NCBI RefSeq assembly: GCF_005239135.1
Contig: NZ_QKNX01000003.1
Span: 1 to 64,000 of the forward strand
DNA from: Natronomonas salsuginis
Lineage (GTDB): Archaea; Halobacteriota; Halobacteria; Halobacteriales; Haloarculaceae
Direction: 5' to 3'
DNA: 64,000 nucleotides
This document shows positions 1-64,000 of the stretch, in pieces; the first letter of the stretch is position 1; the number at the start of each line of letters is the position of its first letter. A program made the translations under genes and the position numbers. Below the pieces are notes generated by a model that did not search any database, was not told the DNA's origin, and saw only the letters and a list, made by a program, of their open reading frames with translations.

Positions 1-133
1 TTGTCTCCCACCGTGTCGGCTTCCTCCCCGGCCGACTGGCGTCGTCCTTCCGACTCGGCGTCGAAAGCCCTCGCTCCTTGAGGCCGGGGGCTCCGCCTCG
101 AAAGACGCTGAAAAGCGCCGGACGGTCGATACA

Positions 134-358
134 GTGCTCGATTCGTATCCCATCGCGGGCATGACGCCACGGATTTCTCGGCGCGCGGGACGACTGCTTG
201 GCGAACGGATGGCCGCTGCGAATGACGGGGAGGGATCAAGAATCGCGAAAGGCGACGCGGTGATCGCTGCAACGGCTCTGGAACGGGGCGAGCCGGTCCT
301 CACAGAAGATAAACACTTCAGAAACATCTCCGGGATTACGCACGAGACATACCGGTGA
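134..358 (+). pseudogene. PIN-domain (VapC-type) toxin, C-terminal part
   Basis: The 74 residues match the C-terminal half of a PIN-domain ribonuclease: a GDAVIAA segment carrying one acidic metal ligand, then VLTEDKHF with the late Asp and the usual ITHETYR-like ending. PIN toxins are normally about 130 residues and begin with an acidic strand that is absent here. The frame stays open upstream to the window edge, but positions 1-100 do not read like a PIN N-terminus. Either the gene is truncated or its front lies outside the window in another frame. The GTG at 134 is only the first in-frame start. No antitoxin is visible. Confidence 0.55.
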
Positions 359-570
359 GTCACCGCTATAGCTAGCTTCCATGCTACTGACGAAATGACA
401 CGTCTACGAGCGGGGCGATCCGAGTACGTCGGGTCGTCGGAAGCCTCCGTCTTGCCGGTGGCGAAGAGCCGCTTGTGTCTCGAACGAATTGATCTCGGTG
501 CAGTCCACCGTACAACCGTCCGGACACTGATCCCACGAACCATTTACCTCCGGCCCCCGTTCCCTCTGAC

Positions 571-1194
571 ATGGAGATAAACCCCGACGACAACCATCGC
601 ACCTGGGCGGAGCGCTCCGAGGAGTACTCGCCGGAATACTACGCCGAGATCGGGGCCAACGAGGTGAGCGAGACGCTCGCCGCGGTGTTCGATCACTACG
701 TCGCCTCCGGCGCCGCGATCTTGGAGTTGGGGTGTAGCTCCGGTCGTCACCTCGAACACCTCCGCAAACAGGGATACACAGACCTCACCGGAATCGATCT
801 CAACGACAACTCCTTCGAGGTCATGGCCGAGTACTTCCCCCGGCTCATCGAGACCGGGACCTTCCACACGGGCGCGATCGAGGAGTACCTCCCGACCGTG
901 CCCGACGACCACTTCGACGTTGTCTACTCGGTCGAGACGCTCCAGCACGTCCACCCCGACGACGAGTGGGTCTTCGAGGAGGTTGCCCGCGTCGGTTCGG
1001 ATCTGGTGATCACGGCCGAGAACGAGGGCAACAGCCCGGATCGCGGCCGCGTCGATTCGAAGGTGAGCACCGTCAACGACGACTTCCCGCTGTATCACCG
1101 CGACTGGAAGGCGGTGTTTTCCGAACTGGGGCTGGCGCATCTGCTCTGTGAGTCCGGCAAACGCGATACGGTTCGCGTGTTTCGGGCGGTTTGA
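571..1194 (+). CDS. class I SAM-dependent methyltransferase
   Basis: A 207-residue Rossmann-type methyltransferase. Motif I is ELGCSSG at residues 52-58, followed by the acidic end of strand 2 in GIDLNDN (74-80) and a DVVYSVETLQHV segment typical of motif IV/post-I in small-molecule or sugar methyltransferases. The substrate cannot be inferred. The gene stands alone on the plus strand, with a GC-rich hairpin about 50 bases after its stop. The ATG at 571 is chosen because the protein begins there with an acidic haloarchaeal N-terminus and the fold is complete. Confidence 0.85.
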   Translation: MEINPDDNHRTWAERSEEYSPEYYAEIGANEVSETLAAVFDHYVASGAAILELGCSSGRHLEHLRKQGYTDLTGIDLNDNSFEVMAEYFPRLIETGTFHTGAIEEYLPTVPDDHFDVVYSVETLQHVHPDDEWVFEEVARVGSDLVITAENEGNSPDRGRVDSKVSTVNDDFPLYHRDWKAVFSELGLAHLLCESGKRDTVRVFRAV

Positions 1195-1240
1195 GGCCCG
1201 TTCGACCGCGGTGAACGGGACATCCGTCAGCCCGAAGAGG

Positions 1241-1254
1241 GGGGTCCAGACCCC
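1241..1254 (+). terminator. hairpin downstream of the methyltransferase gene
   Basis: A perfect 6-bp inverted repeat (GGGGTC and GACCCC around a CA loop) about 47 bases after the stop at 1194. No T-run follows, so it may be an RNA-stabilising 3' hairpin rather than an archaeal terminator. Confidence 0.3.
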
Positions 1255-1431
1255 GGTCGTCCGATCGGGGGCACCGATCATCTCACCCGAGAATAAAGTA
1301 GCATAATAACAATATAGCGTGGCGTCAGATTCGATGAAGACGTCAAAAGCACCTTATAACTGTTACCGGAGCGTCCGATATAGTTCAATAACGACAATAC
1401 TAATGTGTGTCGAGTGCTATGTAACAGTGTG

Positions 1432-1704
1432 ATGAACAAACAAAAGTGTAATACCGCTGGAACGGTGTTCGTGTTGGTCCAAGGGCTCGTGGCCGCGCTC
1501 TTCCCTCGGTCGAGTAGCAGGTTCGTGAAGAAGATGATCGGCATGAACTTCGAAAACGCCGCCGAACTCAAGCCGAAGCCAGCGTACGTCCGGCAGTTGC
1601 GCGCGATCGGCGTCGGCATGGTCGCCGCGGCGGGGACCGATCTTCTCCTGCAGAGTGTCGAGAATACCGACGACGAGAGCCAAACCGACGAGGACACCGA
1701 GTAG
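1432..1704 (+). CDS. small haloarchaeal membrane-associated protein
   Basis: A 90-residue protein. An N-terminal hydrophobic stretch (about residues 9-24), a basic middle, a second weakly hydrophobic helix (IGVGMVAAAGTDLLL) and a strongly acidic tail suggest two short membrane segments. I do not recognise a named family. The ATG at 1432 is preferred over the in-frame GTG at 1405, which would add nine residues rich in Cys and Arg that look like untranslated leader. It lies alone upstream of the damaged epimerase gene. Confidence 0.6.
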   Translation: MNKQKCNTAGTVFVLVQGLVAALFPRSSSRFVKKMIGMNFENAAELKPKPAYVRQLRAIGVGMVAAAGTDLLLQSVENTDDESQTDEDTE

Positions 1705-1831
1705 CGACGGATCTACATTGAGATCTCCCCGCACGAGGACTCCACCGTCGGGGGTCTCGTGACGGTCATTTCGAACCGAGACGGTGGACGGCTGTCCCGG
1801 GTTGCCCGAAGACGGGGCGATTCCGGGCGAC

Positions 1832-1839
1832 TTTTTATC
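1832..1839 (+). promoter_or_regulatory. TATA-like box of the epimerase gene
   Basis: TTTTTATC lies 22-29 bases before the ATG at 1861. This is the spacing of an archaeal TATA box driving a leaderless transcript. Confidence 0.5.
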
Positions 1840-1860
1840 CGGCGGATGGGATCGAACGCC

Positions 1861-2511
1861 ATGCACGTTCTCGTTACCGGTGGGGCAGGGTTCATCGGCG
1901 GCCATCTCGCGGAGGGGTTCCTGGCGGACGGTCTCGACGTGACCGTCCTCGATATGATGGATCCGTTCTACGATCTCGGTATCAAAGAACACACCAGAGA
2001 CGTCCACCGCGAACTGGCGGCCAAGCGAGGCGTCGACTATTCGTTCGTCGAGGGCGACGTTCGCGACGCCGACCTCGTCGACGAGCTCGTCGCCGACGCC
2101 GACTACGTCTATCATCAGGCGGCGAAGGCGGGCGTCCGCCCGAGCGTCGAAGCGCCGCGCGAGTACGACGAGGTGAACGTCGACGGCACGTTGAACCTCC
2201 TCGACGCCGCCCGCAAGACGGACATCGAGCGGTTCGTGATGGCCTCCTCGTCCTCCGTCTACGGCGGCCGCGAGGAGTACGTCCCGTTCTCCGAAACCGA
2301 CCCGACACTGCCCGTCTCGCCGTACGGGGCGTCGAAACTCGCCGCCGAGCGCTACGACGCCGACGCCGAGCACACCCACGCCGACACGACGAAGGCACAG
2401 GCGCTATTGGGATACGATCCAGAGCACACGATCCGTGAGGGCGTGGCGAAGTTCATCGCGTGGTATCGCGAGAACCGCGAGTGGTACGAGCCGCTCGTGT
2501 TGGCGTCCTGA
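1861..2511 (+). pseudogene. NAD-dependent sugar epimerase with internal in-frame deletion
   Basis: This is an extended-SDR nucleotide-sugar epimerase. TGGAGFIGG at residues 6-14 is the NAD-binding glycine motif, SSSSVYG carries the catalytic Ser region, and YGASK carries the Tyr-Lys pair. After AAERY (residue 165) the sequence jumps directly to the DAEHTHADTTKAQ segment that sits near the C-terminus in full-length homologues, and it ends normally with the WYRENREWYEPLV tail. The product is 216 residues, while the family usually has about 305-330. Roughly 100 residues of the sugar-binding domain are missing with the frame preserved. The protein is probably inactive even though it may be expressed from an intact promoter. 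Confidence 0.8.
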
Positions 2512-2676
2512 ACTATACACGCATACAGACACCGTGGTCATAGTATATACCCCGTCCTACTCGCTCACGGCTTCTTCTTACCCAATATAATAGAGATCGT
2601 ATCCTGCATACGCCCTCTCTTCAGCGTGCGATTCCTACCAATCGCTGATGGATTCAACAGAGCCCGATAAGAAGTT

Positions 2677-2691
2677 CCCGCGAATCGCGGG
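2677..2691 (-). terminator. hairpin at the end of the prefoldin/modifier operon
   Basis: A perfect 6-bp stem (CCCGCG/CGCGGG, 3-base loop) starts only a few bases after the stop of the last gene of the minus-strand operon. Its position fits a transcript 3' end. Confidence 0.4.
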
Positions 2692-2693
2692 TT

Positions 2694-2954
2694 TCAGCGC
2701 CCGAACAGTTCGTCGACGGCCGTCTCGGCCGCTTCGACGGCCTCCCGAACGACCGCCTCGGGATCGGGGTCGTCGGGCGCGTTGAGGTACACATCGACCT
2801 CGAGTATCCCGTCTTCGAACCGGACGGTCACGTCGAGATCCGTCACCTCGGACTGTTTGTACCGCGAGAGGACGACCCCCTCGGCCGCGTCGGAGGCGGC
2901 CTCGACGACCGCCTCGTCGGTCGGCTCCGATTCGGACGCACCCGCGTTTGTCAC
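2694..2954 (-). CDS. DUF3194-type protein downstream of prefoldin beta
   Basis: An 86-residue acidic protein with an alpha/beta pattern: a helix (EAVVEAASDAAEGVV), two strands (VTDLDVTVRFEDGILEVDVYLN) and a helical tail ending in DELFGR. It matches the small protein (DUF3194) that follows prefoldin beta in haloarchaea. Its size and two-strand layout recall Pcc1-like folds, but that is an inference. The GTG at 2954 lies four bases beyond the prefoldin stop. A longer reading to 3020 would overlap prefoldin and only mirrors its Gly-rich tail, so it is rejected. Confidence 0.65.
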   Translation of the reverse strand: MTNAGASESEPTDEAVVEAASDAAEGVVLSRYKQSEVTDLDVTVRFEDGILEVDVYLNAPDDPDPEAVVREAVEAAETAVDELFGR

Positions 2955-2958
2955 GGCT

Positions 2959-3363
2959 CTACGCGCCGCCCGCGCCGGGGCCGCCCGGTCCCATCGGTCC
3001 GCCGCCGGGGCCGCCCGCACCGCCCTGCAGCATCTGCTGGAGCTCCTCTTGGAGGCTCTCGAACTGCGTTCGGACGCGATCTTCCTGTTTCTTCAGCGTC
3101 TCGACGCGGATCTCGAGGCTGTCGACTTTGTCTTCGAGGTCCTCGTGGGCCTCGTCGTAGTCGGTCTCGATGAGGAGTTCGCCGACCTCGCGGTACATCT
3201 CGGTCTCGCCTTCGATGCCGTCGAGCGTTTCGAGCGCCGTCTTCGACGACTGCAGTTGGCTCTCGGCCTGCTGTTTCTGCTGGGCGACCTGCTGTGCTGT
3301 CTCCTGAAGATCCTGGAGCTCCTCGATCTTCTCTTGGGCCTCCGGGGGAAGATTGCCTTGCAT
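2959..3363 (-). CDS. pfdB: prefoldin subunit beta
   Basis: A 134-residue subunit of the hexameric chaperone prefoldin (GimC), which captures unfolded proteins in the cytoplasm and passes them to the thermosome. Two long heptad-rich helices (about residues 10-50 and 80-115) flank the beta-hairpin region around [18 protein letters not shown], the beta-class pattern. A Gly/Pro-rich tail of about 20 residues extends beyond the coiled coil, a common haloarchaeal feature. It lies in a tight operon with the DUF3194 gene. Confidence 0.93.
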
Positions 3364-3428
3364 ACTCGAACCTGGGATTCACGACGGAAAAACCCCCACT
3401 TTTCGATCGCGACACGTCCGAACGTCGC

Positions 3429-3788
3429 TCACCCGATCACGACGACTTCGCGCACGTCCAGTGCGGTCTCGAACTCGGCTCGACGACCGAGTTCGCCGCC
3501 GAGCTGTCTGAGGTGTTCCGCGTGGGCGCGCCGGAGCGCCGCCCACTCGCGGCGTTCGAGTCCGAGCTCCGCGCCGAGGTCGGCCCAGTGGCCCTCCTCG
3601 ACGAAGAAGACCACCTGTCCGTTTTCCTCGTGGACGCACTCGTATCGGCGGCCATACTCGTCGCGTCTCGTCTCCAACGTCGCCTGCGCCCGGTCGACGA
3701 GTTCGGGCAGCCGCTCGCCCGAGACGGAGGCTTTCGCGGCCGCGAGGACGATCGCGTTGCCGTCGAGCGGCCCGCCCGTTCCGGTCAT
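3429..3788 (-). CDS. conserved haloarchaeal protein of unknown function
   Basis: A 119-residue protein, starting at the ATG at 3788, which overlaps the end of the preceding gene by 4 bases (translational coupling). It has a helical N-terminal third (LPELVDRAQATLETRRDEY), a short central strand pair (YECVHEENGQVVFFVEEGHW) and a helical Arg-rich C-terminus ending in REVVVIG. I do not recognise a family. Its position between a small Gly-Gly-ending protein and prefoldin beta suggests a shared transcript but not a function. Confidence 0.65.
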   Translation of the reverse strand: MTGTGGPLDGNAIVLAAAKASVSGERLPELVDRAQATLETRRDEYGRRYECVHEENGQVVFFVEEGHWADLGAELGLERREWAALRRAHAEHLRQLGGELGRRAEFETALDVREVVVIG

Positions 3789-4045
3789 CCGCCGGCTCGC
3801 ATGGCCTTCTGGGCGAACCGTTCGACGACCGGTCCGAGCGTCGACTCGTCGCCCTCGAAGTGGATCCGCACCTCGTTGAGCGTTATCGAGCCGACCGGGT
3901 TCACCGTTCGCTCCGAGAGCTCCGCCGTCCAGCCATCGCTTTCGATCCGATCGCTCACCTCGTCGGCGCGCTCGCCGCCGAGCGTTTCGAGGTACTGGAC
4001 GGCGAGTCGCTTCGAGATGCCCCGGAACTCGCGCGTTTCCTCCAT
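3785..4045 (-). CDS. small Gly-Gly-ending protein, resembles MoaD-linked DUF1952
   Basis: An 86-residue protein whose N-terminus (REFRGISKRLAVQYLETLGGE) and later strand (VGSITLNEVRIHFEGDE) resemble the DUF1952 domain, which in some species is fused to the C-terminus of MoaD-related proteins. Here it is a separate gene 3 bases after a MoaD/ubiquitin-like gene. The last residues are RAGG, so like its neighbour it ends in a di-glycine. Whether that tail is adenylated or conjugated is unknown. The family assignment is from memory and tentative. Confidence 0.55.
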   Translation of the reverse strand: MEETREFRGISKRLAVQYLETLGGERADEVSDRIESDGWTAELSERTVNPVGSITLNEVRIHFEGDESTLGPVVERFAQKAMRAGG

Positions 4046-4048
4046 CGC

Positions 4049-4354
4049 CTACCCTCCCGCGACGGGCGGGAAGACGCTCAGCGTGTCGCCGTCCTCCATG
4101 ACCGTCTCGGTTCCCTCGATGTGGATCACTTCCCGCCCGTTCTTCAGGACGCTCAGCTGCGGTTTGATTCCCCCCTCGTCGTCGAGGATGTCGCCCGCGA
4201 CCTCGGGAAACTCCGATTCGATCGCCGCGAGCACCTCGCCGACGGTCGTCCCCGCGTCGAACTCCCGTTCGATGACTTTCTGGCCAACCGCGGCTCTGAA
4301 CGTGGCGAAAAACCGCAACTCGAGCTCGATCGGCTCGTCGATCGCCCCGCTCAT
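4049..4354 (-). CDS. ubiquitin-like small modifier / MoaD family protein (SAMP-type)
   Basis: A 101-residue beta-grasp protein. It starts as ELELRFFATFRAAVGQK, continues with TTVGEVLAAIESEFPEV and VLKNGREVIHIEG, and ends in LSVFPPVAGG, the C-terminal Gly-Gly motif of MoaD and archaeal SAMPs. In haloarchaea such proteins act as sulfur carriers for molybdopterin and tRNA thiolation and can be attached to lysines by the E1-like enzyme UbaA. No uba or moaE gene is in the window. The ATG at 4354 overlaps the upstream stop (ATGA). The longer reading adds 50 Arg-rich residues with no beta-grasp character. Confidence 0.85.
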   Translation of the reverse strand: MSGAIDEPIELELRFFATFRAAVGQKVIEREFDAGTTVGEVLAAIESEFPEVAGDILDDEGGIKPQLSVLKNGREVIHIEGTETVMEDGDTLSVFPPVAGG

Positions 4355-4737
4355 AGGTCCGAGAGCCGAATGCCGTCCTCGACGAGGCGAGCGTTGCGTT
4401 CGCGGTCGAGCCGTGTGGCGAGCCACTCGTGTTCGTACAGTTGCTCGATGAGGTCCGCATAGAGGTTCCGCCACGCGATGGCGAAGATGGGCGATTGCCC
4501 CCACGCCCGGAGTTCGGGGACGAACGCGTGAAAGCGCTCGACCCGGTCCTCGAAGTGTTCGATGATGTCGAGGATGCGCGCGGCTGCGTCGCCCTCGTCT
4601 TCGGCCGTCTCGACCGCGGTGGCGACGCGCGCGTTGTATCCCTCGACGGCGCGCTGCATGTCTTGGCGGGCGTTCGCGCCGTCCTCGGGGAGCGAATCGA
4701 GAAGCGGCTGGGGAACGCCGAGCTGGATCTCGTCCAT
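4351..4737 (-). CDS. helical protein of unknown function, first gene of modifier operon
   Basis: A 128-residue, almost entirely helical acidic protein with conserved-looking aromatic segments (FHAFVPELRAWGQSPIFAIAWRNLY and a YEHEWLATRLDRERN tail). There are no membrane segments and I recognise no catalytic motif. It begins an operon of six genes, with start-stop overlaps to the modifier gene, so it is probably co-expressed with it. A TATA-like box lies 22-29 bases before its ATG. Confidence 0.65.
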   Translation of the reverse strand: MDEIQLGVPQPLLDSLPEDGANARQDMQRAVEGYNARVATAVETAEDEGDAAARILDIIEHFEDRVERFHAFVPELRAWGQSPIFAIAWRNLYADLIEQLYEHEWLATRLDRERNARLVEDGIRLSDL

Positions 4738-4758
4738 ACTCTGGGGTGGCGTGCCACG

Positions 4759-4766
4759 AATAAAAA
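4759..4766 (-). promoter_or_regulatory. TATA-like box of the modifier/prefoldin operon
   Basis: Read on the minus strand, CTTTTTATTC lies 22-29 bases upstream of the start at 4737. It fits a leaderless archaeal promoter for the six-gene operon. Confidence 0.45.
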
Positions 4767-4843
4767 GGTGGGTAGGGCGACCGTCACTTGCCTCGAAGCT
4801 CGCTCCGCTCGGCTATCGTTTTCCAGCTGAAGAGTTCCGTCGT

Positions 4844-6598
4844 TCAGCGCTCCCTACAGTGGCGCACGTCGACCGCGATCCCGCGGGTCGACTCGACCAT
4901 CGCCCGCCCGTGACAGGTCGCCCGGCCGACGCCGAACGCCTTCGGCCCCTCGAAGACGACCTCGTCGCCCGGTCGAATTGCCTCGTCGGCGGCGGTGATC
5001 CCCGGCGCGAGGACGCTCCCGCTGGGGACGAACCCGTCGATCTCGACGCGTTTCGTCGGCGCGTCGCTGTCGATCCACGCCCGCGCCCCGGCGGCCGTCA
5101 ACGAGAGCGTGCCGTACTGCGGAACCATCGTCGCCAGGTGGTCGCCGTCGCCGTCGCGGACCCGCAGTTTCGGGTAGATCCCCTCGGTCGTCACGTCGGG
5201 GCCGAACACTGCATCGCCCGCACCGTCGCCGAACTGGAAGTCCGCGATCGCCCGCACCGTCGCGGCCTCGCGCTCGCTCTTGTAGTAGCTCGACTCGCCC
5301 TCAAGCGCCGAATCGAGCGCCGCGAGCGACTCGTCGGTCGTCGGATGGTCGGCGACGGTGTACTCGAACTCGACGCCGAGGGAGTCCTCGACGCGCTCGC
5401 AAATTTCGCGGTAGCCCTCGCCGGGGACGTGCGCGATGTGGCGGTCGTAGTCGGCGCGTTCGAGGTACGCTTCCAAGACGGTGGCGACGAACTCGATCTC
5501 GGTCGCCGTCCACTCGCCGGTCACGACGCTGTCGTAGTGTTGGGCCGGGTACGTCGTTTCGAGCTCGTTCGGCACGACGCCGATCGGCGAGGTCATCGAG
5601 ACGATGTGGCCCCGATAGCCGATCGCGCGGCTGAACTGCTCGTGGCTCTGCGATTCGCTGTAGGGTTTTCGCGCCGAACACGGCACCAACACGAGCGGCG
5701 CGTCGAGGCGGCGGCGATACCGGCTCGTCACCCGCTCGGCGAAGCGCTGGATCTCCGGTCGGCGGAGCGAGTCGTCGGTCGCCGCCAGCAGCTCGTTGCG
5801 CCGGAAGACGGGGGTTCGCTCCTCGACGTAGCCGTACTGCTGATCGAGCAGGCGGAACGTCGCCGTCAGCCACACCTCGTGGCGGGCCTGCCCCTCGACG
5901 TAATCACGGAGGCGGCCATCGGCGATCCGGCGACGGACGCGGGCGAGTTCGGCGCGGAGGGCGTTCGCGTTGTGCTCGGCGCAGTCGCCGCGGTCGAACG
6001 CCTCGACTGACCGCTGGCAGGCCGGACACGCACACGGCAACTCGTCGAGATCCTCGAGGAACGCTTCGCCGTCGCCGGTGAGGTAAAATCCCTCAAGTCC
6101 CCGCGCCCTGGCGTGTTTCTCGTCGAAAAGGTCACAGCCCGCATACGCGAGCGTGGCGACGTTCGCCGGCGTCGCGACGCCGGGGACGTACAGCGCGGTG
6201 TCGTCCGGGACGGCCTCGCGAACCGAGCGCACGGCGTCGACGAACGCCTCGGCGTGACCCGCGTACCCGCCGGCGTTCGACAGCACGTACGCGTCCGCGC
6301 CGTGGTCGGCCGCGGTGCCCGGCGAGACGACCGCGGCGCTCGGGAACTCGACGTCGGGATACTCGACGGCGAAGGCCTCCTCGACCGGCGCTTCGGTGCC
6401 CGGCGGCAGCGCTCGGTGCGGTAGGATCGTCAGCGTCGCCTCGTCGCCCGCTGGCATCGGCTGTTCCTCGTGCCAGCGACTGCCCGCGTCCTCGACGACC
6501 GCGTCGACGAGCGCCGGCGTCGAGAGCGGGTCGGCGAGTCGCACTTCTCCGCGACGGGCGGCGCCGTCGCGGCCGTGCACCTCGAAATACTCGGTCAT
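4844..6598 (-). CDS. arcS: archaeosine synthase ArcS (TgtA2)
   Basis: A 584-residue enzyme that converts preQ0 at position 15 of tRNA towards archaeosine after insertion by ArcTGT. The signature PC-x3-KPY-x2-S-x2-H is present at residues 306-319. A TGT-like N-terminal domain carries a CxCxxC...H zinc site (C189, C191, C194, H209), and a PUA domain at the C-terminus (VEIDGFVPSGSVLAPGITA onward) binds tRNA. The length is normal for haloarchaeal ArcS. The gene diverges from cofE over a 129-base gap. Confidence 0.93.
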   Translation of the reverse strand: MTEYFEVHGRDGAARRGEVRLADPLSTPALVDAVVEDAGSRWHEEQPMPAGDEATLTILPHRALPPGTEAPVEEAFAVEYPDVEFPSAAVVSPGTAADHGADAYVLSNAGGYAGHAEAFVDAVRSVREAVPDDTALYVPGVATPANVATLAYAGCDLFDEKHARARGLEGFYLTGDGEAFLEDLDELPCACPACQRSVEAFDRGDCAEHNANALRAELARVRRRIADGRLRDYVEGQARHEVWLTATFRLLDQQYGYVEERTPVFRRNELLAATDDSLRRPEIQRFAERVTSRYRRRLDAPLVLVPCSARKPYSESQSHEQFSRAIGYRGHIVSMTSPIGVVPNELETTYPAQHYDSVVTGEWTATEIEFVATVLEAYLERADYDRHIAHVPGEGYREICERVEDSLGVEFEYTVADHPTTDESLAALDSALEGESSYYKSEREAATVRAIADFQFGDGAGDAVFGPDVTTEGIYPKLRVRDGDGDHLATMVPQYGTLSLTAAGARAWIDSDAPTKRVEIDGFVPSGSVLAPGITAADEAIRPGDEVVFEGPKAFGVGRATCHGRAMVESTRGIAVDVRHCRER

Positions 6599-6696
6599 AC
6601 GCCCCGTCGTCGCCGCGGGGGTAATTGTTCGTCGGTTCTCGCCGCCGATCGGACGCCGCTGAACGCCGGGGGCGACCCGTCTCCGGTATCGCGCGC

Positions 6697-6703
6697 TTTT
6701 TTA
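6697..6703 (+). promoter_or_regulatory. TATA-like box of cofE
   Basis: TTTTTTA lies 25-31 bases before the cofE ATG at 6728, consistent with a leaderless transcript. Confidence 0.45.
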
Positions 6704-6727
6704 CTCGTTCGACCCCTCCACGGCGAC

Positions 6728-7480
6728 ATGAAGACGCGCGCGGTTTCGGGACTGCCGGAGATACACGCGGGTGACGACCTCGCGGCGCTCATCGACGACC
6801 GGTTCGACTTCGAGGAGGGCGACGTGCTCTGTCTCGCGAGCACCGTCGTCTCGAAAGCCGAGGGACGAAAGGCCGATTTCTCGGCGTTTCCGCCATCAGA
6901 ACGGGCCGAATCGATCGCCGAGCGGCTCGAATCCATCACGGGCGAGTCGAAGGACCCCCGCTTCGCACAGGCGGTCATCGAGGAGAGCGAGGAACTGCTC
7001 ACCGACGCCCCCTTCCTGCTCGCGGTGACGCGGTTCGGGCATATCACGGTCAACGCGGGGATCGATCGCTCGAACGTCCCCGACGCGGACCTCCTCCTGT
7101 TGCCGGAGGATCCGAGCGCGTCGGCGGAACGGCTCTCGGAGGCGCTCGGCGTCCCGGTCGTCGTGACCGACACGTCGGGGCGGCCCTTCCGATACGGCCA
7201 GCGCGGCGTCGCCGTCGGCTGGGCCGGCATTCCGGCCTCGCGCGACTGGCGCGGCGAGTTCGACCGCGACGGCCGCGAACTCGGGGTGACCGTCCAGTCG
7301 GTCGTCGACGAACTCGCCGGCGCGGCGAACCTCGTCGCAGGCGAAGGGAACGACGGGACGCCCGCCGTCGTCGTTCGCGACTGGGCGTTCGGCGACCACG
7401 CCGGCAGCGAAGAACTGTTTCGCCGCGAGGAGGACGACATCGTCCGCGAGGCGCTCCGCAACTGGGAGTTCGACGGATGA
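6728..7480 (+). CDS. cofE: coenzyme F420-0:L-glutamate ligase
   Basis: A 250-residue CofE that adds glutamate residues to F420-0 using GTP. Supporting segments are the KTRAVSGLPEIHAGDDL N-terminus, GDVLCLASTVVSKAEGR, the ITVNAGIDRSN stretch, and DTSGRPFRYGQRGVAVG with the Asp-Thr-Ser-Gly-Arg nucleotide/metal region. The ATG at 6728 sits at the expected spacing from a TATA-like box. It overlaps the downstream F420-dependent reductase gene by 4 bases, so cofactor synthesis and a cofactor user are translationally coupled. Confidence 0.93.
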   Translation: MKTRAVSGLPEIHAGDDLAALIDDRFDFEEGDVLCLASTVVSKAEGRKADFSAFPPSERAESIAERLESITGESKDPRFAQAVIEESEELLTDAPFLLAVTRFGHITVNAGIDRSNVPDADLLLLPEDPSASAERLSEALGVPVVVTDTSGRPFRYGQRGVAVGWAGIPASRDWRGEFDRDGRELGVTVQSVVDELAGAANLVAGEGNDGTPAVVVRDWAFGDHAGSEELFRREEDDIVREALRNWEFDG

Positions 7481-8463
7481 TCGGGATCGAACTCACCCCC
7501 GAACACCCCGTGCGCCGCATCGCCGACCTCGGCGAGCGCGCCGAGGCCAACGGGTTCGACACCGCCTTTTGCTCGTCGCACTACAACAACCGCGACCCCT
7601 TGCTCGCGCTGGATCGCATCGCTCGACGGACCGATTCGATCCGCGTCGGCCCCGGCGTCGCGAACCCCTATGAGACGCACCCCGTGACGCTCGCCTCGCG
7701 CGTTGCGACGCTGCAGGAAGCCTCGGGCGGTCGCGCCGTCTTCGGGATCGGCGCGGGCGACCGATCGACGCTCGAGAACCTCGGCTACGACCACGACCGC
7801 CCGCTCCGCCGCGTGTTGGAGGCGTTCAAAGTCGCCGAGGACCTCTTCGCGGGCGAGCGCGTCGATCACGACGGGACGTTCCGCGCGCACGACGCGGGGC
7901 TCAACTTCGACGTCGAGGGGTCGATCCCGATCTACGTCGGCGCGCAGGGGCCGCACATGATTCGGATGGCCGCGAAACACGCCGATGGCGTCCTGTTGAA
8001 CGGCTCACACCCCCGCGATTTCGCGTGGGCGGCCGAACAGGTCGAGGCCGGCCTCGACGAGCGCCCCGACGAACGCGGCGCGTTCGACTTCGCCGCCTAC
8101 GCCTCGGTTTCTGTCGCCCGAGACGGGGACGCCGCGAGGGAGGCCGCCCGTCCGCCCGTCGCCTTCATCGCCGCCGGGGCGGCCCCGCCGGTGTTGGACC
8201 GCCACGGGATCGACCGCGAGCGAGCCGAGACGATCGGGACGCACATCTCCGCGGGGGAGTTCGAAGCCGCGTTCGGCGCGGTGACCGAGGAGATGACCGA
8301 GGCGTTCTGCATCGCGGGAACGCCGGAGGAAGTGACCGAACGCATCGACGCCGTCCTGAGACACGCCGACAGTTTCGTCGCCGGCTCGCCGCTGGGGCCG
8401 GACCTCGACGAGGCGATCAGGCTGGCTGGTTCGGCTCTTCGGCACCGGTCAGACCGCGCTTGA
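7477..8463 (+). CDS. mer: F420-dependent methylene-tetrahydromethanopterin reductase-like protein (Mer)
   Basis: A 328-residue luciferase-like (LLM class) flavin/F420 enzyme of the Mer group. In methanogens Mer reduces methylene-H4MPT with F420H2; haloarchaeal homologues are thought to act on folate-type C1 carriers. The ELTPEHPV start, RVGPGVANPYETHPVTLAS, FGIGAGDRSTLENLG and PIYVGAQGPHMIRMAAKHADGVLLNG segments are typical. It overlaps cofE by 4 bases (ATGA). Its 3' end overlaps an opposite-strand small gene by 47 bases. Confidence 0.88.
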   Translation: MIGIELTPEHPVRRIADLGERAEANGFDTAFCSSHYNNRDPLLALDRIARRTDSIRVGPGVANPYETHPVTLASRVATLQEASGGRAVFGIGAGDRSTLENLGYDHDRPLRRVLEAFKVAEDLFAGERVDHDGTFRAHDAGLNFDVEGSIPIYVGAQGPHMIRMAAKHADGVLLNGSHPRDFAWAAEQVEAGLDERPDERGAFDFAAYASVSVARDGDAAREAARPPVAFIAAGAAPPVLDRHGIDRERAETIGTHISAGEFEAAFGAVTEEMTEAFCIAGTPEEVTERIDAVLRHADSFVAGSPLGPDLDEAIRLAGSALRHRSDRA

Positions 8464-8638
8464 TCGACGCGACGACCGCGCCGAGCGTGGCGACGCCGAA
8501 GACAGTCACCGAAAAGCCCGTGATGATCGCGCCGCTGAGCAACATCGCCGCGACGAGCGGATCGACGCTCGCGATCTCGGCGAACTGCTCGATCGCTCCG
8601 ACCGTGTTCTCCCGAATTCCGCTCTCGATTTCGACCAT
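8417..8638 (-). CDS. small single-pass membrane protein, antisense-overlapping mer
   Basis: A 73-residue protein with an acidic N-terminus and one strong membrane segment (about residues 30-56, PLVAAMLLSGAIITGFSVTV onward), followed by a basic K-R cluster and an acidic tail. It is convergent with mer and overlaps its last 47 bases. A hydrophobic helix flanked by charge in the expected order argues for a real gene rather than a shadow. Function unknown. Confidence 0.6.
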   Translation of the reverse strand: MVEIESGIRENTVGAIEQFAEIASVDPLVAAMLLSGAIITGFSVTVFGVATLGAVVASIKRGLTGAEEPNQPA

Positions 8639-8718
8639 ATCGCCCCGTTGAACCGAACCTACTTGTGTGTATCCGTCTCGTCCTCACCGTTCAAGTGGAT
8701 CGACCCCTACGTGGTGGT

Positions 8719-9036
8719 ATGAAGGACGCCTCGATAGACGACTTTCTCGACGGGGGCGAACGCGACGGCGAGGACGACGAGCGGGATGCGAACGGGCGTG
8801 AGGTCGGCGGCGAGGGGGCGGACGGGCACGCGAGCACGGGAGACGAGGGAGCGGATGCGAGCGACGAAGCGACCGGACGCGACGGCGGCGACGATCCGAG
8901 GCACTCGGTCGAGCCGGCGACCTCGACGTACGCGTGGTCGCCCGACGGGCCCGTCTGCGCCGACTGTGGGGACGCCGTCGACCGCCGCTGGCGCGACGGC
9001 GATCGGCTCGTCTGCGCGGAGTGTAAGGCGTGGTAG
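8719..9036 (+). CDS. acidic protein with C-terminal CxxC zinc ribbon
   Basis: A 105-residue protein. A long Asp/Glu/Gly-rich low-complexity N-terminus (residues 1-70) is followed by VCADCGDAVDRRWRDG and LVCAECKAW, two CxxC knuckles that should bind one zinc ion. Haloarchaea encode several such small zinc proteins of unknown role, often suspected of nucleic-acid or protein binding. The ATG at 8719 gives the usual short form. It lies 47 bases upstream of hisG on the same strand and may share its transcript. Confidence 0.7.
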   Translation: MKDASIDDFLDGGERDGEDDERDANGREVGGEGADGHASTGDEGADASDEATGRDGGDDPRHSVEPATSTYAWSPDGPVCADCGDAVDRRWRDGDRLVCAECKAW

Positions 9037-9083
9037 CGCCGCGGCTCCGATAACGAAAAGACCCGTCGCCCGCAAACGGTGGT

Positions 9084-9929
9084 ATGCGTATCGCCGTGCC
9101 CAACAAGGGGCGTCTCCACGACCCGGCGCTGAAACTGCTCGAACGCGCCGGTCTCCACGTACAGGACGGTGCCGACCGGAAGCTCTACGCGAACACCGTC
9201 GACCCCGACGTGTCGGTGCTGTTCGCCCGCGCCGCCGACATTCCCGAGTACGTCAGTGACGGCGCGGCGGCGCTCGGAATTACGGGGCTCGATCAGGCGA
9301 CCGAGTCAGATGTCGAGTTAGTCGACCTCCTCGACCTCGAGTTCGGGAGCTGTCGGCTCGTCCTCGCCTCCCCCGAAGAGGGCGGCGTCACCTCGCCCGA
9401 GGAGCTCTCGGGCGGCACCGTCGCCACCGAGTTCCCGACGATCACCCGGAACTACTTCGAGGAGATCGGCGTCTCCCCGGAGATCGTCGAGGTCTCGGGC
9501 GCGACCGAACTGACGCCGCACGTCGATATCGCCGACGCGATCGTCGATATCACCTCGACTGGGACGACGCTGCGGATGAACCGCCTCTCGATCGTCGACG
9601 AGGTGCTCGGATCGTCGGTCCGGCTGTTCGCCGATCCGGCGGTCGCCGACGATCCGAAGATCGCACAGATCAAGACGGCGTTCCGGTCGGTCCTCGACGC
9701 CGATGGCAAGCGATACGTGATGATGAACGTCCCCGAAGACGCCCTCGACGACGTGAAAGAACAGATCCCCGGGATGGGCGGCCCGACCGTGATGGACATC
9801 GCCGGCGGGGACGGGGTCGCCGTCCACGTCGTCGTCGACGAACGCGAGGTGTTCGAGGTGATCCCCGATCTCAAGGCCGCCGGGGCGACGGATATCCTCG
9901 TGACCGAGATCGAGCGACTGGTGCCCTGA
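9084..9929 (+). CDS. hisG: ATP phosphoribosyltransferase (long form)
   Basis: A 281-residue HisG, which catalyses the first step of histidine biosynthesis (ATP + PRPP). The [11 protein letters not shown] start, [19 protein letters not shown] and [12 protein letters not shown] (PRPP loop) motifs are present. The C-terminal ACT-like regulatory domain (about residues 205-281, [20 protein letters not shown] onward) marks the long, histidine-feedback-inhibited form that needs no HisZ. No other his gene is adjacent, in line with scattered his genes in haloarchaea. Confidence 0.95.
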
Positions 9930-9946
9930 CCGTCAAGCGGATCGCG

Positions 9947-11140
9947 CTATGCGGTTCGCGACTCCGTCTCGGGGACCGACGCCCGGGCGCGCTTTTCGAG
10001 CGTCTCGTGAATCCCCAAGACGAGCGCCGGCACGACGATCATGAACAGATGTTCCTCGATCGGGATCCCGAACAGCTCGTAGCCCGTTCGCATCGCGATC
10101 TCGAAGACGCCGACCTCCAGGGTGTACCAGTCCCACAGATACGCGATCGGATACAGCACGACGATCGTCCGGGCCGCGCTGCGGAACGCGTTCGCGTGGG
10201 CGAGCAGCCCGAACGCAACCGCACCGAAAACGACCTCCGTGGCGAGGTAGGTGTAGGGGCCCAACGCGGTGATATCCGGAAGCGCCGTCCCGGAGAGTGG
10301 CCGAAACCAGACTGCCACGAGCAACAGCGCGAGAAAGACGTACGCCCCCCGAACCAACAGCATCGTCGCGAGCGTCGGCTCCGCTCGCCGGGCGACGAGG
10401 ACGACCGAGCCGAAGGCGAGCGCGGCGATCGGCGTCGACGGCGGGAACCGGCCGCTTACGGTCCCCCAGAGGACGCCGACGATCCCGAGCCACAGCAGAT
10501 ACGTCGCCAGCGCCCGCCCGCGGCGCCGACCCAACGCCACGGCGACCGTTCGCTTATCGATCGATCGGTCGTACGCGTAGTCCGTCTCGTCGTCGATGAT
10601 CTTCACGCCCGCGAGCGTCACGAGGAACACGAGACAAAAGCCGAGTATCGGTGCCGTCACGGCGGTCGTCTGGACGTAAAAGCCGCCGAGGATGGCGAGC
10701 GCGATCCCAGTCGGATAACCGAGCGTCGTGGTGAGCGGGTTCGTGTCGAGCTGTGGGGCGTGGAGGTAGCCGATGACCCACGTCGGAAGCGTTACGAGCG
10801 CCGCGCCGGGCCCGACGAGCGCCCAGAGCGCGAGCGCGCAGGCGGCGAAGCCGACGGCGGCGGCGACGAGCGCGAGCCGACAGCCACGAACCGTCATCGG
10901 GTGGTCGTCGTCCTCGCCGCGCCGGTAGAAATCCACGTAGCCGTCCTTGACGTGCGCGGTGTACACCGCGAAGAACATCGCAGCCATGTGGAGCGCCCCG
11001 ACGCCGAGCGTGAACTCGCCCGCGACGGCCGCGCCGAACCACGAAGCGGCCAGCGGTGGCAGCATGAACACCGGATGGATCTGCGATCCCAGCGCTCGCA
11101 GATCCGCCCGCACCCCCCGATCGTGCCGAGCGATTGCCAT
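9947..11140 (-). CDS. UbiA-type prenyltransferase fused to a lycopene-cyclase domain
   Basis: A 397-residue membrane protein with two parts. Residues 1-280 are a UbiA prenyltransferase, with Asp-rich motifs at D66-x3-D70 and in IDDETDYAYD (182-191) that would bind Mg-diphosphate. Residues 285-385 have the small lycopene cyclase (CrtYc/d, CarR) pattern with WDWYTLEVGVF and the conserved GIPIEEHLF (358-366). About 11 membrane segments are expected. Related separate proteins elongate and cyclise lycopene to C50 carotenoids in actinobacteria, so a role in carotenoid or other isoprenoid synthesis is likely. The first motif has Ala where UbiA proteins usually have Asn, so the substrate is uncertain. 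Confidence 0.8.
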   Translation of the reverse strand: MAIARHDRGVRADLRALGSQIHPVFMLPPLAASWFGAAVAGEFTLGVGALHMAAMFFAVYTAHVKDGYVDFYRRGEDDDHPMTVRGCRLALVAAAVGFAACALALWALVGPGAALVTLPTWVIGYLHAPQLDTNPLTTTLGYPTGIALAILGGFYVQTTAVTAPILGFCLVFLVTLAGVKIIDDETDYAYDRSIDKRTVAVALGRRRGRALATYLLWLGIVGVLWGTVSGRFPPSTPIAALAFGSVVLVARRAEPTLATMLLVRGAYVFLALLLVAVWFRPLSGTALPDITALGPYTYLATEVVFGAVAFGLLAHANAFRSAARTIVVLYPIAYLWDWYTLEVGVFEIAMRTGYELFGIPIEEHLFMIVVPALVLGIHETLEKRARASVPETESRTA

Positions 11141-11243
11141 GTGTCAACAAGGCACTACTCGGGGTTAAGAATGGGGGGACGCCCCGGCCGCCGCTCGCGG
11201 TTGGTGAGAAACGGACCGCAGAGAAAGAGATCGACCGTCGCCG

Positions 11244-11807
11244 TTAGCTCTCGAGCAGGCCGAGCTCCTCGAGTCGGGAGACGATCTTGTCGACCGCCTC
11301 TCGCGCGTCGTCGGGCTCTTTGCCGCCCGTGATGACGAGTTTGCCGGAGCCGAAGAGCAGGGCGACGACGTCGGGGTCGTCGAGGCGGTAGACGAGACCG
11401 GGGAACTGCTCGGGTTCGTACTCGATGTTCTCGAGACCGAGACCGATCGCGATGGCGTTGAGATTGAGATTGCGACCGAGATCGGCGCTCGTGACGATGT
11501 TCTGGACGACGATCTCGGGGTCGTCGTCGACCTGAATCTCGAGTTCGCGGAGCTTATCGAAGACGATTCGGAGCGACTCGTGTACGTCATCAGTCGATTT
11601 CGCGCCGGTGCAGACGATCTTTCCGGAGCGGAAGATGAGCGCCGCAGATTTCGGGGTCTGTGTCCGGTAGACCAGTCCGGGGAACTGCTCGGGATCGTAG
11701 TCCGCGCCTTCGAGGTCCATGGCCACGCTCTGCAGATCGAGCTCCTGACCGATGCCCGTCGACGCGACGACGTTCTCGATATTGATAGTCTCCTTGGGAT
11801 CCTTCAT
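11244..11807 (-). CDS. tbp: TATA-box-binding protein (TBP)
   Basis: A 187-residue basal transcription factor made of two imperfect repeats of about 90 residues. Each repeat carries the IENVVAST/VQNIVTSA strand, the EQFPGLVYR motif and AALIFRSGKIVCTGAK or VALLFGSGKLVITGGK. These repeats form the saddle that bends promoter DNA. Haloarchaea usually encode several TBPs, and this one has the complete standard length. A TATA box 28-36 bases before its start indicates a leaderless mRNA and possible autoregulation. Confidence 0.96.
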   Translation of the reverse strand: MKDPKETINIENVVASTGIGQELDLQSVAMDLEGADYDPEQFPGLVYRTQTPKSAALIFRSGKIVCTGAKSTDDVHESLRIVFDKLRELEIQVDDDPEIVVQNIVTSADLGRNLNLNAIAIGLGLENIEYEPEQFPGLVYRLDDPDVVALLFGSGKLVITGGKEPDDAREAVDKIVSRLEELGLLES

Positions 11808-11834
11808 GACTCGACTTAAATCACGTATTTAAGG

Positions 11835-11843
11835 TTTATAAAT
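11835..11843 (-). promoter_or_regulatory. TATA box of tbp
   Basis: TTTATAAAT (palindromic core TTTATAAA) lies 28-36 bases upstream of the tbp start, the canonical haloarchaeal position. Confidence 0.6.
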
Positions 11844-11944
11844 GTAGGTGGTCGTTTCCCGCGCGACACAGGTGACCGGTTCGAGTGGCCGAGCGCGATC
11901 GCACGATCGAACCTGTTTTGCCGTCCGCTCCGAAATAGCTCGCC

Positions 11945-12292
11945 GTGAGCGCAGTCGACGAGTGGGAACGGCTGCTCGAATCGGCGGGCGAGCTGACCAG
12001 CGAGGCCGCCGACAGAATCATCGCCGCCCACGGCGACCGCGGCGTGACGGCCATCGAGGCCGTCGGCGAGCGGCGGGTGAAGGGGTATCGGGACTTCACC
12101 GTCGTCGTCGGCCACTCCGAGGAGTACGTCGTCGAGGGCGAGGGCTGCGACTGCGAGGACAGTCAGTACAACCTCGATCCCGAGGACCCCACGCAGCTGT
12201 GTTGGCACGTCATCGCCGTGAAGATCGCCACGCGGATCGACGCCGTCGATCACCACGACATGTGGTACTCCGAGGTCCGCGAGTTCCTTTGA
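11945..12292 (+). CDS. SWIM zinc-finger protein
   Basis: A 115-residue protein starting at GTG. The segment CDCEDSQYNLDP...LCWHVIAVKIA gives the CxCx(n)CxH SWIM zinc finger (about residues 67-90), a nucleic-acid or protein binding motif. The N-terminal 40 residues are helical (ESAGELTSEAADRIIAAHGDRG). It diverges from tbp with a 137-base shared upstream region, an arrangement that could link it to transcription, but no function is shown by the sequence itself. Confidence 0.75.
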   Translation: MSAVDEWERLLESAGELTSEAADRIIAAHGDRGVTAIEAVGERRVKGYRDFTVVVGHSEEYVVEGEGCDCEDSQYNLDPEDPTQLCWHVIAVKIATRIDAVDHHDMWYSEVREFL

Positions 12293-12781
12293 ATATGTTA
12301 GGCGTCGTCGACCCCTGTAGTGATCGATCGGTTCGAACCGCCCGTTGACTGGCAGCATAGCGCTTTTCATGGCGATGCTCTCTCGTCGCTTTCTGCGAAT
12401 TCAACGGGGGCAATTCACCGGGCTGACAGCTTCTAAGCGGAATTACGGCGTATTGGCCGGGGGCAACCGGTACCACGGGAGCTTTTGAGGAAAGCGTCGC
12501 TCAACGTTCATGATCCAGACAGATTACGACAGCGTCACACCGATCAGTGGTCTTTGTGTACGCTGATAGTTCTATCAACATTCTTATCAAACAACCTGAA
12601 ACGTGTGTCGGCTGAACCGGACTAATCGCAACTGTGAGACTCTTCAGATTCGATCTTGCCACTAGCCATGCGGACGCGTTTCAGCGTCCACAGAGGGTTC
12701 CGCAGAGATGACACCGCTGTCCGTTACCCCATAGAACTATATCACAGAGAAATAAATACATTCCTGATTTTCGACAATAGC
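12293..12781. other. 489-base intergenic region
   Basis: No credible gene on either strand. It contains a perfect inverted repeat TGATAG-TT-CTATCA at 12564-12577, a palindromic CGGTTCGAACCG near 12329-12340, and an AT-rich stretch (AATAAATA, 12751-12758) about 24-31 bases before the next ATG that fits a TATA box. The lower GC of the right half matches the start of the following surface-protein gene. Confidence 0.5.
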
Positions 12782-15160
12782 ATGAAACATCTATTTCACA
12801 CCACGCTAACGATTCTTTTCGCCGCCATGGTCGTTTTCGCCGCCGTCCCGTCGATGGGGGCGACTACACCGGCTCCCCCGCCCGCTGATCAACAACCGTC
12901 ACCGGAAATAAGGCCTTCCGTAGACATGAGCGGAGCGCTGTCACCGATGACGAACGTCGAGTTCAAGACGGAGGGATCGGGGGCGGTAGACGAGCTGGTC
13001 GTTGTCGAGCGTGTCGACCGTGATGGCGACGGCTACGCCTCGGGATTCCAGCTCAAAGTGGTTAGCGACACGCGCCCGAAAGACCCGAAAGAGAACGGCC
13101 AAGCCGGACGGTCAACGGCCAAACTGTTCTCGGTCCTCATCGGTGGCCCATTCAAGAAGCTGCACAATTTCTTCACCAAGGAAGCTTCAGACGAGTTCTT
13201 TACTCCCGGACAGGTGATGAGCGCGACCACCACGGACGGAACTCGCGACGTCGGGACCTACCGGCCGGTTGGGCCAAAGCGGTACTTCGGCCCTGGCGAG
13301 AAAACCGACGAGACACCGCTGTACGTCGGGACCGCCCGCGAGGACAAAGTGTGGTCACACGAGAGCCACGCCGTCGAAATGTCGCGGTTCCTCGGGCCGG
13401 ACGAGGGGCGAACGACCATTGAACACATAAGGCTCGAAGCCTGCTGGGACCCCGAAGCGAGAGGGTCGCTAACGGGCAAGGACTTCGACGCCTGTCTCCA
13501 GCCGACGGATATCCCCGACGAAGGCTTCGCCGCTATCTTGGACTCGCTCTACGGTACTCCACCGTTCATTTTCACGCCCGAGAAGCCACTGAAAGTCGAG
13601 TCGCCGGAACAGGACCAGACTGAGACGATGACGGTCACCTCGAACGTCGACGGAGCGGTCGTCACAATCGATAGAGAACGGGTCGGGACAACGCCGTGGA
13701 CTGGTGAGGTCCCGACCGACGTGGGTAGGGACGGCCCGGTTCGCGTCACCGTGGCCGACCGGGGATACCTCCCGGAGACGCGTCGCATGGCCGAGCCACG
13801 CGATATCGACACGCGGCTGACGAAGATCGAGCAACCCATAACGGTTCGGACTGCGACGCCGGGGGCGACCGTCTTTGTCGACGGTGAGGTCGTCGGAGTG
13901 ACACCGTGGAGTGGAGAGCGGTGGGTCGAAGGATCCTACGACGTGTTCGTCAGCGCCGATGGAAAGGCTCCGCGCCAGTTCACCGGCGTCAGGGCCGGCG
14001 ATACCATCTCGACCGAACTCGTGAACGACAGTCTGATCACCAGCATCACTGAACCGTCACTCGACGACACATCGCCCAGCGGCTCGACCGATACGTCGAC
14101 TGAGACGACGGGCGACAACAGTTCCGAGTCGGAACTGATGGTCACGAACACAGACCTGACCGCCGCGGCACTCGAAGCGGACCTGCGCCAGATACGAGAC
14201 GTCGAGTTGATCGCTTCACGGTTCGAGGCGAGTGAGACGACGGTCGGCGTCCGCGAACCGGTGACGCTGACCGCGGGACAATCCCACAGTCTCCTCGGTA
14301 GCATCACGGCCTACGAGTGGTCCTTCGGCGACGGCAGCACCACAGGTCGGCTCTCAACCTCGAGTCGGACACACGCCTACGCCAGCCCGGGGACGTACAC
14401 CGTCGAGCTAACAGTCCGGGACGGCAACGGAAACACGGACACGTCGACGAAGACGATCACTGTCGAAGACACATCACCGCAAGCCGTGTTTGCCCCGAGT
14501 ACGTTCGATGCGCGGACGGGCGAATCTGTGTCGTTCGACGCCCGTGGGTCGACCGACGCTGAAGGCCCCATTAGTTCGTATCGCTGGACGTTCGGCGATG
14601 GGTCGAGTGCGACCGGACCGACGCAGACACACGCCTACGCGAGTGGTGGGATCTACACCGTTCGGCTGACGGTCACCGACGACGGCGGGAACACTGCTGT
14701 TCGTGAAAAGATCGTTACCGTCACCGTGCCGAACGCGCAGCCGATCGCCGCGTTTACCTCATCGGTCGACCGGGAGGCCGGTACCGTGACGCTCGACGCG
14801 AGCGCGTCCAACGACGACGACGGGACAATCACCCAGTACGTCTGGTTCTTCGAGAATGGAACGGTGATGACGGGCGAGCGAGTCACCTACGACGCTCCAG
14901 CGACGGACTCACGTGACGTCGAACTGTTAGTCATCGACGACGTGGGTAGCTCTGCGACGGTAACAGAACCCGTCGAGAACGCTGCCGAGGGACGTACCAA
15001 GACGACGCCAACAACGACCGCGGCCGCTCCCTCGACAACCGACGATACCCCTGGCGAACAGACGAGCACGGCGACTGCTCCCCCGACCGAAGAATCGGAC
15101 GAGGGGATACTCGATATGCTCGGGAAGTTGCTCCGGGAACTTACCGACGCACTCGGGTAA
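12782..15160 (+). CDS. secreted PEGA- and PKD-domain surface protein
   Basis: A 792-residue exported protein. The N-terminus is a Sec signal peptide (KHLFHTTLTILFAAMVVFAA, cleavage probably after SMGA). A unique region (about 30-280) precedes two PEGA domains (about 285-340 with TIDRERVGTTPW, and 345-400 with VDGEVVGVTPWSGE). Three PKD-type beta-sandwich repeats follow (about 475-740, each with a YEWSFGDGS/YRWTFGDGS/YVWFFENGT core). A Thr/Ser-rich linker and a short amphipathic tail end the protein. There is no PGF-CTERM or lipobox, so attachment to the surface is unexplained. PKD/PEGA modules usually mediate adhesion or wall binding. The ATG at 12782 is chosen because the signal peptide starts there. 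Confidence 0.8.
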   Translation: MKHLFHTTLTILFAAMVVFAAVPSMGATTPAPPPADQQPSPEIRPSVDMSGALSPMTNVEFKTEGSGAVDELVVVERVDRDGDGYASGFQLKVVSDTRPKDPKENGQAGRSTAKLFSVLIGGPFKKLHNFFTKEASDEFFTPGQVMSATTTDGTRDVGTYRPVGPKRYFGPGEKTDETPLYVGTAREDKVWSHESHAVEMSRFLGPDEGRTTIEHIRLEACWDPEARGSLTGKDFDACLQPTDIPDEGFAAILDSLYGTPPFIFTPEKPLKVESPEQDQTETMTVTSNVDGAVVTIDRERVGTTPWTGEVPTDVGRDGPVRVTVADRGYLPETRRMAEPRDIDTRLTKIEQPITVRTATPGATVFVDGEVVGVTPWSGERWVEGSYDVFVSADGKAPRQFTGVRAGDTISTELVNDSLITSITEPSLDDTSPSGSTDTSTETTGDNSSESELMVTNTDLTAAALEADLRQIRDVELIASRFEASETTVGVREPVTLTAGQSHSLLGSITAYEWSFGDGSTTGRLSTSSRTHAYASPGTYTVELTVRDGNGNTDTSTKTITVEDTSPQAVFAPSTFDARTGESVSFDARGSTDAEGPISSYRWTFGDGSSATGPTQTHAYASGGIYTVRLTVTDDGGNTAVREKIVTVTVPNAQPIAAFTSSVDREAGTVTLDASASNDDDGTITQYVWFFENGTVMTGERVTYDAPATDSRDVELLVIDDVGSSATVTEPVENAAEGRTKTTPTTTAAAPSTTDDTPGEQTSTATAPPTEESDEGILDMLGKLLRELTDALG

Positions 15161-15202
15161 TGAGACCACTCTAACTCCATCCACCGAGGGCTTCTCCGTA
15201 CG

Positions 15203-15628
15203 TCACTCGGTCCGACTGGGAAAAACCATCACCGGGATATCGGCGTCCCGCACCAGTCGACTCCCGGGGTCGCCGGCGAGCGTTCGGCTCCACGTGTCAA
15301 GGTCTCTGGGCGTAAATGCCATCAGCGTTGCCTCGAGTGTGCCGATCGCGTCGATGATGGCTTCCGAAACGTCCCGCCCTTCGAGCGTCACCCATTCAAT
15401 TGTGAGGTCCTGTCGGCCCAGGACAGCGATAAACGTCTCGTAGATCTCTTCTGCGAACCGGTCTCGTCCCATCGCAACCGTCGTTCCAGCAGCCTCACCT
15501 TGGGTGACGTGGGTGATGATGAGCGTGGTTTCCTCGTCGAGATAGGGACGAATCGCCCGGGCAGTTCGTTCAGCGTCGTCCGGATCGGCAAGCGGGAGCA
15601 GGATCCGATCGAACAGCGTTTCATCCAT
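15203..15628 (-). CDS. universal stress protein (UspA family)
   Basis: A 141-residue alpha/beta Usp-fold protein: FDRILLPLADPDDAERTARAI at the start, a central TLIITHV strand, and a C-terminus ending DADIPVMVFPSRTE. The ATP-binding loop G-x2-G-x9-G(S/T) is only partly present, so it may belong to the non-ATP-binding subgroup. It diverges from a second Usp gene over 103 bases, a common paired layout for these proteins in haloarchaea. Confidence 0.8.
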   Translation of the reverse strand: MDETLFDRILLPLADPDDAERTARAIRPYLDEETTLIITHVTQGEAAGTTVAMGRDRFAEEIYETFIAVLGRQDLTIEWVTLEGRDVSEAIIDAIGTLEATLMAFTPRDLDTWSRTLAGDPGSRLVRDADIPVMVFPSRTE

Positions 15629-15731
15629 ACCCTGTTTGGGGAGTCGTCTCTCAAAAGCGTATGGCCACACGCTATCTCATCGTTTGGACAAGAATCCGAG
15701 CAACTTTCTGTACCGTCGGAAAAGTTAGGGT

Positions 15732-16241
15732 ATGACACTGGTCGTTCCGTTCGATGGGTCTGACCTCGCTGAAGCAGCACTTGTCCGGGCAACTGAGTTC
15801 GGGAGCGTATTTGACGAAGATGTGCTAGCTGTAAGTGTAATCCCAAAAGGAAATAAAGACTATGCCAGAGAACACGGCTGGGTCAGGCAGGACGAAGAGT
15901 TTGATTTGGAATCTGTTGTGTCAAAATTACATAATCAAGTTGCAGACCTATGTCCAAGTGCTGATTTCCGACATAAAGTTGTAGATCGCTATGCTCCATC
16001 TGGCTCTATAGCGAAACGTCTGGGAAAAGTGGCACGGGAAGAGGACGCCTCAATGGTCTTCCTCGGTAGTGAGAATGCCGGCCATCTCGTTTCAGCGGTG
16101 GGTAGCGTAGGGTCAACTGTTGCGACAGATGAGGCCTACGATGTCGTCATCGTTCGACATCGGAGCCCTGCTAAAATTGCCAAGCTCAAAAATGCCTCGC
16201 CGGCGAAAAACCCGAAGTCGGATTTTTATCTCCCCGAGTGA
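15732..16241 (+). CDS. universal stress protein (UspA family), foreign-looking codon use
   Basis: A 169-residue Usp-fold protein. It begins MTLVVPFDGSDLAEAALVRA, has a central SIAKRLGKVAREEDASMVFLGS segment, and then VGSVGSTVATDEAYDVVIVRH, which fits the GS-x-GS phosphate-binding loop. A lysine-rich tail follows. The DNA is distinctly more AT-rich than the genes around it (codons such as TTT, AAA, TTA), unlike the neighbouring Usp gene, which suggests a separate origin. Confidence 0.82.
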   Translation: MTLVVPFDGSDLAEAALVRATEFGSVFDEDVLAVSVIPKGNKDYAREHGWVRQDEEFDLESVVSKLHNQVADLCPSADFRHKVVDRYAPSGSIAKRLGKVAREEDASMVFLGSENAGHLVSAVGSVGSTVATDEAYDVVIVRHRSPAKIAKLKNASPAKNPKSDFYLPE

Positions 16242-16352
16242 ACGCCGAATCTATCGAACGTAGGGTGTTCACAGGTTGTCGGATTCATCCCTGCGGTGAA
16301 CGGCGAGGCTTTCTCCTTGATTCTCCGTAATCGCGAACGATCCTGTCGGATC

Positions 16353-17342
16353 TTATAACACTGCGAGCGCGACCGACAGCGACAGCGCGCTCACGAGCAC
16401 GATCGTCGCGAACACGACGAGCGCCGGGCGGATCCCCGTCCGTCTGAGGTCGTCCAGTCGGATCTCCGTCCCGAGGCCGACGAACGCGAGTAAGAATAGC
16501 CAGTCGACGGCGTTCGAGATTGACGCTTGCTGTCCCGGCGAGAACGCACCGAGACTCGCGAGCGCGACGAGCGCGAGAAAGCCGAGGACGAACGTCGGAA
16601 CGTTCGCCCAGAGGACGCGAGGCGACACCGTTCCGTCGGCTTCGCGGCGCGCGTAGTAGGTCGCGTAGCCGAGCGCGACGACCCCGATCAGGGCGTTGCG
16701 CGTGAGTTTCGTCAGCGTCGCCCACTGGCCGGCGGCCTCCGAGTGGGCGAACCCGACGGCGACGACCGGGCCGGTCGAGAGCATGCTCACGCCCGCCCAG
16801 ACGCCGAAGACGTTCGCGGGGAGGTCGAGCAGCGAGCCGACGATCGGGTAGACGACGATCGTGATCGCATCCACGAGCAGGACGACGCCGGCGGCATAGG
16901 CGATCTGCGTCTCGCGAGCGCGGACCGCGCCGCCGACGGCGACGACCGCGGAGACGCCGCAGATCCCGGCTCCCGCGGCGAGCAGCGAGCCGAGCCGCTC
17001 GGGAAGCCCGGCCACGTTCCGGGCGATCACTTCGACGGTGGCGACGGTGGCGAGCACCGTCCCGAGCAGCAAGAGGAGGACGGTGCTACCGGTTTCGAGG
17101 ACCGGCTCGACCGTCAGCGACGCGCCCAAGAGGACGATCCCCGCGGCGAGCCAGACGCCGTGCGTCGCCGTTCCCGGGCGGAGTCGGTCGGGTATCCCGA
17201 CGACGTTGGTCGCAAGGACCCCGAGACCGATCGCGAGTAGCAGTTCGTTGACCCCGACGACCCCCGACAGGCCGCGAGCGACGAGCGCGCCGAGACAGAG
17301 GGCGAGAAATCCGGGGATCGCCTCGAGCGTGTCCGCTACCAT
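16353..17342 (-). CDS. YeiH-family putative sulfate/anion exporter
   Basis: A 329-residue polytopic protein with about 9-10 membrane helices and the family hallmarks: GIVLLGASLTVEPVL, the GAGICGVSAVVAVGGAVRA motif, and a C-terminal FLLAFVGLGTEIRLDDLR segment. The family (PF03601) is proposed to export sulfate or related anions, but few members have been tested. Its ATG overlaps the stop of a 45-residue ORF on the same strand, so the two are probably co-translated. Confidence 0.87.
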   Translation of the reverse strand: MVADTLEAIPGFLALCLGALVARGLSGVVGVNELLLAIGLGVLATNVVGIPDRLRPGTATHGVWLAAGIVLLGASLTVEPVLETGSTVLLLLLGTVLATVATVEVIARNVAGLPERLGSLLAAGAGICGVSAVVAVGGAVRARETQIAYAAGVVLLVDAITIVVYPIVGSLLDLPANVFGVWAGVSMLSTGPVVAVGFAHSEAAGQWATLTKLTRNALIGVVALGYATYYARREADGTVSPRVLWANVPTFVLGFLALVALASLGAFSPGQQASISNAVDWLFLLAFVGLGTEIRLDDLRRTGIRPALVVFATIVLVSALSLSVALAVL

Positions 17343-17473
17343 GGAATGTCGACGCCGAACAGCCCGACCAGAGCGACGATCGCCGCGCCGACGAGGACGC
17401 CCTGCCAGTCGGTATCGAGATCGCTCCAGCGAGTGAGCGTCCCCGCGATCAGTTCGCTCGGATCGCCGCGCAT
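17336..17473 (-). CDS. 45-residue membrane peptide coupled to the YeiH gene
   Basis: A short ORF starting MRGDPSELIAGTLTR and ending VALVGLFGVDIPW. One membrane helix (about residues 24-42, GVLVGAAIVALVGLFGV) follows a short soluble front. Its stop codon overlaps the YeiH start by 3 bases, and a TATA-like TATACAATC lies about 28 bases before its ATG. The overlap, promoter spacing and hydrophobicity support a real small gene, perhaps an accessory peptide of the exporter. Confidence 0.55.
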   Translation of the reverse strand: MRGDPSELIAGTLTRWSDLDTDWQGVLVGAAIVALVGLFGVDIPW

Positions 17474-17559
17474 ACCACTGCTATGACGAACCTCGATTGT
17501 ATAGGTACCGTTCTCCGTCGTAGGTAGCGGATTTTATCTCCGGCTTTGAACCCGGGTCC

Positions 17560-17625
17560 GCCCTACTGCGGCACGACGGTGATCGTCTTCCCGCGGTCGA
17601 TCGCGCTCTCGAGCTCCTCGGCGAC
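17560..17625 (-). repeat. 66-bp direct repeat, copy 2: duplicated 3' end of the PINA gene
   Basis: An exact 66-base copy of 18407-18472. Read on the minus strand it encodes AEELESAIDRGKTITVVPQ plus the stop, the end of the PIN-ATPase-KH protein. Weaker similarity continues upstream for roughly 30 bases (DQNSHRASVAEEL here against EIQVSRGSAIAEEL in the intact gene). It begins 28 bases after the stop of the toxin gene, so a toxin-antitoxin pair sits precisely between the two copies. Confidence 0.95.
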
Positions 17626-17652
17626 ACTCGCCCGATGTGAGTTCTGATCCGG

Positions 17653-17979
17653 TCACCGTACTCCAACGTACCCCGCCGCGCGCTGAAGGGCCTCCGTGAT
17701 CGTGTCTTCGGCGATACGGGCGACCGCCCGATCGACATGTTTCTCGAGGATCGAGACGATCGCCCACGGTGAGAGAAACGATTCGTGGGCGAGCGATCCC
17801 GCGACGAACGCTCCCGAAAGCGGTATCGAATCCGCGTACGCCTTCGTCGTGATTCCGAGCACGATGTATTGCTCGCCGGCGAACGGGTGCGTCTCGTCGC
17901 TGCAGACGAGATACGGCCGCTTCGGCGTGTTCCCGAACGGGTCCGACGCGACGACGACGGTTCCGCGCTCGTACATCAC
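17653..17979 (-). CDS. PemK/MazF-like toxin
   Basis: A 107-108 residue protein. YERGTVVVASDPFGNTPKRPYLVCSDE is the opening beta-barrel pattern of PemK/MazF endoribonucleases, with the family's RG-x-VV and a later LGITTKAYADSIPL strand. It ends in helices. Translation may start at GTG 17979 or at ATG 17976, which overlaps the stop of the upstream winged-helix gene. That coupling and the gene order fit a type II toxin-antitoxin pair. The toxin likely cleaves mRNA; activity is inferred from the fold only. Confidence 0.72.
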   Translation of the reverse strand: MMYERGTVVVASDPFGNTPKRPYLVCSDETHPFAGEQYIVLGITTKAYADSIPLSGAFVAGSLAHESFLSPWAIVSILEKHVDRAVARIAEDTITEALQRAAGYVGVR

Positions 17980-18344
17980 GTTTCCTCGGCCGATCCATCA
18001 TCGTCGAGGTCCGGAAGCCCCGAATCCCACTCCGGATTCCGATCGTAAAAATCGCCCTCGAACGCCTCGGCGACGCTTGCCAGGCCGATCGCGCTCGCGG
18101 TCTGAGCGTCGTACGCCTCGGGGTTGATCGCCCAGTACTCGCCCTTGTGGCGGACGAACCCTCGCCGTTCCAGACGACGCAACGTCGTGCCGACGCTTCC
18201 ACGGGGCATGGCGAGTTCCTCGGCGATCTCGCTCGGCCGGTATCCCAATTCGGGCGTCTCCGCGAGGAATTCGAGGATCCGTCTGCCGTTCGTTCCCTCG
18301 TCCGGCAGATCGTCCGGTCGGTACCTGTCGAACTCGACTGGCAT
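17976..18344 (-). CDS. winged-helix DNA-binding protein, probable antitoxin
   Basis: A 122-residue protein. Residues 20-75 form a MarR/ArsR-like winged helix (RRILEFLAETPELGYRPSEIAEELAMPRGSVGTTLRRLERRGFVRHKGEYW). The C-terminal acidic tail (WDSGLPDLDDDGSAEET) is the sort of flexible segment antitoxins use to wrap a toxin. It overlaps the PemK-like gene downstream. The ATG at 18344 begins MPVEFDRY; an upstream GTG would add only four residues. It probably represses its own promoter. Confidence 0.7.
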   Translation of the reverse strand: MPVEFDRYRPDDLPDEGTNGRRILEFLAETPELGYRPSEIAEELAMPRGSVGTTLRRLERRGFVRHKGEYWAINPEAYDAQTASAIGLASVAEAFEGDFYDRNPEWDSGLPDLDDDGSAEET

Positions 18345-18406
18345 GCGTAACCACACGTAATTGAATGTAATAAGTCTACGGTCGGATTCGAAATACGGTA
18401 CGATTT

Positions 18407-18472
18407 CGCCCTACTGCGGCACGACGGTGATCGTCTTCCCGCGGTCGATCGCGCTCTCGAGCTCCTCGGCGA
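18407..18472 (-). repeat. 66-bp direct repeat, copy 1: 3' end of the intact PINA gene
   Basis: Covers the last 62 bases of the PINA-type gene, including its stop, plus 4 bases beyond. It is identical base for base to 17560-17625 at an offset of 847 bases. Confidence 0.95.
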
Positions 18473-20255
18473 TGGCCGACCCGCGTGACACCTGAATCTC
18501 GCCGCCGCGGGAGACCGTCGCCGTGAACAGGTAGTCGCCGTCGGCGCGGATCTCGACCGTGTCGCCGTGGTGGTCGCCGAGCGGAATGATGACGTGGCGC
18601 TTGGTCACCTCGGGGGTGACGATCTCGCCGGCCGTACTCGACGCTCCGCCCGACGCCCCGCCGGACTTTCCGCCGGGTCGGTCCGAGAACGTCCGCACGT
18701 CGATGTCGATGCCGAGTCGGTCTTCGATCTGGCTGATCCGACCGCCGCCCTTGCCGATGACGTAGGAGATGTCGTTATCTTCGACCCAGACGACCGCGGT
18801 GTTCGACCCCTTCAGCTCGACCTCGACGTGACCGTGGGCGACCGAGCGGATCTCCCGTTCGATCTCCTGTTTTGCGACGCGCTCGACGCCGGTCTCTTCG
18901 CCGCCGCCCGCCGCCCCGTCGAGGGAGACGGTGACGACCTGCTGGTTGAACGTGTATATCTCGTAAGCCGGCTTGCCGGTCTCGAAGTCCTGGATGACGA
19001 TGACCGGTCGGGCGAGGTCCTCCTCGACGAGTCCGTGGGGCACTTTCACCTCGGTCGTCACGTCGTAGACCGTGTGGACCTGCCCGGCCTCGATGTAGAC
19101 GACCGTGTCGACGATCTGGGGGATCATCCCCAGTTCGACGCGGCCGACGAGTCGCTGGAGGGCGTCGATCGCCCGCGTCGCGTGGACGACGCCGATCATC
19201 CCGACGCCCGCCAGCCGCATGTCGGCGAACGTCTGGAAGTCAGAGGTCTTTCTGACCTCGTCGTAGATGGTGTAGTCCGGCCGGACCATGAGCAACGAGT
19301 CGGCGGTGTTCTCCATCGAGCCGTCCAGTTCGGTGTACTGGGTAATCTCGGGGCCGACCTGGAGGTCGCGCGGCTTCTCCATCGTCTTGACGACGAACCC
19401 GGAGTCGTCGAGGAACTCCGCAACCGCCTGCGCGAACGTCGATTTCCCCGCGCCTGGTGCGCCCGAGATGAGGACGCCGCGCTGGCGTTCGGTGAACCGC
19501 TCGCGAAGCGCGTCCGCGTCCTCGTAGTCGTCGAGATCGGTCTTGACGATCGGCCGGACGACGGTCACCTCGATCCCGTCGGCGAAGGGCGGCTCGGCGA
19601 CCGCGATCCGCATGTCGCGTATCTGGACGATCGTCATGCCCTTCCCGGAGAGTTCGACGAACCCCTCGCTGGAGGAGCGGGCGGTGTTGATCACGTCGTC
19701 GGCGACGGCGCGCATCTCCGCTTCGGTCAACGACTCGTCGGCGATCGGTTCGTAGGCCATCTCGCCGATCGTGCCGCGTTTGGCCATCGGGCGAACGCCG
19801 GTCTTGAGATGTACCGACATCGTCTCGGGGTCGAGGTACTCCTCGACCGACAGCGACGCGTCCTCGTCGACCCGCGGCTCGATGTACTCGACGGCGACGC
19901 CTTTCGCCTTCGCGACCTCGCTTTGGACGACGTCGCTCGTCAGAAGCGTCGCGCCGTGTTTCTCCGCCAAATCGCGGATGAGCGCGTCGATCTCGCCCTC
20001 GCCGGCGTCGCGTTTCTCGATCGCGTCCGGGCGGCGGCCGACGTATTCGAGGGCGATCTCGCTGTCGTCGTCGCGCGCCGCGAGCCGCTGTAACTCCTCC
20101 AATCCGGTCCACCCGCTGTCGCGGCCGTCGTTGGCCTGGGCCTCCAACTCGCCGACGACCGCTTCCGGGACGTAGACGGTCTCGACGCCGTCGGCGTCGA
20201 TTCGCTCCGACACGCGGCCGTCGATCACCGCGCTCGTGTCCGGTAGAATATTCAT
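18411..20255 (-). CDS. PIN domain-ATPase-KH protein (PINA type)
   Basis: A 614-residue protein. An N-terminal PIN domain (ILPDTSAVIDGRV, residues 3-15, with later acidic GEGEIDALI and LLTSDVV motifs) is followed by a PilT/secretion-type RecA ATPase (Walker A GAPGAGKS at 265-272, IYDEVRK as Walker B region) and a KH domain (VIGKGGGRISQIEDRLG) near residues 515-535. Sulfolobus PINA is a hexameric ATPase that promotes Holliday junction branch migration with Hjc. The same role is plausible here. The ATG at 20255 is chosen because the PIN strand begins there; the longer reading has no fold. Confidence 0.88.
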   Translation of the reverse strand: MNILPDTSAVIDGRVSERIDADGVETVYVPEAVVGELEAQANDGRDSGWTGLEELQRLAARDDDSEIALEYVGRRPDAIEKRDAGEGEIDALIRDLAEKHGATLLTSDVVQSEVAKAKGVAVEYIEPRVDEDASLSVEEYLDPETMSVHLKTGVRPMAKRGTIGEMAYEPIADESLTEAEMRAVADDVINTARSSSEGFVELSGKGMTIVQIRDMRIAVAEPPFADGIEVTVVRPIVKTDLDDYEDADALRERFTERQRGVLISGAPGAGKSTFAQAVAEFLDDSGFVVKTMEKPRDLQVGPEITQYTELDGSMENTADSLLMVRPDYTIYDEVRKTSDFQTFADMRLAGVGMIGVVHATRAIDALQRLVGRVELGMIPQIVDTVVYIEAGQVHTVYDVTTEVKVPHGLVEEDLARPVIVIQDFETGKPAYEIYTFNQQVVTVSLDGAAGGGEETGVERVAKQEIEREIRSVAHGHVEVELKGSNTAVVWVEDNDISYVIGKGGGRISQIEDRLGIDIDVRTFSDRPGGKSGGASGGASSTAGEIVTPEVTKRHVIIPLGDHHGDTVEIRADGDYLFTATVSRGGEIQVSRGSAIAEELESAIDRGKTITVVPQ

Positions 20256-20325
20256 ATCCGAAATCGGATCCGAGCGCGTATAAATACCGTGATGCTCGGG
20301 TTTCGGACGGGTGCCCGTCGGGTGT

Positions 20326-20733
20326 TCACTCCCAAACGATGTCGTATCCGGCGTCGCCAATCGAGCCGTCAGTCGTGATGATTCCATCCGTCTGCCGAGC
20401 ACGGTGACTGGCAACGATCAGCGCGTCGTGGATCGTGAACTCGTCGACAACCTGTGCGTACTCGGCCAATTCCTCGTCGCCGACCGGAGCGACCGTGATC
20501 GGGCCGTTCTCGATCAACGCCTGTTTGGCCTCCTTCGGCGTTCCTGAGAGGTCGATCCCGCGAACGTTCTTGTCGTGAGACACCGCGTACAGCACCTCGG
20601 CAAGCGCCGTACTGGGTGCCTGAAGCACTGTCTCTCCGGCTTCCGCTTCGGCGAACAACCGATTCGCCCGCTCGGGGAGTGCATCGACGAGATACACCAG
20701 GAGCGAAACGGCGTCGGCTGTGTACATCGCCAT
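20326..20733 (-). CDS. vapC: VapC-type PIN toxin
   Basis: A 135-residue PIN ribonuclease. It has an early acidic strand (MYTADAVSLLVYLVD), the central PSTALAEVLYAVSHD with conserved Glu, TIHDALIVASHRARQ with Asp, and a final GIITTDGSIGDAG with Asp. The start codon lies one base after the stop of the AbrB-type antitoxin, giving a classical vapBC operon. It would cleave tRNA or rRNA when freed from VapB. Confidence 0.82.
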   Translation of the reverse strand: MAMYTADAVSLLVYLVDALPERANRLFAEAEAGETVLQAPSTALAEVLYAVSHDKNVRGIDLSGTPKEAKQALIENGPITVAPVGDEELAEYAQVVDEFTIHDALIVASHRARQTDGIITTDGSIGDAGYDIVWE

Positions 20734-20734
20734 C

Positions 20735-20995
20735 TCAGACTTCCTCGTAGTTGCGGTCGCGGCGCTGACGGACGCGTTCGCTCAGCGCGTCAGCAACTTC
20801 TTTCCGCTTTTCGTCCGACAGGTCATCAGGGACGAGCATCCCGCGCCCCCCGGTGCGTGTCCGTTTCCTGACCACGATCCCATCCTCGGTATCCATCCAG
20901 ATCACCTCGTCTCCGGGCTTGAGATCGTATTTCTCACGGAGCTCTTTCGGGATCGTCGCCTGCCCCTTCTCCGTGATGTGCGTTGATTTGCTCAT
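20735..20995 (-). CDS. vapB: AbrB/SpoVT-type antitoxin (VapB)
   Basis: An 86-residue protein. SKSTHITEKGQATIPKELREKYDLKPGDEVIW is a swapped-hairpin AbrB DNA-binding domain. The C-terminal half (VPDDLSDEKRKEVADALSERVRQRR) is the helical toxin-binding tail. The ATG at 20995 gives the standard AbrB start; the longer reading adds five hydrophobic residues. It probably represses its own promoter together with VapC. Confidence 0.85.
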   Translation of the reverse strand: MSKSTHITEKGQATIPKELREKYDLKPGDEVIWMDTEDGIVVRKRTRTGGRGMLVPDDLSDEKRKEVADALSERVRQRRDRNYEEV

Positions 20996-21000
20996 ACTCA

Positions 21001-21019
21001 GTAATACCATCCGTAATAC
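21001..21019 (-). promoter_or_regulatory. direct repeats upstream of vapBC
   Basis: Two exact GTAATAC heptamers at 21001-21007 and 21013-21019, spaced 12 bp start to start, lie just upstream of the vapB start. They could be an operator for the AbrB-type antitoxin. Confidence 0.35.
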
Positions 21020-21113
21020 TTTAATTTGAGCTACGGTGCGTTCTCCGACCTACTCGCTGCCCCGAAATCGCCCGTTCCGTGCCTTCTTTGTCCGCCGCGA
21101 CCGCACCGCCCGT

Positions 21114-22619
21114 ATGGCCACGACTGACGACTCCGTCCCGGCGGCGTACGAGGACCTCCTGGACCGATACGGGCGGGCGACGTATCTGGGCGACGCGAAC
21201 GGCATTCTGAGCTGGGATCAGGAGGTGATGATGCCCGAGGGCGGAACGCCGGCGCGGTCGAAACAGCGCGGCGCGGTCTCGGCGGTCGCCCACGACATCC
21301 TCGTCGACGACGAGGTGGCCGACCTGCTCGACGAACTGGACGGAGCCGACCTCTCCGACGAACGGCGTGCCGTGGTCCGCGAGATTCGACGCGAGCACGA
21401 ACGCAAGGTACGCGTGCCGACCGACCTCGTCGAGGAGATCTCGACGGCGACCGCCGAGGCCCACCCCGTCTGGGCCGACGCCCGGGAGGCGGACGAGTTC
21501 GACGCCTTCGCGCCGACGCTCGAACGATTGCTCGATCTCAAGCGCCGCTACGCCGAGCACGTCGATCCCGACGCCGACCACTACGCGACTCTTTTCGCGG
21601 ACTACGAGCCTTACCTCGACCTCTCGACGGCCGAGCGCGTCCTCGAAGAGCTCCGCGAGGGGCTCGTCCCGCTCATCGAGGCGATCGCCGACTCCGACAC
21701 CGAACCGTACGCGATCTCTGGGACGTTCCCGGAGTCGGACCAGCTCGAACTGACCCACGAGGCGCTCTCGACGCTCGGCTACGACTTCGAGCGTGGCCGC
21801 CTCGACACTGCGCCGCACCCGTTCTCGATGGGAACGCAGTTCGACGCCCGCGTGACGACGCGCTTCGATCAGTCCGAACCGCTCGACTCGCTCGCTTCGA
21901 CGATCCACGAGTTCGGCCACGCGAACTACACGCTCGGGCTGCCGCAGGACGCCTACGGCTCGCCGCTGGGCGAACACCGCGGCCTGACGGTCCACGAGTC
22001 CCAATCGCGGCTCTTCGAGAACCACGTGGGTCGCTCGGAAGCGTTCTGGCGGCTGTTCGTCGACCGGTTCAACGCCCAGTACGACACCGATCTTACCGCT
22101 CGACAGGCCTACGAGGCGGCCAATCGGGTGTACGACGACAACTGCATCCGGGTCGAGGCCGACGAGCTGACCTACCACCTCCACATCGTGTTGCGCTTCG
22201 AGATCGAGCGCGAACTCGTCGTGGGCGACCTCGCCGTCGAGGACGTGCCGACCGTCTGGAACGATCGGATGGACGCGTACCTCGGCGTCCGTCCCGACGG
22301 CGACGACGAGGGCTGTCTGCAGGACATTCACTGGAGCCACGGTTCGTTCGGCTACTTCCCGACGTACTCGCTCGGGAGCGTCCTCGCCGCCCAGCTGTAC
22401 GCGGCCGCCGCCGCGGAGATCGACGACCTCGACTCGAAGATCGAAGCCGGCGAGTTCGACGCCTTGCAGGCGTGGCTGCGCGAGAACGTCCACGAACACG
22501 GCCGCCGCTACCGCACCGACGAACTGATCGAGCGAGCGACGGGCGAACCGCTCACCGCCGAATACTTCCTCGAGTACGCGGAGGAGAAGTTCGGCGAGCT
22601 GTACGACCTCGATCGGTGA
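21114..22619 (+). CDS. M32-family metallocarboxypeptidase (Taq type)
   Basis: A 501-residue cytosolic zinc carboxypeptidase. HEFGH at 265-269 is the HExxH metal site, followed by the LTVHESQSRLFENHVGR segment carrying the third ligand Glu. YDDNCIRVEADELTYHLHIVLRFEIE and GSFGYFPTYSLGSVLAAQLY are family hallmarks. It trims C-terminal residues from peptides with broad specificity. The ATG at 21114 is used because the helical N-terminus (AYEDLLDRYGRATYLGDANG) begins directly after it. Confidence 0.93.
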   Translation: MATTDDSVPAAYEDLLDRYGRATYLGDANGILSWDQEVMMPEGGTPARSKQRGAVSAVAHDILVDDEVADLLDELDGADLSDERRAVVREIRREHERKVRVPTDLVEEISTATAEAHPVWADAREADEFDAFAPTLERLLDLKRRYAEHVDPDADHYATLFADYEPYLDLSTAERVLEELREGLVPLIEAIADSDTEPYAISGTFPESDQLELTHEALSTLGYDFERGRLDTAPHPFSMGTQFDARVTTRFDQSEPLDSLASTIHEFGHANYTLGLPQDAYGSPLGEHRGLTVHESQSRLFENHVGRSEAFWRLFVDRFNAQYDTDLTARQAYEAANRVYDDNCIRVEADELTYHLHIVLRFEIERELVVGDLAVEDVPTVWNDRMDAYLGVRPDGDDEGCLQDIHWSHGSFGYFPTYSLGSVLAAQLYAAAAAEIDDLDSKIEAGEFDALQAWLRENVHEHGRRYRTDELIERATGEPLTAEYFLEYAEEKFGELYDLDR

Positions 22620-22653
22620 GCGTCGGCCACCGCCTTCTTCCCCCGCGACGACC

Positions 22654-23052
22654 TCACGCCGACGCGTGCTCCGCCTCGTGATCGAGCATGCGCCGCTTCA
22701 CCGCCACGCCGCCGGAGGCGGAGAACCCGCCCAGCCCGCCGTCGCTCTTGACGACGCGGTGACACGGTACGACCACCGTAACCGGGTTTCGCCCGCAGGC
22801 ACCGCCGACCGCGATCGGCGACGTATCGAGCGCATCGGCGATCCCGCCGTAGGTTCGCGTTTCGCCGTACGGGATTTCGATCATCTGCCCCATCACCCTC
22901 CCAGTGAACGTGTCCGGCGCGTCGATGGCGAGGTCGAACGTCCGCCGCTCGCCGCGCTCGTACTCTTCGATCTGCTCGCGGATCTCCGCGGGCGATTCCT
23001 CGACGTACGTCTCGTCGACCGCGAACGTGGACCCGAATAGCTCGACTTCCAT
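22654..23052 (-). CDS. ogt: methylated-DNA-protein cysteine methyltransferase
   Basis: A 132-residue DNA repair protein that moves alkyl groups from O6-alkylguanine to its own cysteine. PCHRV at 96-100 holds the acceptor Cys97. The helix-turn-helix segment IPYGETRTYGGIADAL and the GGLGGFSASGG loop are present. The N-terminal domain is short, as usual in haloarchaea. It is convergent with the M32 peptidase gene. Confidence 0.92.
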   Translation of the reverse strand: MEVELFGSTFAVDETYVEESPAEIREQIEEYERGERRTFDLAIDAPDTFTGRVMGQMIEIPYGETRTYGGIADALDTSPIAVGGACGRNPVTVVVPCHRVVKSDGGLGGFSASGGVAVKRRMLDHEAEHASA

Positions 23053-23173
23053 GGTGTGTTCTTGTTGGTTCGACGGCCGGGGTGAGCATAGGCGTCACTC
23101 CTGCAGCTACGATTACGGGTGTTTTGTTGGTCCGCATCGTTTCAGCGAAATACCTATTGGTAAGACTATAGTA

Positions 23174-23185
23174 ATACCATGGTAT
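23174..23185 (+). promoter_or_regulatory. 12-bp palindrome over the antitoxin start codon
   Basis: ATACCATGGTAT is a perfect 12-bp palindrome whose right arm includes the first two bases of the ATG at 23184. An RHH antitoxin bound here would block its own leaderless transcript. Confidence 0.45.
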
Positions 23186-23462
23186 GTCAGAAGCAACCAC
23201 CAACGGCGGCGATGAGGAAGAGGTCGTCACGGTGAATTTTAAAGCCACCAGGTCGTTCGTGGACAAAATCGACGAGACGTGGCAGGGGCGCGGATTCAAC
23301 AGTCGAAGCGAGTTCATTCGGTATACGCTCCGAGACGCGGTGGAATTTCCGTCGTTCGATCGGGACGAGCTCGTCGCGCTCTTGGCCGCCGAGGAGGACA
23401 TCCGCGAGGGTCGGACGATGAGTGCGGACGAAGCCCGCGAGCGGTTTAGGAGCGATGAGTGA
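23184..23462 (+). CDS. ribbon-helix-helix antitoxin
   Basis: A 92-residue protein. VVTVNFKATRSFVDKIDETWQGRGFNSRSEFIRYTLRDAVEF is a MetJ/Arc ribbon-helix-helix domain (residues 13-55). The acidic helical tail (LLAAEEDIREGRTMSADEARERF) is the likely toxin-binding part. Its stop overlaps the start of the RelE-like gene by 8 bases. A palindrome over its start codon suggests autorepression. Confidence 0.82.
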   Translation: MSEATTNGGDEEEVVTVNFKATRSFVDKIDETWQGRGFNSRSEFIRYTLRDAVEFPSFDRDELVALLAAEEDIREGRTMSADEARERFRSDE

Positions 23463-23739
23463 CGGCGAGTGGACGTGGGAGCTCTCGTCGAAAGCGCAGT
23501 CCGATCTCGGCCGACTTCCGTCCGATACACGAGGCCGTATCATGGAAAAACTGGACGACATCGTCGACTCTCCGTGGCGCGATCCACCGGACTACGGCGA
23601 ACCGCTGCAGAACAGCCCCTACCGGAAGGTGCGTATTGGCGAGTTTCGACTCTCGGTGACGTTCCGACGGGAGGAAAAACGAATGATCGTTGCACGAATC
23701 AAACGACGCAGCGGGGCGTACACCGCTGACGACGATTGA
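23455..23739 (+). CDS. RelE/ParE-like toxin
   Basis: A 94-residue protein with the RelE fold pattern: WELSSKAQSDLGRLPSDTRGRIMEKLDDIVDSPWRDPPDYGEPL, then NSPYRKVRIGEFRLSVTFRREEKRMIVARIKRRSGAY. The conserved RKVRIGEFR strand and basic C-terminus match ribosome-dependent mRNA interferases. The ATG at 23455 is chosen because it gives the correct N-terminal strand and overlaps the antitoxin. Confidence 0.82.
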   Translation: MSDGEWTWELSSKAQSDLGRLPSDTRGRIMEKLDDIVDSPWRDPPDYGEPLQNSPYRKVRIGEFRLSVTFRREEKRMIVARIKRRSGAYTADDD

Positions 23740-23773
23740 TGACCGAGATGTTGGTGTTCGCTTCCCTCTCCAA

Positions 23774-23784
23774 CTTATATTTTT
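23774..23784 (+). promoter_or_regulatory. TATA-like box of the MaoC gene
   Basis: CTTATATTTTT lies 26-36 bases before the ATG at 23810, fitting a leaderless promoter independent of the toxin gene upstream. Confidence 0.5.
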
Positions 23785-23809
23785 GTCACCGCACGGAGAA
23801 CCGCCGCCC

Positions 23810-24226
23810 ATGCCAACTGATAGGTCGGACGAACGCGCCGATATCCCCGCCGAGGGCGACGTCATCACCCACGAACGGACGTTCACAGTCGAGCACGTGC
23901 GCGAGTTCGGCGAGATCACCGGCGATCAGCAGTCGATTCACACCGATCCCGACGCGGACGGGCGGCTGATCGTCCAGGAGCTGCTCACCGGATCGCTCAT
24001 GACGAAGATCGGGGGCCATCTACGCTACATCGCCCAGACGATGACCTACGAGTTCCGGCGGCCCGTGTTCACCGGCGAGACGGTCACCTGCGAGTGGACC
24101 GTCGAATCGGTGGCGGAGCGAGAGGACCGCTACCTGCTCGAAAACGACGTCGTCTACCGCAACGAAGACGACAAGACGGTCGTCGATGCGAGCACGTCGG
24201 GGCTGATCTGGAAGGACGAGACGTAG
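23810..24226 (+). CDS. MaoC-like hot-dog dehydratase
   Basis: A 138-residue single hot-dog domain protein. FTVEHVREFGEITGDQQSIHTDPDAD is the hydratase 2 motif region (Asp/His pair in GDQQSIHTD), followed by QELLTGSLMTKIGG and the paired strands YEFRRPVFTGETVTCEWTV. Such proteins hydrate enoyl-CoA or act as thioesterase-like enzymes. The substrate is unknown. The longer upstream reading crosses the TATA box and is rejected. Confidence 0.82.
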   Translation: MPTDRSDERADIPAEGDVITHERTFTVEHVREFGEITGDQQSIHTDPDADGRLIVQELLTGSLMTKIGGHLRYIAQTMTYEFRRPVFTGETVTCEWTVESVAEREDRYLLENDVVYRNEDDKTVVDASTSGLIWKDET

Positions 24227-24281
24227 TGGCCGCCCGCCTCGCAAGCGCATCCCTTTTCGCCCCCGGTTTTGAACGGACGGT

Positions 24282-25382
24282 ATGGAAGTCCGTGAGGGAG
24301 CCGTCACGATCGAGGTGCCCGAGGCGCGACACGGCGCGAGCGAGGGGTCCGGCGACGGGGTCTTTTATAACCCTGTTCAGGAGCTGAACCGCGACATCAC
24401 CGAGGCCGTCCTCCGCACCGTCGCCGACGACTGCGAGACGTATCTCGACGCGATGACGGCCAGCGGGATCCGGGCGGTTCGGGCGGCCGACGCGGGCTAC
24501 GCGGTCACCGGCTGCGACATCGATTCCGACGCTGTCGACCTCGCGCGCTCGAACCTCGAGCGGAACGGGCTCGCGGGCGAGATCCACCACCGGAACGTCA
24601 ACGCGCACATGCACGAACACCGCCACGACGTGGTCGACCTCGACCCGTTCGGGACGCCGATCCCCTTCGCCGACGCGGCGTTTCGGAGCGGCCGCGAGTA
24701 CGTCTGCGTGACGGCGACCGACACCGCACCCCTCTGTGGCGCGCACTTCGAGAGCGGCGTCCGAAGCTACGCTGCCGTCCCGCGAAACACCGAGTTCCAC
24801 GCCGAGATGGGGCTTCGCGTGTTGCTTTCGGCGCTCGTCAGGACGGCCGCCCGCTACGACATCGCCGCGACGCCGGTGTTGAGCCACGTGTCCAGCCACT
24901 ACGTCCGGACGTATCTCCGAGTCGACGGCGGCGCGCGAGCCGCCGACGCCCGGATCGGCGACCTCGGCTACGTCGATCACTGCCAGCGCTGTCTGTGGCG
25001 CGAGGCCGAGCGGACGCTCATCGCCGACCCGACGACGACCTGCCCGAACTGCGGGCAGTCGACGTGGACCGCCGGCCCAGTCTGGCTCGGCCCCGCTCAC
25101 AACGCCGCGTTCGTCGAACGGGTCGCGGCGAACGTCACCGAATCGTTCGGCACCGCCGCGAAGGCTCGCGACCTGCTCGCGACGATCGCGGGCGAACTCG
25201 ACGAGCCGACCCACTACGACCAGCATCGCCTCTACAAGCGGTGGGGCGAGCCGAACATCGCGATGGACGACTTTCTGGACCTGCTTCGCGAGGCGGGGTT
25301 CGAGACGTCGCGGACCCACTACGGCGGGACGACGTTCAAGACCGACGCCGACGTGACCGAGATCGCCGACGCGGTGCGGTGA
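24282..25382 (+). CDS. trm1: tRNA (guanine26-N2)-dimethyltransferase
   Basis: A 366-residue SAM-dependent enzyme that dimethylates G26 of tRNAs. It begins [16 protein letters not shown], has [10 protein letters not shown], the SAM motif [16 protein letters not shown], and the catalytic [12 protein letters not shown] four-Cys zinc ribbon ([27 protein letters not shown]) and a C-terminal Trm1-specific helical domain follow. Length and order of motifs are standard for archaea. Confidence 0.95.
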
Positions 25383-25498
25383 GTTCGCCTACCCTTTGCC
25401 GACGAGATTGTCCCCCGAGGAACTGCGTTTTCGATCCATCTTCTGTCGAAAGGATGTCACGTCACGATTCGTCGCTCGATCTCGTCGATCGCCTTGAT

Positions 25499-25999
25499 TC
25501 AGCTCCCGTGCCCCGGCCGGTACCGACGCCGAAGCGTCCAGATCGCGCCCGCGAGCACCGCACCGACAGCGGCCGGCCAGCGATCGCTGCTGAGAAACAG
25601 CCCCGGCGTCGGCGGGTGGACCGCGCTGAACGGGAAGAACACGGCGTAGGAGTAGCCGGAGGCGTTGATTAGCAGCGCGTCGAGAGAGAGATGTGAGATC
25701 GCGCCGAGGATCAGCAGGCCGAACACGCGACGGCGATGCTGGCCCGCAGTGCAGAGCGCGCCGATTGCGACGGCGACCAACGCGCCGCCGAGAGTGTGAA
25801 TCGCGAACCAATCGAACGGGAGTCCGAGCCACAGTTCCACCTGCGTGCTCGGCACGAGAAGTTTGATCTTGGTGAGATCCGGAACCATCGCCCCGAGCAT
25901 TGTGACCGTGACGTGCTGTGGGGTGAGCCATTGGAGCCGAAACGACACCAGCGTTCCCAGAACGTATCCGACCAGCACGTGCGTGAGGATATCCGGCAT
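25499..25999 (-). CDS. YdjM/DUF457-type membrane-bound metal-dependent hydrolase
   Basis: A 166-residue membrane protein with about four helices. MPDILTHVLVGYVLG and IPD/VPDLTKIK near the N-terminus, then FAIHTLGGALV and ISHLSLDAL, supply the His/Asp ligands characteristic of this family. A biochemical role is not established for haloarchaeal members. It starts 1-2 bases from the stop of the upstream OB-fold gene, so the two form an operon. Confidence 0.75.
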   Translation of the reverse strand: MPDILTHVLVGYVLGTLVSFRLQWLTPQHVTVTMLGAMVPDLTKIKLLVPSTQVELWLGLPFDWFAIHTLGGALVAVAIGALCTAGQHRRRVFGLLILGAISHLSLDALLINASGYSYAVFFPFSAVHPPTPGLFLSSDRWPAAVGAVLAGAIWTLRRRYRPGHGS

Positions 26000-26000
26000 C

Positions 26001-26501
26001 TCAGCGCCCCCCGACCGAAATCAGCGGGGCGGTTCGCGGGACGAGGCTCATCGACTCGCGATCGAACCGCCAGCCGTTGCAGAGCCGGCCGAGCACCCAC
26101 AGGCCGCCCAGAAACGAGACGAGGTACATGTACTGCATCTCCCACGGCTCCCTGTGAATCGGTTCGATGGCGCGGATACGGTTCTCCGAACGGAGCGTCC
26201 CGTAGACGGTGAGCGTGTCACCGACCTCGGGCGTTCGGGCGGTGTCCTCGACGACGAACGCGATCGGTTCGCCCGGGATCGGTTCGGCCTCGATGGTGAG
26301 CGGATCGGTTTCGATCACGGTCCCACCGACGACGACGCGGTCGCCGACGTATCGCTCCCCGTCGGCGGCGATATCCGCTTCGTTTGGGTAGTTGCGGTCG
26401 TCGGGACTGGGCTGGACGGTACCAGCGAGTACGAAGCAACCGAACAGCACTGCGACGAGGGTCGCGATCGCGAGGAGTCGGATCCCGAGTCGGTCGTCCA
26501 T
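26001..26501 (-). CDS. membrane-anchored OB-fold protein
   Basis: A 166-residue protein. It has an N-terminal membrane helix (IRLLAIATLVAVLFGCFVLA) and a central beta-rich domain (YVGDRVVVGGTVIETDPLTI... AFVVEDT... VGDTLTVYGTL) that reads like a small OB-fold of the tRNA_anti/CcmE kind. A second membrane helix near residues 125-142 ends in a charged tail. No function is known to me. It is co-transcribed with the YdjM-like gene. Confidence 0.65.
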   Translation of the reverse strand: MDDRLGIRLLAIATLVAVLFGCFVLAGTVQPSPDDRNYPNEADIAADGERYVGDRVVVGGTVIETDPLTIEAEPIPGEPIAFVVEDTARTPEVGDTLTVYGTLRSENRIRAIEPIHREPWEMQYMYLVSFLGGLWVLGRLCNGWRFDRESMSLVPRTAPLISVGGR

Positions 26502-26757
26502 CTACGTGTTCACACGGCGGTGGGTCAAATGGGTGTTTTGTAGCGGTCTCTATTGGGGGGTTGCGAGCGCTCGATGGCGCTGTACAGACGCCAAGAGTCT
26601 GTCGCGGGCCGCCAACGCGGTTCCCGTGTCCTCCGGTCGGTCCCGACCCGGGGTGTCGATGCCCAGGGTAAAGATTTTAACGCTACACCCGGTTGAAACA
26701 GGTGTCAATAATCAGTGGCTACTCGGGCCTCCGAGGGGCCACGGAGTTCATACATAC

Positions 26758-27339
26758 ATGGGACACATCGGATCGAACGCCGCCATTCACCCGGACGCAA
26801 CGGTCGGCTACGAATATCGCGACGACGCTGCGCCGGTTCGAATCGGGTCGAACGCGATCGTCCGCGCAGGAACGATCATCTACCGCGATGTGTCGATCGG
26901 AGACGGGTTCGCGACCGGGCACAACGGACTCGTCCGCGAGGACACGACGATCGGTGACAACGTGTTGCTCGGGACTAACGCCGTCATCGATGGGACGTGT
27001 AAAATCGGCTCTAACGTGAGTATGCAAACGGGCGTGTACGTCCCAACCAACACCGAGATCGGGGACAACGTCTTTCTCGGCCCGCATGCGGTGTTGACGA
27101 ACGATCCCTATCCGATTCGGCGGGACGTCGACCTCGCTGGACCGACGATCGAAGACGGCGTCTCGATCGGCGCGAACGCCACCGTCCTGCCGGGCGTGAC
27201 GATCGGTGAAAACGCCTTCGTCGCAGCCGGCGCGGTCGTCACCGAGGACGTCCCGGCGGACACGCTCGCGACGGGCGTTCCGGCGGCGCACCGATCGCTG
27301 CCGACGGCGCTTTCGGGGGGGAACACGCTTGCCGAGTGA
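26758..27339 (+). CDS. left-handed beta-helix N-acetyltransferase, WbpD-like
   Basis: A 193-residue hexapeptide-repeat acyltransferase. The repeat pattern (IGSNAIVRAGTIIY, IGDNVLLGTNAVI, IEDGVSIGANATVLPGVTIGENAFVAAGAVVTEDV) gives the trimeric beta-helix that binds acetyl-CoA. It closely follows the WbpD/WlbB layout, whose members acetylate the 3-amino group of UDP-GlcNAc(3N)A. Downstream genes for the aminotransferase, oxidoreductase and dehydrogenase of that pathway support the assignment. The ATG at 26758 gives the normal start. Confidence 0.88.
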   Translation: MGHIGSNAAIHPDATVGYEYRDDAAPVRIGSNAIVRAGTIIYRDVSIGDGFATGHNGLVREDTTIGDNVLLGTNAVIDGTCKIGSNVSMQTGVYVPTNTEIGDNVFLGPHAVLTNDPYPIRRDVDLAGPTIEDGVSIGANATVLPGVTIGENAFVAAGAVVTEDVPADTLATGVPAAHRSLPTALSGGNTLAE

Positions 27340-28423
27340 GCCGGATCCGATCCCGATCGCCAATCCGGATTTCGGTAGGGAAGAAAAACGGCGGGTTGCG
27401 GAAGTGCTCGACAGCGGGATGGTGGCCGACGGACCGATCGTGCGGGAGTTCGAGGCCGAGTTCGCCGCGTTCTGCGGGGTTGACCACGGCGTGGCGACCT
27501 CGAACGGGACCACTGCCCTGCAGACCGCCTTCGAGGCGCTCGACCTTGGAGGGGGCGATCGAATCCTGACGACGCCGTTCTCGTTCATCGCGAGCGCGAA
27601 CGCGATCCAGCTGTGCGGTGCCGAGCCGGTCTTCGCCGATATCGACCCAGAGACGTACAACCTCGATCCGGACGCGGTCGTCGAGACGATCGAGACGTAC
27701 GACGGGGCGATCGACGCCATCCTCGCGGTGCATCTGTACGGACTGCCGGCTGACGTCGAGCGATTGCGCGAGATCGCAGCGGAGTACGACCTCTTATTAA
27801 TCGAGGACGCCGCGCAAGCCCACGGCGCGACTGTCTCGGAGACGCGCGTCGGCGCGTTCGGCGACGCCGCGTGTTTCTCGTTTTATCCGACGAAGAACAT
27901 GACGACCGGCGAAGGCGGCATGGTCGTCACCGACGACGGGCACGTCGCCGACCGGGCCGCCCGATTCGTCAATCACGGTCGCTCCGACACGTACGAACAC
28001 GTCGACGTCGGGCACAACTTCCGGCTGACCTCGATCGCCGCCGCGATCGGGCGGGCGCAGCTCGAAAAACTCCCCGCGTACGTCGAAGCCAGGCGTGAGA
28101 ACGCTGCACGGCTAACGGCTGGATTGGCTGACACGCCCGTGGAGACGCCGATCGAGCCCGCCGATCGGAGGCACGTCTATCACCAGTACACGATCCGCAC
28201 GGAACGGCGAGACGAACTTCTGGAGCATCTCGATGCGCACGATATCGGCGCGGGCATCTACTATCCGGTGGCGATCCACGAGCAGCCGGCGTACGACGCG
28301 TTCGACGTGTCCGCACCGATCGCCGAAGCCGCAACCGAAGAAGTCTTATCGATACCAGTTCACCCGTCGATCAACGAACATGACATCGACAGAATCGTCG
28401 ATGCTGTGAGGGGATTTTTCTAG
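27329..28423 (+). CDS. DegT/DnrJ/EryC1 sugar aminotransferase, WbpE-like
   Basis: A 364-residue PLP enzyme. Lys189 in FSFYPTKNMTTGEGG is the cofactor lysine and Asp160 in LLIEDAAQAHGA pairs with the PLP ring nitrogen. SNGTTALQTAFEAL and TPFSFIASANAI complete the site. By context it aminates C3 of UDP-2-acetamido-3-keto-hexuronic acid with glutamate as donor. The best start is TTG at 27329, overlapping the acetyltransferase stop; no nearby ATG or in-frame GTG gives a full N-terminus. Confidence 0.88.
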   Translation: MPSEPDPIPIANPDFGREEKRRVAEVLDSGMVADGPIVREFEAEFAAFCGVDHGVATSNGTTALQTAFEALDLGGGDRILTTPFSFIASANAIQLCGAEPVFADIDPETYNLDPDAVVETIETYDGAIDAILAVHLYGLPADVERLREIAAEYDLLLIEDAAQAHGATVSETRVGAFGDAACFSFYPTKNMTTGEGGMVVTDDGHVADRAARFVNHGRSDTYEHVDVGHNFRLTSIAAAIGRAQLEKLPAYVEARRENAARLTAGLADTPVETPIEPADRRHVYHQYTIRTERRDELLEHLDAHDIGAGIYYPVAIHEQPAYDAFDVSAPIAEAATEEVLSIPVHPSINEHDIDRIVDAVRGFF

Positions 28424-28424
28424 G

Positions 28425-29402
28425 ATGACAGAGACACGAGTCGGCGTAATCGGGGTCGGGACGATGGGGCAACACCACACGCGGGTGTACAACGAACTGC
28501 CGACAGCGGAGCTCGTCGGCGTCGCGGACGCGGACGCGGAGCGCGCGGCGGAGATCGCGGCGGAGTACTCGACGCGGTCGTTCGCCGTCGACGAACTGAT
28601 CGATCGGGTCGACGCCGTCACGATCGCGGTGCCGACGAAATTCCACTACGATCTAGCCCGGCAGTGCATCGACGCCGGGGTGGACCTGCTCATCGAGAAA
28701 CCCATCGTCGAGGATCCAGAACACGGCCGTGCGCTCATCGAGGCCGCGGACCGAGCGGGCGTCACGCTACAGGTCGGCCACATCGAGCGGCACAACCCCG
28801 TCGTCAAGACGCTCGAGGAGATCGTCCCCGATCTCGACGTGATCGCCTTCGAGGCCGAACGACTCGGGCCGACGCCGGATCGGGGCATCCTCGACTCGGC
28901 GGTCATCGACCTGATGATCCACGACATCGACATCGTGCGCTCGCTGGTGGGGTCGTCCGTCGAATCGATCGACGCGGTCGGCGCGGCCGAGGGTCGGCAC
29001 GCGACCGCAACATTGGCGTTCGAAGAGGGCGTCGTCGGGACGCTCACGGCGAGTCGGGTGACCCAAACAAAGACGCGGACGCTGTCGATCACCGCCGAGG
29101 ACTGCTACGTCACCGCCGACTACATCGATCAGTCGGTACAGATTCACCGCCAGTCGGTCCCGGAGTTCGTCACCAACAACGGCGACGTGCGGTACCGACA
29201 CGAGAGCGTCGTCGAGAACCCGGCGGTCGACAACGGCGAGCCGCTGAAGTACGAACTGCGGTCGTTCATCGAGGCGTGCGCGAACGATACCGAGCCGCCG
29301 GTAACGGGCGAGGAGGGGCTTCGCGCGCTCGAAATCGCCCGCGAGATCAACGCGGCGGCGTTCGGCGACGAACAGAAGGCCGTCCCGGTGATGCGTGAAT
29401 GA
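28425..29402 (+). CDS. Gfo/Idh/MocA sugar oxidoreductase, WbpB-like
   Basis: A 325-residue NAD-dependent enzyme. GVIGVGTMGQHHTRVY is the Rossmann start, LLIEKPIVED contains the family EKP motif, and VQVGHIERHNPVV and the MIHDIDI His/Asp region form the active site. In the WbpA-B-E-D pathway this step oxidises C3 of the UDP-hexuronic acid. It starts one base after the aminotransferase stop and overlaps the dehydrogenase by 4 bases. Confidence 0.88.
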   Translation: MTETRVGVIGVGTMGQHHTRVYNELPTAELVGVADADAERAAEIAAEYSTRSFAVDELIDRVDAVTIAVPTKFHYDLARQCIDAGVDLLIEKPIVEDPEHGRALIEAADRAGVTLQVGHIERHNPVVKTLEEIVPDLDVIAFEAERLGPTPDRGILDSAVIDLMIHDIDIVRSLVGSSVESIDAVGAAEGRHATATLAFEEGVVGTLTASRVTQTKTRTLSITAEDCYVTADYIDQSVQIHRQSVPEFVTNNGDVRYRHESVVENPAVDNGEPLKYELRSFIEACANDTEPPVTGEEGLRALEIAREINAAAFGDEQKAVPVMRE

Positions 29403-30778
29403 GATCGGAGTCGGAGACGCCCGAGCGACTGTACGGTGGGGCGGTCTCCGATGACCGCCTCCAGGCGGCGATCCAGTCGGGCGATGTCCCGGTCGCGGTG
29501 TACGGGCTCGGCAAGATGGGGCTGCCGCTGGCGGCCGTCTTCGCCGAACTGACAGGGAACGTCATCGGCGCGGACGTCGATCCCGACGTCGTCGAGACGA
29601 TCAACGATGGCTCGTGTCACGTCAAGCGCGAACCGGGGCTCGCCGAACTGGTCGGCGAGCGCGTTGAGGCGGGGGCGCTGGAAGCCACGACGGAGCCCAC
29701 AGACGCCGCACGCGAGGCGAGCGTGCACGTCGTCATCGTGCCGACGCCGATCACCGACGCGAAGCAGCCGGATCTCTCGATCCTCGATTCGGTCGTCGAA
29801 GATATCGGGTCGGGGCTATCTGCGGGCGATCTCGTGCTCGTCGAGTGTACCGTGCCGCCGCGGACGACGGCGGATCGGATCGCGCCACGGTTGGCCGAGC
29901 GCTCGGGGCTCGACTCCGACGAGTTCGGCGTGGCCTTCTGTCCGGAGCGGACGTCGAGCGGCCGAGCGCTGGAGGACATCCGCGGCGCGTATCCGAAGGT
30001 CGTCGGCGGCGTCGACGCCGAGAGCACGCGCGTCGCGAAGTGCATCTACGAGGGGATCAACGACGCGGGCGTGATCGAGGTGTCGGATTCGACGACCGCC
30101 GAGTGCGTGAAGGTGTTCGAGGGGCTGTACCGCGACGTCAACATCGCGCTGGCGAACGAGCTGGCGACGTTCACCGACGAGTTCGGCATCGACGTGAACG
30201 AGGCGATCGAGGTGGCGAACACCCAACCCTTCTGCGACATTCACACGCCGGGGCCGGGCGTTGGCGGCCACTGCATCCCGTTTTATCCATACTTCGTCAT
30301 CGACCCCTTCGAGACGGACGCGCCGCTTCTGGAGACCGCGCGAACGGTCAACGACTCGATGCCGGCGTTCACCGTCGGGAAGCTTCGCGAGGAGTTCGAG
30401 GCGGAGGGGCTCGACCTCTCTGACGCCTCGGTGCTCGTCCTCGGGTTGACGTATCGGCCGGGCGTCGAGGAGATCCGCGCGTCACCCGCGATTTCGATCG
30501 CCTCGGAGCTGAGCGAGGCGGGCGCGTCGGTGTACGGCGTCGATCCGATGCTCGACGATTTCGAGGAATTTGATCTGGAGCCGATCGCGCTGTCGGCGAT
30601 CTACGACCGCGCGTTCGACGGCGTCGTCTCGGTGACGCCCCACGAGGAGTTCGAGGCGATCGAGTGGGATCGACTGGGGCGGGCGGGCGGATCGGTCGTC
30701 GTCGACGGCCGGCAGACGCTCGACCTCTCCGAGACGGCCCACCGGGTGTACACGATCGGGGGTGGCTACGATGTATAG
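29399..30778 (+). CDS. UDP-sugar 6-dehydrogenase, WbpA/WecC-like
   Basis: A 459-residue UDP-glucose/GDP-mannose dehydrogenase family protein that oxidises C6 of a UDP-HexNAc to the uronic acid with NAD. VAVYGLGKMGLPLA (33-45) is the Rossmann loop and Cys292 in GPGVGGHCIPFYPYF is the catalytic thiol. VFEGLYRDVNIALANELA is the central dimer helix. Within this gene order the substrate is probably UDP-GlcNAc. The ATG overlaps the upstream stop, and the 3' end overlaps the glycosyltransferase start by 8 bases. Confidence 0.92.
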   Translation: MRSESETPERLYGGAVSDDRLQAAIQSGDVPVAVYGLGKMGLPLAAVFAELTGNVIGADVDPDVVETINDGSCHVKREPGLAELVGERVEAGALEATTEPTDAAREASVHVVIVPTPITDAKQPDLSILDSVVEDIGSGLSAGDLVLVECTVPPRTTADRIAPRLAERSGLDSDEFGVAFCPERTSSGRALEDIRGAYPKVVGGVDAESTRVAKCIYEGINDAGVIEVSDSTTAECVKVFEGLYRDVNIALANELATFTDEFGIDVNEAIEVANTQPFCDIHTPGPGVGGHCIPFYPYFVIDPFETDAPLLETARTVNDSMPAFTVGKLREEFEAEGLDLSDASVLVLGLTYRPGVEEIRASPAISIASELSEAGASVYGVDPMLDDFEEFDLEPIALSAIYDRAFDGVVSVTPHEEFEAIEWDRLGRAGGSVVVDGRQTLDLSETAHRVYTIGGGYDV

Positions 30779-31862
30779 GGGCCACTCGATCGGCGTGGTG
30801 ATCCCCGCGTACAACGAGGAGGGGTTCGTCGGCGACGTGATCGACACCCTCCCCGAGTACGTCGACCGGGCGTACGTCATCGACGACTGCTCGACGGACG
30901 GCACGTGGGACGAGATCAGAGCGCACGCCGAACGGGCGAACCAGCGCGCCCGCCAGCACGGCCCCCTCGCGGTCGATGCGGATCTCAAACCCGTCCCCGT
31001 CGACGACGACGCACCGGCGCAGTTCATCGAAGCGGACGGCGGCGTCGCCGAGAGCGGCCTGCTCTACGATCCGCGGATCGTCCCGATCCAACACGAGGAG
31101 AACCGGGGCGTCGGCGGCGGGATCAAGACGGGCTACACGCGCGCCCTGCGGGACGACCTCGACATCACCGCGGTGATGGGCGGGGACGGCCAGATGGATC
31201 CCGACATCCTGCACACGTTCCTCGATCCGATCGTCGACGACGAGGCCGACTACGCGAAGGGCAATCGCTTGCTGTACAAAGAGTACCGTCGGGGCATGTC
31301 GAAGTGGCGCTTCTTCGGCAACTCGATTCTGACCTTCCTGACGAAGGTCGCCTCGGGCTACTGGAAGACGATGGACCCCCAAAACGGCTACACCGCGATC
31401 TCGAAGTACGCGTTGGAGAACGTCGGCATCGAGTCGATGTACGAGTACTACGGCTACTGCAACGACCTGCTCGTGAAGCTGAACGCCAAGGGGATGCGCG
31501 TCGCGGACGTGGCGATGCCCGCGGTGTACGGCGACGAGGCGTCGAGTATTCGATATAGTACGTACATTCGGAAAGTGTCGGGAATGTTGTTGCGGAACTT
31601 CTTCTGGCGGCTGAAAGTGAAGTATTTAGTGTTGGATTTTCATCCATTGGCGCTGTTCTATCTGTTTGGGATTCTGACGACGCTGTTTGGTATGTCTGCC
31701 GTCGGATGGTCAGTGTATGGGAAAATCATAGGCAATAATCCGCTGTTCGTCCGTGCTGCGCTCAGTTTGATGATATTCACCATCGGGAGCTTGTTCCTCA
31801 TGTTCGCGATGCTGTTCGACATGCAGGTGAACGAGGACAGAGAGGTCCAGATACGTGACTGA
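30771..31862 (+). CDS. membrane-anchored family 2 glycosyltransferase
   Basis: A 363-residue GT-A enzyme. IGVVIPAYNEEGF opens the fold, MGGDGQMDPD holds the metal/nucleotide DxD-like site, and KGNRL and DPQNGYTAIS follow as in dolichyl-phosphate sugar synthases. Two C-terminal membrane helices (about 290-312 and 328-350) anchor it. It probably makes a dolichyl-phosphate sugar or extends a lipid-linked glycan. Codon use changes abruptly near base 31,550: the catalytic part is GC-rich and the membrane part AT-rich. An upstream in-frame GTG at 30762 is possible. Confidence 0.88.
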   Translation: MYRGHSIGVVIPAYNEEGFVGDVIDTLPEYVDRAYVIDDCSTDGTWDEIRAHAERANQRARQHGPLAVDADLKPVPVDDDAPAQFIEADGGVAESGLLYDPRIVPIQHEENRGVGGGIKTGYTRALRDDLDITAVMGGDGQMDPDILHTFLDPIVDDEADYAKGNRLLYKEYRRGMSKWRFFGNSILTFLTKVASGYWKTMDPQNGYTAISKYALENVGIESMYEYYGYCNDLLVKLNAKGMRVADVAMPAVYGDEASSIRYSTYIRKVSGMLLRNFFWRLKVKYLVLDFHPLALFYLFGILTTLFGMSAVGWSVYGKIIGNNPLFVRAALSLMIFTIGSLFLMFAMLFDMQVNEDREVQIRD

Positions 31863-32760
31863 TGGCAGGCTCGCAGTGTCGGTCGACGTCGAGGATTGGT
31901 ATCACGTTCCCGCCGTCACTGGGTCGTCTTTCTCCGAGTTCGAGAACGTCCACGAGTTCTTCGCATACTGGGACGAGGAGTACGATTACCTCACGGAGCC
32001 AACCCACCGGACGTTGGAGATACTCGACGAACTCGGTGTCAGAGCGACGTTCTTCGTCGTCGCGGACGTCGTCGACAACTACCCCGGCCTCGTGGAAACG
32101 ATCGCCGACCACGGACACGAGATCGGATGCCACGGTCTCCATCACGAGTGTGTTATCAATCCCGACACGAAGGAGCCCCGCTTCACGCCAGAGGAGTACC
32201 GGGAGATCCTTCGGACGGCGAAAGCGAAACTCGAAGATGCGTCCGGCCAAGAGGTAGTCGGATTCCGAGCGCCGGGTGCGTACATCGGCGGGTGGGTCAT
32301 CGACGTGCTCGACGACGTAGGTTTCGAGTACGATTCTTCCGTCGCCAGGAACTCGCTTTACAACAAGACCGACCAAGATCTCGACGCGGTCGGGACCACA
32401 CCGTATACTCCGAAAGAGAACGCGCTCGATCCCGGCGGTGATCGCGATATTATTGAACTCCCCTGGCCGTATTGGGACACACCCTTCGGGAAGATCCCCG
32501 CCGGCGGCGGGCCGCTGATTCGCCTATTCGGCCGCAGAATTGTCCAGCGGGGCATTGAGCAGAGTCTCGCACGCGGTGATTCAGTCTTCTATTTCCATCC
32601 AATCGACATCGCCCGGGCGGACTTTCCAAACGTGGGCAATATGACACGTCGCCCTGCCTATTGGCTGTTCAAAGGCGAGCGAACTGAAAAAAGGGTACGG
32701 ACGCTCTTATCTAGCATGGGAGATAACGTACTAACTGACTGCCAGACAATATGCAAATAA
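31855..32760 (+). CDS. polysaccharide deacetylase (NodB family)
   Basis: A 301-residue CE4 deacetylase. AVSVDVEDWYH (8-17) supplies the catalytic Asp pair, the HEIGCHGLHHE stretch gives the metal His-x3-His, and VGFRAPGAYIGGW and FYFHPIDIARAD are later conserved motifs. It would remove N-acetyl groups from a sugar or glycan. The GTG at 31855 overlaps the GT2 gene by 8 bases, and the 3' end overlaps the PHP gene by 10 bases, so three functions are tightly coupled. Confidence 0.88.
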   Translation: MTDGRLAVSVDVEDWYHVPAVTGSSFSEFENVHEFFAYWDEEYDYLTEPTHRTLEILDELGVRATFFVVADVVDNYPGLVETIADHGHEIGCHGLHHECVINPDTKEPRFTPEEYREILRTAKAKLEDASGQEVVGFRAPGAYIGGWVIDVLDDVGFEYDSSVARNSLYNKTDQDLDAVGTTPYTPKENALDPGGDRDIIELPWPYWDTPFGKIPAGGGPLIRLFGRRIVQRGIEQSLARGDSVFYFHPIDIARADFPNVGNMTRRPAYWLFKGERTEKRVRTLLSSMGDNVLTDCQTICK

Positions 32761-33449
32761 CCGAGCTCGATTCGATTACGTGTGACCTCCATATGCACTC
32801 GAAGTATTCCTTTGATAGTTTTATGAGCCCAAATCGGATTATTTATACAGCAAAAATTCGTGATCTGTCCGTTATTTCAGTAACTGACCACGGAAATATG
32901 GATATTTACGCGAATGAGTTTTCTCGAGAAAATCGAGAACGGATACTCGAAAAGCACGGCGTCTTTGTTATCCCAGGTATGGAAATAGAAACTAATCGCG
33001 GCGATATCATTGGGTTATTTCTCGATAAGGAAGTTTCTGGAAACGGCTTTGAAAGTGTCGTCGAACAGATCAGAGAAATGGATGGGATTGTCGTACTACC
33101 CCATCCGTATCATCGGGATTGCGATCCTGCTGATCTCCTCTCACACATCGACCTGATCGAGGTGGTTAATGGAAGATGTAAATCGGTACAGAACGAGCGA
33201 GCAGGCGAACTCGGAGACGAAAATGACGTTCCAATTATTGGCGGTAGTGACGCACATATGTACTGGGAGGTAGGACAGATCCGAACGGTCCTTTCGAACG
33301 AGGCCAGCGACTCGAATTACGACAAAACTGCACTGCTTCTCGATGCAGAACGAGAGGTGAGCGGCTCACCTCTCCCATATCTCTTAACCCACGGAATAAG
33401 CTTCGTTAGCGGAAGACTAAAGAATCTAGTGGAAGGGACGAGATCATGA
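32751..33449 (+). CDS. PHP-domain metal-dependent phosphoesterase
   Basis: A 232-residue PHP protein. CDLHMHSKYSFDSFM, VISVTDHGNMDIY, VFVIPGMEIETNRGDI, VVLPHPYHRD and IGGSDAHMYWEVG contain the His/Asp ligands of the three-metal site in the usual order. Such enzymes hydrolyse small phosphate esters. In this operon it may release phosphate from a sugar or nucleotide intermediate. AT-richer than genes before 31 kb. It overlaps the ATP-grasp gene by 4 bases. Confidence 0.85.
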   Translation: MQITELDSITCDLHMHSKYSFDSFMSPNRIIYTAKIRDLSVISVTDHGNMDIYANEFSRENRERILEKHGVFVIPGMEIETNRGDIIGLFLDKEVSGNGFESVVEQIREMDGIVVLPHPYHRDCDPADLLSHIDLIEVVNGRCKSVQNERAGELGDENDVPIIGGSDAHMYWEVGQIRTVLSNEASDSNYDKTALLLDAEREVSGSPLPYLLTHGISFVSGRLKNLVEGTRS

Positions 33450-34657
33450 CGATTCTGGTCCTCGACGGAAGCCAGCGAGCGTCCTTGGCGATGGTTCGAT
33501 CTTTGGGGCATCACGGCTTGTCGGTCCATGTAGGTGAGACACACACTCCGTCGCTCTGTTCGTTCTCGAAATATGCCAACAAAAGCGTCACCTATGCAGA
33601 TCCTCAAGAGAGTCGAGAGTTGTTCATTCAAGATCTCAAACGAATCCTGCAACAATCTGACTACGAGATGGTGTTCGCTTCGAGAGAGGTGACTACTATA
33701 CCGCTTTCGTATTTTAAATCTGAACTAAAAAAAGAAACAATCATCCCGTTTCCCGACCGGGAGACAATGGAATTGACAGTAGACAAATCCAGAACGTTCA
33801 CGATTGCAGACAATATCGGTATTCCCACCCCAACAACGTACACTCTCTGTGAGCCGGACGAGCTCACAGAGATCGATGATCAGCTGGAATATCCACTGGT
33901 CGTCAAACCACAATCGAAGACGACCTGGGTCGGCGACCAGCCTAGGATGTTGAAAGTCACTGAAGAAAATTACGTTGACGACTTCGATGAGTTACAATCT
34001 GTCTCTGAGAAAATTTACGACGCCGTCAACATGATGCCGTTGATTCAGGAGTACATCCCTGGGGAGGGATATGGTGTCGAACTACTGTGCGATCGCGGGA
34101 GTTCACGGGCACTGTTTATGCATCACCGGCTGCGTGAATATCCTATCACAGGTGGAGCCAGTACGTACCGGGAAAGCATTTACAAATCTAAATTGGAAGA
34201 GCCGGCCGTTGACCTACTTGAAGCAATGGACTGGCACGGCGTCGCGATGGTTGAGTTTAGGCTTGACGAGCGGGACGGGTTACCAAAATTAATGGAAGTA
34301 AATGGGCGGTTCTGGGGGTCGCTCCCGCTCGCCATCGCGGCTGGAATCGATTTCCCATACCTCCTCTATCGGCTATATCGTGGCGAATCTATTCCGGATG
34401 TCGACTACGATACCGACGTCACAAGCAGATGGCTCTTCCCGGGAGATATTCTTTGGTTCGCGTCGTCACTCAAAAACAGGTCGAATCGACTTGGAACTCT
34501 CCGCACATTCACTTCTGTCCGCAATCAGCATTATGATATTCTCTCGCCCTCGGATCCGCTTCCGGTCGTCGGTGCGCTACAAAATATGCTCCATCAGGGA
34601 TTCAACGTTTTGAAGGGAAAGCGGAACCTCTCGGGCGAGGTGACTAAAAAAAGCTAG
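33446..34657 (+). CDS. ATP-grasp ligase
   Basis: A 403-residue ATP-grasp enzyme. The N-terminal pre-ATP-grasp fold (MTILVLDGSQRASLAMVRSLG) is followed by DKSRTFTIADNIGIPTPTTY, YPLVVKPQSKTTW (nucleotide Lys) and KLMEVNGRFWGSLPLAI, which carries the metal-binding Glu-x-Asn. Enzymes of this group join a carboxylate to an amine or other acceptor through acyl phosphate. Next to a deacetylase, a likely acceptor is the freed amine of a sugar. This is inference from context. Confidence 0.82.
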   Translation: MTILVLDGSQRASLAMVRSLGHHGLSVHVGETHTPSLCSFSKYANKSVTYADPQESRELFIQDLKRILQQSDYEMVFASREVTTIPLSYFKSELKKETIIPFPDRETMELTVDKSRTFTIADNIGIPTPTTYTLCEPDELTEIDDQLEYPLVVKPQSKTTWVGDQPRMLKVTEENYVDDFDELQSVSEKIYDAVNMMPLIQEYIPGEGYGVELLCDRGSSRALFMHHRLREYPITGGASTYRESIYKSKLEEPAVDLLEAMDWHGVAMVEFRLDERDGLPKLMEVNGRFWGSLPLAIAAGIDFPYLLYRLYRGESIPDVDYDTDVTSRWLFPGDILWFASSLKNRSNRLGTLRTFTSVRNQHYDILSPSDPLPVVGALQNMLHQGFNVLKGKRNLSGEVTKKS

Positions 34658-34658
34658 T

Positions 34659-35867
34659 CTAAAGATAGCCGAGGTCGGATAGTTGTTTGATTGACTCATC
34701 GGAAAGGTCGATATCGTCTCGCACGATTTCCTCACCGGCGCTGTGGGTCTCGAAAATGTCTCTCGCTTCTGACGCCGAAAAGGCAGGAGAACCGTACTTT
34801 TGCTCCGTATCGACAATTGCCTGATAGCTCGCCTGGAACTGCCTATTATATCTCGTATATTTCCCGTTCGGGAGGGCGAAGGTACGAAAGAGGTAGACGA
34901 GGAGTCTTATCTGATAGCCAGACTGTACAAAGCTTCGACCGCCACTCCGGTCGTACACAGCTTCTACCTCGTAATGCATTGTCGGCATCGTATTAGCGAC
35001 GGTCGGGTTCACCCGACGTAAGTAATCGTTCACACTTCGGTTGTAATAGCAGATACCAATATCGGCGAGATCTTTATTGAGAAGATTTTTTCCAGGAAGG
35101 TCGGGCCACGGATCGTATCCCAAAATATCCAGTAGCGTCGGCATTAGATCGACGTGTCGGAATAAACCGCTTGTGTCGAGATCCGGGTCAATATCTGGAT
35201 GAATGAACGTTGTCGGAACGTACACCAACTCTGGGCCTGCCGGGTAGTCGTGTCCGATTTGACCGTATTCACCAAGATATTCTCCGTGATCGGACATGGC
35301 GATGACGAGCGTGTCGTCTTCGATTCCACGCTCCCGGAGAATTTCTAAACGGCGGTCAAGTCTATTAAACCAGTCGTCTATCGCGTCATCATAATCCGTT
35401 TGCAAGGTGTCGATATCGTGGCCAGTACGCTTGAAATAACGGCTTCCTTCCTTTGGGTCTTCCAGCTCTGGCGGATACGGCGCGTGGCCACCTATATCAC
35501 GGTCAACCGCAACAAACGGTTCATCGATCTCCGCTAACGGTTTCTGTTGTTGGTAACCGAATAATTGTTGTTCGATACGTAGCCATTCGTGAAAGTCAGT
35601 TCCGCTTTCATCGAATACTACATTATGATTTTCGAGGTCAAAAAGATGTGGCGTATCTCCGAGCTGCTGAAAAAATCCGTGAATTCCATGTGTCGTTGGT
35701 TGCTTGCCGGAAAAAATTGACGCAAATGATGTTGGAGTATGGGTTGATGCTGCAATTGTCTTCAATGTCTTCCCACGTTCGGCTAATTTTTCCTTGGTTT
35801 TGTCATATCGAACCGCATCTCCAACGAATATATATACGTTTTTAATATCTAAATCGCTTAGTGTCAC
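34659..35867 (-). CDS. sulfatase-like alkaline phosphatase superfamily enzyme
   Basis: A 402-residue protein. NVYIFVGDAVRYDKT carries the first metal Asp, AASTHTPTSFASIFSGKQP the nucleophile region (Thr/Ser rather than the Cys of true sulfatases), and LVIAMSDHGEYLGEYGQIGHDYP the DHG...GH metal site. It ends in KQLSDLGYL, a tail seen also in the enzyme at 42,121-43,611. Without the Cys-x-Pro-x-Arg motif, phosphoesterase or phosphoglycerol/phosphoethanolamine transfer is more likely than sulfatase activity. It starts at GTG and is convergent with the ATP-grasp gene. Confidence 0.82.
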   Translation of the reverse strand: MTLSDLDIKNVYIFVGDAVRYDKTKEKLAERGKTLKTIAASTHTPTSFASIFSGKQPTTHGIHGFFQQLGDTPHLFDLENHNVVFDESGTDFHEWLRIEQQLFGYQQQKPLAEIDEPFVAVDRDIGGHAPYPPELEDPKEGSRYFKRTGHDIDTLQTDYDDAIDDWFNRLDRRLEILRERGIEDDTLVIAMSDHGEYLGEYGQIGHDYPAGPELVYVPTTFIHPDIDPDLDTSGLFRHVDLMPTLLDILGYDPWPDLPGKNLLNKDLADIGICYYNRSVNDYLRRVNPTVANTMPTMHYEVEAVYDRSGGRSFVQSGYQIRLLVYLFRTFALPNGKYTRYNRQFQASYQAIVDTEQKYGSPAFSASEARDIFETHSAGEEIVRDDIDLSDESIKQLSDLGYL

Positions 35868-35979
35868 TACCAGAAGTAGTGAGTCCAGCCAATATAAATA
35901 TGAAGATTCAACAGCAGGTATTTAGAAAAAGTTGTATGCACCAGACAGCAGCACAATGTACCGACACCCAGAGCGATAG

Positions 35980-37023
35980 ATGAACTCAGATATTGTAATT
36001 GGAATTGGACATCCAGCCCACGTTCACTTCTACAAGAACGCTATCAAGGAACTCAGCGAGTCTGGATACAAAGTTCATGTCGTTAGCAAACGACGGCCAT
36101 TAGCAATAGATTTGTTACAGAACTATGGCATTGAACACAAAGTTGCAGGTCGGTTAAGAATTCAGCATGATAGTCTTCTGAAGACGGCTTTATCTTTTGC
36201 TTCGTTTGAACTGGACATGATCAACGAAGCCAGAAAGCATAATCCTTCAGTCGTTACTGGTGTCGGGAATATTCCGTTATCACATGCTTCCGCTATCTTT
36301 GATTGCGAATCCCTGATCTTTACGGATACAGAACATGCTGAATTAGCGAATAGAATCACGTTTCCGTTTGCCGATCGTATTTATACACCAGATTGTTATA
36401 TCGGAGACATTGGCATAAAACAAGTTCGTTACCCAAGTTATCACGAGTTGGCATATCTGCACCCTAAACGATTCGAACCAGATCCAACAGTTTTAGACGA
36501 TGTTAACGTTAATCCTGATGATTCGTTTGTCATTCTGCGACTTGTTGCATGGAATGCGATTCATGACATGGGTGACAGTGGTTTCGAAAATCTTCACGAT
36601 ATCGTTACTGCTCTAGAAGAGACTGGAGTAGAGGTGTTTATCACCTCCGAAGCGCCGCTTCCTGAATCAGTTTCCGATCGGCGTCTCACAATTGAACCCC
36701 ATCGTATTCATGACCTGATGTACTACGCAGATCTCTTTATTGGGGAGAGCGCTACGATGGCTACTGAAAGTGCTGTCCTCGGTACGCCTGCGATTTTCGT
36801 ATCATCCAGTCGGCGTGGGTACACTAACGAACTGGAGGACGAATATGGACTGGTTTTCAATTATTCTGGGCCGAATCGACAAATAAATGGACTCAATCAA
36901 GCGATATCGATTCTCGACGAGTACGACGAGACTGTGTGGCGGAAGCGGAGGGAACAGCTGCTCAAGGAAAAAATCGATACGACTGATTTTATCATTGATC
37001 AGATTACCTCGAGGCAGTCATAA
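35980..37023 (+). CDS. DUF354-family glycosyltransferase-like protein
   Basis: A 347-residue GT-B-like protein. IGIGHPAHVHFYKNAIKELSE is the typical N-terminal nucleotide-fold opening of DUF354, followed by GVGNIPLSHASAIF and a C-terminal domain with LFIGESATMATESAVLGTPAIFVSSSRRGY, equivalent to the donor-binding segment of UDP-sugar epimerases/GT28 enzymes. It probably works on a nucleotide sugar in surface-glycan assembly. It stands alone on the plus strand, in AT-rich DNA. Confidence 0.82.
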   Translation: MNSDIVIGIGHPAHVHFYKNAIKELSESGYKVHVVSKRRPLAIDLLQNYGIEHKVAGRLRIQHDSLLKTALSFASFELDMINEARKHNPSVVTGVGNIPLSHASAIFDCESLIFTDTEHAELANRITFPFADRIYTPDCYIGDIGIKQVRYPSYHELAYLHPKRFEPDPTVLDDVNVNPDDSFVILRLVAWNAIHDMGDSGFENLHDIVTALEETGVEVFITSEAPLPESVSDRRLTIEPHRIHDLMYYADLFIGESATMATESAVLGTPAIFVSSSRRGYTNELEDEYGLVFNYSGPNRQINGLNQAISILDEYDETVWRKRREQLLKEKIDTTDFIIDQITSRQS

Positions 37024-37228
37024 ATAACCTGGGTCTTCGAGGTGCTCAAAAAACTACTCTTCGTTGCCTCGATTGGTCGTAGGTCGTAAGTTTGTATTAA
37101 AACCGGCTCATTACCTTTTATCCACCAGGTTTCCAAACATATTGGAACACTATTGATGAAATAAACTATCATTCCTGTCAAAAATATACGATTGCCTAAT
37201 AACATGATTACACATTTTCTGAGGAGAA

Positions 37229-38410
37229 TTATTTATCTTCCAATGAGATTTCAATATCCCAATCCGAGAGCCTCGCTGCTTCGTACAATCGAGCTGTGAG
37301 TGTTTCTGGATCGGGATTGTTTCGTGCGAACGTCTCTTTTTCGTTATCCCAGCACTTTTTGAACTGTCGGGATAACCACTGCTCTTGATCGAGTTTTGTT
37401 CCCCGATCGAACTCGTCAAGCGCATACGCAAGCTCTATGCCAGACACGTTGTACGGATACCCATAAATAGTATCTTCTAATTCATCGACAAAAGTATCCG
37501 ATTCTATGGCCGTGAAGATCCGGTCAATCCAGGATGTTGACCATAGTTTATGGTCCGGATATACCTTCTTTAGTAAGGCAAACCCGTATAGGTGGAAAGA
37601 TTGATAACCGATTTTTTTTTCTCGAGCGACCTTAGAAGTTGCGGGGAGTCGAGAGAATGGAGTCAATTTAATAAATAATTCTCTGAATAGATCTGAATCC
37701 CTCATCGGTATTCGAACAGCCAGTAATACTAGTGTCATGCGGGCTCGTTGATCTGCAATCGCGATGTAAGGCCACATTTTTTTTGGTGGCTGAGCCCCGA
37801 GTTCTATTAAACCTCTATTATCAATATTGATCTGTGATTCAATCTTATCGAGAAAATGACTTATCCGTTTGTTAATTTCCGGATCTACATCATTGGATGT
37901 TGATAACAATGCCCCGGCAGATGCAAACCAGAGTTGATGATTAAATGTTGAATCGAAACAGAGGACTTTTCCATTAATTTCGACCCGTTTCCAGAGTCCG
38001 AGACGATCATCAAATGGATGTTGAAGGAATACCTCTTCAGCGGTTTTAATAAGTTCTGGACAATCTACGATATTACTGTATTTAGCAATCGCTTCGATAG
38101 TCCAAGCTTGTCCTATGAGCCCGTTGCAATGGTCCTTAACATTCGAGTCACGATGATGAAAAGTATACCCATAGGGCCTAGCTTCTTTAGATGATAAATA
38201 GGCAGCTGCAGAATTTGCGCTATTTAAATATGCCTCATCTTCAGTCTGTAAATAAAGTTCGCAAAGAAGTACTAAATAGTGGGATGTATTACGCACTGGA
38301 GTTTCTGAGTCCTGATGAGGGCCATTACATCCTGGGGGAAAGGAACCATCTGAACGCTGCTGGCTGACAGCATTATCTGCGACAACACGTATATAATCAC
38401 ATAGCTTCAT
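37229..38410 (-). CDS. AglQ-like protein of the N-glycosylation cluster
   Basis: A 393-residue protein with repeated helices, suggesting an (alpha/alpha)6 barrel like those of unsaturated glucuronyl hydrolases. Examples are DGSFPPGCNGPHQD, NTSHYLVLLCELYLQ, DHCNGLIGQAWTIEAIAKYS and FNHQLWFASAGALL. It resembles AglQ of Haloferax glycosylation clusters, thought to help process a hexuronic acid on the glycan. The assignment rests on remembered similarity and context. The strand is opposite to DUF354, with a 205-base gap between their 3' ends. Confidence 0.65.
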   Translation of the reverse strand: MKLCDYIRVVADNAVSQQRSDGSFPPGCNGPHQDSETPVRNTSHYLVLLCELYLQTEDEAYLNSANSAAAYLSSKEARPYGYTFHHRDSNVKDHCNGLIGQAWTIEAIAKYSNIVDCPELIKTAEEVFLQHPFDDRLGLWKRVEINGKVLCFDSTFNHQLWFASAGALLSTSNDVDPEINKRISHFLDKIESQINIDNRGLIELGAQPPKKMWPYIAIADQRARMTLVLLAVRIPMRDSDLFRELFIKLTPFSRLPATSKVAREKKIGYQSFHLYGFALLKKVYPDHKLWSTSWIDRIFTAIESDTFVDELEDTIYGYPYNVSGIELAYALDEFDRGTKLDQEQWLSRQFKKCWDNEKETFARNNPDPETLTARLYEAARLSDWDIEISLEDK

Positions 38411-38504
38411 TGTTAACTATTGAATACCTATCAAAATATAATATTCATCTCTTCTGATGCCTGGCAGAACATTCTATAATCATTTCACTAAAAGTCAATT
38501 ATGA

Positions 38505-39695
38505 CTAACGTAGATTAGGTAATGACTGCTGATATATGTTTTCAAATTCATCAATATTCTCTCTCCAGGAGAAAGTCTCGGCAAATGATTGGATCTTTCT
38601 TTTATCCCATGATCTTGACAGGGCATCATCAATTGTTTCCGAAAGTATTTGAGGGTTTTTGGGTGGTACTCTATAACCAACTTCATTAGATGGTATTACC
38701 TCTTCAGGAACATTTGTTGTACCAATTACAGGAATACCGTTTATCATCGCCTCAATAAAAACTAACCCAAACGATTCACCCTCACTTGGCAAAACCATTA
38801 AATCAGAATGACTGTAATATTTTGATATATTTTCAACATAACCATGCAGGTGTATTTGATCAAGTCCCCTTTGATCTATTTGATTTTCTACTTGTTTTCT
38901 CTCCCCACCATCGCCAAAAATATGGACACCCATCTGCGGATATTGTTTTATTAATTGTTCAACTGCATCAATCAATACATACACTCCTTTTCTTTTAATT
39001 AAATCCCCTACAAACATAATATTATAATCATAATCACGATATGCATCGGGAGCCACACCATCTGACGATATATAACCGACATCCACTGGGTTAAGTATAA
39101 CTCTAGAATTTTCTGGAAGGCAATCGAAATAAATCTCCGCATCATTTCGGAGTTTCTCGCTGATGAATATCAGATGATCTGCTTCATATATATTATTCCT
39201 AATAAGGTCATACATCATTTGACTAACTTCATCATCCGTAGCCTCAATACTGGTAAAACTATGTACGGATGTTATAAGTGGTGTCTGTTCTGCTATGCAT
39301 CTAGCTATCGGGAAGCGTTGTTGTATATGGTGGACATGAACTATATGTGGATTCCATCCTATCGTGGACTGCTTTGCGTTTAAAAAATACAGTATATATT
39401 TCAACTTGTCAGTAATAGAAAATTGATCAAACTTACGCGTAAGGTATTTTATATTAGTCAAATTTTCATCTAAAAATAAAGATCTGAATAAAGATTCCGG
39501 GTTCATTCCAAAAATAGAAACACCATCAATTATTTTCGGCTTAGACGTTTTAGTAATAATATTTTCAGCAAAGACAGCAACATCATGCCCTTGCTCTACC
39601 AATTTCTTTGATAGCTGCCAAACGTGCGTATGAACCCCACCGCTTGTTTTACCCCCGACAGACGGTGGTAAAGGGCCTATTTGTAGTACTTTCAT
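38505..39695 (-). CDS. family 4 glycosyltransferase
   Basis: A 396-residue GT-B glycosyltransferase. KVLQIGPLPPSVGGKTSGGVHTHVWQLS is the N-terminal Rossmann start, YNIMFVGDLIKRKGVYVLIDAV the linker to the donor domain, and MVLPSEGESFGLVFIEAMINGIPVIGTTNVPEEV carries the E-x7-E motif. It would transfer a sugar from a nucleotide donor onto the lipid-linked glycan. The DNA is the most AT-rich coding sequence of the window, suggesting recent transfer. The ATG at 39695 begins the canonical strand. Confidence 0.9.
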   Translation of the reverse strand: MKVLQIGPLPPSVGGKTSGGVHTHVWQLSKKLVEQGHDVAVFAENIITKTSKPKIIDGVSIFGMNPESLFRSLFLDENLTNIKYLTRKFDQFSITDKLKYILYFLNAKQSTIGWNPHIVHVHHIQQRFPIARCIAEQTPLITSVHSFTSIEATDDEVSQMMYDLIRNNIYEADHLIFISEKLRNDAEIYFDCLPENSRVILNPVDVGYISSDGVAPDAYRDYDYNIMFVGDLIKRKGVYVLIDAVEQLIKQYPQMGVHIFGDGGERKQVENQIDQRGLDQIHLHGYVENISKYYSHSDLMVLPSEGESFGLVFIEAMINGIPVIGTTNVPEEVIPSNEVGYRVPPKNPQILSETIDDALSRSWDKRKIQSFAETFSWRENIDEFENIYQQSLPNLR

Positions 39696-39701
39696 TACCA
39701 A

Positions 39702-40132
39702 ATTATCTCCTGTCCTGTTGGTAAGGATTTCGCATTACAACATATTGCCCCACTATAATAGATCATATTTATAAATGATTATATGAAGTGATTTATCAAT
39801 AGAGCATAGAGCGCCAAAATAGATCAACCAATCAGAATCATTCTCCTTGAGCATCAAGGAAATCCAGAAGAGATATAATCGAATAAAAAGCAATAGCAAG
39901 AAGTAGTTATCAATAATTGAACCCAAGCAAGTAATCAAATCGGAACAGTTACTAAACGTCATAATAAATCCAAAGGAATCCAGAACTAGCTCAATATAGT
40001 CGAAAAAGTTCAGGACCAGATGGAGGTAGTACTCAGATCTTGCCAATAATCAGATGGTCAAAAATACTTAAACAGATAGTGGTTGAGGAGTATAGAGGTA
40101 TCTATTGTCCATGTGTATGAACCAGTATAATC
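39702..40132. other. 431-base AT-rich region between divergent genes
   Basis: No well-supported gene. A 97-codon minus-strand frame (39753-40046) encodes a Phe/Leu/Ile-rich sequence with a possible membrane helix, but AT-rich non-coding DNA readily gives such frames, and it has no family resemblance I can see. A TATA-like ACTTAAA near 40,066 could serve the membrane-protein gene at 40,133 with a leader of about 35-40 bases. Confidence 0.45.
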
Positions 40133-42067
40133 ATGAATAATTTAGAGCCGAACAAATGGATAGAACAGCTTATCCGCCCTCAAATTCTTGGCCCGTTGCT
40201 AATCATCATCGGGTTCATCGGATTATACTTCTCAACCATCGTTCGAAATCCGTATACAATACTCTATCCGTTAGTTCTCATCGGTGCAGTAAGCGCTTTC
40301 TACCTGCTCCGTCCTCATACAGAGATCAAGATGGTCATACTGGAAACTACCTATTTGAAAGCGATTTTAGTAGTCATCTTTGTACTTTGTTCCCTACTCA
40401 TACTCCAGTACCGTGCTTCGGGATTTCATCGAACTAATATCGTGTTCTATTTTACGTTCGCAGCCTACGTCTTCTCAGCACTTTTCATCCTTAGTAGCTC
40501 TCATGAGACGATCGGACTCTTGACGATTCTGCTTATAGGGATTACAAACAGGCTGACTTCATATTATAACAGCGCCCTGTATAGCGGTGTCGATATATAT
40601 TCCCATAGTCACTTTGTACAAACTACCGCGCAGGAAGGATCACTAATAGTTTTCTCAACGAATAAGTATTTTTATTCCCCTTTTTACCACATCTTGGTAG
40701 CCGTTGGTGAACTCACCTATAGCGTTCCAACTCGAGATGCAATCGCACTTACTGTACTTCTCGCCGTTACCGTTTTACCTGTAATTATCGTCTATTCAAT
40801 CACGTCTGCGTTCTGGAATCGACAGGTCGGATTGATCGCCGGATGGCTGTACGTCACGGCTGATTTTGCGATCAATTGGGGAATTCAAGTAATTCCAACT
40901 TCGCTCGGCGTTGTATTCTTCGCACTCCTTTTGTTCTCGTTAGTGAAGTACACCAATCTAAAAGAGAAACGTCAGTACGGGCTCGTTATTTCCTTTATTG
41001 TTTCACTGATGTTTACTCACCAAGTCAGCCTGTTTATTGGAATCACTGCGATAGGGGTCCTAACCCTCGTTATACTTATCTACCGAATGGAACTCTCCGA
41101 GACCGCGTTAAATCTCGGGCTAGTAGCTGGCTTTTCAATGTTCGTGGACTTTATTGTCACGAAATATAGCGGACCAAGTGGAGAAGCAAGCTTCTTTGAT
41201 GTAGTTCTCGGTAATTTACTGGCTGCGCTACTATCTATGGGTGCTTTAACCCGTTCAGAAATTAAGTTGCCACAGGATCCGACGATTAGTCCAAGTGGGG
41301 CGGCGGCTCTCACTCTTTTACAGGTAACCGGATCAGCACTCCTTCTCCTGCTCGCCGTTTTCGGCGCACTGTATTGGTTGTCTATGCAACGAACAAACCG
41401 TGAATTCTTTACAGGCGTTCTTTTGAGTGGAATTGTTACAGCGCTACTCGCGGTGACACTCGCCGGTCCTGCTATCGGACTCCGCAACCTCTTACCGAAT
41501 AGATGGTGGGCATTTTTGTATCTCCCGTTAACTATACTAGCCGGCCCCGGATTATTGGTTTTGGTTCAAGAGATGCGATATAAATGGACTGGAAGATCAG
41601 AAATGGTGATTGGGTTTGTAGTTCTACTCCTGTTTATATCCCCATATACTGTCTTGATGGTAGGAAACCATGCGGGTGCGCCCGATCAGCCATTCCTTGA
41701 TGATGCTCCGGGAGCTGAGAGTCTGAGCATATCTGATCAGGACCAAGAACTGATTGAGCACTCTGAACGTTATCAAGGCGATCTTGATATTATAACTGAT
41801 CGCCGACTATCTGCGATATTTTCTCGATATTACGATGTATCTTCACGTACCCTATACATTGATTATAATGAACCAGCGTCTCTATATCAGCCATCAATAA
41901 TTGTCAATCGTAAATACATTCATACTAAGCATGCACAATATGAAGTTGAGTATAATGATCAGCGGATGGTAGTTCATGGGGCATTCCCGCTTAAGCATTT
42001 GCCGGTTGATAATAAAAGCCAACTTTACAATAGTGGGGATAACTCATTAACGTATTATCGGGTATGA
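40133..42067 (+). CDS. large polytopic membrane protein, GT-C-like
   Basis: A 644-residue protein with roughly 13 membrane helices in residues 15-520 and an extracytoplasmic C-terminal domain of about 110 residues. An acidic loop (YSGVDIYSHSHFVQTTAQEG) after the early helices resembles the catalytic Asp loop of GT-C lipid-sugar-dependent glycosyltransferases, and THQVSLFIG sits in a later loop. No family can be named with confidence. Its position between GT4 and flippase genes suggests a glycosyltransferase or polymerase of the surface glycan. Confidence 0.7.
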   Translation: MNNLEPNKWIEQLIRPQILGPLLIIIGFIGLYFSTIVRNPYTILYPLVLIGAVSAFYLLRPHTEIKMVILETTYLKAILVVIFVLCSLLILQYRASGFHRTNIVFYFTFAAYVFSALFILSSSHETIGLLTILLIGITNRLTSYYNSALYSGVDIYSHSHFVQTTAQEGSLIVFSTNKYFYSPFYHILVAVGELTYSVPTRDAIALTVLLAVTVLPVIIVYSITSAFWNRQVGLIAGWLYVTADFAINWGIQVIPTSLGVVFFALLLFSLVKYTNLKEKRQYGLVISFIVSLMFTHQVSLFIGITAIGVLTLVILIYRMELSETALNLGLVAGFSMFVDFIVTKYSGPSGEASFFDVVLGNLLAALLSMGALTRSEIKLPQDPTISPSGAAALTLLQVTGSALLLLLAVFGALYWLSMQRTNREFFTGVLLSGIVTALLAVTLAGPAIGLRNLLPNRWWAFLYLPLTILAGPGLLVLVQEMRYKWTGRSEMVIGFVVLLLFISPYTVLMVGNHAGAPDQPFLDDAPGAESLSISDQDQELIEHSERYQGDLDIITDRRLSAIFSRYYDVSSRTLYIDYNEPASLYQPSIIVNRKYIHTKHAQYEVEYNDQRMVVHGAFPLKHLPVDNKSQLYNSGDNSLTYYRV

Positions 42068-42120
42068 CTAACTCATCGATGTATAATATTACTTCTTAAA
42101 CATTATGAGTTGATCAATAT

Positions 42121-43611
42121 TCAGAGATACCCCAGATCTTCAAGCCGCCGTTGAACGCCATCATACGACGACACTTCATCAGAAACGAACTGTGGTGTAT
42201 ATTCATCTACGGAAATGAACTCCGGTTCTTCAGTAGGATATTCAGGTAGTATCTCACCATCTGTATCGATCGGTATTGGGATTTCGTATTTAATTAAAAG
42301 AGTGGGTGCAATATCAAGTAGTGATGCCGCAATTGGACCGTCATCACTAGAGGGTACACCGACAGCAACAAACATCCCATTAGAACTATGATGGTCTTTC
42401 AGAGATTCACGCCAGATCTGTCCGACGGGTCCTCGCCAAATTTTACACGTCTCCGAAGCGAGTATTATTTCACCGGCTTCATCCGTGAACTTTCCCTCAT
42501 AGACATCCTCACGTCGGTACGCGCGAACTCCAGATACGTCTTGAAGATCACAAACTAGGTTGTCAATGAGCCGTTTTTTTTCAGTCTCTGCTACCGCTGG
42601 GGAGAGACGGATTGCAGCCTCATCTTTTGATCGGCAGTAAGCTGACGATTGTTCGGTATCGATACCAGCCTCGAAGGAGACATCAATGTCCAAAGAACTA
42701 GTTGCGAAATTTCGGATTGGTCGGAGGACGGGATGAAGCCACTCTTGCTGGAAGAGGAAGCGTCCAAGCCCACCGATATTAATTGAACCTCCGATTTCGT
42801 TCTTGGAACCGATGTGAGTCTCACCAAACTCTAGATACCCATTCGCTTCAAGCCAATCGTTGATGTAGAACTGTCGATCGAATACTTGGAACCCATGGTC
42901 ACTCATCAAAAGTAGCGTGTCGTCATCATCCAGTGTTGAGTCGAGTGTTCGAACGTATTCATCAACTACACGCAGGAGTTCTCGGGCTTTCTCGGCGGTC
43001 TTCTTTTCGGGATGTCTCACGAGATCCAGATACGCCTGATGCTGAAGCCAGTCCGTCTCACTCACCAACTGAAAAAGGAAGTCATGATCATCTGCACGGA
43101 GCACTTTGAGGAATTGGTCCCGGTTGTGTTCGAACGAGTCTTTTAATTTTCGAATACATTCGAGAGGATTTCCCTTCAGCGTAGGGTACTCTGGCGGTTT
43201 GATCCCATATGTATCGTACAGATCTCTCGGAACTGGCGGGCGGTCGTCCGCGTCGAGCCAGGAGGGCACAATATCACCCTCAATTCGGGCCGGTAGAGAA
43301 AATGGTAGATTAAACAGACAGCAATCGAACCCATGTTCATCTAAGGATTCATAGAACGGTTTGGTACGGAGCGCAGTTCCATCCAAAAATTCAGGATCAA
43401 AGTCCTCGTTGAACGTGATAAAGTCGTACACACCGTGTTTGCCTTGATTTTTTCCCGTCTGAAAAGACGCCCAGGCAGGAGCTGTGACGGGTGGTTGGGT
43501 ACTCTCCAGTTCACCGCTCAAATTTTCGTTATATAATGACTCGATGTAGGGAGTGAATTCAAGGAGATCTGTGTGAAAAGCATCAAGCCCAATAACGACC
43601 GTCTTGCCCAT
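42121..43611 (-). CDS. type I phosphodiesterase/nucleotide pyrophosphatase family protein
   Basis: A 496-residue alkaline-phosphatase-superfamily enzyme. VVIGLDAFHTDLLEF gives the first metal Asp, PPVTAPAWASFQTGKNQGKHGVYDF the nucleophile (Thr) region, and LLLMSDHGFQVFDRQF the Asp-His metal pair. It ends RRLEDLGYL, matching the tail of the enzyme at 34,659-35,867. Haloarchaeal and bacterial relatives are common in polysaccharide clusters and may cleave or transfer phospho-linked groups. It is AT-rich and convergent with the membrane-protein gene. Confidence 0.85.
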   Translation of the reverse strand: MGKTVVIGLDAFHTDLLEFTPYIESLYNENLSGELESTQPPVTAPAWASFQTGKNQGKHGVYDFITFNEDFDPEFLDGTALRTKPFYESLDEHGFDCCLFNLPFSLPARIEGDIVPSWLDADDRPPVPRDLYDTYGIKPPEYPTLKGNPLECIRKLKDSFEHNRDQFLKVLRADDHDFLFQLVSETDWLQHQAYLDLVRHPEKKTAEKARELLRVVDEYVRTLDSTLDDDDTLLLMSDHGFQVFDRQFYINDWLEANGYLEFGETHIGSKNEIGGSINIGGLGRFLFQQEWLHPVLRPIRNFATSSLDIDVSFEAGIDTEQSSAYCRSKDEAAIRLSPAVAETEKKRLIDNLVCDLQDVSGVRAYRREDVYEGKFTDEAGEIILASETCKIWRGPVGQIWRESLKDHHSSNGMFVAVGVPSSDDGPIAASLLDIAPTLLIKYEIPIPIDTDGEILPEYPTEEPEFISVDEYTPQFVSDEVSSYDGVQRRLEDLGYL

Positions 43612-43704
43612 ATGTGGGCCTACTTATGAATACACAAGTAGTTTTACACTCTTCTTGGAATCAGTATCTCGAATAATCGCCTGTCAATATTGAGTGTGCA
43701 GATC

Positions 43705-45168
43705 TTACTTGATCAGGGAAACAATTCTTCTAACGTCGAGTAGTCCGAATATTACTGATAATATTGCCCAAACTAATGCACCAACTGAGACGACCAAGCC
43801 CAGAGTTAGGATGCCCTCTACATAATCCATGAGAACCCAAACAATACCGGACATCACCCCAGTAATCGCGAAGATACTCACGAGCCGACGGAACAACCAA
43901 TTGACCCTCAATTCGAGTTCGGATAACATAAGATAGACCGTGGCGAAAGTGTAAGCTGAATACGTTACGACAGTTGCGATAGCTGCACCTTCGACGCCGA
44001 ACCGGGGAATCAGGATAATGTTCAGAACAACGTTTGCCACAGCACTTACTGTTCGGATAATCGCTCGCGCACGGGCACGTCCGAGGTAATCGAGAGCACC
44101 ACTCGAGAGAGAAGATATCACCAACAGCAGCGCATAAGCCGCCATGATGCGCAGAACCGGCACTGCGCCGAGATACTCACCCCCGAATATCAGTTGAATT
44201 AATCGTTCCGCGATTAGTGCTATTCCTGCTGCGATCGGTGTATACATGAGAAGTCCATGCGAGAGTGCTTCCTCATACATCCTCGCAGCAGTCCCCGTAT
44301 TCCCTTTCGCCTGTTGCGATTTGTATGTCGGTTCAAGAGTGTAACCAAGTGCGTCAACAGGCATCCTAACGAAGTTTACTATCTGCTTGCTGACGACATA
44401 ATACGCGACACCAACTGGCCCGACAAAGAACCCGACCAAAATTGAGTCAACCCGTCGATCAATCGCGTTACCTGTGTTGGTCGCTGTTAGCGGAAGAGCA
44501 TACTCGAGAATCTGTTTTGGTATGATACTCTCCATCTGACTACGCTCGATGTCGCGATAAAACTTGAAATAAATATAGAGCAATCCAACACTACTCGAAA
44601 CCATGAACGCGAGAGCGTACCCGAAAAGAGCACCAAGAGCCCCGTACCCAAGTATTACAAATATAATAACTACACCGAATCGAAGTATGCGGTCGATAGA
44701 GTGAAGAATAGCACCCGCTTGGATCTTCTCGAACCCATGAAGAATGGTTCGAGCGTAGCGGTTCAACGTTTCGAATACGACGATGAGTACCCCTGCCAGC
44801 AACAGAGGGGCGAGATCAGGTTCATTGAGAAGACTAGCGAAGTACCGATGGCCGATGACAAACACTATGCAAACCAGTAAAATCGAAACGATAGTATACA
44901 AAAAAGAATATTTTAATATATGTGGGATTTGTCCAGCGTTGATTTCCTTGTATTCGGCGATGTATCGGGCAGCAGATTTGGATATCCCCAGCCGACTGAA
45001 AATTTGAGCGATCGCTAAAATGGAAATAGTTAGCGAAAAAAGCCCATAGCTATCGGAACCCAATAGTCGTGCCAGCACAACAGTCAAGACTGCGCCAGAA
45101 ACAACCGCAATGAAACGCCCGACAAACTCAATTTTGAAACGAGTTCCCAACTTAGACGACAAACTCAT
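43705..45168 (-). CDS. oligosaccharide flippase (Wzx/AglR-like, MOP superfamily)
   Basis: A 487-residue protein with about 14 membrane helices. It begins KIEFVGRFIAVVSGAVLTVVLARLLGSDSYGLFSLTISI, the usual start of polysaccharide-type flippases, and has GRARARAIIRTVSAVANVVLNIILIPRFGVEGAAIATV in the second half. It should move the lipid-linked oligosaccharide across the membrane for use by the STT3 protein encoded upstream on the same strand. The ATG at 45168 is preferred to a TTG at 45210. Confidence 0.9.
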   Translation of the reverse strand: MSLSSKLGTRFKIEFVGRFIAVVSGAVLTVVLARLLGSDSYGLFSLTISILAIAQIFSRLGISKSAARYIAEYKEINAGQIPHILKYSFLYTIVSILLVCIVFVIGHRYFASLLNEPDLAPLLLAGVLIVVFETLNRYARTILHGFEKIQAGAILHSIDRILRFGVVIIFVILGYGALGALFGYALAFMVSSSVGLLYIYFKFYRDIERSQMESIIPKQILEYALPLTATNTGNAIDRRVDSILVGFFVGPVGVAYYVVSKQIVNFVRMPVDALGYTLEPTYKSQQAKGNTGTAARMYEEALSHGLLMYTPIAAGIALIAERLIQLIFGGEYLGAVPVLRIMAAYALLLVISSLSSGALDYLGRARARAIIRTVSAVANVVLNIILIPRFGVEGAAIATVVTYSAYTFATVYLMLSELELRVNWLFRRLVSIFAITGVMSGIVWVLMDYVEGILTLGLVVSVGALVWAILSVIFGLLDVRRIVSLIK

Positions 45169-45311
45169 TCGTTTCTCACCGAGGGCATTGGCTGGTTTAG
45201 TGTTGTCCAAATTGACTTGAGCGATTAACTGGCGAGGCAGAAGTATCAGAAAGGCGTTGTAGATCCATTAAATTCGTACAAATCAGCCACCATAGCAGAT
45301 CTTGCTGGATG

Positions 45312-47741
45312 TCATTCCCCCACGCTAATTGAGTTCCCATGCATAACGTCCCGCTCTGAAACCTCAACACGCTCTCCATTAATCTCGTAAGTTCCTGGAT
45401 ACGGAACTGTCATGTTTGCGACGCCATCGTCAGTGACTGCGACTTCTCGCGAATAAGTAAATGTTCGATCTTGAACGGAGACCTCGGCTTCGGCAACAGT
45501 AATATCTCGTTCAACGCCGTTAAGTTCAATATGAGCACCTGGAACGACAGAGAAGAGCGCGATATTGGCATCAGCATTGAGATAGATCAATCGGTATCGT
45601 TCGAGGGATTCGAAACGATCATCGGGTACTCCAAGTTGGTCTGTCAATCGGGGCTGAGCGCGCTTTTCGGGAATACTCACTGGTGGGTCTGCCAAAACGA
45701 GATACCCAATCCGGTCATCGAGCCATTCTAACCTCTCATCGATACTCTCATCAACAAACAATGGTGTATATACATATCGTCCAAGACTTTCATCTGCTGA
45801 TTCTCCACTTACGTAGTAATTGTACATCCGATACTCCGCCCAGGGTGCAAGCACGTGGTTCTCGGGATATTCCCGATCCAGCGACTCGGCGTGCTCGGAG
45901 ATCTCCATCGCCGTTTCGACGTGCGCTCGATCATGAGTGATCTGTCCCATCATCGTCGGGAGGTACAACAGACTGGCGCTGGACACCAACAATACCACCC
46001 CAAAAATCAAGCCGGCTCGACGGAGCTCCAGCGATCTAACTGCCGACCCAACTTTTTCCCCCATCTGTCGTCCCCCCATTCGCTCGAACAGCACGGGCTC
46101 TCGGGCCAAATCAACGACCGACAGCAGATATACGACTCCGAGACTACTTAGCACCGAAATAACAATCACTAACCGACCCGCAAACCGCGCCAGTATCCCG
46201 GCGACGATCACGTAGTGTACCGTGAGTACCGAAATCAACAACCAGGCAGGGTCGTACTCTCGATACACGTAATAGAGACACCACGCGAGCATCGCCAATC
46301 CGATGTAGAATTCGATGCCGATGTGCGCGACCGGGCCGTACAGGTAGAATAGATCCGCCGAGTACAGCGACTGGCTTTGCGTGCTCACCTGCCAGCTCGG
46401 GGCCGAACTCGGTCCGATACTTCGGAGAACTCTGTCTACGACCGCCTGTATCTCTCCGACGGCGAGCAGCGCCCCCACGACACCGACCACCGCAATCACC
46501 GGCTGCACGACGAGCAACGACCGAGCCGACCACCCCTGCTTCGCCCACAGCTCCCCCAACCCGACGACTCCGACGACGCCAAGAAACGTCACCACGGCCA
46601 GCGCCGGTGCGGGAATCCCATGCCATCCCAGACCGAGATGCAGCGCCATCGCCAACGCTGCCCCGACACCGAATCCAAATACAAGCGGCAAATTAACACG
46701 CCCCGGCGACACGCCGTCTCGAACGTCCATAGAGACCCGAAGCCCGACGAACGCTCCCAGCCCGACGAACAGCTCCAGCGACCCGCCCCACGAGTGCGTC
46801 CACGCGGCGAAGACCAGCCCGAAGGCGAACGCGACGAGCCACGTCTTCCGAGCGTTCAGATGTCCAGAGATCGCTTCATCCGTCCCGACCATCTCTCGAC
46901 GCCGCGTGAAATCGACCCCGAGCCACGCGAGTGTCACCAGAATCAGTCCGAACCACAGATACTGATTGTATCGGTGGTGCAGCAATCCCAGGCCGGTGTA
47001 GTTGGCGTGTACCGGCGCGAGCGCCAGCACCAACACCGACGCGACGCCGACGCGATAATCCCGCGTCAACAGCAACGCCAGATAGTACAGCGCGATTGCC
47101 AGAATGATTGTAAACACCAACGGCAAAAACGCCGCCACCATGTCCGCCGCCCACTGATCGCCGCCCAGCAGTTCGGTGAACCACCAGTTCGTCGCATGCG
47201 TGAGCGGCCGTTGATTGAAACTGCCGTCGTCCCAGGGTGGGTTCACCAGCACGCCGAAATCGAACGGTCCCGACGACTGTGCGATCAGCTGTTCCTGCCA
47301 GTAGCGGAAAAAGTACGGATCGTTCCCCGGCGACACCACGCGGCCTTCGACGAACACCGACTTGTAGTGAAACGTTCGCGCCGCCACCAACACGACGAGC
47401 GCGCCCACGAGCCCCGCGACGGTGGGCCACTCGACGTCGAAATCGACGGTGAACCCGGCGTCGCCCTCGTTCGCGTCCACGAACGCCTCACCCTCCAGTG
47501 CCGCCCGGACGGCCTCCCGATCTACAATGTGATACGCGCCGTCGACCTTCTCGACGATATCCGATGACACGACCTCCCCGAACGTTCCCGAATCAAGCTC
47601 GACATCGTCGAACTCCCACGTCTCCGCCCCGTCGCCGACCGCCAACAGCGCCTCGACGACGCGCTCGCCATCGTCGCGCTCGTCGAGAAACGCTGCCGTG
47701 TCTTCGTACACCCCCGTGCGGTCGTCGGTCACTTTCCCCAT
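45312..47741 (-). CDS. STT3-family oligosaccharyltransferase-like protein (AglB-related)
   Basis: An 809-residue GT-C membrane protein. Residues 1-105 are soluble and resemble a winged helix (LDSGTFGEVVSSDIVEKVDGAYHIVDREAVRAAL). About 12-13 membrane helices follow. Conserved STT3 features are the first-loop GNDPYFFRYWQEQL with the catalytic-type Asp, and NQRPLTHATNWWFTELLGG. The canonical WWDxG acceptor motif is absent; its place is taken by PWAEYRMYNYYVSGES (633-648). It probably transfers the cluster's glycan to proteins, but may be a paralogue with altered acceptor recognition. The 5' half is GC-rich and the 3' half clearly AT-richer. Confidence 0.8.
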   Translation of the reverse strand: MGKVTDDRTGVYEDTAAFLDERDDGERVVEALLAVGDGAETWEFDDVELDSGTFGEVVSSDIVEKVDGAYHIVDREAVRAALEGEAFVDANEGDAGFTVDFDVEWPTVAGLVGALVVLVAARTFHYKSVFVEGRVVSPGNDPYFFRYWQEQLIAQSSGPFDFGVLVNPPWDDGSFNQRPLTHATNWWFTELLGGDQWAADMVAAFLPLVFTIILAIALYYLALLLTRDYRVGVASVLVLALAPVHANYTGLGLLHHRYNQYLWFGLILVTLAWLGVDFTRRREMVGTDEAISGHLNARKTWLVAFAFGLVFAAWTHSWGGSLELFVGLGAFVGLRVSMDVRDGVSPGRVNLPLVFGFGVGAALAMALHLGLGWHGIPAPALAVVTFLGVVGVVGLGELWAKQGWSARSLLVVQPVIAVVGVVGALLAVGEIQAVVDRVLRSIGPSSAPSWQVSTQSQSLYSADLFYLYGPVAHIGIEFYIGLAMLAWCLYYVYREYDPAWLLISVLTVHYVIVAGILARFAGRLVIVISVLSSLGVVYLLSVVDLAREPVLFERMGGRQMGEKVGSAVRSLELRRAGLIFGVVLLVSSASLLYLPTMMGQITHDRAHVETAMEISEHAESLDREYPENHVLAPWAEYRMYNYYVSGESADESLGRYVYTPLFVDESIDERLEWLDDRIGYLVLADPPVSIPEKRAQPRLTDQLGVPDDRFESLERYRLIYLNADANIALFSVVPGAHIELNGVERDITVAEAEVSVQDRTFTYSREVAVTDDGVANMTVPYPGTYEINGERVEVSERDVMHGNSISVGE

Positions 47742-47981
47742 GGTAGCGCGCTCTCCGGAAAGTCAGTTTCGCTTTTCCGGGCCGGCGTGTGCGACGGTGC
47801 TTCGATATCTTCTCTCACCCCGGCACTGATCGCGATCGCTGTGCGGTTTCGGCGCGCGTCTTCAGTATCGCACTGTACGGAACATTCGAGGCAGCGGCGC
47901 GAATTAGCGCGGCGAGGCTGTCACACACGACAGCGGCGATTCGGTGGAAACGTTTACTTAGAAGAGGATACTACCAACTGC

Positions 47982-48257
47982 ATGGCCACGTCGGTGAAAA
48001 TGGACGACGAAACCAAAGAACGACTTGAGCGGCTCCAAGCCGAGATTAAACTCCGGACGGGCAACCGCGTGACCCAACAGGAGATACTGACGCGGCTCGT
48101 CGAGGATGCGATCGAATCGAAGGCTCGACTCATCGATTCGTTTCGTGACGAGCGCGTGCCGGTCTCCGAATCTGAACGCGAGGCGTTCCACGCGGGGACG
48201 ATCTCCTCCGGCGTGGTGACTCGCGAAGCGGATATCGACGACATCCTGTACGGATGA
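47982..48257 (+). CDS. vapB: VapB-type antitoxin
   Basis: A 91-residue protein. TSVKMDDETKERLERLQAEIKLRTGNRVTQQEILTRLVEDAI is a ribbon-helix-helix domain, with an acidic tail ending ADIDDILYG. The ATG at 47982 is chosen because the RHH strand starts there. Its stop overlaps the toxin start by 4 bases, as in translationally coupled toxin-antitoxin pairs. Confidence 0.82.
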   Translation: MATSVKMDDETKERLERLQAEIKLRTGNRVTQQEILTRLVEDAIESKARLIDSFRDERVPVSESEREAFHAGTISSGVVTREADIDDILYG

Positions 48258-48682
48258 GCGTGTTCGTCGATACGGGCGTGTTCTACGCTCACCACGACGT
48301 GGACGCCGACCGTCACGAGGATGCGGTCCGGGTCTTCGACGAGATCTTGGACGGCCGGTACGGACAGCCCTACACCAGCGACTACGTTCTCGACGAGGCG
48401 ATCACACTCACTCGTGCTCGAACGGGATCGTTCGAGGCGGCGAATTCACTCGCCAAGCGGGTTTGCGGGACGGGTCCGTATCCAGCCGTCGTCGAGCTCT
48501 GTCACACGGTCCCAGATGATGTCACCGAGACGCTCGATATATACCGCCGATACGCCGACCACGATCTCAGTTTCACCGACGCGATGACGATTCGCCTCTG
48601 CGAATCGCGCGGATTCGACGTCGTTTGCAGCTTCGATTCGGACTTCGACGGTCTCGTCGAACGAGTCGATCCCTACGGTTGA
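48254..48682 (+). CDS. vapC: VapC-type PIN toxin
   Basis: A 142-residue PIN ribonuclease with a full set of acidic residues: FVDTGVFYAHHDVDADRH at the start, SDYVLDEAITLTRAR, HDLSFTDAMTIRLCES and VVCSFDSDFDGLV at the end. The sequence belongs to the typical archaeal VapC group with VD-x-G/S at the first strand. It is encoded directly downstream of and overlapping its antitoxin. Confidence 0.87.
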   Translation: MSVFVDTGVFYAHHDVDADRHEDAVRVFDEILDGRYGQPYTSDYVLDEAITLTRARTGSFEAANSLAKRVCGTGPYPAVVELCHTVPDDVTETLDIYRRYADHDLSFTDAMTIRLCESRGFDVVCSFDSDFDGLVERVDPYG

Positions 48683-48793
48683 GCGAAGTCTCCACGTGCG
48701 GTTTCACCGATCTCATTCGATGACGGACGTCTCATGTTCACGCCTGCGATACGTTTGAACCACAGGCGGGTGTCACGTAACATCTTCTCGCAA

Positions 48794-48809
48794 CCAATAG
48801 GTTAATTGG
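48794..48809 (+). promoter_or_regulatory. inverted repeat upstream of the HTH regulator gene
   Basis: CCAAT and ATTGG arms with a 6-base spacer lie 25-40 bases before the ATG at 48834, overlapping where a TATA box would sit. A plausible autoregulatory operator. Confidence 0.35.
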
Positions 48810-48833
48810 CTGAAACACCAACCGTCGCTCAAT

Positions 48834-49340
48834 ATGTGGCGAGACGTCCAGCTGGCGGCGGGGACCGAGGAGTTCAGTTCGACGTTGGAGGCGGCGATCA
48901 ACGCGTGCGGCCTCACTGTCAAGGAGTTTGCCAAGCGGCACGACCTCTCGGAGAGCACGCTGTACAAGATCACGAGCGGGGATCGGACGAACGTCCGGGT
49001 CGAAACGCTGCAGTCGATCACGGCCGCGCTGCGCGAGGAGGAAGGGTACGGCGGGCGGACGATCGGCCTGATCACGACGAGGGGTGCCTGCGATCGGGCC
49101 CCGTCGAGCATCGAGGCGGGCGGCGAGACGTACACGATCAAACCGCTGCCAGCACAGACCATCGAAGACGAGATCATCAAGGGCGTGCAGGCGGATCGAG
49201 ACGGGATCGACGGGATCGTCTGCGGGCCGATCGCGGCTGTAACGCTCGAGCAGGTCGTCGACGTTCCCGTCGGCGGACTGCAGTTCACCCAGGATCTCAT
49301 ACGGGAGTCGATGACGGACTTCGCGGGACGACTCGACTAA
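48834..49340 (+). CDS. HTH (XRE-like) regulator, probable controller of the Tct transporter
   Basis: A 168-residue protein. Residues 15-60 form a Cro/C1-type helix-turn-helix (AAINACGLTVKEFAKRHDLSESTLYKITSGDRTNVRVETLQSI). The C-terminal part (IGLITTRGACDRAPSSIEAGGETYTIKPLPAQTIEDEIIKGVQADRDGIDGIVCGPIAAV) is an alpha/beta domain that may sense a ligand. It lies 122 bases upstream of the tctCBA operon on the same strand, with inverted repeats in both upstream regions. Confidence 0.78.
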   Translation: MWRDVQLAAGTEEFSSTLEAAINACGLTVKEFAKRHDLSESTLYKITSGDRTNVRVETLQSITAALREEEGYGGRTIGLITTRGACDRAPSSIEAGGETYTIKPLPAQTIEDEIIKGVQADRDGIDGIVCGPIAAVTLEQVVDVPVGGLQFTQDLIRESMTDFAGRLD

Positions 49341-49376
49341 TATGTGGGAAATATATGTTCCGATAATTTCCTTATG

Positions 49377-49411
49377 AGGACACTATTGTCCTGTAAGAGG
49401 AAAATTTATAT
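49377..49411 (+). promoter_or_regulatory. inverted repeat and TATA box of the tct operon
   Basis: An inverted repeat AGGACA-CTAT-TGTCCT at 49377-49392 sits just upstream of a TATA-like TTTATAT at 49405-49411. A weaker GGAA/TTCC repeat lies near 49348-49361. The arrangement suggests regulator binding next to the core promoter. Transcription would start near 49,435 and leave a leader of about 25-30 bases. Confidence 0.45.
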
Positions 49412-49462
49412 CACGTCGGCGAAACGGCTCACGTAGTCACACCGAGGGACGGGACATACACA

Positions 49463-50494
49463 ATGAGCACGAACGAAACACACGACCGTCCGACTCGCCG
49501 ACGCCTGCTGCAGTCCGTCGGTATCGTCGGGTTGACGGGCCTCGCCGGTTGTCAGGACATCGCCGGATCCGGATCCGACGGGAGCTATCCGGACGGCCGG
49601 ATCGAGGTCATCGTCCCCTGGTCACAGGGGGGCGGCACGGACCGCGCGACGAGAGCGACGACGCCCACGTGGGCCGAGACGCTTGGCGCCGACTTCGTCG
49701 TCCAGAACTACTCCGGCGGGTCGACGCAAGTCGGCGGGGAGCGACTGTACAACGCCGATCCGGACGGTTACACCGTCGCGATGTGGAACATGCCGCAGAT
49801 GCAGGCGACGTGGCTCTTTCAGGACGCCCCCTACGGGATGGACGACTTCGACTACGTCGGCACCCACCACCTCGATCCGACGATGTGGTTCGCGCCGCCG
49901 GGGAGTCCCTACGAGGACATGGCCGAGTTCATCGAGTACGCCCGTGAGAACGAGGTCACCGTCGGGACCACCGCCGCCATCGGCAACACGGCGCTGTCCG
50001 CGCTGCTCGTCGAGGACACCTACGACGATCTCGAGTTCAACCTCGTTAACCTGGAAGGCGGGACGCCCACCCGACAGGCGACGCTCGCCGGGGACGTCGA
50101 CGCCGCGGTCAATCAGCCGTGGGCGTTCAACCCCGATCACGTCGGCGACGTGATCGCCCTCGGCACGCACGACTCCGGAGGACAAGAGCTGTGGCCGGCA
50201 CCCGCCTTTGGCGAGCTGGGACTCGACGAAATCCCACTCGTCGAGGAGGGATTCGGCCAGTGGAAACTGATCGTGGCCCCCGGGGGGCTCGAAGATGAGT
50301 ACCCGGATCGCTACGAGGCGCTCGTGGATTCGTACGCCGAGGTGTTCGAGCGGGATGCGTTCCACGCCAGAGCGGAAGAACAAGGTGGCCTCGACGAGAT
50401 TCTCGAGTACAACGATCCGGAATCGACGGCGACGGAAGTCGAAAGCTACTCCGAGTTCATGGAAGAGTTCGAACCGCTGTTCGATCGGTTCTGA
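49463..50494 (+). CDS. tctC: tripartite tricarboxylate transporter substrate-binding lipoprotein (TctC/Bug)
   Basis: A 343-residue Bug-family receptor. The N-terminus has a Tat motif (TRRRLLQSVGIVG) and a lipobox (GLAGC, Cys29), so it should be a membrane-anchored lipoprotein facing outside. IEVIVPWSQGGGTDRATRAT and NYSGGSTQVGGERL are the ligand-binding loops typical of TctC. It captures a carboxylate for the TctAB permease. First gene of a three-gene operon. Confidence 0.9.
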   Translation: MSTNETHDRPTRRRLLQSVGIVGLTGLAGCQDIAGSGSDGSYPDGRIEVIVPWSQGGGTDRATRATTPTWAETLGADFVVQNYSGGSTQVGGERLYNADPDGYTVAMWNMPQMQATWLFQDAPYGMDDFDYVGTHHLDPTMWFAPPGSPYEDMAEFIEYARENEVTVGTTAAIGNTALSALLVEDTYDDLEFNLVNLEGGTPTRQATLAGDVDAAVNQPWAFNPDHVGDVIALGTHDSGGQELWPAPAFGELGLDEIPLVEEGFGQWKLIVAPGGLEDEYPDRYEALVDSYAEVFERDAFHARAEEQGGLDEILEYNDPESTATEVESYSEFMEEFEPLFDRF

Positions 50495-50523
50495 CCCGTC
50501 GATTCCGGAGATCGAGACGCACA

Positions 50524-51162
50524 ATGACAGCCGACGACGCACACGTCACGCTCCCGACGATCACGCTCCGAAACCGCCGGTTCGATCTCCACATCGACAC
50601 CGGCGAGTTGCTGTTTCCGCTGCTCGTACTCCTCTTTTGCTCGGCGTATTTCCTCGAGACGCGTGGATTGCCGAACGAATCCCTGCTGTACGCCGACCCG
50701 CTCCTATACGCGACTGCGGTGGTAGCGGTGGTCACGATAGGTGGACACGCGGTGTCGATCGACACCGGTGCCGACGGTGAGCCGACGCGATCACGATCCG
50801 AGTCGAGGCGATCGGTCGTCTGGGGGGTCGAAAGCGCCGTCGCCGAGCGGGAACACCCACAGGGCCGAACCGATGCTCCGGCGGAGAAACACGGCGACAG
50901 TGATGCGTCGCCGGCCTCAAAAGAAGCGACCGAGAAGTCACACTTCAACGTCCGATCGTCGATCGGATTGTTGCTCCTCTCCACCGGATACGTGCTCGCG
51001 TTGTACGTCGTCCCGTTCGCGCTCGCGACGGCCCCGTTTCTCGCGGCGGCCGTGATCCTCTTCGGCGAACGTAACCGACTCCGGGTCATCGCCTACTCGG
51101 TCGGCTGTACGCTCCTGCTGTGGCTCGTATTCATCTTCTGGCTCAGGGTGCCGCTTCCATGA
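50524..51162 (+). CDS. tctB: tripartite tricarboxylate transporter small subunit (TctB)
   Basis: A 212-residue membrane protein with four helices in two pairs (about residues 35-50, 60-75, 145-165 and 170-207). Between them is a long hydrophilic insert of about 60 residues (DTGADGEPTRSRSESRR onward), which makes it larger than the usual TctB of about 150-170. The gene follows tctC by 29 bases and overlaps tctA by 4 bases. Confidence 0.8.
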   Translation: MTADDAHVTLPTITLRNRRFDLHIDTGELLFPLLVLLFCSAYFLETRGLPNESLLYADPLLYATAVVAVVTIGGHAVSIDTGADGEPTRSRSESRRSVVWGVESAVAEREHPQGRTDAPAEKHGDSDASPASKEATEKSHFNVRSSIGLLLLSTGYVLALYVVPFALATAPFLAAAVILFGERNRLRVIAYSVGCTLLLWLVFIFWLRVPLP

Positions 51163-52652
51163 TCGGGGTCGTCGCACCGGCGTCTATCCTGGGCGGCCTC
51201 TCCGTGTTAGCAGATCCGGCAGTGATACTCGCGATCTGTCTCGGCGTCGCGCTGGGAATCGTGTTCGGGGCGATCCCGGGGTTTTCGGCGACGATGACGA
51301 TCATCCTGTTCACGCCCGTCACGATCCCGTTCGATCCCGCGCCGGCGCTGATCTTCTTGGTCTCGGCGTACGGCGGGGCCGTCTACGGGGGATCGATTCC
51401 GTCGATTCTCATCAACACGCCCGGAGCACCGGGATCGGTCGTCACGTGCTGGGACGGCTACGAGTTCACGAAGCGCGGGCAGGCGGTCTACGCGCTCGCA
51501 GTCTCGGCGATCGTCTCCGGGCTCGCCGGCGTGATCGCGGCGATGTTTCTCCTCGTCGTCGGGCCGGCGATGGCGTCGTTCGCGCTCGATTTCGGTCCGC
51601 CGCAGATGTTCCTCTTGGCGGTGTTCGCACTCACGATCATTCCGGCCGCGAAGGGCTCCTCGCTTCAGAAGGCGCTGCTCGGCGGGGCGTTCGGGTTACT
51701 CGTCGCGACCATCGGAAGCGATCCGCAGCGGGCCCAACCCCGTGCGACCTTCGGAGTAACCATCCTTCGGGACGGCGTGGATTTCGTCGTCGTCCTCATC
51801 GGCCTGTTCGTCCTGGCGGAGATGTTACAGTTGGCCCTCCGCGGGACCGTCAAACGGGACGCAGTCGGGATCGAGGGAGGCGTCGACCAGATCAAAATGG
51901 CCGCACGGGCGGTGATCGATCGGCCTGTCGCCTTCCTTCGGGGGACGCTCATCGGGACATTCATCGGTTCGCTTCCAGGGGCGGGCGCGGACGTGGCCAA
52001 CTTCGTCTCGTACAACGAGGCGCGTCGATGGGCGAGTGCTGACCGCAAAGACGAGTTCGGGACGGGAATCATCGAGGGCGTCATTGCCGCGGATTCGAGC
52101 AACAACGCGACCCAAGGCGGGGCGCTCATTCCGACGCTCACGCTCGGTATCCCCGGCAGCGGCTCGACGGCCGCGCTGTTAGGGGCGATCGCGATTCACG
52201 GGTTACAGCCGGGGCCGGGGCTGTTCGATCGATCCGGAGCCATCGTCTACGCGATGATCCTCTCGCTTTTCGTCGGGAACGTACTCATACTCGTCTACGG
52301 GATCCCCGGCTCGCGGTATTTCGGAAAACTCGCGTACACGCCGCCGAAGTATATCATCCCCGCTGTGGTCGTGTTGGCCGTCGTCGGCGGATTTGCCGTT
52401 CGAAACTCCCTGTTTGATCTGTGGTTCGTGCTACTGTTCGGCTTGCTCGGCGTCCTCTTCGTCAAGTACGACTATCCACTCGTGAGCCCGGTTCTCGGTG
52501 TGATATTGGGCGAAATCGCGGAATCTGGCTTTGTCACGGGGTGGCTCCTCCACGGAGGCGATCCGATGAGTTTCCTCTTCAGCAGTTCTGTATCCCTGCT
52601 GTTGCTCGGACTGATACTCGCATCGGTTCTCGTTACAGCGTTACAAAACTGA
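51159..52652 (+). CDS. tctA: tripartite tricarboxylate transporter large subunit (TctA)
   Basis: A 497-residue permease with about 12 membrane helices. The family signatures GIVFGAIPGFSATMTIILFTPVTIPFDPAPALIFLVSAYGGAVYGGSIPSILINTPG and, in the second half, GSLPGAGADVANFVSYNEARRW and PTLTLGIPGSGSTAALLGAIAIHGLQPGPGLF are intact. It should import a tricarboxylate or other organic acid using the ion gradient, with TctC as receptor. The ATG at 51159 overlaps the tctB stop. Confidence 0.93.
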   Translation: MIGVVAPASILGGLSVLADPAVILAICLGVALGIVFGAIPGFSATMTIILFTPVTIPFDPAPALIFLVSAYGGAVYGGSIPSILINTPGAPGSVVTCWDGYEFTKRGQAVYALAVSAIVSGLAGVIAAMFLLVVGPAMASFALDFGPPQMFLLAVFALTIIPAAKGSSLQKALLGGAFGLLVATIGSDPQRAQPRATFGVTILRDGVDFVVVLIGLFVLAEMLQLALRGTVKRDAVGIEGGVDQIKMAARAVIDRPVAFLRGTLIGTFIGSLPGAGADVANFVSYNEARRWASADRKDEFGTGIIEGVIAADSSNNATQGGALIPTLTLGIPGSGSTAALLGAIAIHGLQPGPGLFDRSGAIVYAMILSLFVGNVLILVYGIPGSRYFGKLAYTPPKYIIPAVVVLAVVGGFAVRNSLFDLWFVLLFGLLGVLFVKYDYPLVSPVLGVILGEIAESGFVTGWLLHGGDPMSFLFSSSVSLLLLGLILASVLVTALQN

Positions 52653-52744
52653 CGAGACTCGTCTTTATACACGTTCGATATGCGGTTTCGGAGCTGTTTC
52701 TGAGAGAATACTGCTACAATGTCCTCGATTCAGGAGTCACTGGC

Positions 52745-53356
52745 TCAGTTCATGACGAGACGGATAACTTCGAACCCCTCGGCGAACTGCGATCCGATCT
52801 GGACCCCCCGAGTCCGAACAAGCCCTCGAAGGTAGTCCTCCTCGAAGTAATCTCGACGATCGATCTGCGATTCGTACTTTCGGAGCATCTCGAGTTTTAT
52901 CTCGAGATCGATATCCTCGAGCTCGACGAAGCAGTTCTGGTCGAAGTGGATGTTGTTCCACGGAAGCTCGTAGCCGAAGATGGTCGAGCTTTTGAAAGCC
53001 CGCATCGCCTCCTCAGTCACGACCTGATGATCCTGATGTAAGTCGTTCGTGGACGGCGTCAACACGAGGTCCGGTTTGTACTCTTGATCGTAGTCGTACA
53101 GCAACTGAAGGAGATCCTGCCTACTCGAGGGGAATCGTCGGGTCTCGAAATCAAATATTTCGATCTCGTCGACTCCCAAGACATCGGTCGACGCTTTGAA
53201 CTCTGTTCGATTCACGTCTCTGGGTGCCGAAAACCCGAATACCGTGATATTGGCCCCGCTCCGTTTTAGTTTCGAGAGCGTTCCGCCGGCCCCCAACTCG
53301 GCGTCGTCGGTGTGTGGGGATAGCGCCAAAACGTTATCGTACGACAGTGTACTCAT
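52745..53356 (-). CDS. PIG-L family deacetylase (LmbE-like)
   Basis: A 203-residue zinc deacetylase. LALSPHTDDAELGAGGTLSKL replaces the usual HPDDE with HTDDAE but keeps the metal-binding His and Asp residues, and LTPSTNDLHQDHQVVTEEAM contains the later His-x2-His. The family removes acetyl groups from N-acetylglucosaminyl substrates. It overlaps the preceding ATP-grasp gene by 4 bases, so the two products likely act on the same molecule. Confidence 0.88.
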   Translation of the reverse strand: MSTLSYDNVLALSPHTDDAELGAGGTLSKLKRSGANITVFGFSAPRDVNRTEFKASTDVLGVDEIEIFDFETRRFPSSRQDLLQLLYDYDQEYKPDLVLTPSTNDLHQDHQVVTEEAMRAFKSSTIFGYELPWNNIHFDQNCFVELEDIDLEIKLEMLRKYESQIDRRDYFEEDYLRGLVRTRGVQIGSQFAEGFEVIRLVMN

Positions 53357-54408
53357 AGTAGTCGGTTACCGTCCGTATGAAAGACTTGATCCATATACCT
53401 GACCATCCGTCGTCCGTAGTCGATATCGTCTCGATAGCTTCGGACGTCCTCATTTGAGACCTCGTCCAGCGCGAGTTGTATCGCGAGATATGCCTGTAGG
53501 AAATCCCGTTGATAAATGAATGTCGACACCCGAGGATTAATCTCTATCAACTTTCCGTCGATGAACTGTAAATTGACGCAGTAGCTGAGTGGAATCGCGT
53601 CCAGAATTTTTTGCGTCATCGTCAGCAGCTCCGGTCGTTCGACCAGCTCGCCACGGACGATGACGCCCCAGCGTGCGTCCTCGACGGTTTTGAACGATGT
53701 CAGGAGTTCGTCGCCCCGCAGACAGAGGGAGTCGGCTGTCTCCTCTTCGCCGCCGACGTACTCCATGACGAGCAGTTCGGGGAATGGTTTGTCGGCGAAG
53801 ATTTGCTCAACCTCTTCCATGTCGATATAGAGACTGTTAGGTTTCTCTTCTAACAGGAGTTCGCGACGGTCGACTTCGGGATCGATAATTCGGACGCCCC
53901 GGCTCCCCTTCCCAACGGGCGGTTTGAACACGATCGGTTCGTCGGGATAGCCCAGTTCATCGGCGGCCGCGCGGAATTCCTCGTGGCTCTGGACTAGAGA
54001 GTACTCTGGCAGATCTACGTCGGTCTGTTCGGAGATCGCCTGGTACATCTCGAATTTGTTGTTGGCCGTCTGGATTGCCTCCGGATCGGAGACGACGACT
54101 TCGGTCCCGAGAGACTCAAACTTCTCCCGGTGTTCCGCGAGTGGATGGACTTCGAACGTCGACTCCGGAAAAAGCACGTCCGGTTCCTCGGTCTCGACGA
54201 TGGACAACATCGCGGGGATGTATTCGTCGGATTGGCCGTGAGGAACCTGATAGAAATCGTCGACCAGAAATCGACCCACCGCTTCCTCGTCGGTATCGGT
54301 CCCGATGATCGTTATGTCTCTATCCGGAACCTCCTTCAGCATCCGAATCAACGTGGATGCGCCGGGGCATCCACAGGCGGTCAGGATGATTTTCAGATTA
54401 TCCGTCAT
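53353..54408 (-). CDS. ATP-grasp ligase, carbamoyl-phosphate-synthetase-like
   Basis: A 351-residue ATP-grasp protein. KIILTACGCPGASTLIRMLKE is a Rossmann-like pre-grasp domain, EPIVFKPPVGKGSRGVRI the nucleotide loop with catalytic Lys, LLVMEYVGGEE the adenine-facing strand, and LQFIDGKLIEINPRVSTFI the metal-binding Glu-x-Asn. The acceptor is unknown; the coupled deacetylase suggests an amino sugar. The ATG at 54408 gives the Rossmann start; a longer reading is unrelated in composition. Confidence 0.85.
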   Translation of the reverse strand: MTDNLKIILTACGCPGASTLIRMLKEVPDRDITIIGTDTDEEAVGRFLVDDFYQVPHGQSDEYIPAMLSIVETEEPDVLFPESTFEVHPLAEHREKFESLGTEVVVSDPEAIQTANNKFEMYQAISEQTDVDLPEYSLVQSHEEFRAAADELGYPDEPIVFKPPVGKGSRGVRIIDPEVDRRELLLEEKPNSLYIDMEEVEQIFADKPFPELLVMEYVGGEEETADSLCLRGDELLTSFKTVEDARWGVIVRGELVERPELLTMTQKILDAIPLSYCVNLQFIDGKLIEINPRVSTFIYQRDFLQAYLAIQLALDEVSNEDVRSYRDDIDYGRRMVRYMDQVFHTDGNRLL

Positions 54409-54590
54409 GTAAATAGATCCTTGATCGAGATGTCTCTCTCGAGACCAAAAAAGTATGCCGGGATCGGATGTGCATCTTTTGGGTTCGCACGAAAACGAGA
54501 GCTGTCGTTTTTCACGGGAGACCAACTACGGCATGTCATTGATAAATGTAACGGCGTGACGATCTGTATTGGCACGACAGTACACTTTAG

Positions 54591-55631
54591 TCACACTTCG
54601 GATACGTCGACCCACAGGTGGTTGTCTCGGTAGGCGTTCTCGACGGTCGGCGTCCCCGGAACCGAGTCGCGATATAGCAGGTACTGCACCCGAAGGTCCT
54701 CTCCTGTCATCGTCGGCGTGATATCGTGCTCGGTTTGCCACGTTTCGTTGTCCGCGATCGACGGCGAGTCGAACCGATCGAGTTCCCGTCGCTCGACGAC
54801 GGTCGTCTCGTTTCCGGATATCTCGACCTCCTGCAGTTGCACGACGATCGTATAGTCCATCGGCTGGTTTTCGTGATTGCCGATCCCGACGACCACCGAC
54901 TGTGACTCGCCAACGACGAACTCCTCTGGATAGTTGTCGATCACCAACTCGCCGTCGTCGTCTTCGCCCAGCAAATAAAACTCCGTGAACGATTCGCCAT
55001 CGGGCGGTACCATGATCGCGAATCCCACGACACCAACGGCCAACACGATGCTGCAGGCGAGCGCGACGTTCAACAGCCCATCGAGGCGCGTCTCCGGCTC
55101 GAATATCTCCGCCCGCCCGGCTTCGAGCCACTCTTCGTAGGGCACCCGAAAGCGCTCGGCTTCCGGGAGCGCCTTCCGTCTCGCTGCCGCCAGCGCAACG
55201 AACCCGACCGTAATCGCGCTCACGCCGACCAAAACCGGCACCAATCGGATTCCGAAGGGCGTGAAATTCAACACCAGTCCGACCGACGGCACGATCGCGA
55301 TCGAAAGCCCCATCGATAGCGCGACGCGCTCGACGCCGTCGATGCCGCGCCCACCCAGGTTCGCGGCGCGTTCGGTATCCTCGCCGCTGTGACCCGGTGC
55401 TGACCCCTGTTCCGGAAACAGCGCCGCGATGAACGCGTAGCCGGGTAAAAACAGCAGAAACGGCAGTCCGAACGCGATGCGAAGCGGCGTCCGATTCACG
55501 AACGGCAGCAATACGGCCAGATTCGTCGCCAAAACGAGAATGAGCACCGCCGCCAAATCCGCCGGCAGCGTACGGATCTGACTGGGCAACAACAGTCGAA
55601 GCGACCGATCTCGCCCAGTATCGTCACCCAT
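54591..55631 (-). CDS. DUF1616 membrane protein
   Basis: A 346-residue protein. Residues 25-170 hold four membrane helices with the DUF1616 pattern (LAVLLPFVNRTPLRIAFGLPFLLFLPGYAFIAALFPE). Another helix near 190-210 leads to an extracytoplasmic beta-rich domain with the DUF1616 phrase VGESQSVVVGIGNHENQPMDYTIVVQLQ. Function unknown; relatives lie near glycosylation and surface-protein genes. It follows the DUF4129 protein gene on the same strand after 48 bases. Confidence 0.85.
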   Translation of the reverse strand: MGDDTGRDRSLRLLLPSQIRTLPADLAAVLILVLATNLAVLLPFVNRTPLRIAFGLPFLLFLPGYAFIAALFPEQGSAPGHSGEDTERAANLGGRGIDGVERVALSMGLSIAIVPSVGLVLNFTPFGIRLVPVLVGVSAITVGFVALAAARRKALPEAERFRVPYEEWLEAGRAEIFEPETRLDGLLNVALACSIVLAVGVVGFAIMVPPDGESFTEFYLLGEDDDGELVIDNYPEEFVVGESQSVVVGIGNHENQPMDYTIVVQLQEVEISGNETTVVERRELDRFDSPSIADNETWQTEHDITPTMTGEDLRVQYLLYRDSVPGTPTVENAYRDNHLWVDVSEV

Positions 55632-55679
55632 CGTGTCCGTTCTTTCGCAGTCGCGAAAATAAGCCCCTCGATACCTCGA

Positions 55680-57893
55680 TCACTCGTCAGCGCCGATCAT
55701 CGACCCCACGACTCGCTCGGTGCGATCGAGCATCGGTTTCACCGTCTCCGCAGATATCGGTTCGGAGGCGAAGACGACGCGCTCATACAGTTCGGTTACG
55801 TTCCGAAGCGTCGTGACGATCTCCTCGTCTGCGGATGCTTCGCACGCCCTGTAGAACTCCCAGTGGGTCTGGGCCGATTGACCGCCGTATTCGGCTTCGA
55901 GACACGTTCGCAACGCGGCATACCCCAACTGTGCGGCGATGACCGGTCTGTCAGCCAGGGTGTCGTAGGCGCTCTCGAGTAACGACTCGCTGGATCGACC
56001 GTCTTCCACGAGCGCGTCGCTCCAGCCAGCCGGTTCCTCGAACGTCTCGAACGAGTCGGATTGCCCCCGTCGCCACGACAACACGGTGACGCCGACACCT
56101 CCCGCGATCAACACGAACAGACCGACTCCGGCGAGTACACCCCAGAGCGTCTCCGTGGTGAGTATAACCGCCGTCTCAGCGTTCGAAGCGCCGAGATTGG
56201 CCCTTTCGTCCTGGTATGCGGCGCCGACCGATAGCGTCGCAGCGCTATCGGAGGCGCCGCTACCGATCTCCGATTCTGGGACGACGAGACTCGTCTCGAA
56301 CGTTCCGTTCACGCCGGTCGTGGTCGTTCCGAGATTCGACCCGTTGACCAGTAGCTCGATGGACCGACCGGGAACCCCGGGCCCATCCGGCACGACCAAT
56401 TCCCCGGCGAGCTGAATCGTCCGCTCGTCCGTCTGGTTCGCCTCAATCGATAACTCGGTCGGGCGCTCTCGAACTGTGACCGTTGTAGTCTCGTTGGTCG
56501 GCGTCAATGCCCGATTGGAGTCCCCGACCGCCAGCCGAAGCTGTTGGTCGCCCGCGGGAACATCGGCCGGTAGCGGCAGCTCCTCGTCGATATGCCCAGT
56601 TTCGTTCGTCCGTCCCTCGACGAGGGCGTTTCCGGCAGTCAACACCCGATACGAAACGTTAGCCGCACCGCCTGCGTCCCCTCCGACGTGTCCGGTCACG
56701 GTCAACGTCTCGTTGAACCCAACATCTCTCGGAGGCGTCGAAACTGCCACCGTCGGCGTGGACCGCTCGATGTCGACCGGGACGTTCGGACGAGTGAGTC
56801 CGATGACCATCGAGTCGGGTGTGGGGACTATCTCGACCGGAACTTCGGTTGCATTCGTTCGTATCGTCGCCGGACGGTACCCAACGGTGTAGTGTCCCGT
56901 AGCGTTCGTCTCGGTGACGTACCGTTGATCGTTGATTCGCAACTGCATCGTTCCGTTTCCGTACGGCGTCCCGTCCGCGTGGGCAACCCGGCCCGAGACC
57001 TCGATTGGATCGAGAAACGACCCCTTCGGGTCGCTCGTCGCGGCGGTGAGCTGAAGTCGAACGAACCACTCATCGCGGACGCGTTCGTGTCGCCTGCTCA
57101 CGTTCTCTCGGCTTTGCTCAACAGTTTCGATCCCCTCTGCGTACGATTCGTTGTCGATCTCTTCGAGGGTTCGATATGAGTCGATGAGCCGGTCCGCCGT
57201 TCTGTTGACACGGTACCACCGCGTTTCGAGCGTCCGTGCTAAGGCCCGTTCTTGGCTTTCGTTCAGCTTGAACCGGGTCGTTCCGCCGGTCGTTTCATTC
57301 GAGCGTACGTCATCCTCGGTGATGAACTCAAACTCCTCTACGACCGTCTCCGTTTCTGCATCGCTGTAGTTGGCGGTTCCGTTGTACACCCGATAGGCGC
57401 GCTGATAATCGGCTATCGCCGCAGCGTAAGCTTGCCGATCGGACCGGATCTGGAGAAATGCAGCTGCACGGTTTTCCGAGCCAGTTTCCTCGGAAATTTC
57501 CGCGTACCGCTCGACAAGCGCGTTAAACTCTGACTCACCCAGCGACTCTCGAATGTTCCCGACGTCATCGCCGCTGAGGTCGATCTCGCCGCTTTGAATC
57601 CGCTCGGCGGCCCGTTCTGCGAGTTGTCGCTCGATCGCGCTCAGATCTCGCTGTGACTCGATATCCTGTGGGTTTTGTTGGCTTGTGTCGACCGCCTCAC
57701 TGCTGGGGGTTCCGATCCCGCCGCCGGCGCCGCTGATGACGCTTCCAACGAGCACACCGCCAGCTAGAAGCAGAAAGCCAACGATGGCGAGTGCGATCAC
57801 GGCGCGGTTCAAACGACCGTCACGGGCAACCACATTCCCAAAGAGACGGACGACCGGGTAAAACCCTTCTCTTGTCGACGACCGAACCGACAT
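55680..57893 (-). CDS. large membrane-anchored Ig-like protein with C-terminal DUF4129 domain
   Basis: A 737-residue protein. One membrane helix near residues 33-54 is followed by an extracytoplasmic helical region (65-300), several beta-sandwich Ig-like/CARDB-type segments (about 300-600, with GRVAHADGTPYGNGTMQL and GELVVPDGPGVPGRSIELLVNG), a second helix (about 605-627) and a cytosolic DUF4129-type tail (ESLLESAYDTLADRPVIAAQLGYAALRTCLEAEYG). DUF4129 proteins accompany MoxR/DUF58 genes, as here. The ATG at 57893 is 32 bases from the divergent DUF58 start. Confidence 0.8.
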   Translation of the reverse strand: MSVRSSTREGFYPVVRLFGNVVARDGRLNRAVIALAIVGFLLLAGGVLVGSVISGAGGGIGTPSSEAVDTSQQNPQDIESQRDLSAIERQLAERAAERIQSGEIDLSGDDVGNIRESLGESEFNALVERYAEISEETGSENRAAAFLQIRSDRQAYAAAIADYQRAYRVYNGTANYSDAETETVVEEFEFITEDDVRSNETTGGTTRFKLNESQERALARTLETRWYRVNRTADRLIDSYRTLEEIDNESYAEGIETVEQSRENVSRRHERVRDEWFVRLQLTAATSDPKGSFLDPIEVSGRVAHADGTPYGNGTMQLRINDQRYVTETNATGHYTVGYRPATIRTNATEVPVEIVPTPDSMVIGLTRPNVPVDIERSTPTVAVSTPPRDVGFNETLTVTGHVGGDAGGAANVSYRVLTAGNALVEGRTNETGHIDEELPLPADVPAGDQQLRLAVGDSNRALTPTNETTTVTVRERPTELSIEANQTDERTIQLAGELVVPDGPGVPGRSIELLVNGSNLGTTTTGVNGTFETSLVVPESEIGSGASDSAATLSVGAAYQDERANLGASNAETAVILTTETLWGVLAGVGLFVLIAGGVGVTVLSWRRGQSDSFETFEEPAGWSDALVEDGRSSESLLESAYDTLADRPVIAAQLGYAALRTCLEAEYGGQSAQTHWEFYRACEASADEEIVTTLRNVTELYERVVFASEPISAETVKPMLDRTERVVGSMIGADE

Positions 57894-57925
57894 GTTGAAT
57901 TGTCGGAGGACGCTTGCCTGGAGCA

Positions 57926-59356
57926 ATGGACTTGACGCGTCGATCCTGGGTGCTCGCCGCCACCGGCTTGACACTCGCGGCGCTGGCGGTACTCTTCGCT
58001 CGGTCGCAATTGCTCTACGGTGCGGCTGCAGTCGGCGCGTTCTTGATGTATCGACAGCTCCGGTATCTCGATGCCGTTCGGATGGTCGGTGACACACTTG
58101 CCGTCGAGCAATCGGTCACGAGCAATCACGTTGACACGGACGGTGAAACTGTCGTCACCCTCTCCGCCCGACTCTCACGGCCGACTCCACTTGGGGTTAC
58201 TGTGACTGCAATCCCACCGCTGTTCGCGGATGGGCCAGCCATGGAGGAACGAACGATCCACATCGAAGCGGGAGATCGATCGACCGAGACGACGTTCGAC
58301 GTTAATTGGCCAGTCGTCGGCCGAGGGACGTTTTCTGCACCGCAGGTCACGACTGAGGACCGCTTTGGACTGTTCCGATCGGCGTTCGAACGTGGCACGG
58401 AACCGACCGTCACCGTCGATCCACGGATCCCACGGAACGTACATATCGGCGAAGGTGGAACGCAGGTCACAGCGGCGTTCGGCGGCCATCGATCTGACAG
58501 GCATGGGAGGGGAATCGATCCAGCCGAACTCCGCCAGTACGTCCCGGGCGACTCAGTCAGTAATATCGATTGGAAAGCCACAGCTCGGCTCGATTACCCG
58601 CACGTCCGCGAATACGAGGTCGAAACCGACCAGCAGACGATCCTGTTCGTCGATCAGCGCGGATCGATGGGTGTCGGATCTGAAGGACGAACGAAGCTCG
58701 ATTATCTCCGCGAAGTGGCGCTGACCGTCGTCGGCAACGCACAGAGACTTTCAGACCCGCTTGGGGTCGCCGGGATCGGCCCCGAAGGCACGACGCGTTG
58801 GAACTCACCGAGTACGGACCCTGCAGCCTATGACGCTGCTCGAACGACTCTCCACGACCTCGAAGCGATTGGTACGCCAGATGGTGATCCATCGGATGAA
58901 CACACCCACAGCGTTAGTGCGAGTCGTCGGAAGGCGACACTACTGGCCGGCGACGGCTCACAGTTCAGCTCACGGATCCGCCCGTTTTTGGATGATGCGA
59001 GCGGCTACGTCCAGCAGTTGGCTGCCGAGCCGTTGTTCGAGACTGTCCGAACGCGTTTGACACAGCTTTCGAGCGGCTCCTGGATTCTGCTTTTCGCCGA
59101 TGACACCGCTCGTGCAGAGCTTCGTGAAGCCGCCAAACTCGGGGCCAACGAAGGGGCCGGTGTCGTCGTCTTCATGACTCCCTCCGTGCTTTTCGAGCGG
59201 GATGGGCTCGTCGATCTCGATACTGCCTACGACGAGTACGTCGACTTCGAGGAGTTCCGTCGGGAGCTTTCGCGCATCGACGGAGTTTCGGCGTTCGAAG
59301 TCGCTCCCAGTGACCGAATCGAAGCGGTACTCACCGCCGGCCGCCGCCGTCGGTGA
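57926..59356 (+). CDS. DUF58 domain protein
   Basis: A 476-residue protein. Two N-terminal membrane helices (about 7-50) precede a beta-rich region and the DUF58 signature DPAELRQYVPGDSVSNIDWKATARLDYPHVREYE (about 207-240). A VWA-like stretch follows (ILFVDQRGSMGVGSEG), whose D-x-R-G-S-M-G resembles a MIDAS site. DUF58 proteins partner with MoxR AAA ATPases encoded nearby and are thought to help assemble surface or membrane complexes. The ATG at 57926 fits the membrane start. Confidence 0.88.
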   Translation: MDLTRRSWVLAATGLTLAALAVLFARSQLLYGAAAVGAFLMYRQLRYLDAVRMVGDTLAVEQSVTSNHVDTDGETVVTLSARLSRPTPLGVTVTAIPPLFADGPAMEERTIHIEAGDRSTETTFDVNWPVVGRGTFSAPQVTTEDRFGLFRSAFERGTEPTVTVDPRIPRNVHIGEGGTQVTAAFGGHRSDRHGRGIDPAELRQYVPGDSVSNIDWKATARLDYPHVREYEVETDQQTILFVDQRGSMGVGSEGRTKLDYLREVALTVVGNAQRLSDPLGVAGIGPEGTTRWNSPSTDPAAYDAARTTLHDLEAIGTPDGDPSDEHTHSVSASRRKATLLAGDGSQFSSRIRPFLDDASGYVQQLAAEPLFETVRTRLTQLSSGSWILLFADDTARAELREAAKLGANEGAGVVVFMTPSVLFERDGLVDLDTAYDEYVDFEEFRRELSRIDGVSAFEVAPSDRIEAVLTAGRRRR

Positions 59357-59405
59357 TCGTGATGTATCAACACACTTAATTTTGATCGCCGTCGCAGATA
59401 AGCCG

Positions 59406-59774
59406 ATGGGAGCGTCCGGACTTACCGATCGAACGCATGAGTGGGCGGCTGTGGGTGCTGTCGCGGCGATCGTGTTTGTCCATCTTGGTCTGTTGATCGC
59501 CGCTCCGGGCGGACTGGATCTGACATCTCTCGTCGTTCTCGAAGCGGCGCTGCTAGCACTTTTGCTCGGGCTCGAACTCCTGTCGGGCGCGTCGGCCACC
59601 GACGCTGTTCCACTGGTCGCGACGTTCGTTTGTTTTTTTGCGATGACGTGGGGGCTCGTACTAGTTGTTGATTCACTCGCGATCGCGTCGATCCTGCTGA
59701 GTGGGATGAGTATTCTCCTCATGTACGGCCTACACCGATACGAACTGGTGTTCCTCGGGATGGTGAACGCATGA
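59406..59774 (+). CDS. small four-helix membrane protein
   Basis: A 122-residue protein with four predicted membrane helices (about 15-35, 40-58, 65-85 and 92-112). No named family is recognised. It sits between DUF58 and the next membrane gene, overlapping the latter by 4 bases, so it is part of the same operon and perhaps the same complex. The ATG at 59406 is used because upstream codons overlap DUF58. Confidence 0.7.
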   Translation: MGASGLTDRTHEWAAVGAVAAIVFVHLGLLIAAPGGLDLTSLVVLEAALLALLLGLELLSGASATDAVPLVATFVCFFAMTWGLVLVVDSLAIASILLSGMSILLMYGLHRYELVFLGMVNA

Positions 59775-60667
59775 GCGACTCCACCACTGAGCTGTCCAAG
59801 ATGGACACCGAATCATCTACCGAGATCAGCTCAGAACCGTCGGATGAGACCGCACTCACCGCCGAACTCGATGTCATCCGGGAGGAAAATGAGCGATTGC
59901 GAGACGAGTACGTCCGCGCCAGAAAGTCACAGTATCGTGCGACCGCCCTCACGCTAGGTATCATCGGGGGTGTGACCGTCCTTGCGAGCGCGTTTTTTCC
60001 GGACGTTCGGACCGTGCTCCTCGCGCTCGGTGGAACCGGTGTGTTTCTCGGGATACTGACGTACTATCTGACGCCCGAGCGGTTTATTTCCGCGTCGGTC
60101 GGTCGCGATGTGTACACGGCGCTCGCTCGTAACGAGGCGGCGCTCGTTTCGGAGCTCGGTCTCCACGACGATCGGGTGTACGTACCGCGCACCGGGGCCG
60201 AGACGGCTCGGCTGTTCGTTCCGCACCACTCGGCGTACGATCTGCCAGACGATGCCGAATTGGACGATCTCCTTGTCGTCACCGACCGCAACAGCGAACG
60301 TGGCGTTTCGTTACGTCCCACCGGGTCTGCGCTCGTCTCCGACTTCGAGTTTGCAGGTGACGGCGATACCGAAACGACGAACTCTCCCTCGATGCTCGCC
60401 GCACAACTGACAGACGCCCTCGTCGAGCAGTTCGAGTTGGTCGAGACGGCCGCCGTCGAGACGGCAACCGAGAGCGGTCGTCTAACGGTTGCGCTCACCG
60501 ACAGCAGCTATGGGCCGATCGATACGTTCGATCACCCCGTTGGGTCGTTTCTTGCTGTCGGACTTGCCGTCGGGCTTGACGAGCCAGTTTCCCTCTCAGT
60601 TGAAACACCCGAAGCGGACGATCGCGTGGACTATCTCGTCACCTGTCGGTGGCCTCCATCAGAGTAG
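59771..60667 (+). CDS. coiled-coil membrane protein of the MoxR/DUF58 locus
   Basis: A 298-residue protein. A Ser/Thr/Glu-rich start, a short coiled coil (TAELDVIREENERLRDEYVRARK, about 38-60), two membrane helices (68-88 and 92-112) and a cytosolic alpha/beta domain with DLPDDAELDDLLVVTDRNSERG and a long helix (LAAQLTDALVEQFELV). I do not recognise an enzymatic motif. It is last in the three-gene plus-strand operon starting with DUF58. Confidence 0.72.
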   Translation: MSDSTTELSKMDTESSTEISSEPSDETALTAELDVIREENERLRDEYVRARKSQYRATALTLGIIGGVTVLASAFFPDVRTVLLALGGTGVFLGILTYYLTPERFISASVGRDVYTALARNEAALVSELGLHDDRVYVPRTGAETARLFVPHHSAYDLPDDAELDDLLVVTDRNSERGVSLRPTGSALVSDFEFAGDGDTETTNSPSMLAAQLTDALVEQFELVETAAVETATESGRLTVALTDSSYGPIDTFDHPVGSFLAVGLAVGLDEPVSLSVETPEADDRVDYLVTCRWPPSE

Positions 60668-60692
60668 CCTCGACTCGAGGTTCACGAACGAT

Positions 60693-61748
60693 TTATGCCG
60701 AGTCTGAGTCGGCTTCGGGCTTCGTCTCGGTGTCCCTGTCTACGCCCGTTTCTGCTGTCTCTCCACCGTCACCCACAGCCGGCCGTGCAGCGTTTTCGAC
60801 GACCTCTCGACCAGGTGGCTCGACTGTCTCAACGATGGTGGTCACCACATCATTAGCAGACATATCGCTGAGTTCGGCGTCCGTGCTCAATACAAGCCGA
60901 TGTGCGAGAATCGGCTCGGCGAGCGATTTGACATCGTCTGGAATCACGTACTCGCGACCGTGAATCGCCGCTCTCGCCTTGGCGGTGTTGAGAAACGCGA
61001 TCGTCGCCCGTGGTGAGGCACCGTATTCGAGATCTGGACTCTCGCGGGTTTCGTGGACGATATCGAGTATGTACATGCGGACGGTTTCGTCGACGTACAC
61101 GTCCTCGACCGCTGCTCGGGCGTCAAGCAGCTCGTCGGTGGTGATGACTTGTTCGACTGCCTCTGGACCGAGGTCGGGTTCCTCATCGAAGCGATCGAGC
61201 AGTTCGCGCTCTTCGTTACGGGTCGGAACATCGACGGTGAGTTTCAACTGGAAGCGGTCGCGTTGTGCTTCGGGTAACTCGAACGTCCCCTCCATCTCGA
61301 TCGGGTTCTGTGTGGCGATGACCATGAACGGTTCGTGCAGTTCGAGTGTCTCGCCTTCGACCGTCACCGTCCGCTCTTGCATCGCCTCCAAGAGCGCACT
61401 CTGTGTTTTGGGTGTCGCACGGTTGATCTCGTCGGCGACGACAACGTTGGCGAAGATTGGTCCCTTTCTGAGTTCGAACTCGCCGGTTTGTTCCCGGTAG
61501 ATGTACGTCCCGGTGATATCTGCTGGAAGAATGTCCGGCGTCATCTGAACTCGATTGTATTCGAGCCCCGTGGCGCGGGCAAACAGGTTCGCGACGGTCG
61601 TTTTGGCGACGCCTGGGACGCCCTCAAGGAGGATATGTCCACGCGTCAAAAGCGACACCGTGAGACGCTCTATGACGTCTTCTTTTCCGATGAGAACCGT
61701 CCCAACCTCCGCCTCGACGGTTTCATACAGGACAGCGGGGTCAGTCAT
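60693..61748 (-). CDS. MoxR-family AAA+ ATPase
   Basis: A 351-residue AAA+ protein. Walker A is GVPGVAKT at 43-50, Walker B lies in NVVVADEINRATPKTQSALLEAMQERTV, and IATQNPIEMEGTFELPEAQRDRFQLKL contains sensor 1 and the MoxR pre-sensor. A C-terminal lid (DVYVDETVRMYILDIV) and an acidic tail follow. MoxR ATPases act as chaperones for VWA/DUF58-type partners. Its stop converges on the DUF58 operon, and its start overlaps the DUF4350 gene by 8 bases. Confidence 0.94.
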   Translation of the reverse strand: MTDPAVLYETVEAEVGTVLIGKEDVIERLTVSLLTRGHILLEGVPGVAKTTVANLFARATGLEYNRVQMTPDILPADITGTYIYREQTGEFELRKGPIFANVVVADEINRATPKTQSALLEAMQERTVTVEGETLELHEPFMVIATQNPIEMEGTFELPEAQRDRFQLKLTVDVPTRNEERELLDRFDEEPDLGPEAVEQVITTDELLDARAAVEDVYVDETVRMYILDIVHETRESPDLEYGASPRATIAFLNTAKARAAIHGREYVIPDDVKSLAEPILAHRLVLSTDAELSDMSANDVVTTIVETVEPPGREVVENAARPAVGDGGETAETGVDRDTETKPEADSDSA

Positions 61749-62853
61749 TGTCCGCCGATTGCTCCCGCCGACGTATAATCGCTTCTGTCACGCGACGGAG
61801 GCGCTTTTCCTCCCACTCGGGATGTTCCGTTGTCAAATATTCGATCAGCTCCTCCTTCGACAGCCGCCCGGGGTGCTTTGGCGATGTCTTCCGTCCACGG
61901 ATTCTAGCCGGAAGCCATCGTCGTGATGGGGGCCCCCACACCCATATGACCACACCACCAATCGCCGTAAGACTGAGGAAGAATTGGATGAACGGACTCG
62001 AGCGGAGCACGAGCAGCGCGTACATCAACGGTGGCAACGAGGGGCCGTGTGAGTAATCGAGAAGCACCCGATCGTGATCGGTGACGATGTTTTCGATGAG
62101 TCGTCGGTTGCCGTCCCGTTCACCCATCGCGTTCGTGAACACGCTAGCATCGCTGACGACGACAACCGTCCCTGCACCAACCGACTCTTCGGTCACGACC
62201 GGGCGCGCTTCGAGCACTTCATCGTCGTCAAGCCGTTCGTTTCGGTTCCGATCGAGATACGCAAACTGAGAGGAGTTGACGAGGTGCTGACCTTGCCATT
62301 CCGTCCCCCGCTGAGCCGGAACAACTGAGGTGTTGATCGCACTTCCGTAGTTGAGCGTCACGCCCTCGACGGCCTCTGTGTAGCGATGTTCGGAGACTTC
62401 TGTAGCAACCGGTAACGATGCGTTTCGGTAGTTATTCTGTTCATCGCGCATGAGTGCGCCGTCGATGCGTGCATTCACACCGATCTCCGAAAGGAACTGG
62501 TTTGTTCGGTCGTCTTCCGAGGCGACGATCAGCGTTCCACCCCGTTGGACGAACTGAGCCACCTGTGCCCGATCGGTTGGTCCGTACGATTCTTGGGGAG
62601 CGACGATGATCGCGACGCCATCCGCTGAGGCTGTCTCATACCTCCCAGCTTCGTGTACAACTGTCATGTCGGATTCATCGTCGGCAATCGTTCGCAGTTC
62701 GGAGGTCCCATCCCAACCGCTGTTGTACGGTCCGTATGCGGTTCCCGAAGTCGCGATGGCGCTGATCACCGTGAAATTAATCACGATCAGTAAGACCAGC
62801 AATACTGCACGTGGATAGTCTATGTCCACAAGGTCTGTGTTGAACGGATCCAC
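61741..62853 (-). CDS. DUF4350 membrane protein
   Basis: A 370-residue protein. An N-terminal helix (PRAVLLVLLIVINFTVISAIA), then an extracytoplasmic Rossmann-like DUF4350 domain (GVAIIVAPQESYGPTDRAQVAQFVQRGGTLIVASEDDRTNQFL; VVVVSDASVFTNAMG), a second helix near 285-310 and a cytosolic basic tail with RLSKEELIEYLTTEHPEWEEKRLRRV. It starts at GTG 62853, directly after the stop of the 91-residue membrane gene, and precedes moxR, the standard order in such loci. Confidence 0.85.
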   Translation of the reverse strand: MDPFNTDLVDIDYPRAVLLVLLIVINFTVISAIATSGTAYGPYNSGWDGTSELRTIADDESDMTVVHEAGRYETASADGVAIIVAPQESYGPTDRAQVAQFVQRGGTLIVASEDDRTNQFLSEIGVNARIDGALMRDEQNNYRNASLPVATEVSEHRYTEAVEGVTLNYGSAINTSVVPAQRGTEWQGQHLVNSSQFAYLDRNRNERLDDDEVLEARPVVTEESVGAGTVVVVSDASVFTNAMGERDGNRRLIENIVTDHDRVLLDYSHGPSLPPLMYALLVLRSSPFIQFFLSLTAIGGVVIWVWGPPSRRWLPARIRGRKTSPKHPGRLSKEELIEYLTTEHPEWEEKRLRRVTEAIIRRREQSADND

Positions 62854-63129
62854 TTAGATCAGCCCCGACGGGATAATTTCAATGATACGTCGAAAGACGA
62901 TCCCCGCGAACAGAATCAACCCCACAAAGATGATCCATTTCAACCGCTCACGCCATGCTGGCGTGACGGCAAACGGGGCGCTGAGTTCGACGAGTACCAG
63001 AAATCCGATCAACGAGAGGACGAAGTACAGATCCAACGTGAGAGCATCGAGCGCCGTAAGCAGTATTAGTGCCATCCCCATCCACAGGGCTTGGCCGTGA
63101 ACAAACTGCTGTCGCCGGCGGGTGGCCAT
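62854..63129 (-). CDS. small three-helix membrane protein, first gene of the MoxR operon
   Basis: A 91-residue protein with three hydrophobic stretches (WMGMALILLTALDALTL, LYFVLSLIGFLVLVELSA and WIIFVGLILFAGIVF) separated by short loops. The family is unnamed to me. The stop abuts the DUF4350 start, and the operon reads membrane protein, DUF4350, MoxR on the minus strand. Confidence 0.75.
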   Translation of the reverse strand: MATRRRQQFVHGQALWMGMALILLTALDALTLDLYFVLSLIGFLVLVELSAPFAVTPAWRERLKWIIFVGLILFAGIVFRRIIEIIPSGLI

Positions 63130-63191
63130 TCGTATTACCGATTGCCGACTGTCCCCTTAGAAGCTGTCGGGATCGGTTTTGGGGTATTCTC

Positions 63192-63231
63192 GATCATTTC
63201 ATCACACACGGTGAATCGAGGCGAAATGATC
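63192..63231. promoter_or_regulatory. 9-bp inverted repeat upstream of the SprT gene
   Basis: GATCATTTC at 63192-63200 is mirrored exactly by GAAATGATC at 63223-63231, with 22 bases between. It lies in the divergent region between the MoxR operon and the SprT-like gene, 32-71 bases before the latter's start. It could be a regulator site or an RNA hairpin. Confidence 0.4.
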
Positions 63232-63262
63232 ATATTGATTCGCTGTCCCTCACTAGGGTGAC

Positions 63263-63787
63263 GTGCCCGTCGCCCTCGACTACTACCGCATCACGCCCGA
63301 CGCCACGGATGCGGAGTTTCTCGCCGCGTCGAAACTGTACGCGAGAGCCGTCGTCGATGACCGCGACCTATCGGTGTCCGTCTCCGAACTGGAGTGGGAG
63401 ATCAGCAAGCGCGCGAAGCGACGCGCCGGGGCGGTGAAACACCGAGACGGTGTCCCGAAGACCGTCTCTCTCACGTGGGGATACTTCGAGACGCACGGCT
63501 GGTCGGGCGTCGCCGAGATCATCCGCCACGAGCTGATCCACGTCCACTTACTCAACACGGCAGGCGACGGCTCACACGGGGCGGCGTTCGAAGCGCTCGC
63601 CGACCAACTCGACACGCGCGTTACCTGCGACCGATTCAGCGACCCGAAGTGGTGGATTGTCTGCGAGGGGTGTGGACACAAGTTCGGTCGGTATCGACGC
63701 TCAGAGGTCGTCAAATCGCCAGAGTCGTATCGGTGTGGTGAGTGTGGCGGGTCGCTTCGGGTCGAAGCGGGTCCGGACAACGGCTGA
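63263..63787 (+). CDS. SprT-like zinc metalloprotein
   Basis: A 174-residue protein starting at GTG. EIIRHELIHVHLL contains the HExxH-type zinc site, and GSHGAAFEALADQLDT carries the third ligand His. A C-terminal zinc ribbon has CEGCGHKFGRY and YRCGECGGSL. The fold is that of SprT/Spartan proteases, which in eukaryotes degrade DNA-protein crosslinks. A similar role in haloarchaea is unproven. Confidence 0.88.
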   Translation: MPVALDYYRITPDATDAEFLAASKLYARAVVDDRDLSVSVSELEWEISKRAKRRAGAVKHRDGVPKTVSLTWGYFETHGWSGVAEIIRHELIHVHLLNTAGDGSHGAAFEALADQLDTRVTCDRFSDPKWWIVCEGCGHKFGRYRRSEVVKSPESYRCGECGGSLRVEAGPDNG

Positions 63788-63836
63788 TTGGAATTCGACG
63801 GGATACATTCAAACGGCCAATCGATAATACATACGT

Positions 63837-64000
63837 ATGAGCGGGATCGAGCTACGAGACGGAACACTCGTCGTTGATCGTGAGCCGAATCGACTCGACG
63901 ACCTCGCGATCCGGTTTTCGACGATCCTCGATCGACTGGACATCGAGCACGTGTATATCTCGGGATACGTGTCTATTCTTGCGGGACGTGCGCGATCGAC
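63837..64000 (+). CDS. start of a gene cut by the window edge, possibly nucleotidyltransferase-like
   Basis: An ATG at 63837 opens a frame without stop to the window end (54 codons). The visible part begins MSGIELRDGTLVVDREPNRL and continues to VYISGYVSILAGRARS. The latter resembles the start of minimal nucleotidyltransferase domains (GYVAxLxGRxR), often found in toxin-antitoxin or defence loci. The assignment is tentative because the catalytic Asp residues would lie beyond the edge. Confidence 0.45.
   Translation, partial: MSGIELRDGTLVVDREPNRLDDLAIRFSTILDRLDIEHVYISGYVSILAGRARS

Follow-up and report, generated by a model that had tools for sequence, protein, structure and literature searches.

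Bacteria swap capsule genes, and the locus described here raises the question of whether haloarchaea exchange surface-glycan genes in a similar way, by recombination within the genes at the edges of the exchanged stretch. It lies in the window, by which we mean the whole 64,000 nucleotides that were analysed (Natronomonas salsuginis, GCF_005239135.1, contig NZ_QKNX01000003.1, positions 1 to 64,000, forward strand). The initial annotation described an AT-rich glycan cassette whose edges, near 31,550 and 46,300, fall inside two conserved glycosylation genes, one a GT2 gene and the other an STT3 gene.

Composition steps inside two reading frames

As for base composition, the cassette stands out from its genome. 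GC content is approximately 65% outside and falls to 35-50% across 31.5-45.8 kb, the profile running at 0.65-0.67 left of 31.5 kb, 0.35-0.50 at 33-45.5 kb with a minimum of 0.35 at 38.5-40 kb, and 0.61-0.64 right of 46 kb. The AT-richer interior that had been read from the sequence is thus borne out. In the interior, 12 of 14 one-kb intervals have a GC content below 0.50, as against none of the 360 sampled elsewhere (mean 0.654, sd 0.034), in the 18 stretches of the same genome that served as the compositional null.

Sharp steps in GC3 are found inside both edge genes. In the GT2 gene, GC3 drops from 0.93 to 0.67 at codon 261, position 31,545 (dLL 19.9 versus a permutation maximum of 6.1), with a support range, defined as within 3 log units, of codons 252-262 (31,518-31,548); the predicted left edge was therefore correct to a few bases. 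In the STT3-type gene, hereafter AglB2, GC3 drops from 0.77 to 0.39 at codon 643, position 45,812 (dLL 42 versus a permutation maximum of 10), the support range of codons 629-646 (45,803-45,854) lying over a W-x-x-x-R-M-x-N motif. This edge does fall inside the gene, but 46,300 placed it about 450 bp too far to the right, and only the last 20% of the gene, rather than half of it, is AT-rich. Among 222 genes sampled from the genome, with the null limited to 3'-ward drops, the 99th percentile of dLL is 9.6, one gene exceeds 19 and is as strong as GT2, and none is as strong as AglB2 (dLL >41). The AglB2 break coincides with the stretch of the protein where conservation is highest (top 0.4%). For the GT2 break, a location in a conserved motif was rejected (conservation rank 0.43). 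Mis-called gene starts were also rejected as the source of the edge steps, since a wrong start cannot yield a 3'-ward drop.

Could the steps mirror the domain composition of the proteins, membrane versus soluble part, and not their history? The AglB2 step does lie close to where the membrane domain ends, and that of GT2 just precedes its membrane helices. However, amino-acid choice hardly affects GC3, and a comparable step is lacking in the majority of the homologues with the same domains (117 for AglB2, 38 for GT2). These homologue profiles largely refute the idea, which we consider very improbable.

Two accessory anchors and a glycan gene set

Left of the interior, a single run of plus-strand genes at 26.4-30.8 kb holds all four enzyme families of a UDP-GlcNAc(3NAc)A pathway (WbpA/B/E/D type). 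These are a WbpD-like hexapeptide sugar N-acetyltransferase (26,392-27,339; Pfam Hexapep 1.1e-28, NeuD-type 6e-27; the listed start of this ORF is probably too far upstream), a WbpE-like DegT/DnrJ aminotransferase (27,326-28,423; Pfam 2.8e-120), a Gfo/Idh/MocA oxidoreductase (28,425-29,402; Pfam 2.5e-28) whose best match is archaeal UDP-GlcNAc 3-dehydrogenase (NF040723, 247 bits, below the cut-off of 450) and, as the last gene of the module, a UDP-N-acetylhexosamine 6-dehydrogenase (29,399-30,778; NDP-sugDHase 5.6e-107, above cut-off; UDP-ManNAc dehydrogenase model 305 bits). The product would be a UDP-diacetamido-uronic acid, the exact sugar being only presumptive because equivalog cut-offs are not reached. 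The GT2 gene itself (30,762-31,862, plus strand; Glycos_transf_2 3e-19), at whose stop codon cross-genus collinearity ends, encodes a protein that has two membrane helices at its C terminus and is of the polyprenyl-phosphate sugar synthase type. With 60 bits against the AglJ model TIGR04182 (curated cut-off 325), it is not an AglJ equivalog.

The right anchor, AglB2 (45,312-47,741, minus strand), is a divergent second oligosaccharyltransferase. It scores 99.5 bits with TIGR04154 (cut-off 450), while being above the cut-off of AglB_L1, whereas the canonical AglB of the same genome (G000:C1:759070) scores 842 bits. What had been taken for the conserved AglB is therefore a divergent paralogue, missing from most of the genus. 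Because AglB2 is a second copy and the canonical AglB lies elsewhere, the edge genes do not belong to the core; calling them "conserved glycosylation genes" is wrong, both GT2 and AglB2 being accessory. Judged from sequence, the homology of AglB2 to AglB/STT3 stands. Its family profile matches Archaeoglobus fulgidus AglB (3waj) at 2.9e-14, spanning 110-538 and 710-773. D141, the acidic residue of the first external loop, is invariant across 118 aligned rows, and W634 and R638 are conserved, in a motif that reads W-A-E-Y-R instead of WWDYG. Position 255, the second-loop acidic residue of the DHH-type motif, is a His in AglB2 but Asp/Glu in all other aligned homologues, and in view of this the predicted oligosaccharyltransferase activity is uncertain. 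AglB2 has no relative above approximately 48% identity, and a family-wide search of 146 genomes for a closer donor of its 3' end, using the 166-aa tail, gave a best identity of 36%.

Between the anchors, the first gene is a polysaccharide deacetylase of NodB/XrtA type (31,855-32,760, plus strand; Polysacc_deac_1 1e-18, TIGR03006 131 bits), whose GC3 of 0.70 is intermediate, as had been noted. It is followed on the same strand by a PHP-domain hydrolase (32,751-33,449; PHP 7e-10, PHP_C) and an ATP-grasp ligase (33,446-34,657; ATPgrasp_Ter 1.7e-12), then by a sulfatase-superfamily enzyme (34,659-35,867, minus strand; Sulfatase 4.6e-13) and a GT-B-like DUF354 protein (35,980-37,023, plus strand; DUF354 2.8e-16), often the next gene in common after GT2 in other genomes. 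A 393-aa helical protein (37,229-38,410, minus strand), which is without a Pfam match, has a single homologue, in Natronorubrum texcoconense (40% to L220), and a fold prediction whose confidence is too low for use. Next come a GT4 glycosyltransferase (38,505-39,701, minus strand; Glycos_transf_1 1.9e-32), with the lowest GC3 of the cassette (0.28), and a 644-aa membrane protein (40,133-42,067, plus strand). The latter has no Pfam match at 1e-3 but adopts a GT-C/STT3-like fold by comparison with yeast STT3 (VIA Z 22.9 over 456 residues), and in 18 of 30 genomes its family has a GT2 gene at most 20 kb away. The set ends, on the minus strand, with a type I phosphodiesterase/nucleotide pyrophosphatase family enzyme (42,121-43,611; Phosphodiest 3.2e-28) and a polysaccharide flippase of Wzx/AglR type (43,705-45,210; Polysacc_synt 9.6e-28).

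These families suggest a pathway in which GT2 would load the sugar of the module onto dolichol phosphate, giving Dol-P-uronate. The glycan would be extended from nucleotide- and dolichol-linked sugars by GT4, the DUF354 protein and the STT3-like GT-C protein, modified by the deacetylase, sulfatase-like and ATP-grasp enzymes, exported by the flippase and attached to protein by AglB2. A similar arrangement is known in Haloarcula hispanica (HAH_1202-1214), where a GT2 with two C-terminal membrane helices adjoins an aglB homologue (PMC9943897). There, AepG makes Dol-P-glucuronate, which serves exopolysaccharide and not S-layer N-glycans (PMC9943897), and caution is therefore needed in assuming N-linkage here.

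Gene content at the anchors across haloarchaea

Loci were compared between species and genera, with one genome per species. In most of the 378 GT2 locus pairs, the DNA ceases to be collinear at the stop codon of GT2 (median -4 bp, with quartiles of -26 and 0). Collinearity ends below +200 in 89% of the pairs, and gene content differs beyond. In a sister pair of loci that are 90% identical (L154/L155), 6.8 kb are collinear up to -2 bp of the GT2 stop and then different. For AglB2 loci at 70-80% identity, collinearity ends between -700 and +150 bp from the AglB2 stop in approximately 90% of pairs, while in the 80-85% band it extends >500 bp upstream in five of six pairs and downstream in one of six. 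Two Natrinema species are 91-95% alike as far as AglB2 +334 bp and then diverge, with similarity resuming 10 kb further along. AT content is higher on the inner side in 19 of 19 GT2 loci (p 4e-6) and 66 of 87 AglB2 loci (p 5e-8). Among AglB2 homologues, a 3'-ward GC3 drop is associated with an AT-rich 3' neighbour (9/27 versus 5/84; Fisher p 0.0008, or p 0.002 leaving out this window).

For each anchor separately, then, function is kept while content differs at conserved flanks across species and genera. That edge genes bound variable AT-rich glycan sets holds for many haloarchaea, and the edges do fall inside genes. In none of the other sampled genomes do GT2 and AglB2 enclose a single cassette, each usually bounding a separate locus, so a swap between exactly these two was not seen; crossover within GT2 and AglB2 of this genome is likely rather than demonstrated.

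AT-rich glycan interiors occur in many haloarchaea regardless of host, which makes AT-richness a general property and not that of one donor. This would suit a local mutational or selective effect on glycan genes (weak expression, relaxed codon use), the steps marking its onset without any DNA exchange. Such an effect, however, would not take GC3 from 0.77 to 0.39 within one reading frame while most homologues stay flat, nor would it break collinearity and gene content at the same genes. We therefore hold it to be improbable.

Probable exchange through the anchors

Our preferred reading is that the locus is a surface-glycan island, the AT-rich interior of which has probably been exchanged by homologous recombination via conserved flanking genes. 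The left anchor would be the GC-rich sugar module with its GT2, the right anchor AglB2, and interior genes would come from an AT-rich glycan gene pool common to haloarchaea. Recombination tracts would usually stop close to, or exactly at, the 3' end of each anchor gene. Here, they seem to enter GT2 by 0.3 kb and AglB2 by 0.5 kb, which would have produced hybrid genes. Half-gene trees, in which discordance was to be sought, do not prove the genes hybrid. For GT2 they do differ, the GT2 of the window grouping with G247 in the 5' part (98/87) but not in the 3' part, yet AU p values of 0.26-0.37 do not reject agreement. AglB2 stands alone on its branch in either part, without a relative close enough for power.

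The distribution among relatives would also suit a single acquisition of the entire cassette, with its ends, from another haloarchaeon; the GC3 steps would then be old donor junctions, and this lineage would have had no crossover within either anchor gene. The anchor pair is absent from all same-genus genomes, GT2 relatives at 72-78% are scattered over several families, and the nearest kin of AglB2 belong to another family. After TRM1, the conserved left neighbour, both the cassette and the right flank of the window are absent in nine relatives. Only one congener, G012, has the GT2 locus; its gene order from the UDP-sugar dehydrogenase to DUF354 is the same (56-73% aa identity), but at a different place, with TRM1 125 kb away. 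As it keeps this order, the left half has not been replaced since that split, and any left-side exchange would predate or exclude it. No tRNA gene, sought as an integration site, was found in the window. On the other hand, approximately 1,200 genome searches found no donor with such an arrangement, and one-piece acquisition only relocates the recombination, since a hybrid gene still had to form. We regard it as possible but rather unlikely.

A broader version of exchange through the anchors may be put forward tentatively, as somewhat doubtful. An order-wide pool of AT-rich cassettes might plug into two "sockets," the 3' ends of the Dol-P-uronate GT2 and of the AglB2-type oligosaccharyltransferase, with inter-genus exchange through both giving hybrid transferases cut at their most conserved motif. 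In this genome, a cassette of the GT2-socket kind, bringing along an STT3-like GT-C enzyme, would have been joined to an AglB2 socket.

Comparable islands are on record. In replacement flexible genomic islands, surface-glycan sets are replaced as a block, the exchange being ascribed to homologous recombination in bordering genes, and the Haloquadratum S-layer island is the one archaeal case included (Lopez-Perez et al. 2014, PMC4033161). Their borders are peaks of synonymous change between strains, whereas ours are a composition step and a between-species collinearity boundary, with the anchor enzymes identified. The cell-wall island GI1 of Haloquadratum walsbyi is likewise a haloarchaeal mosaic surface island, whose recombination its authors liken to capsular switching, but S-layer protein genes are central to it, its text names no aglB or oligosaccharyltransferase, and the data are at strain level (PMC4535781). 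The aglB-aglJ N-glycosylation cluster of Haloferax also has an oligosaccharyltransferase at one end, a dolichol-phosphate-type GT2 at the other and variable genes between, and within-gene recombination was found in its aglB (PMC5867893). The Haloferax gene is the principal, conserved aglB, in contrast to our divergent extra copy and a GT2 that is not an AglJ equivalog. In another genus, variable region 4 of Halorubrum lacusprofundi is a stretch of approximately 37 kb in which N-glycosylation genes, aglB among them, diverge between strains of one species; the available portion of that report gives no anchor analysis (PMC6011602).

The locus adds a further, well-documented case to a known class of variable surface islands and is not a new system. 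What is new is the anchor anatomy and the GT-C partner enzyme.

Haloarchaeal surface glycans influence virus sensitivity and mating. If two enzyme genes are indeed fixed sockets for an order-wide AT-rich pool, a short stretch running from anchor to anchor would suffice to read the surface type, and it would become possible to test directly how "serotypes" spread between archaeal species. The locus also ties an unannotated GT-C family to the Dol-P-sugar synthase that is its probable supplier.

Composition steps inside the two edge genes

In this 2.9-Mb genome, GC content across the window (contig 3, 1-64,000) drops between 31.5 and 45.8 kb, from ~0.65-0.67 to 0.35-0.50, and recovers beyond. GC at third codon positions (GC3) is 0.87-0.88 in the genes just before GT2 (30762..31862, + strand), 0.85 in GT2, 0.70 in the NodB deacetylase gene directly downstream, 0.28-0.57 across the interior genes, 0.69 in AglB2 (45312..47741, - strand) and 0.66-0.84 beyond it. 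NodB is intermediate, as the initial annotation had it. Likelihood change-points place the GC3 steps at codon 261 of GT2 (31,545) and codon 643 of AglB2 (45,812). The first coincides with the breakpoint previously proposed near 31,550 for the left edge of a low-GC cassette. The second upholds a step inside the oligosaccharyltransferase gene, but moves the right edge ~450 bp further left than the 46,300 suggested earlier. Both breakpoints lie beyond the genome null, for which we sampled 18 stretches of 20 kb (222 genes) outside the window. None of these stretches contains a one-kb window with GC <0.50, and 3'-ward GC3 drops as strong as those in GT2 and AglB2 were found in 1/222 and 0/222 genes, respectively. 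The compositional drop, with its intragenic edges, is therefore real and unusual. Elsewhere in the genome, a non-glycan gene whose N-terminal part is restriction-enzyme-like (15335-16450 of the fetched stretch L302) has an internal GC3 drop from 0.80 to 0.41 and is probably a second mosaic.

Accessory genes as recurrent boundaries

The edges had been described as conserved glycosylation genes, which the distribution of these genes contradicts. In only 4 of 19 congeners searched does GT2 find a full-length match with identity above 52%, the best AglB2 match within the genus is 38% identical, and occurrence in the order is patchy (GT2 in 283/392 genomes, AglB2 in 203/392, at E 1e-60). GT2 and AglB2 are thus accessory genes. 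Since GT2 relatives at 72-78% identity occur in several other families, the sequences point to transfer between genera.

When GT2 loci from 27 genomes were compared pairwise by blastn (378 pairs), the median end point of collinearity lay 4 bp ahead of the GT2 stop codon (quartiles -26 and 0), and it was below +200 bp in 89% of pairs. For example, two sister genomes (loci L154 and L155) share a 6.8-kb collinear stretch at 90% identity that finishes 2 bp short of the stop codon, after which their genes differ. Downstream gene sets are highly variable, with NodB, DUF354, a GT-C protein and a flippase as recurrent members, and the inner, cassette-facing side of GT2 is lower in GC in 19/19 loci (mean 0.59 to 0.48). 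The left half of the cassette is an old arrangement, because the congener G012 retains the same order (UDP-sugar dehydrogenase, GT2, NodB, PHP, ATP-grasp, sulfatase, DUF354) at 56-73% identity. In G012 a GC3 drop of its own lies where GT2 meets NodB.

For AglB2, 102 pairs have 70-80% identity, and in 90-91% of them collinearity ends between -700 and +150 bp from the stop codon. Among six pairs at 80-85%, it extends >500 bp upstream in five and downstream in one. Above 85%, in pairs mainly of Haloarcula species, it is often continuous through AglB2, as is to be expected between recent relatives. In Natrinema altunense and N. gari, identity is 91-95% until 334 bp beyond AglB2; the two sequences then diverge, and similarity resumes ~10 kb on. 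The inner side of AglB2 is AT-richer in 66/87 loci. In 117 homologues, GC3 drops significantly 3'-ward in 16 and rises in 6; drops accompany an AT-rich 3' neighbor in 9/27 cases versus 5/84 otherwise (Fisher p 0.0008; p 0.002 excluding this window). The drops fall mostly at codons 530-690, which taken alone is no proof of a hot spot because short tracts are hard to detect. In the window's AglB2, the break interval spans codons 629-646 (W-A-E-Y-R-M-Y-N). No part of the protein is more conserved (top 0.4% of windows); here, divergent copies would pair by homology most readily. The GT2 break lies outside any such stretch.

In half-gene trees, the window's GT2 groups with that of the compared genome G247 over codons 1-261 (98/87) and not over the remainder; agreement is not rejected (AU p 0.26-0.37). 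In both AglB2 half-trees the window's copy stands alone, without a relative above ~48%. GT2 and AglB2 around one cassette were found in no other sampled locus. The window may combine a GT2-type cassette with an AglB2-type locus, since relatives of its flippase above 39% come chiefly from GT2-type loci, one of which (L143) also has a homologue of the phosphodiesterase.

Predicted enzymes of the cassette

By family profiles, a run of four sugar-nucleotide genes precedes GT2, left of the step: a hexapeptide acetyltransferase, an aminotransferase, an oxidoreductase closest to archaeal UDP-GlcNAc 3-dehydrogenase and, last, a UDP-HexNAc 6-dehydrogenase. Because the Wbp and methanococcal pathways use such a set to make UDP-diacetamido-uronic acid, this would be the product, the exact sugar being suggested by analogy. 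The interior encodes a deacetylase, a PHP hydrolase, an ATP-grasp ligase, a sulfatase-type enzyme, DUF354, a GT4, a phosphodiesterase-type enzyme and a flippase; two interior proteins have no Pfam match at 1e-3. A Pfam-negative helical protein of 393 residues (37229-38410) has a single homologue, in Natronorubrum texcoconense (L220), there too near an AglB2 gene.

The 644-residue membrane protein at 40,133-42,067, Pfam-negative at 1e-3, has a predicted fold of fair confidence (pLDDT 73). In structure comparisons the model comes closest to STT3 subunits of oligosaccharyltransferase (VIA Z 22.9, 456 residues, rmsd 5.9; Archaeoglobus AglB, Z 20.0), with other GT-C enzymes ranking after them. The family, widespread in haloarchaea (52/146 genomes), lies <20 kb from a GT2 relative in 18 of 30 genomes with both listed. 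Since GT-C enzymes take dolichol-linked sugars as substrates, the natural reading is that GT2 would supply a Dol-P-sugar that this protein consumes.

The family profile of AglB2 matches the solved Archaeoglobus AglB, which identifies the right-edge gene as a predicted oligosaccharyltransferase. With the haloarchaeal AglB model (cut-off 450), AglB2 reaches just 99 bits, versus 842 bits for the canonical AglB of this genome, on contig 1. Residue 255, the second-loop acidic residue of oligosaccharyltransferases, is His in AglB2 and Asp or Glu in every other aligned homologue, a substitution that may mean different metal binding or inactivity. An N-terminal extension of ~80 residues (residues 10-90, TFDDVELDSGTFGELVSRGIVEK...), well conserved in AglB2-type proteins, precedes the membrane domain and resembles a small domain of its own. 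A contig assigned to Bacteroidetes bacterium SW_11_45_7 (L257) encodes a fragment with 50% identity to AglB2 and is most likely haloarchaeal DNA placed in the wrong bin. Directly outside the right edge, a small gene pair (47787-48682) probably encodes an antitoxin and a PIN-domain toxin of VapBC type.

A probable surface-glycan replacement island

In the mechanism that we propose, the GC-rich anchor at either end would offer homology for recombination and the AT-rich interior would be swapped as one block. Tracts would stop at, or slightly inside, the 3' ends of the anchors, in this genome 0.3 kb into GT2 and 0.5 kb into AglB2. Surface-glycan replacement islands whose border genes recombine have been published (PMC4033161), as have the Haloquadratum cell-wall island (PMC4535781), recombination within aglB in the Haloferax aglB-to-aglJ cluster (PMC5867893) and a variable region of Halorubrum lacusprofundi that includes aglB (PMC6011602). 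In the literature searched, we found neither the GT2 stop codon as a boundary throughout the order nor an AglB2-type anchor or a GT-C partner. The finding is of the same kind as the published islands. The product of the cassette is probably a surface glycan rich in uronic acid that AglB2 attaches. It may instead be a polysaccharide, because AepG, a comparable GT2 of Haloarcula that adjoins an aglB homologue, has a role in exopolysaccharide and not in N-glycans (PMC9943897), and because AglB2 carries His255 instead of Asp or Glu.
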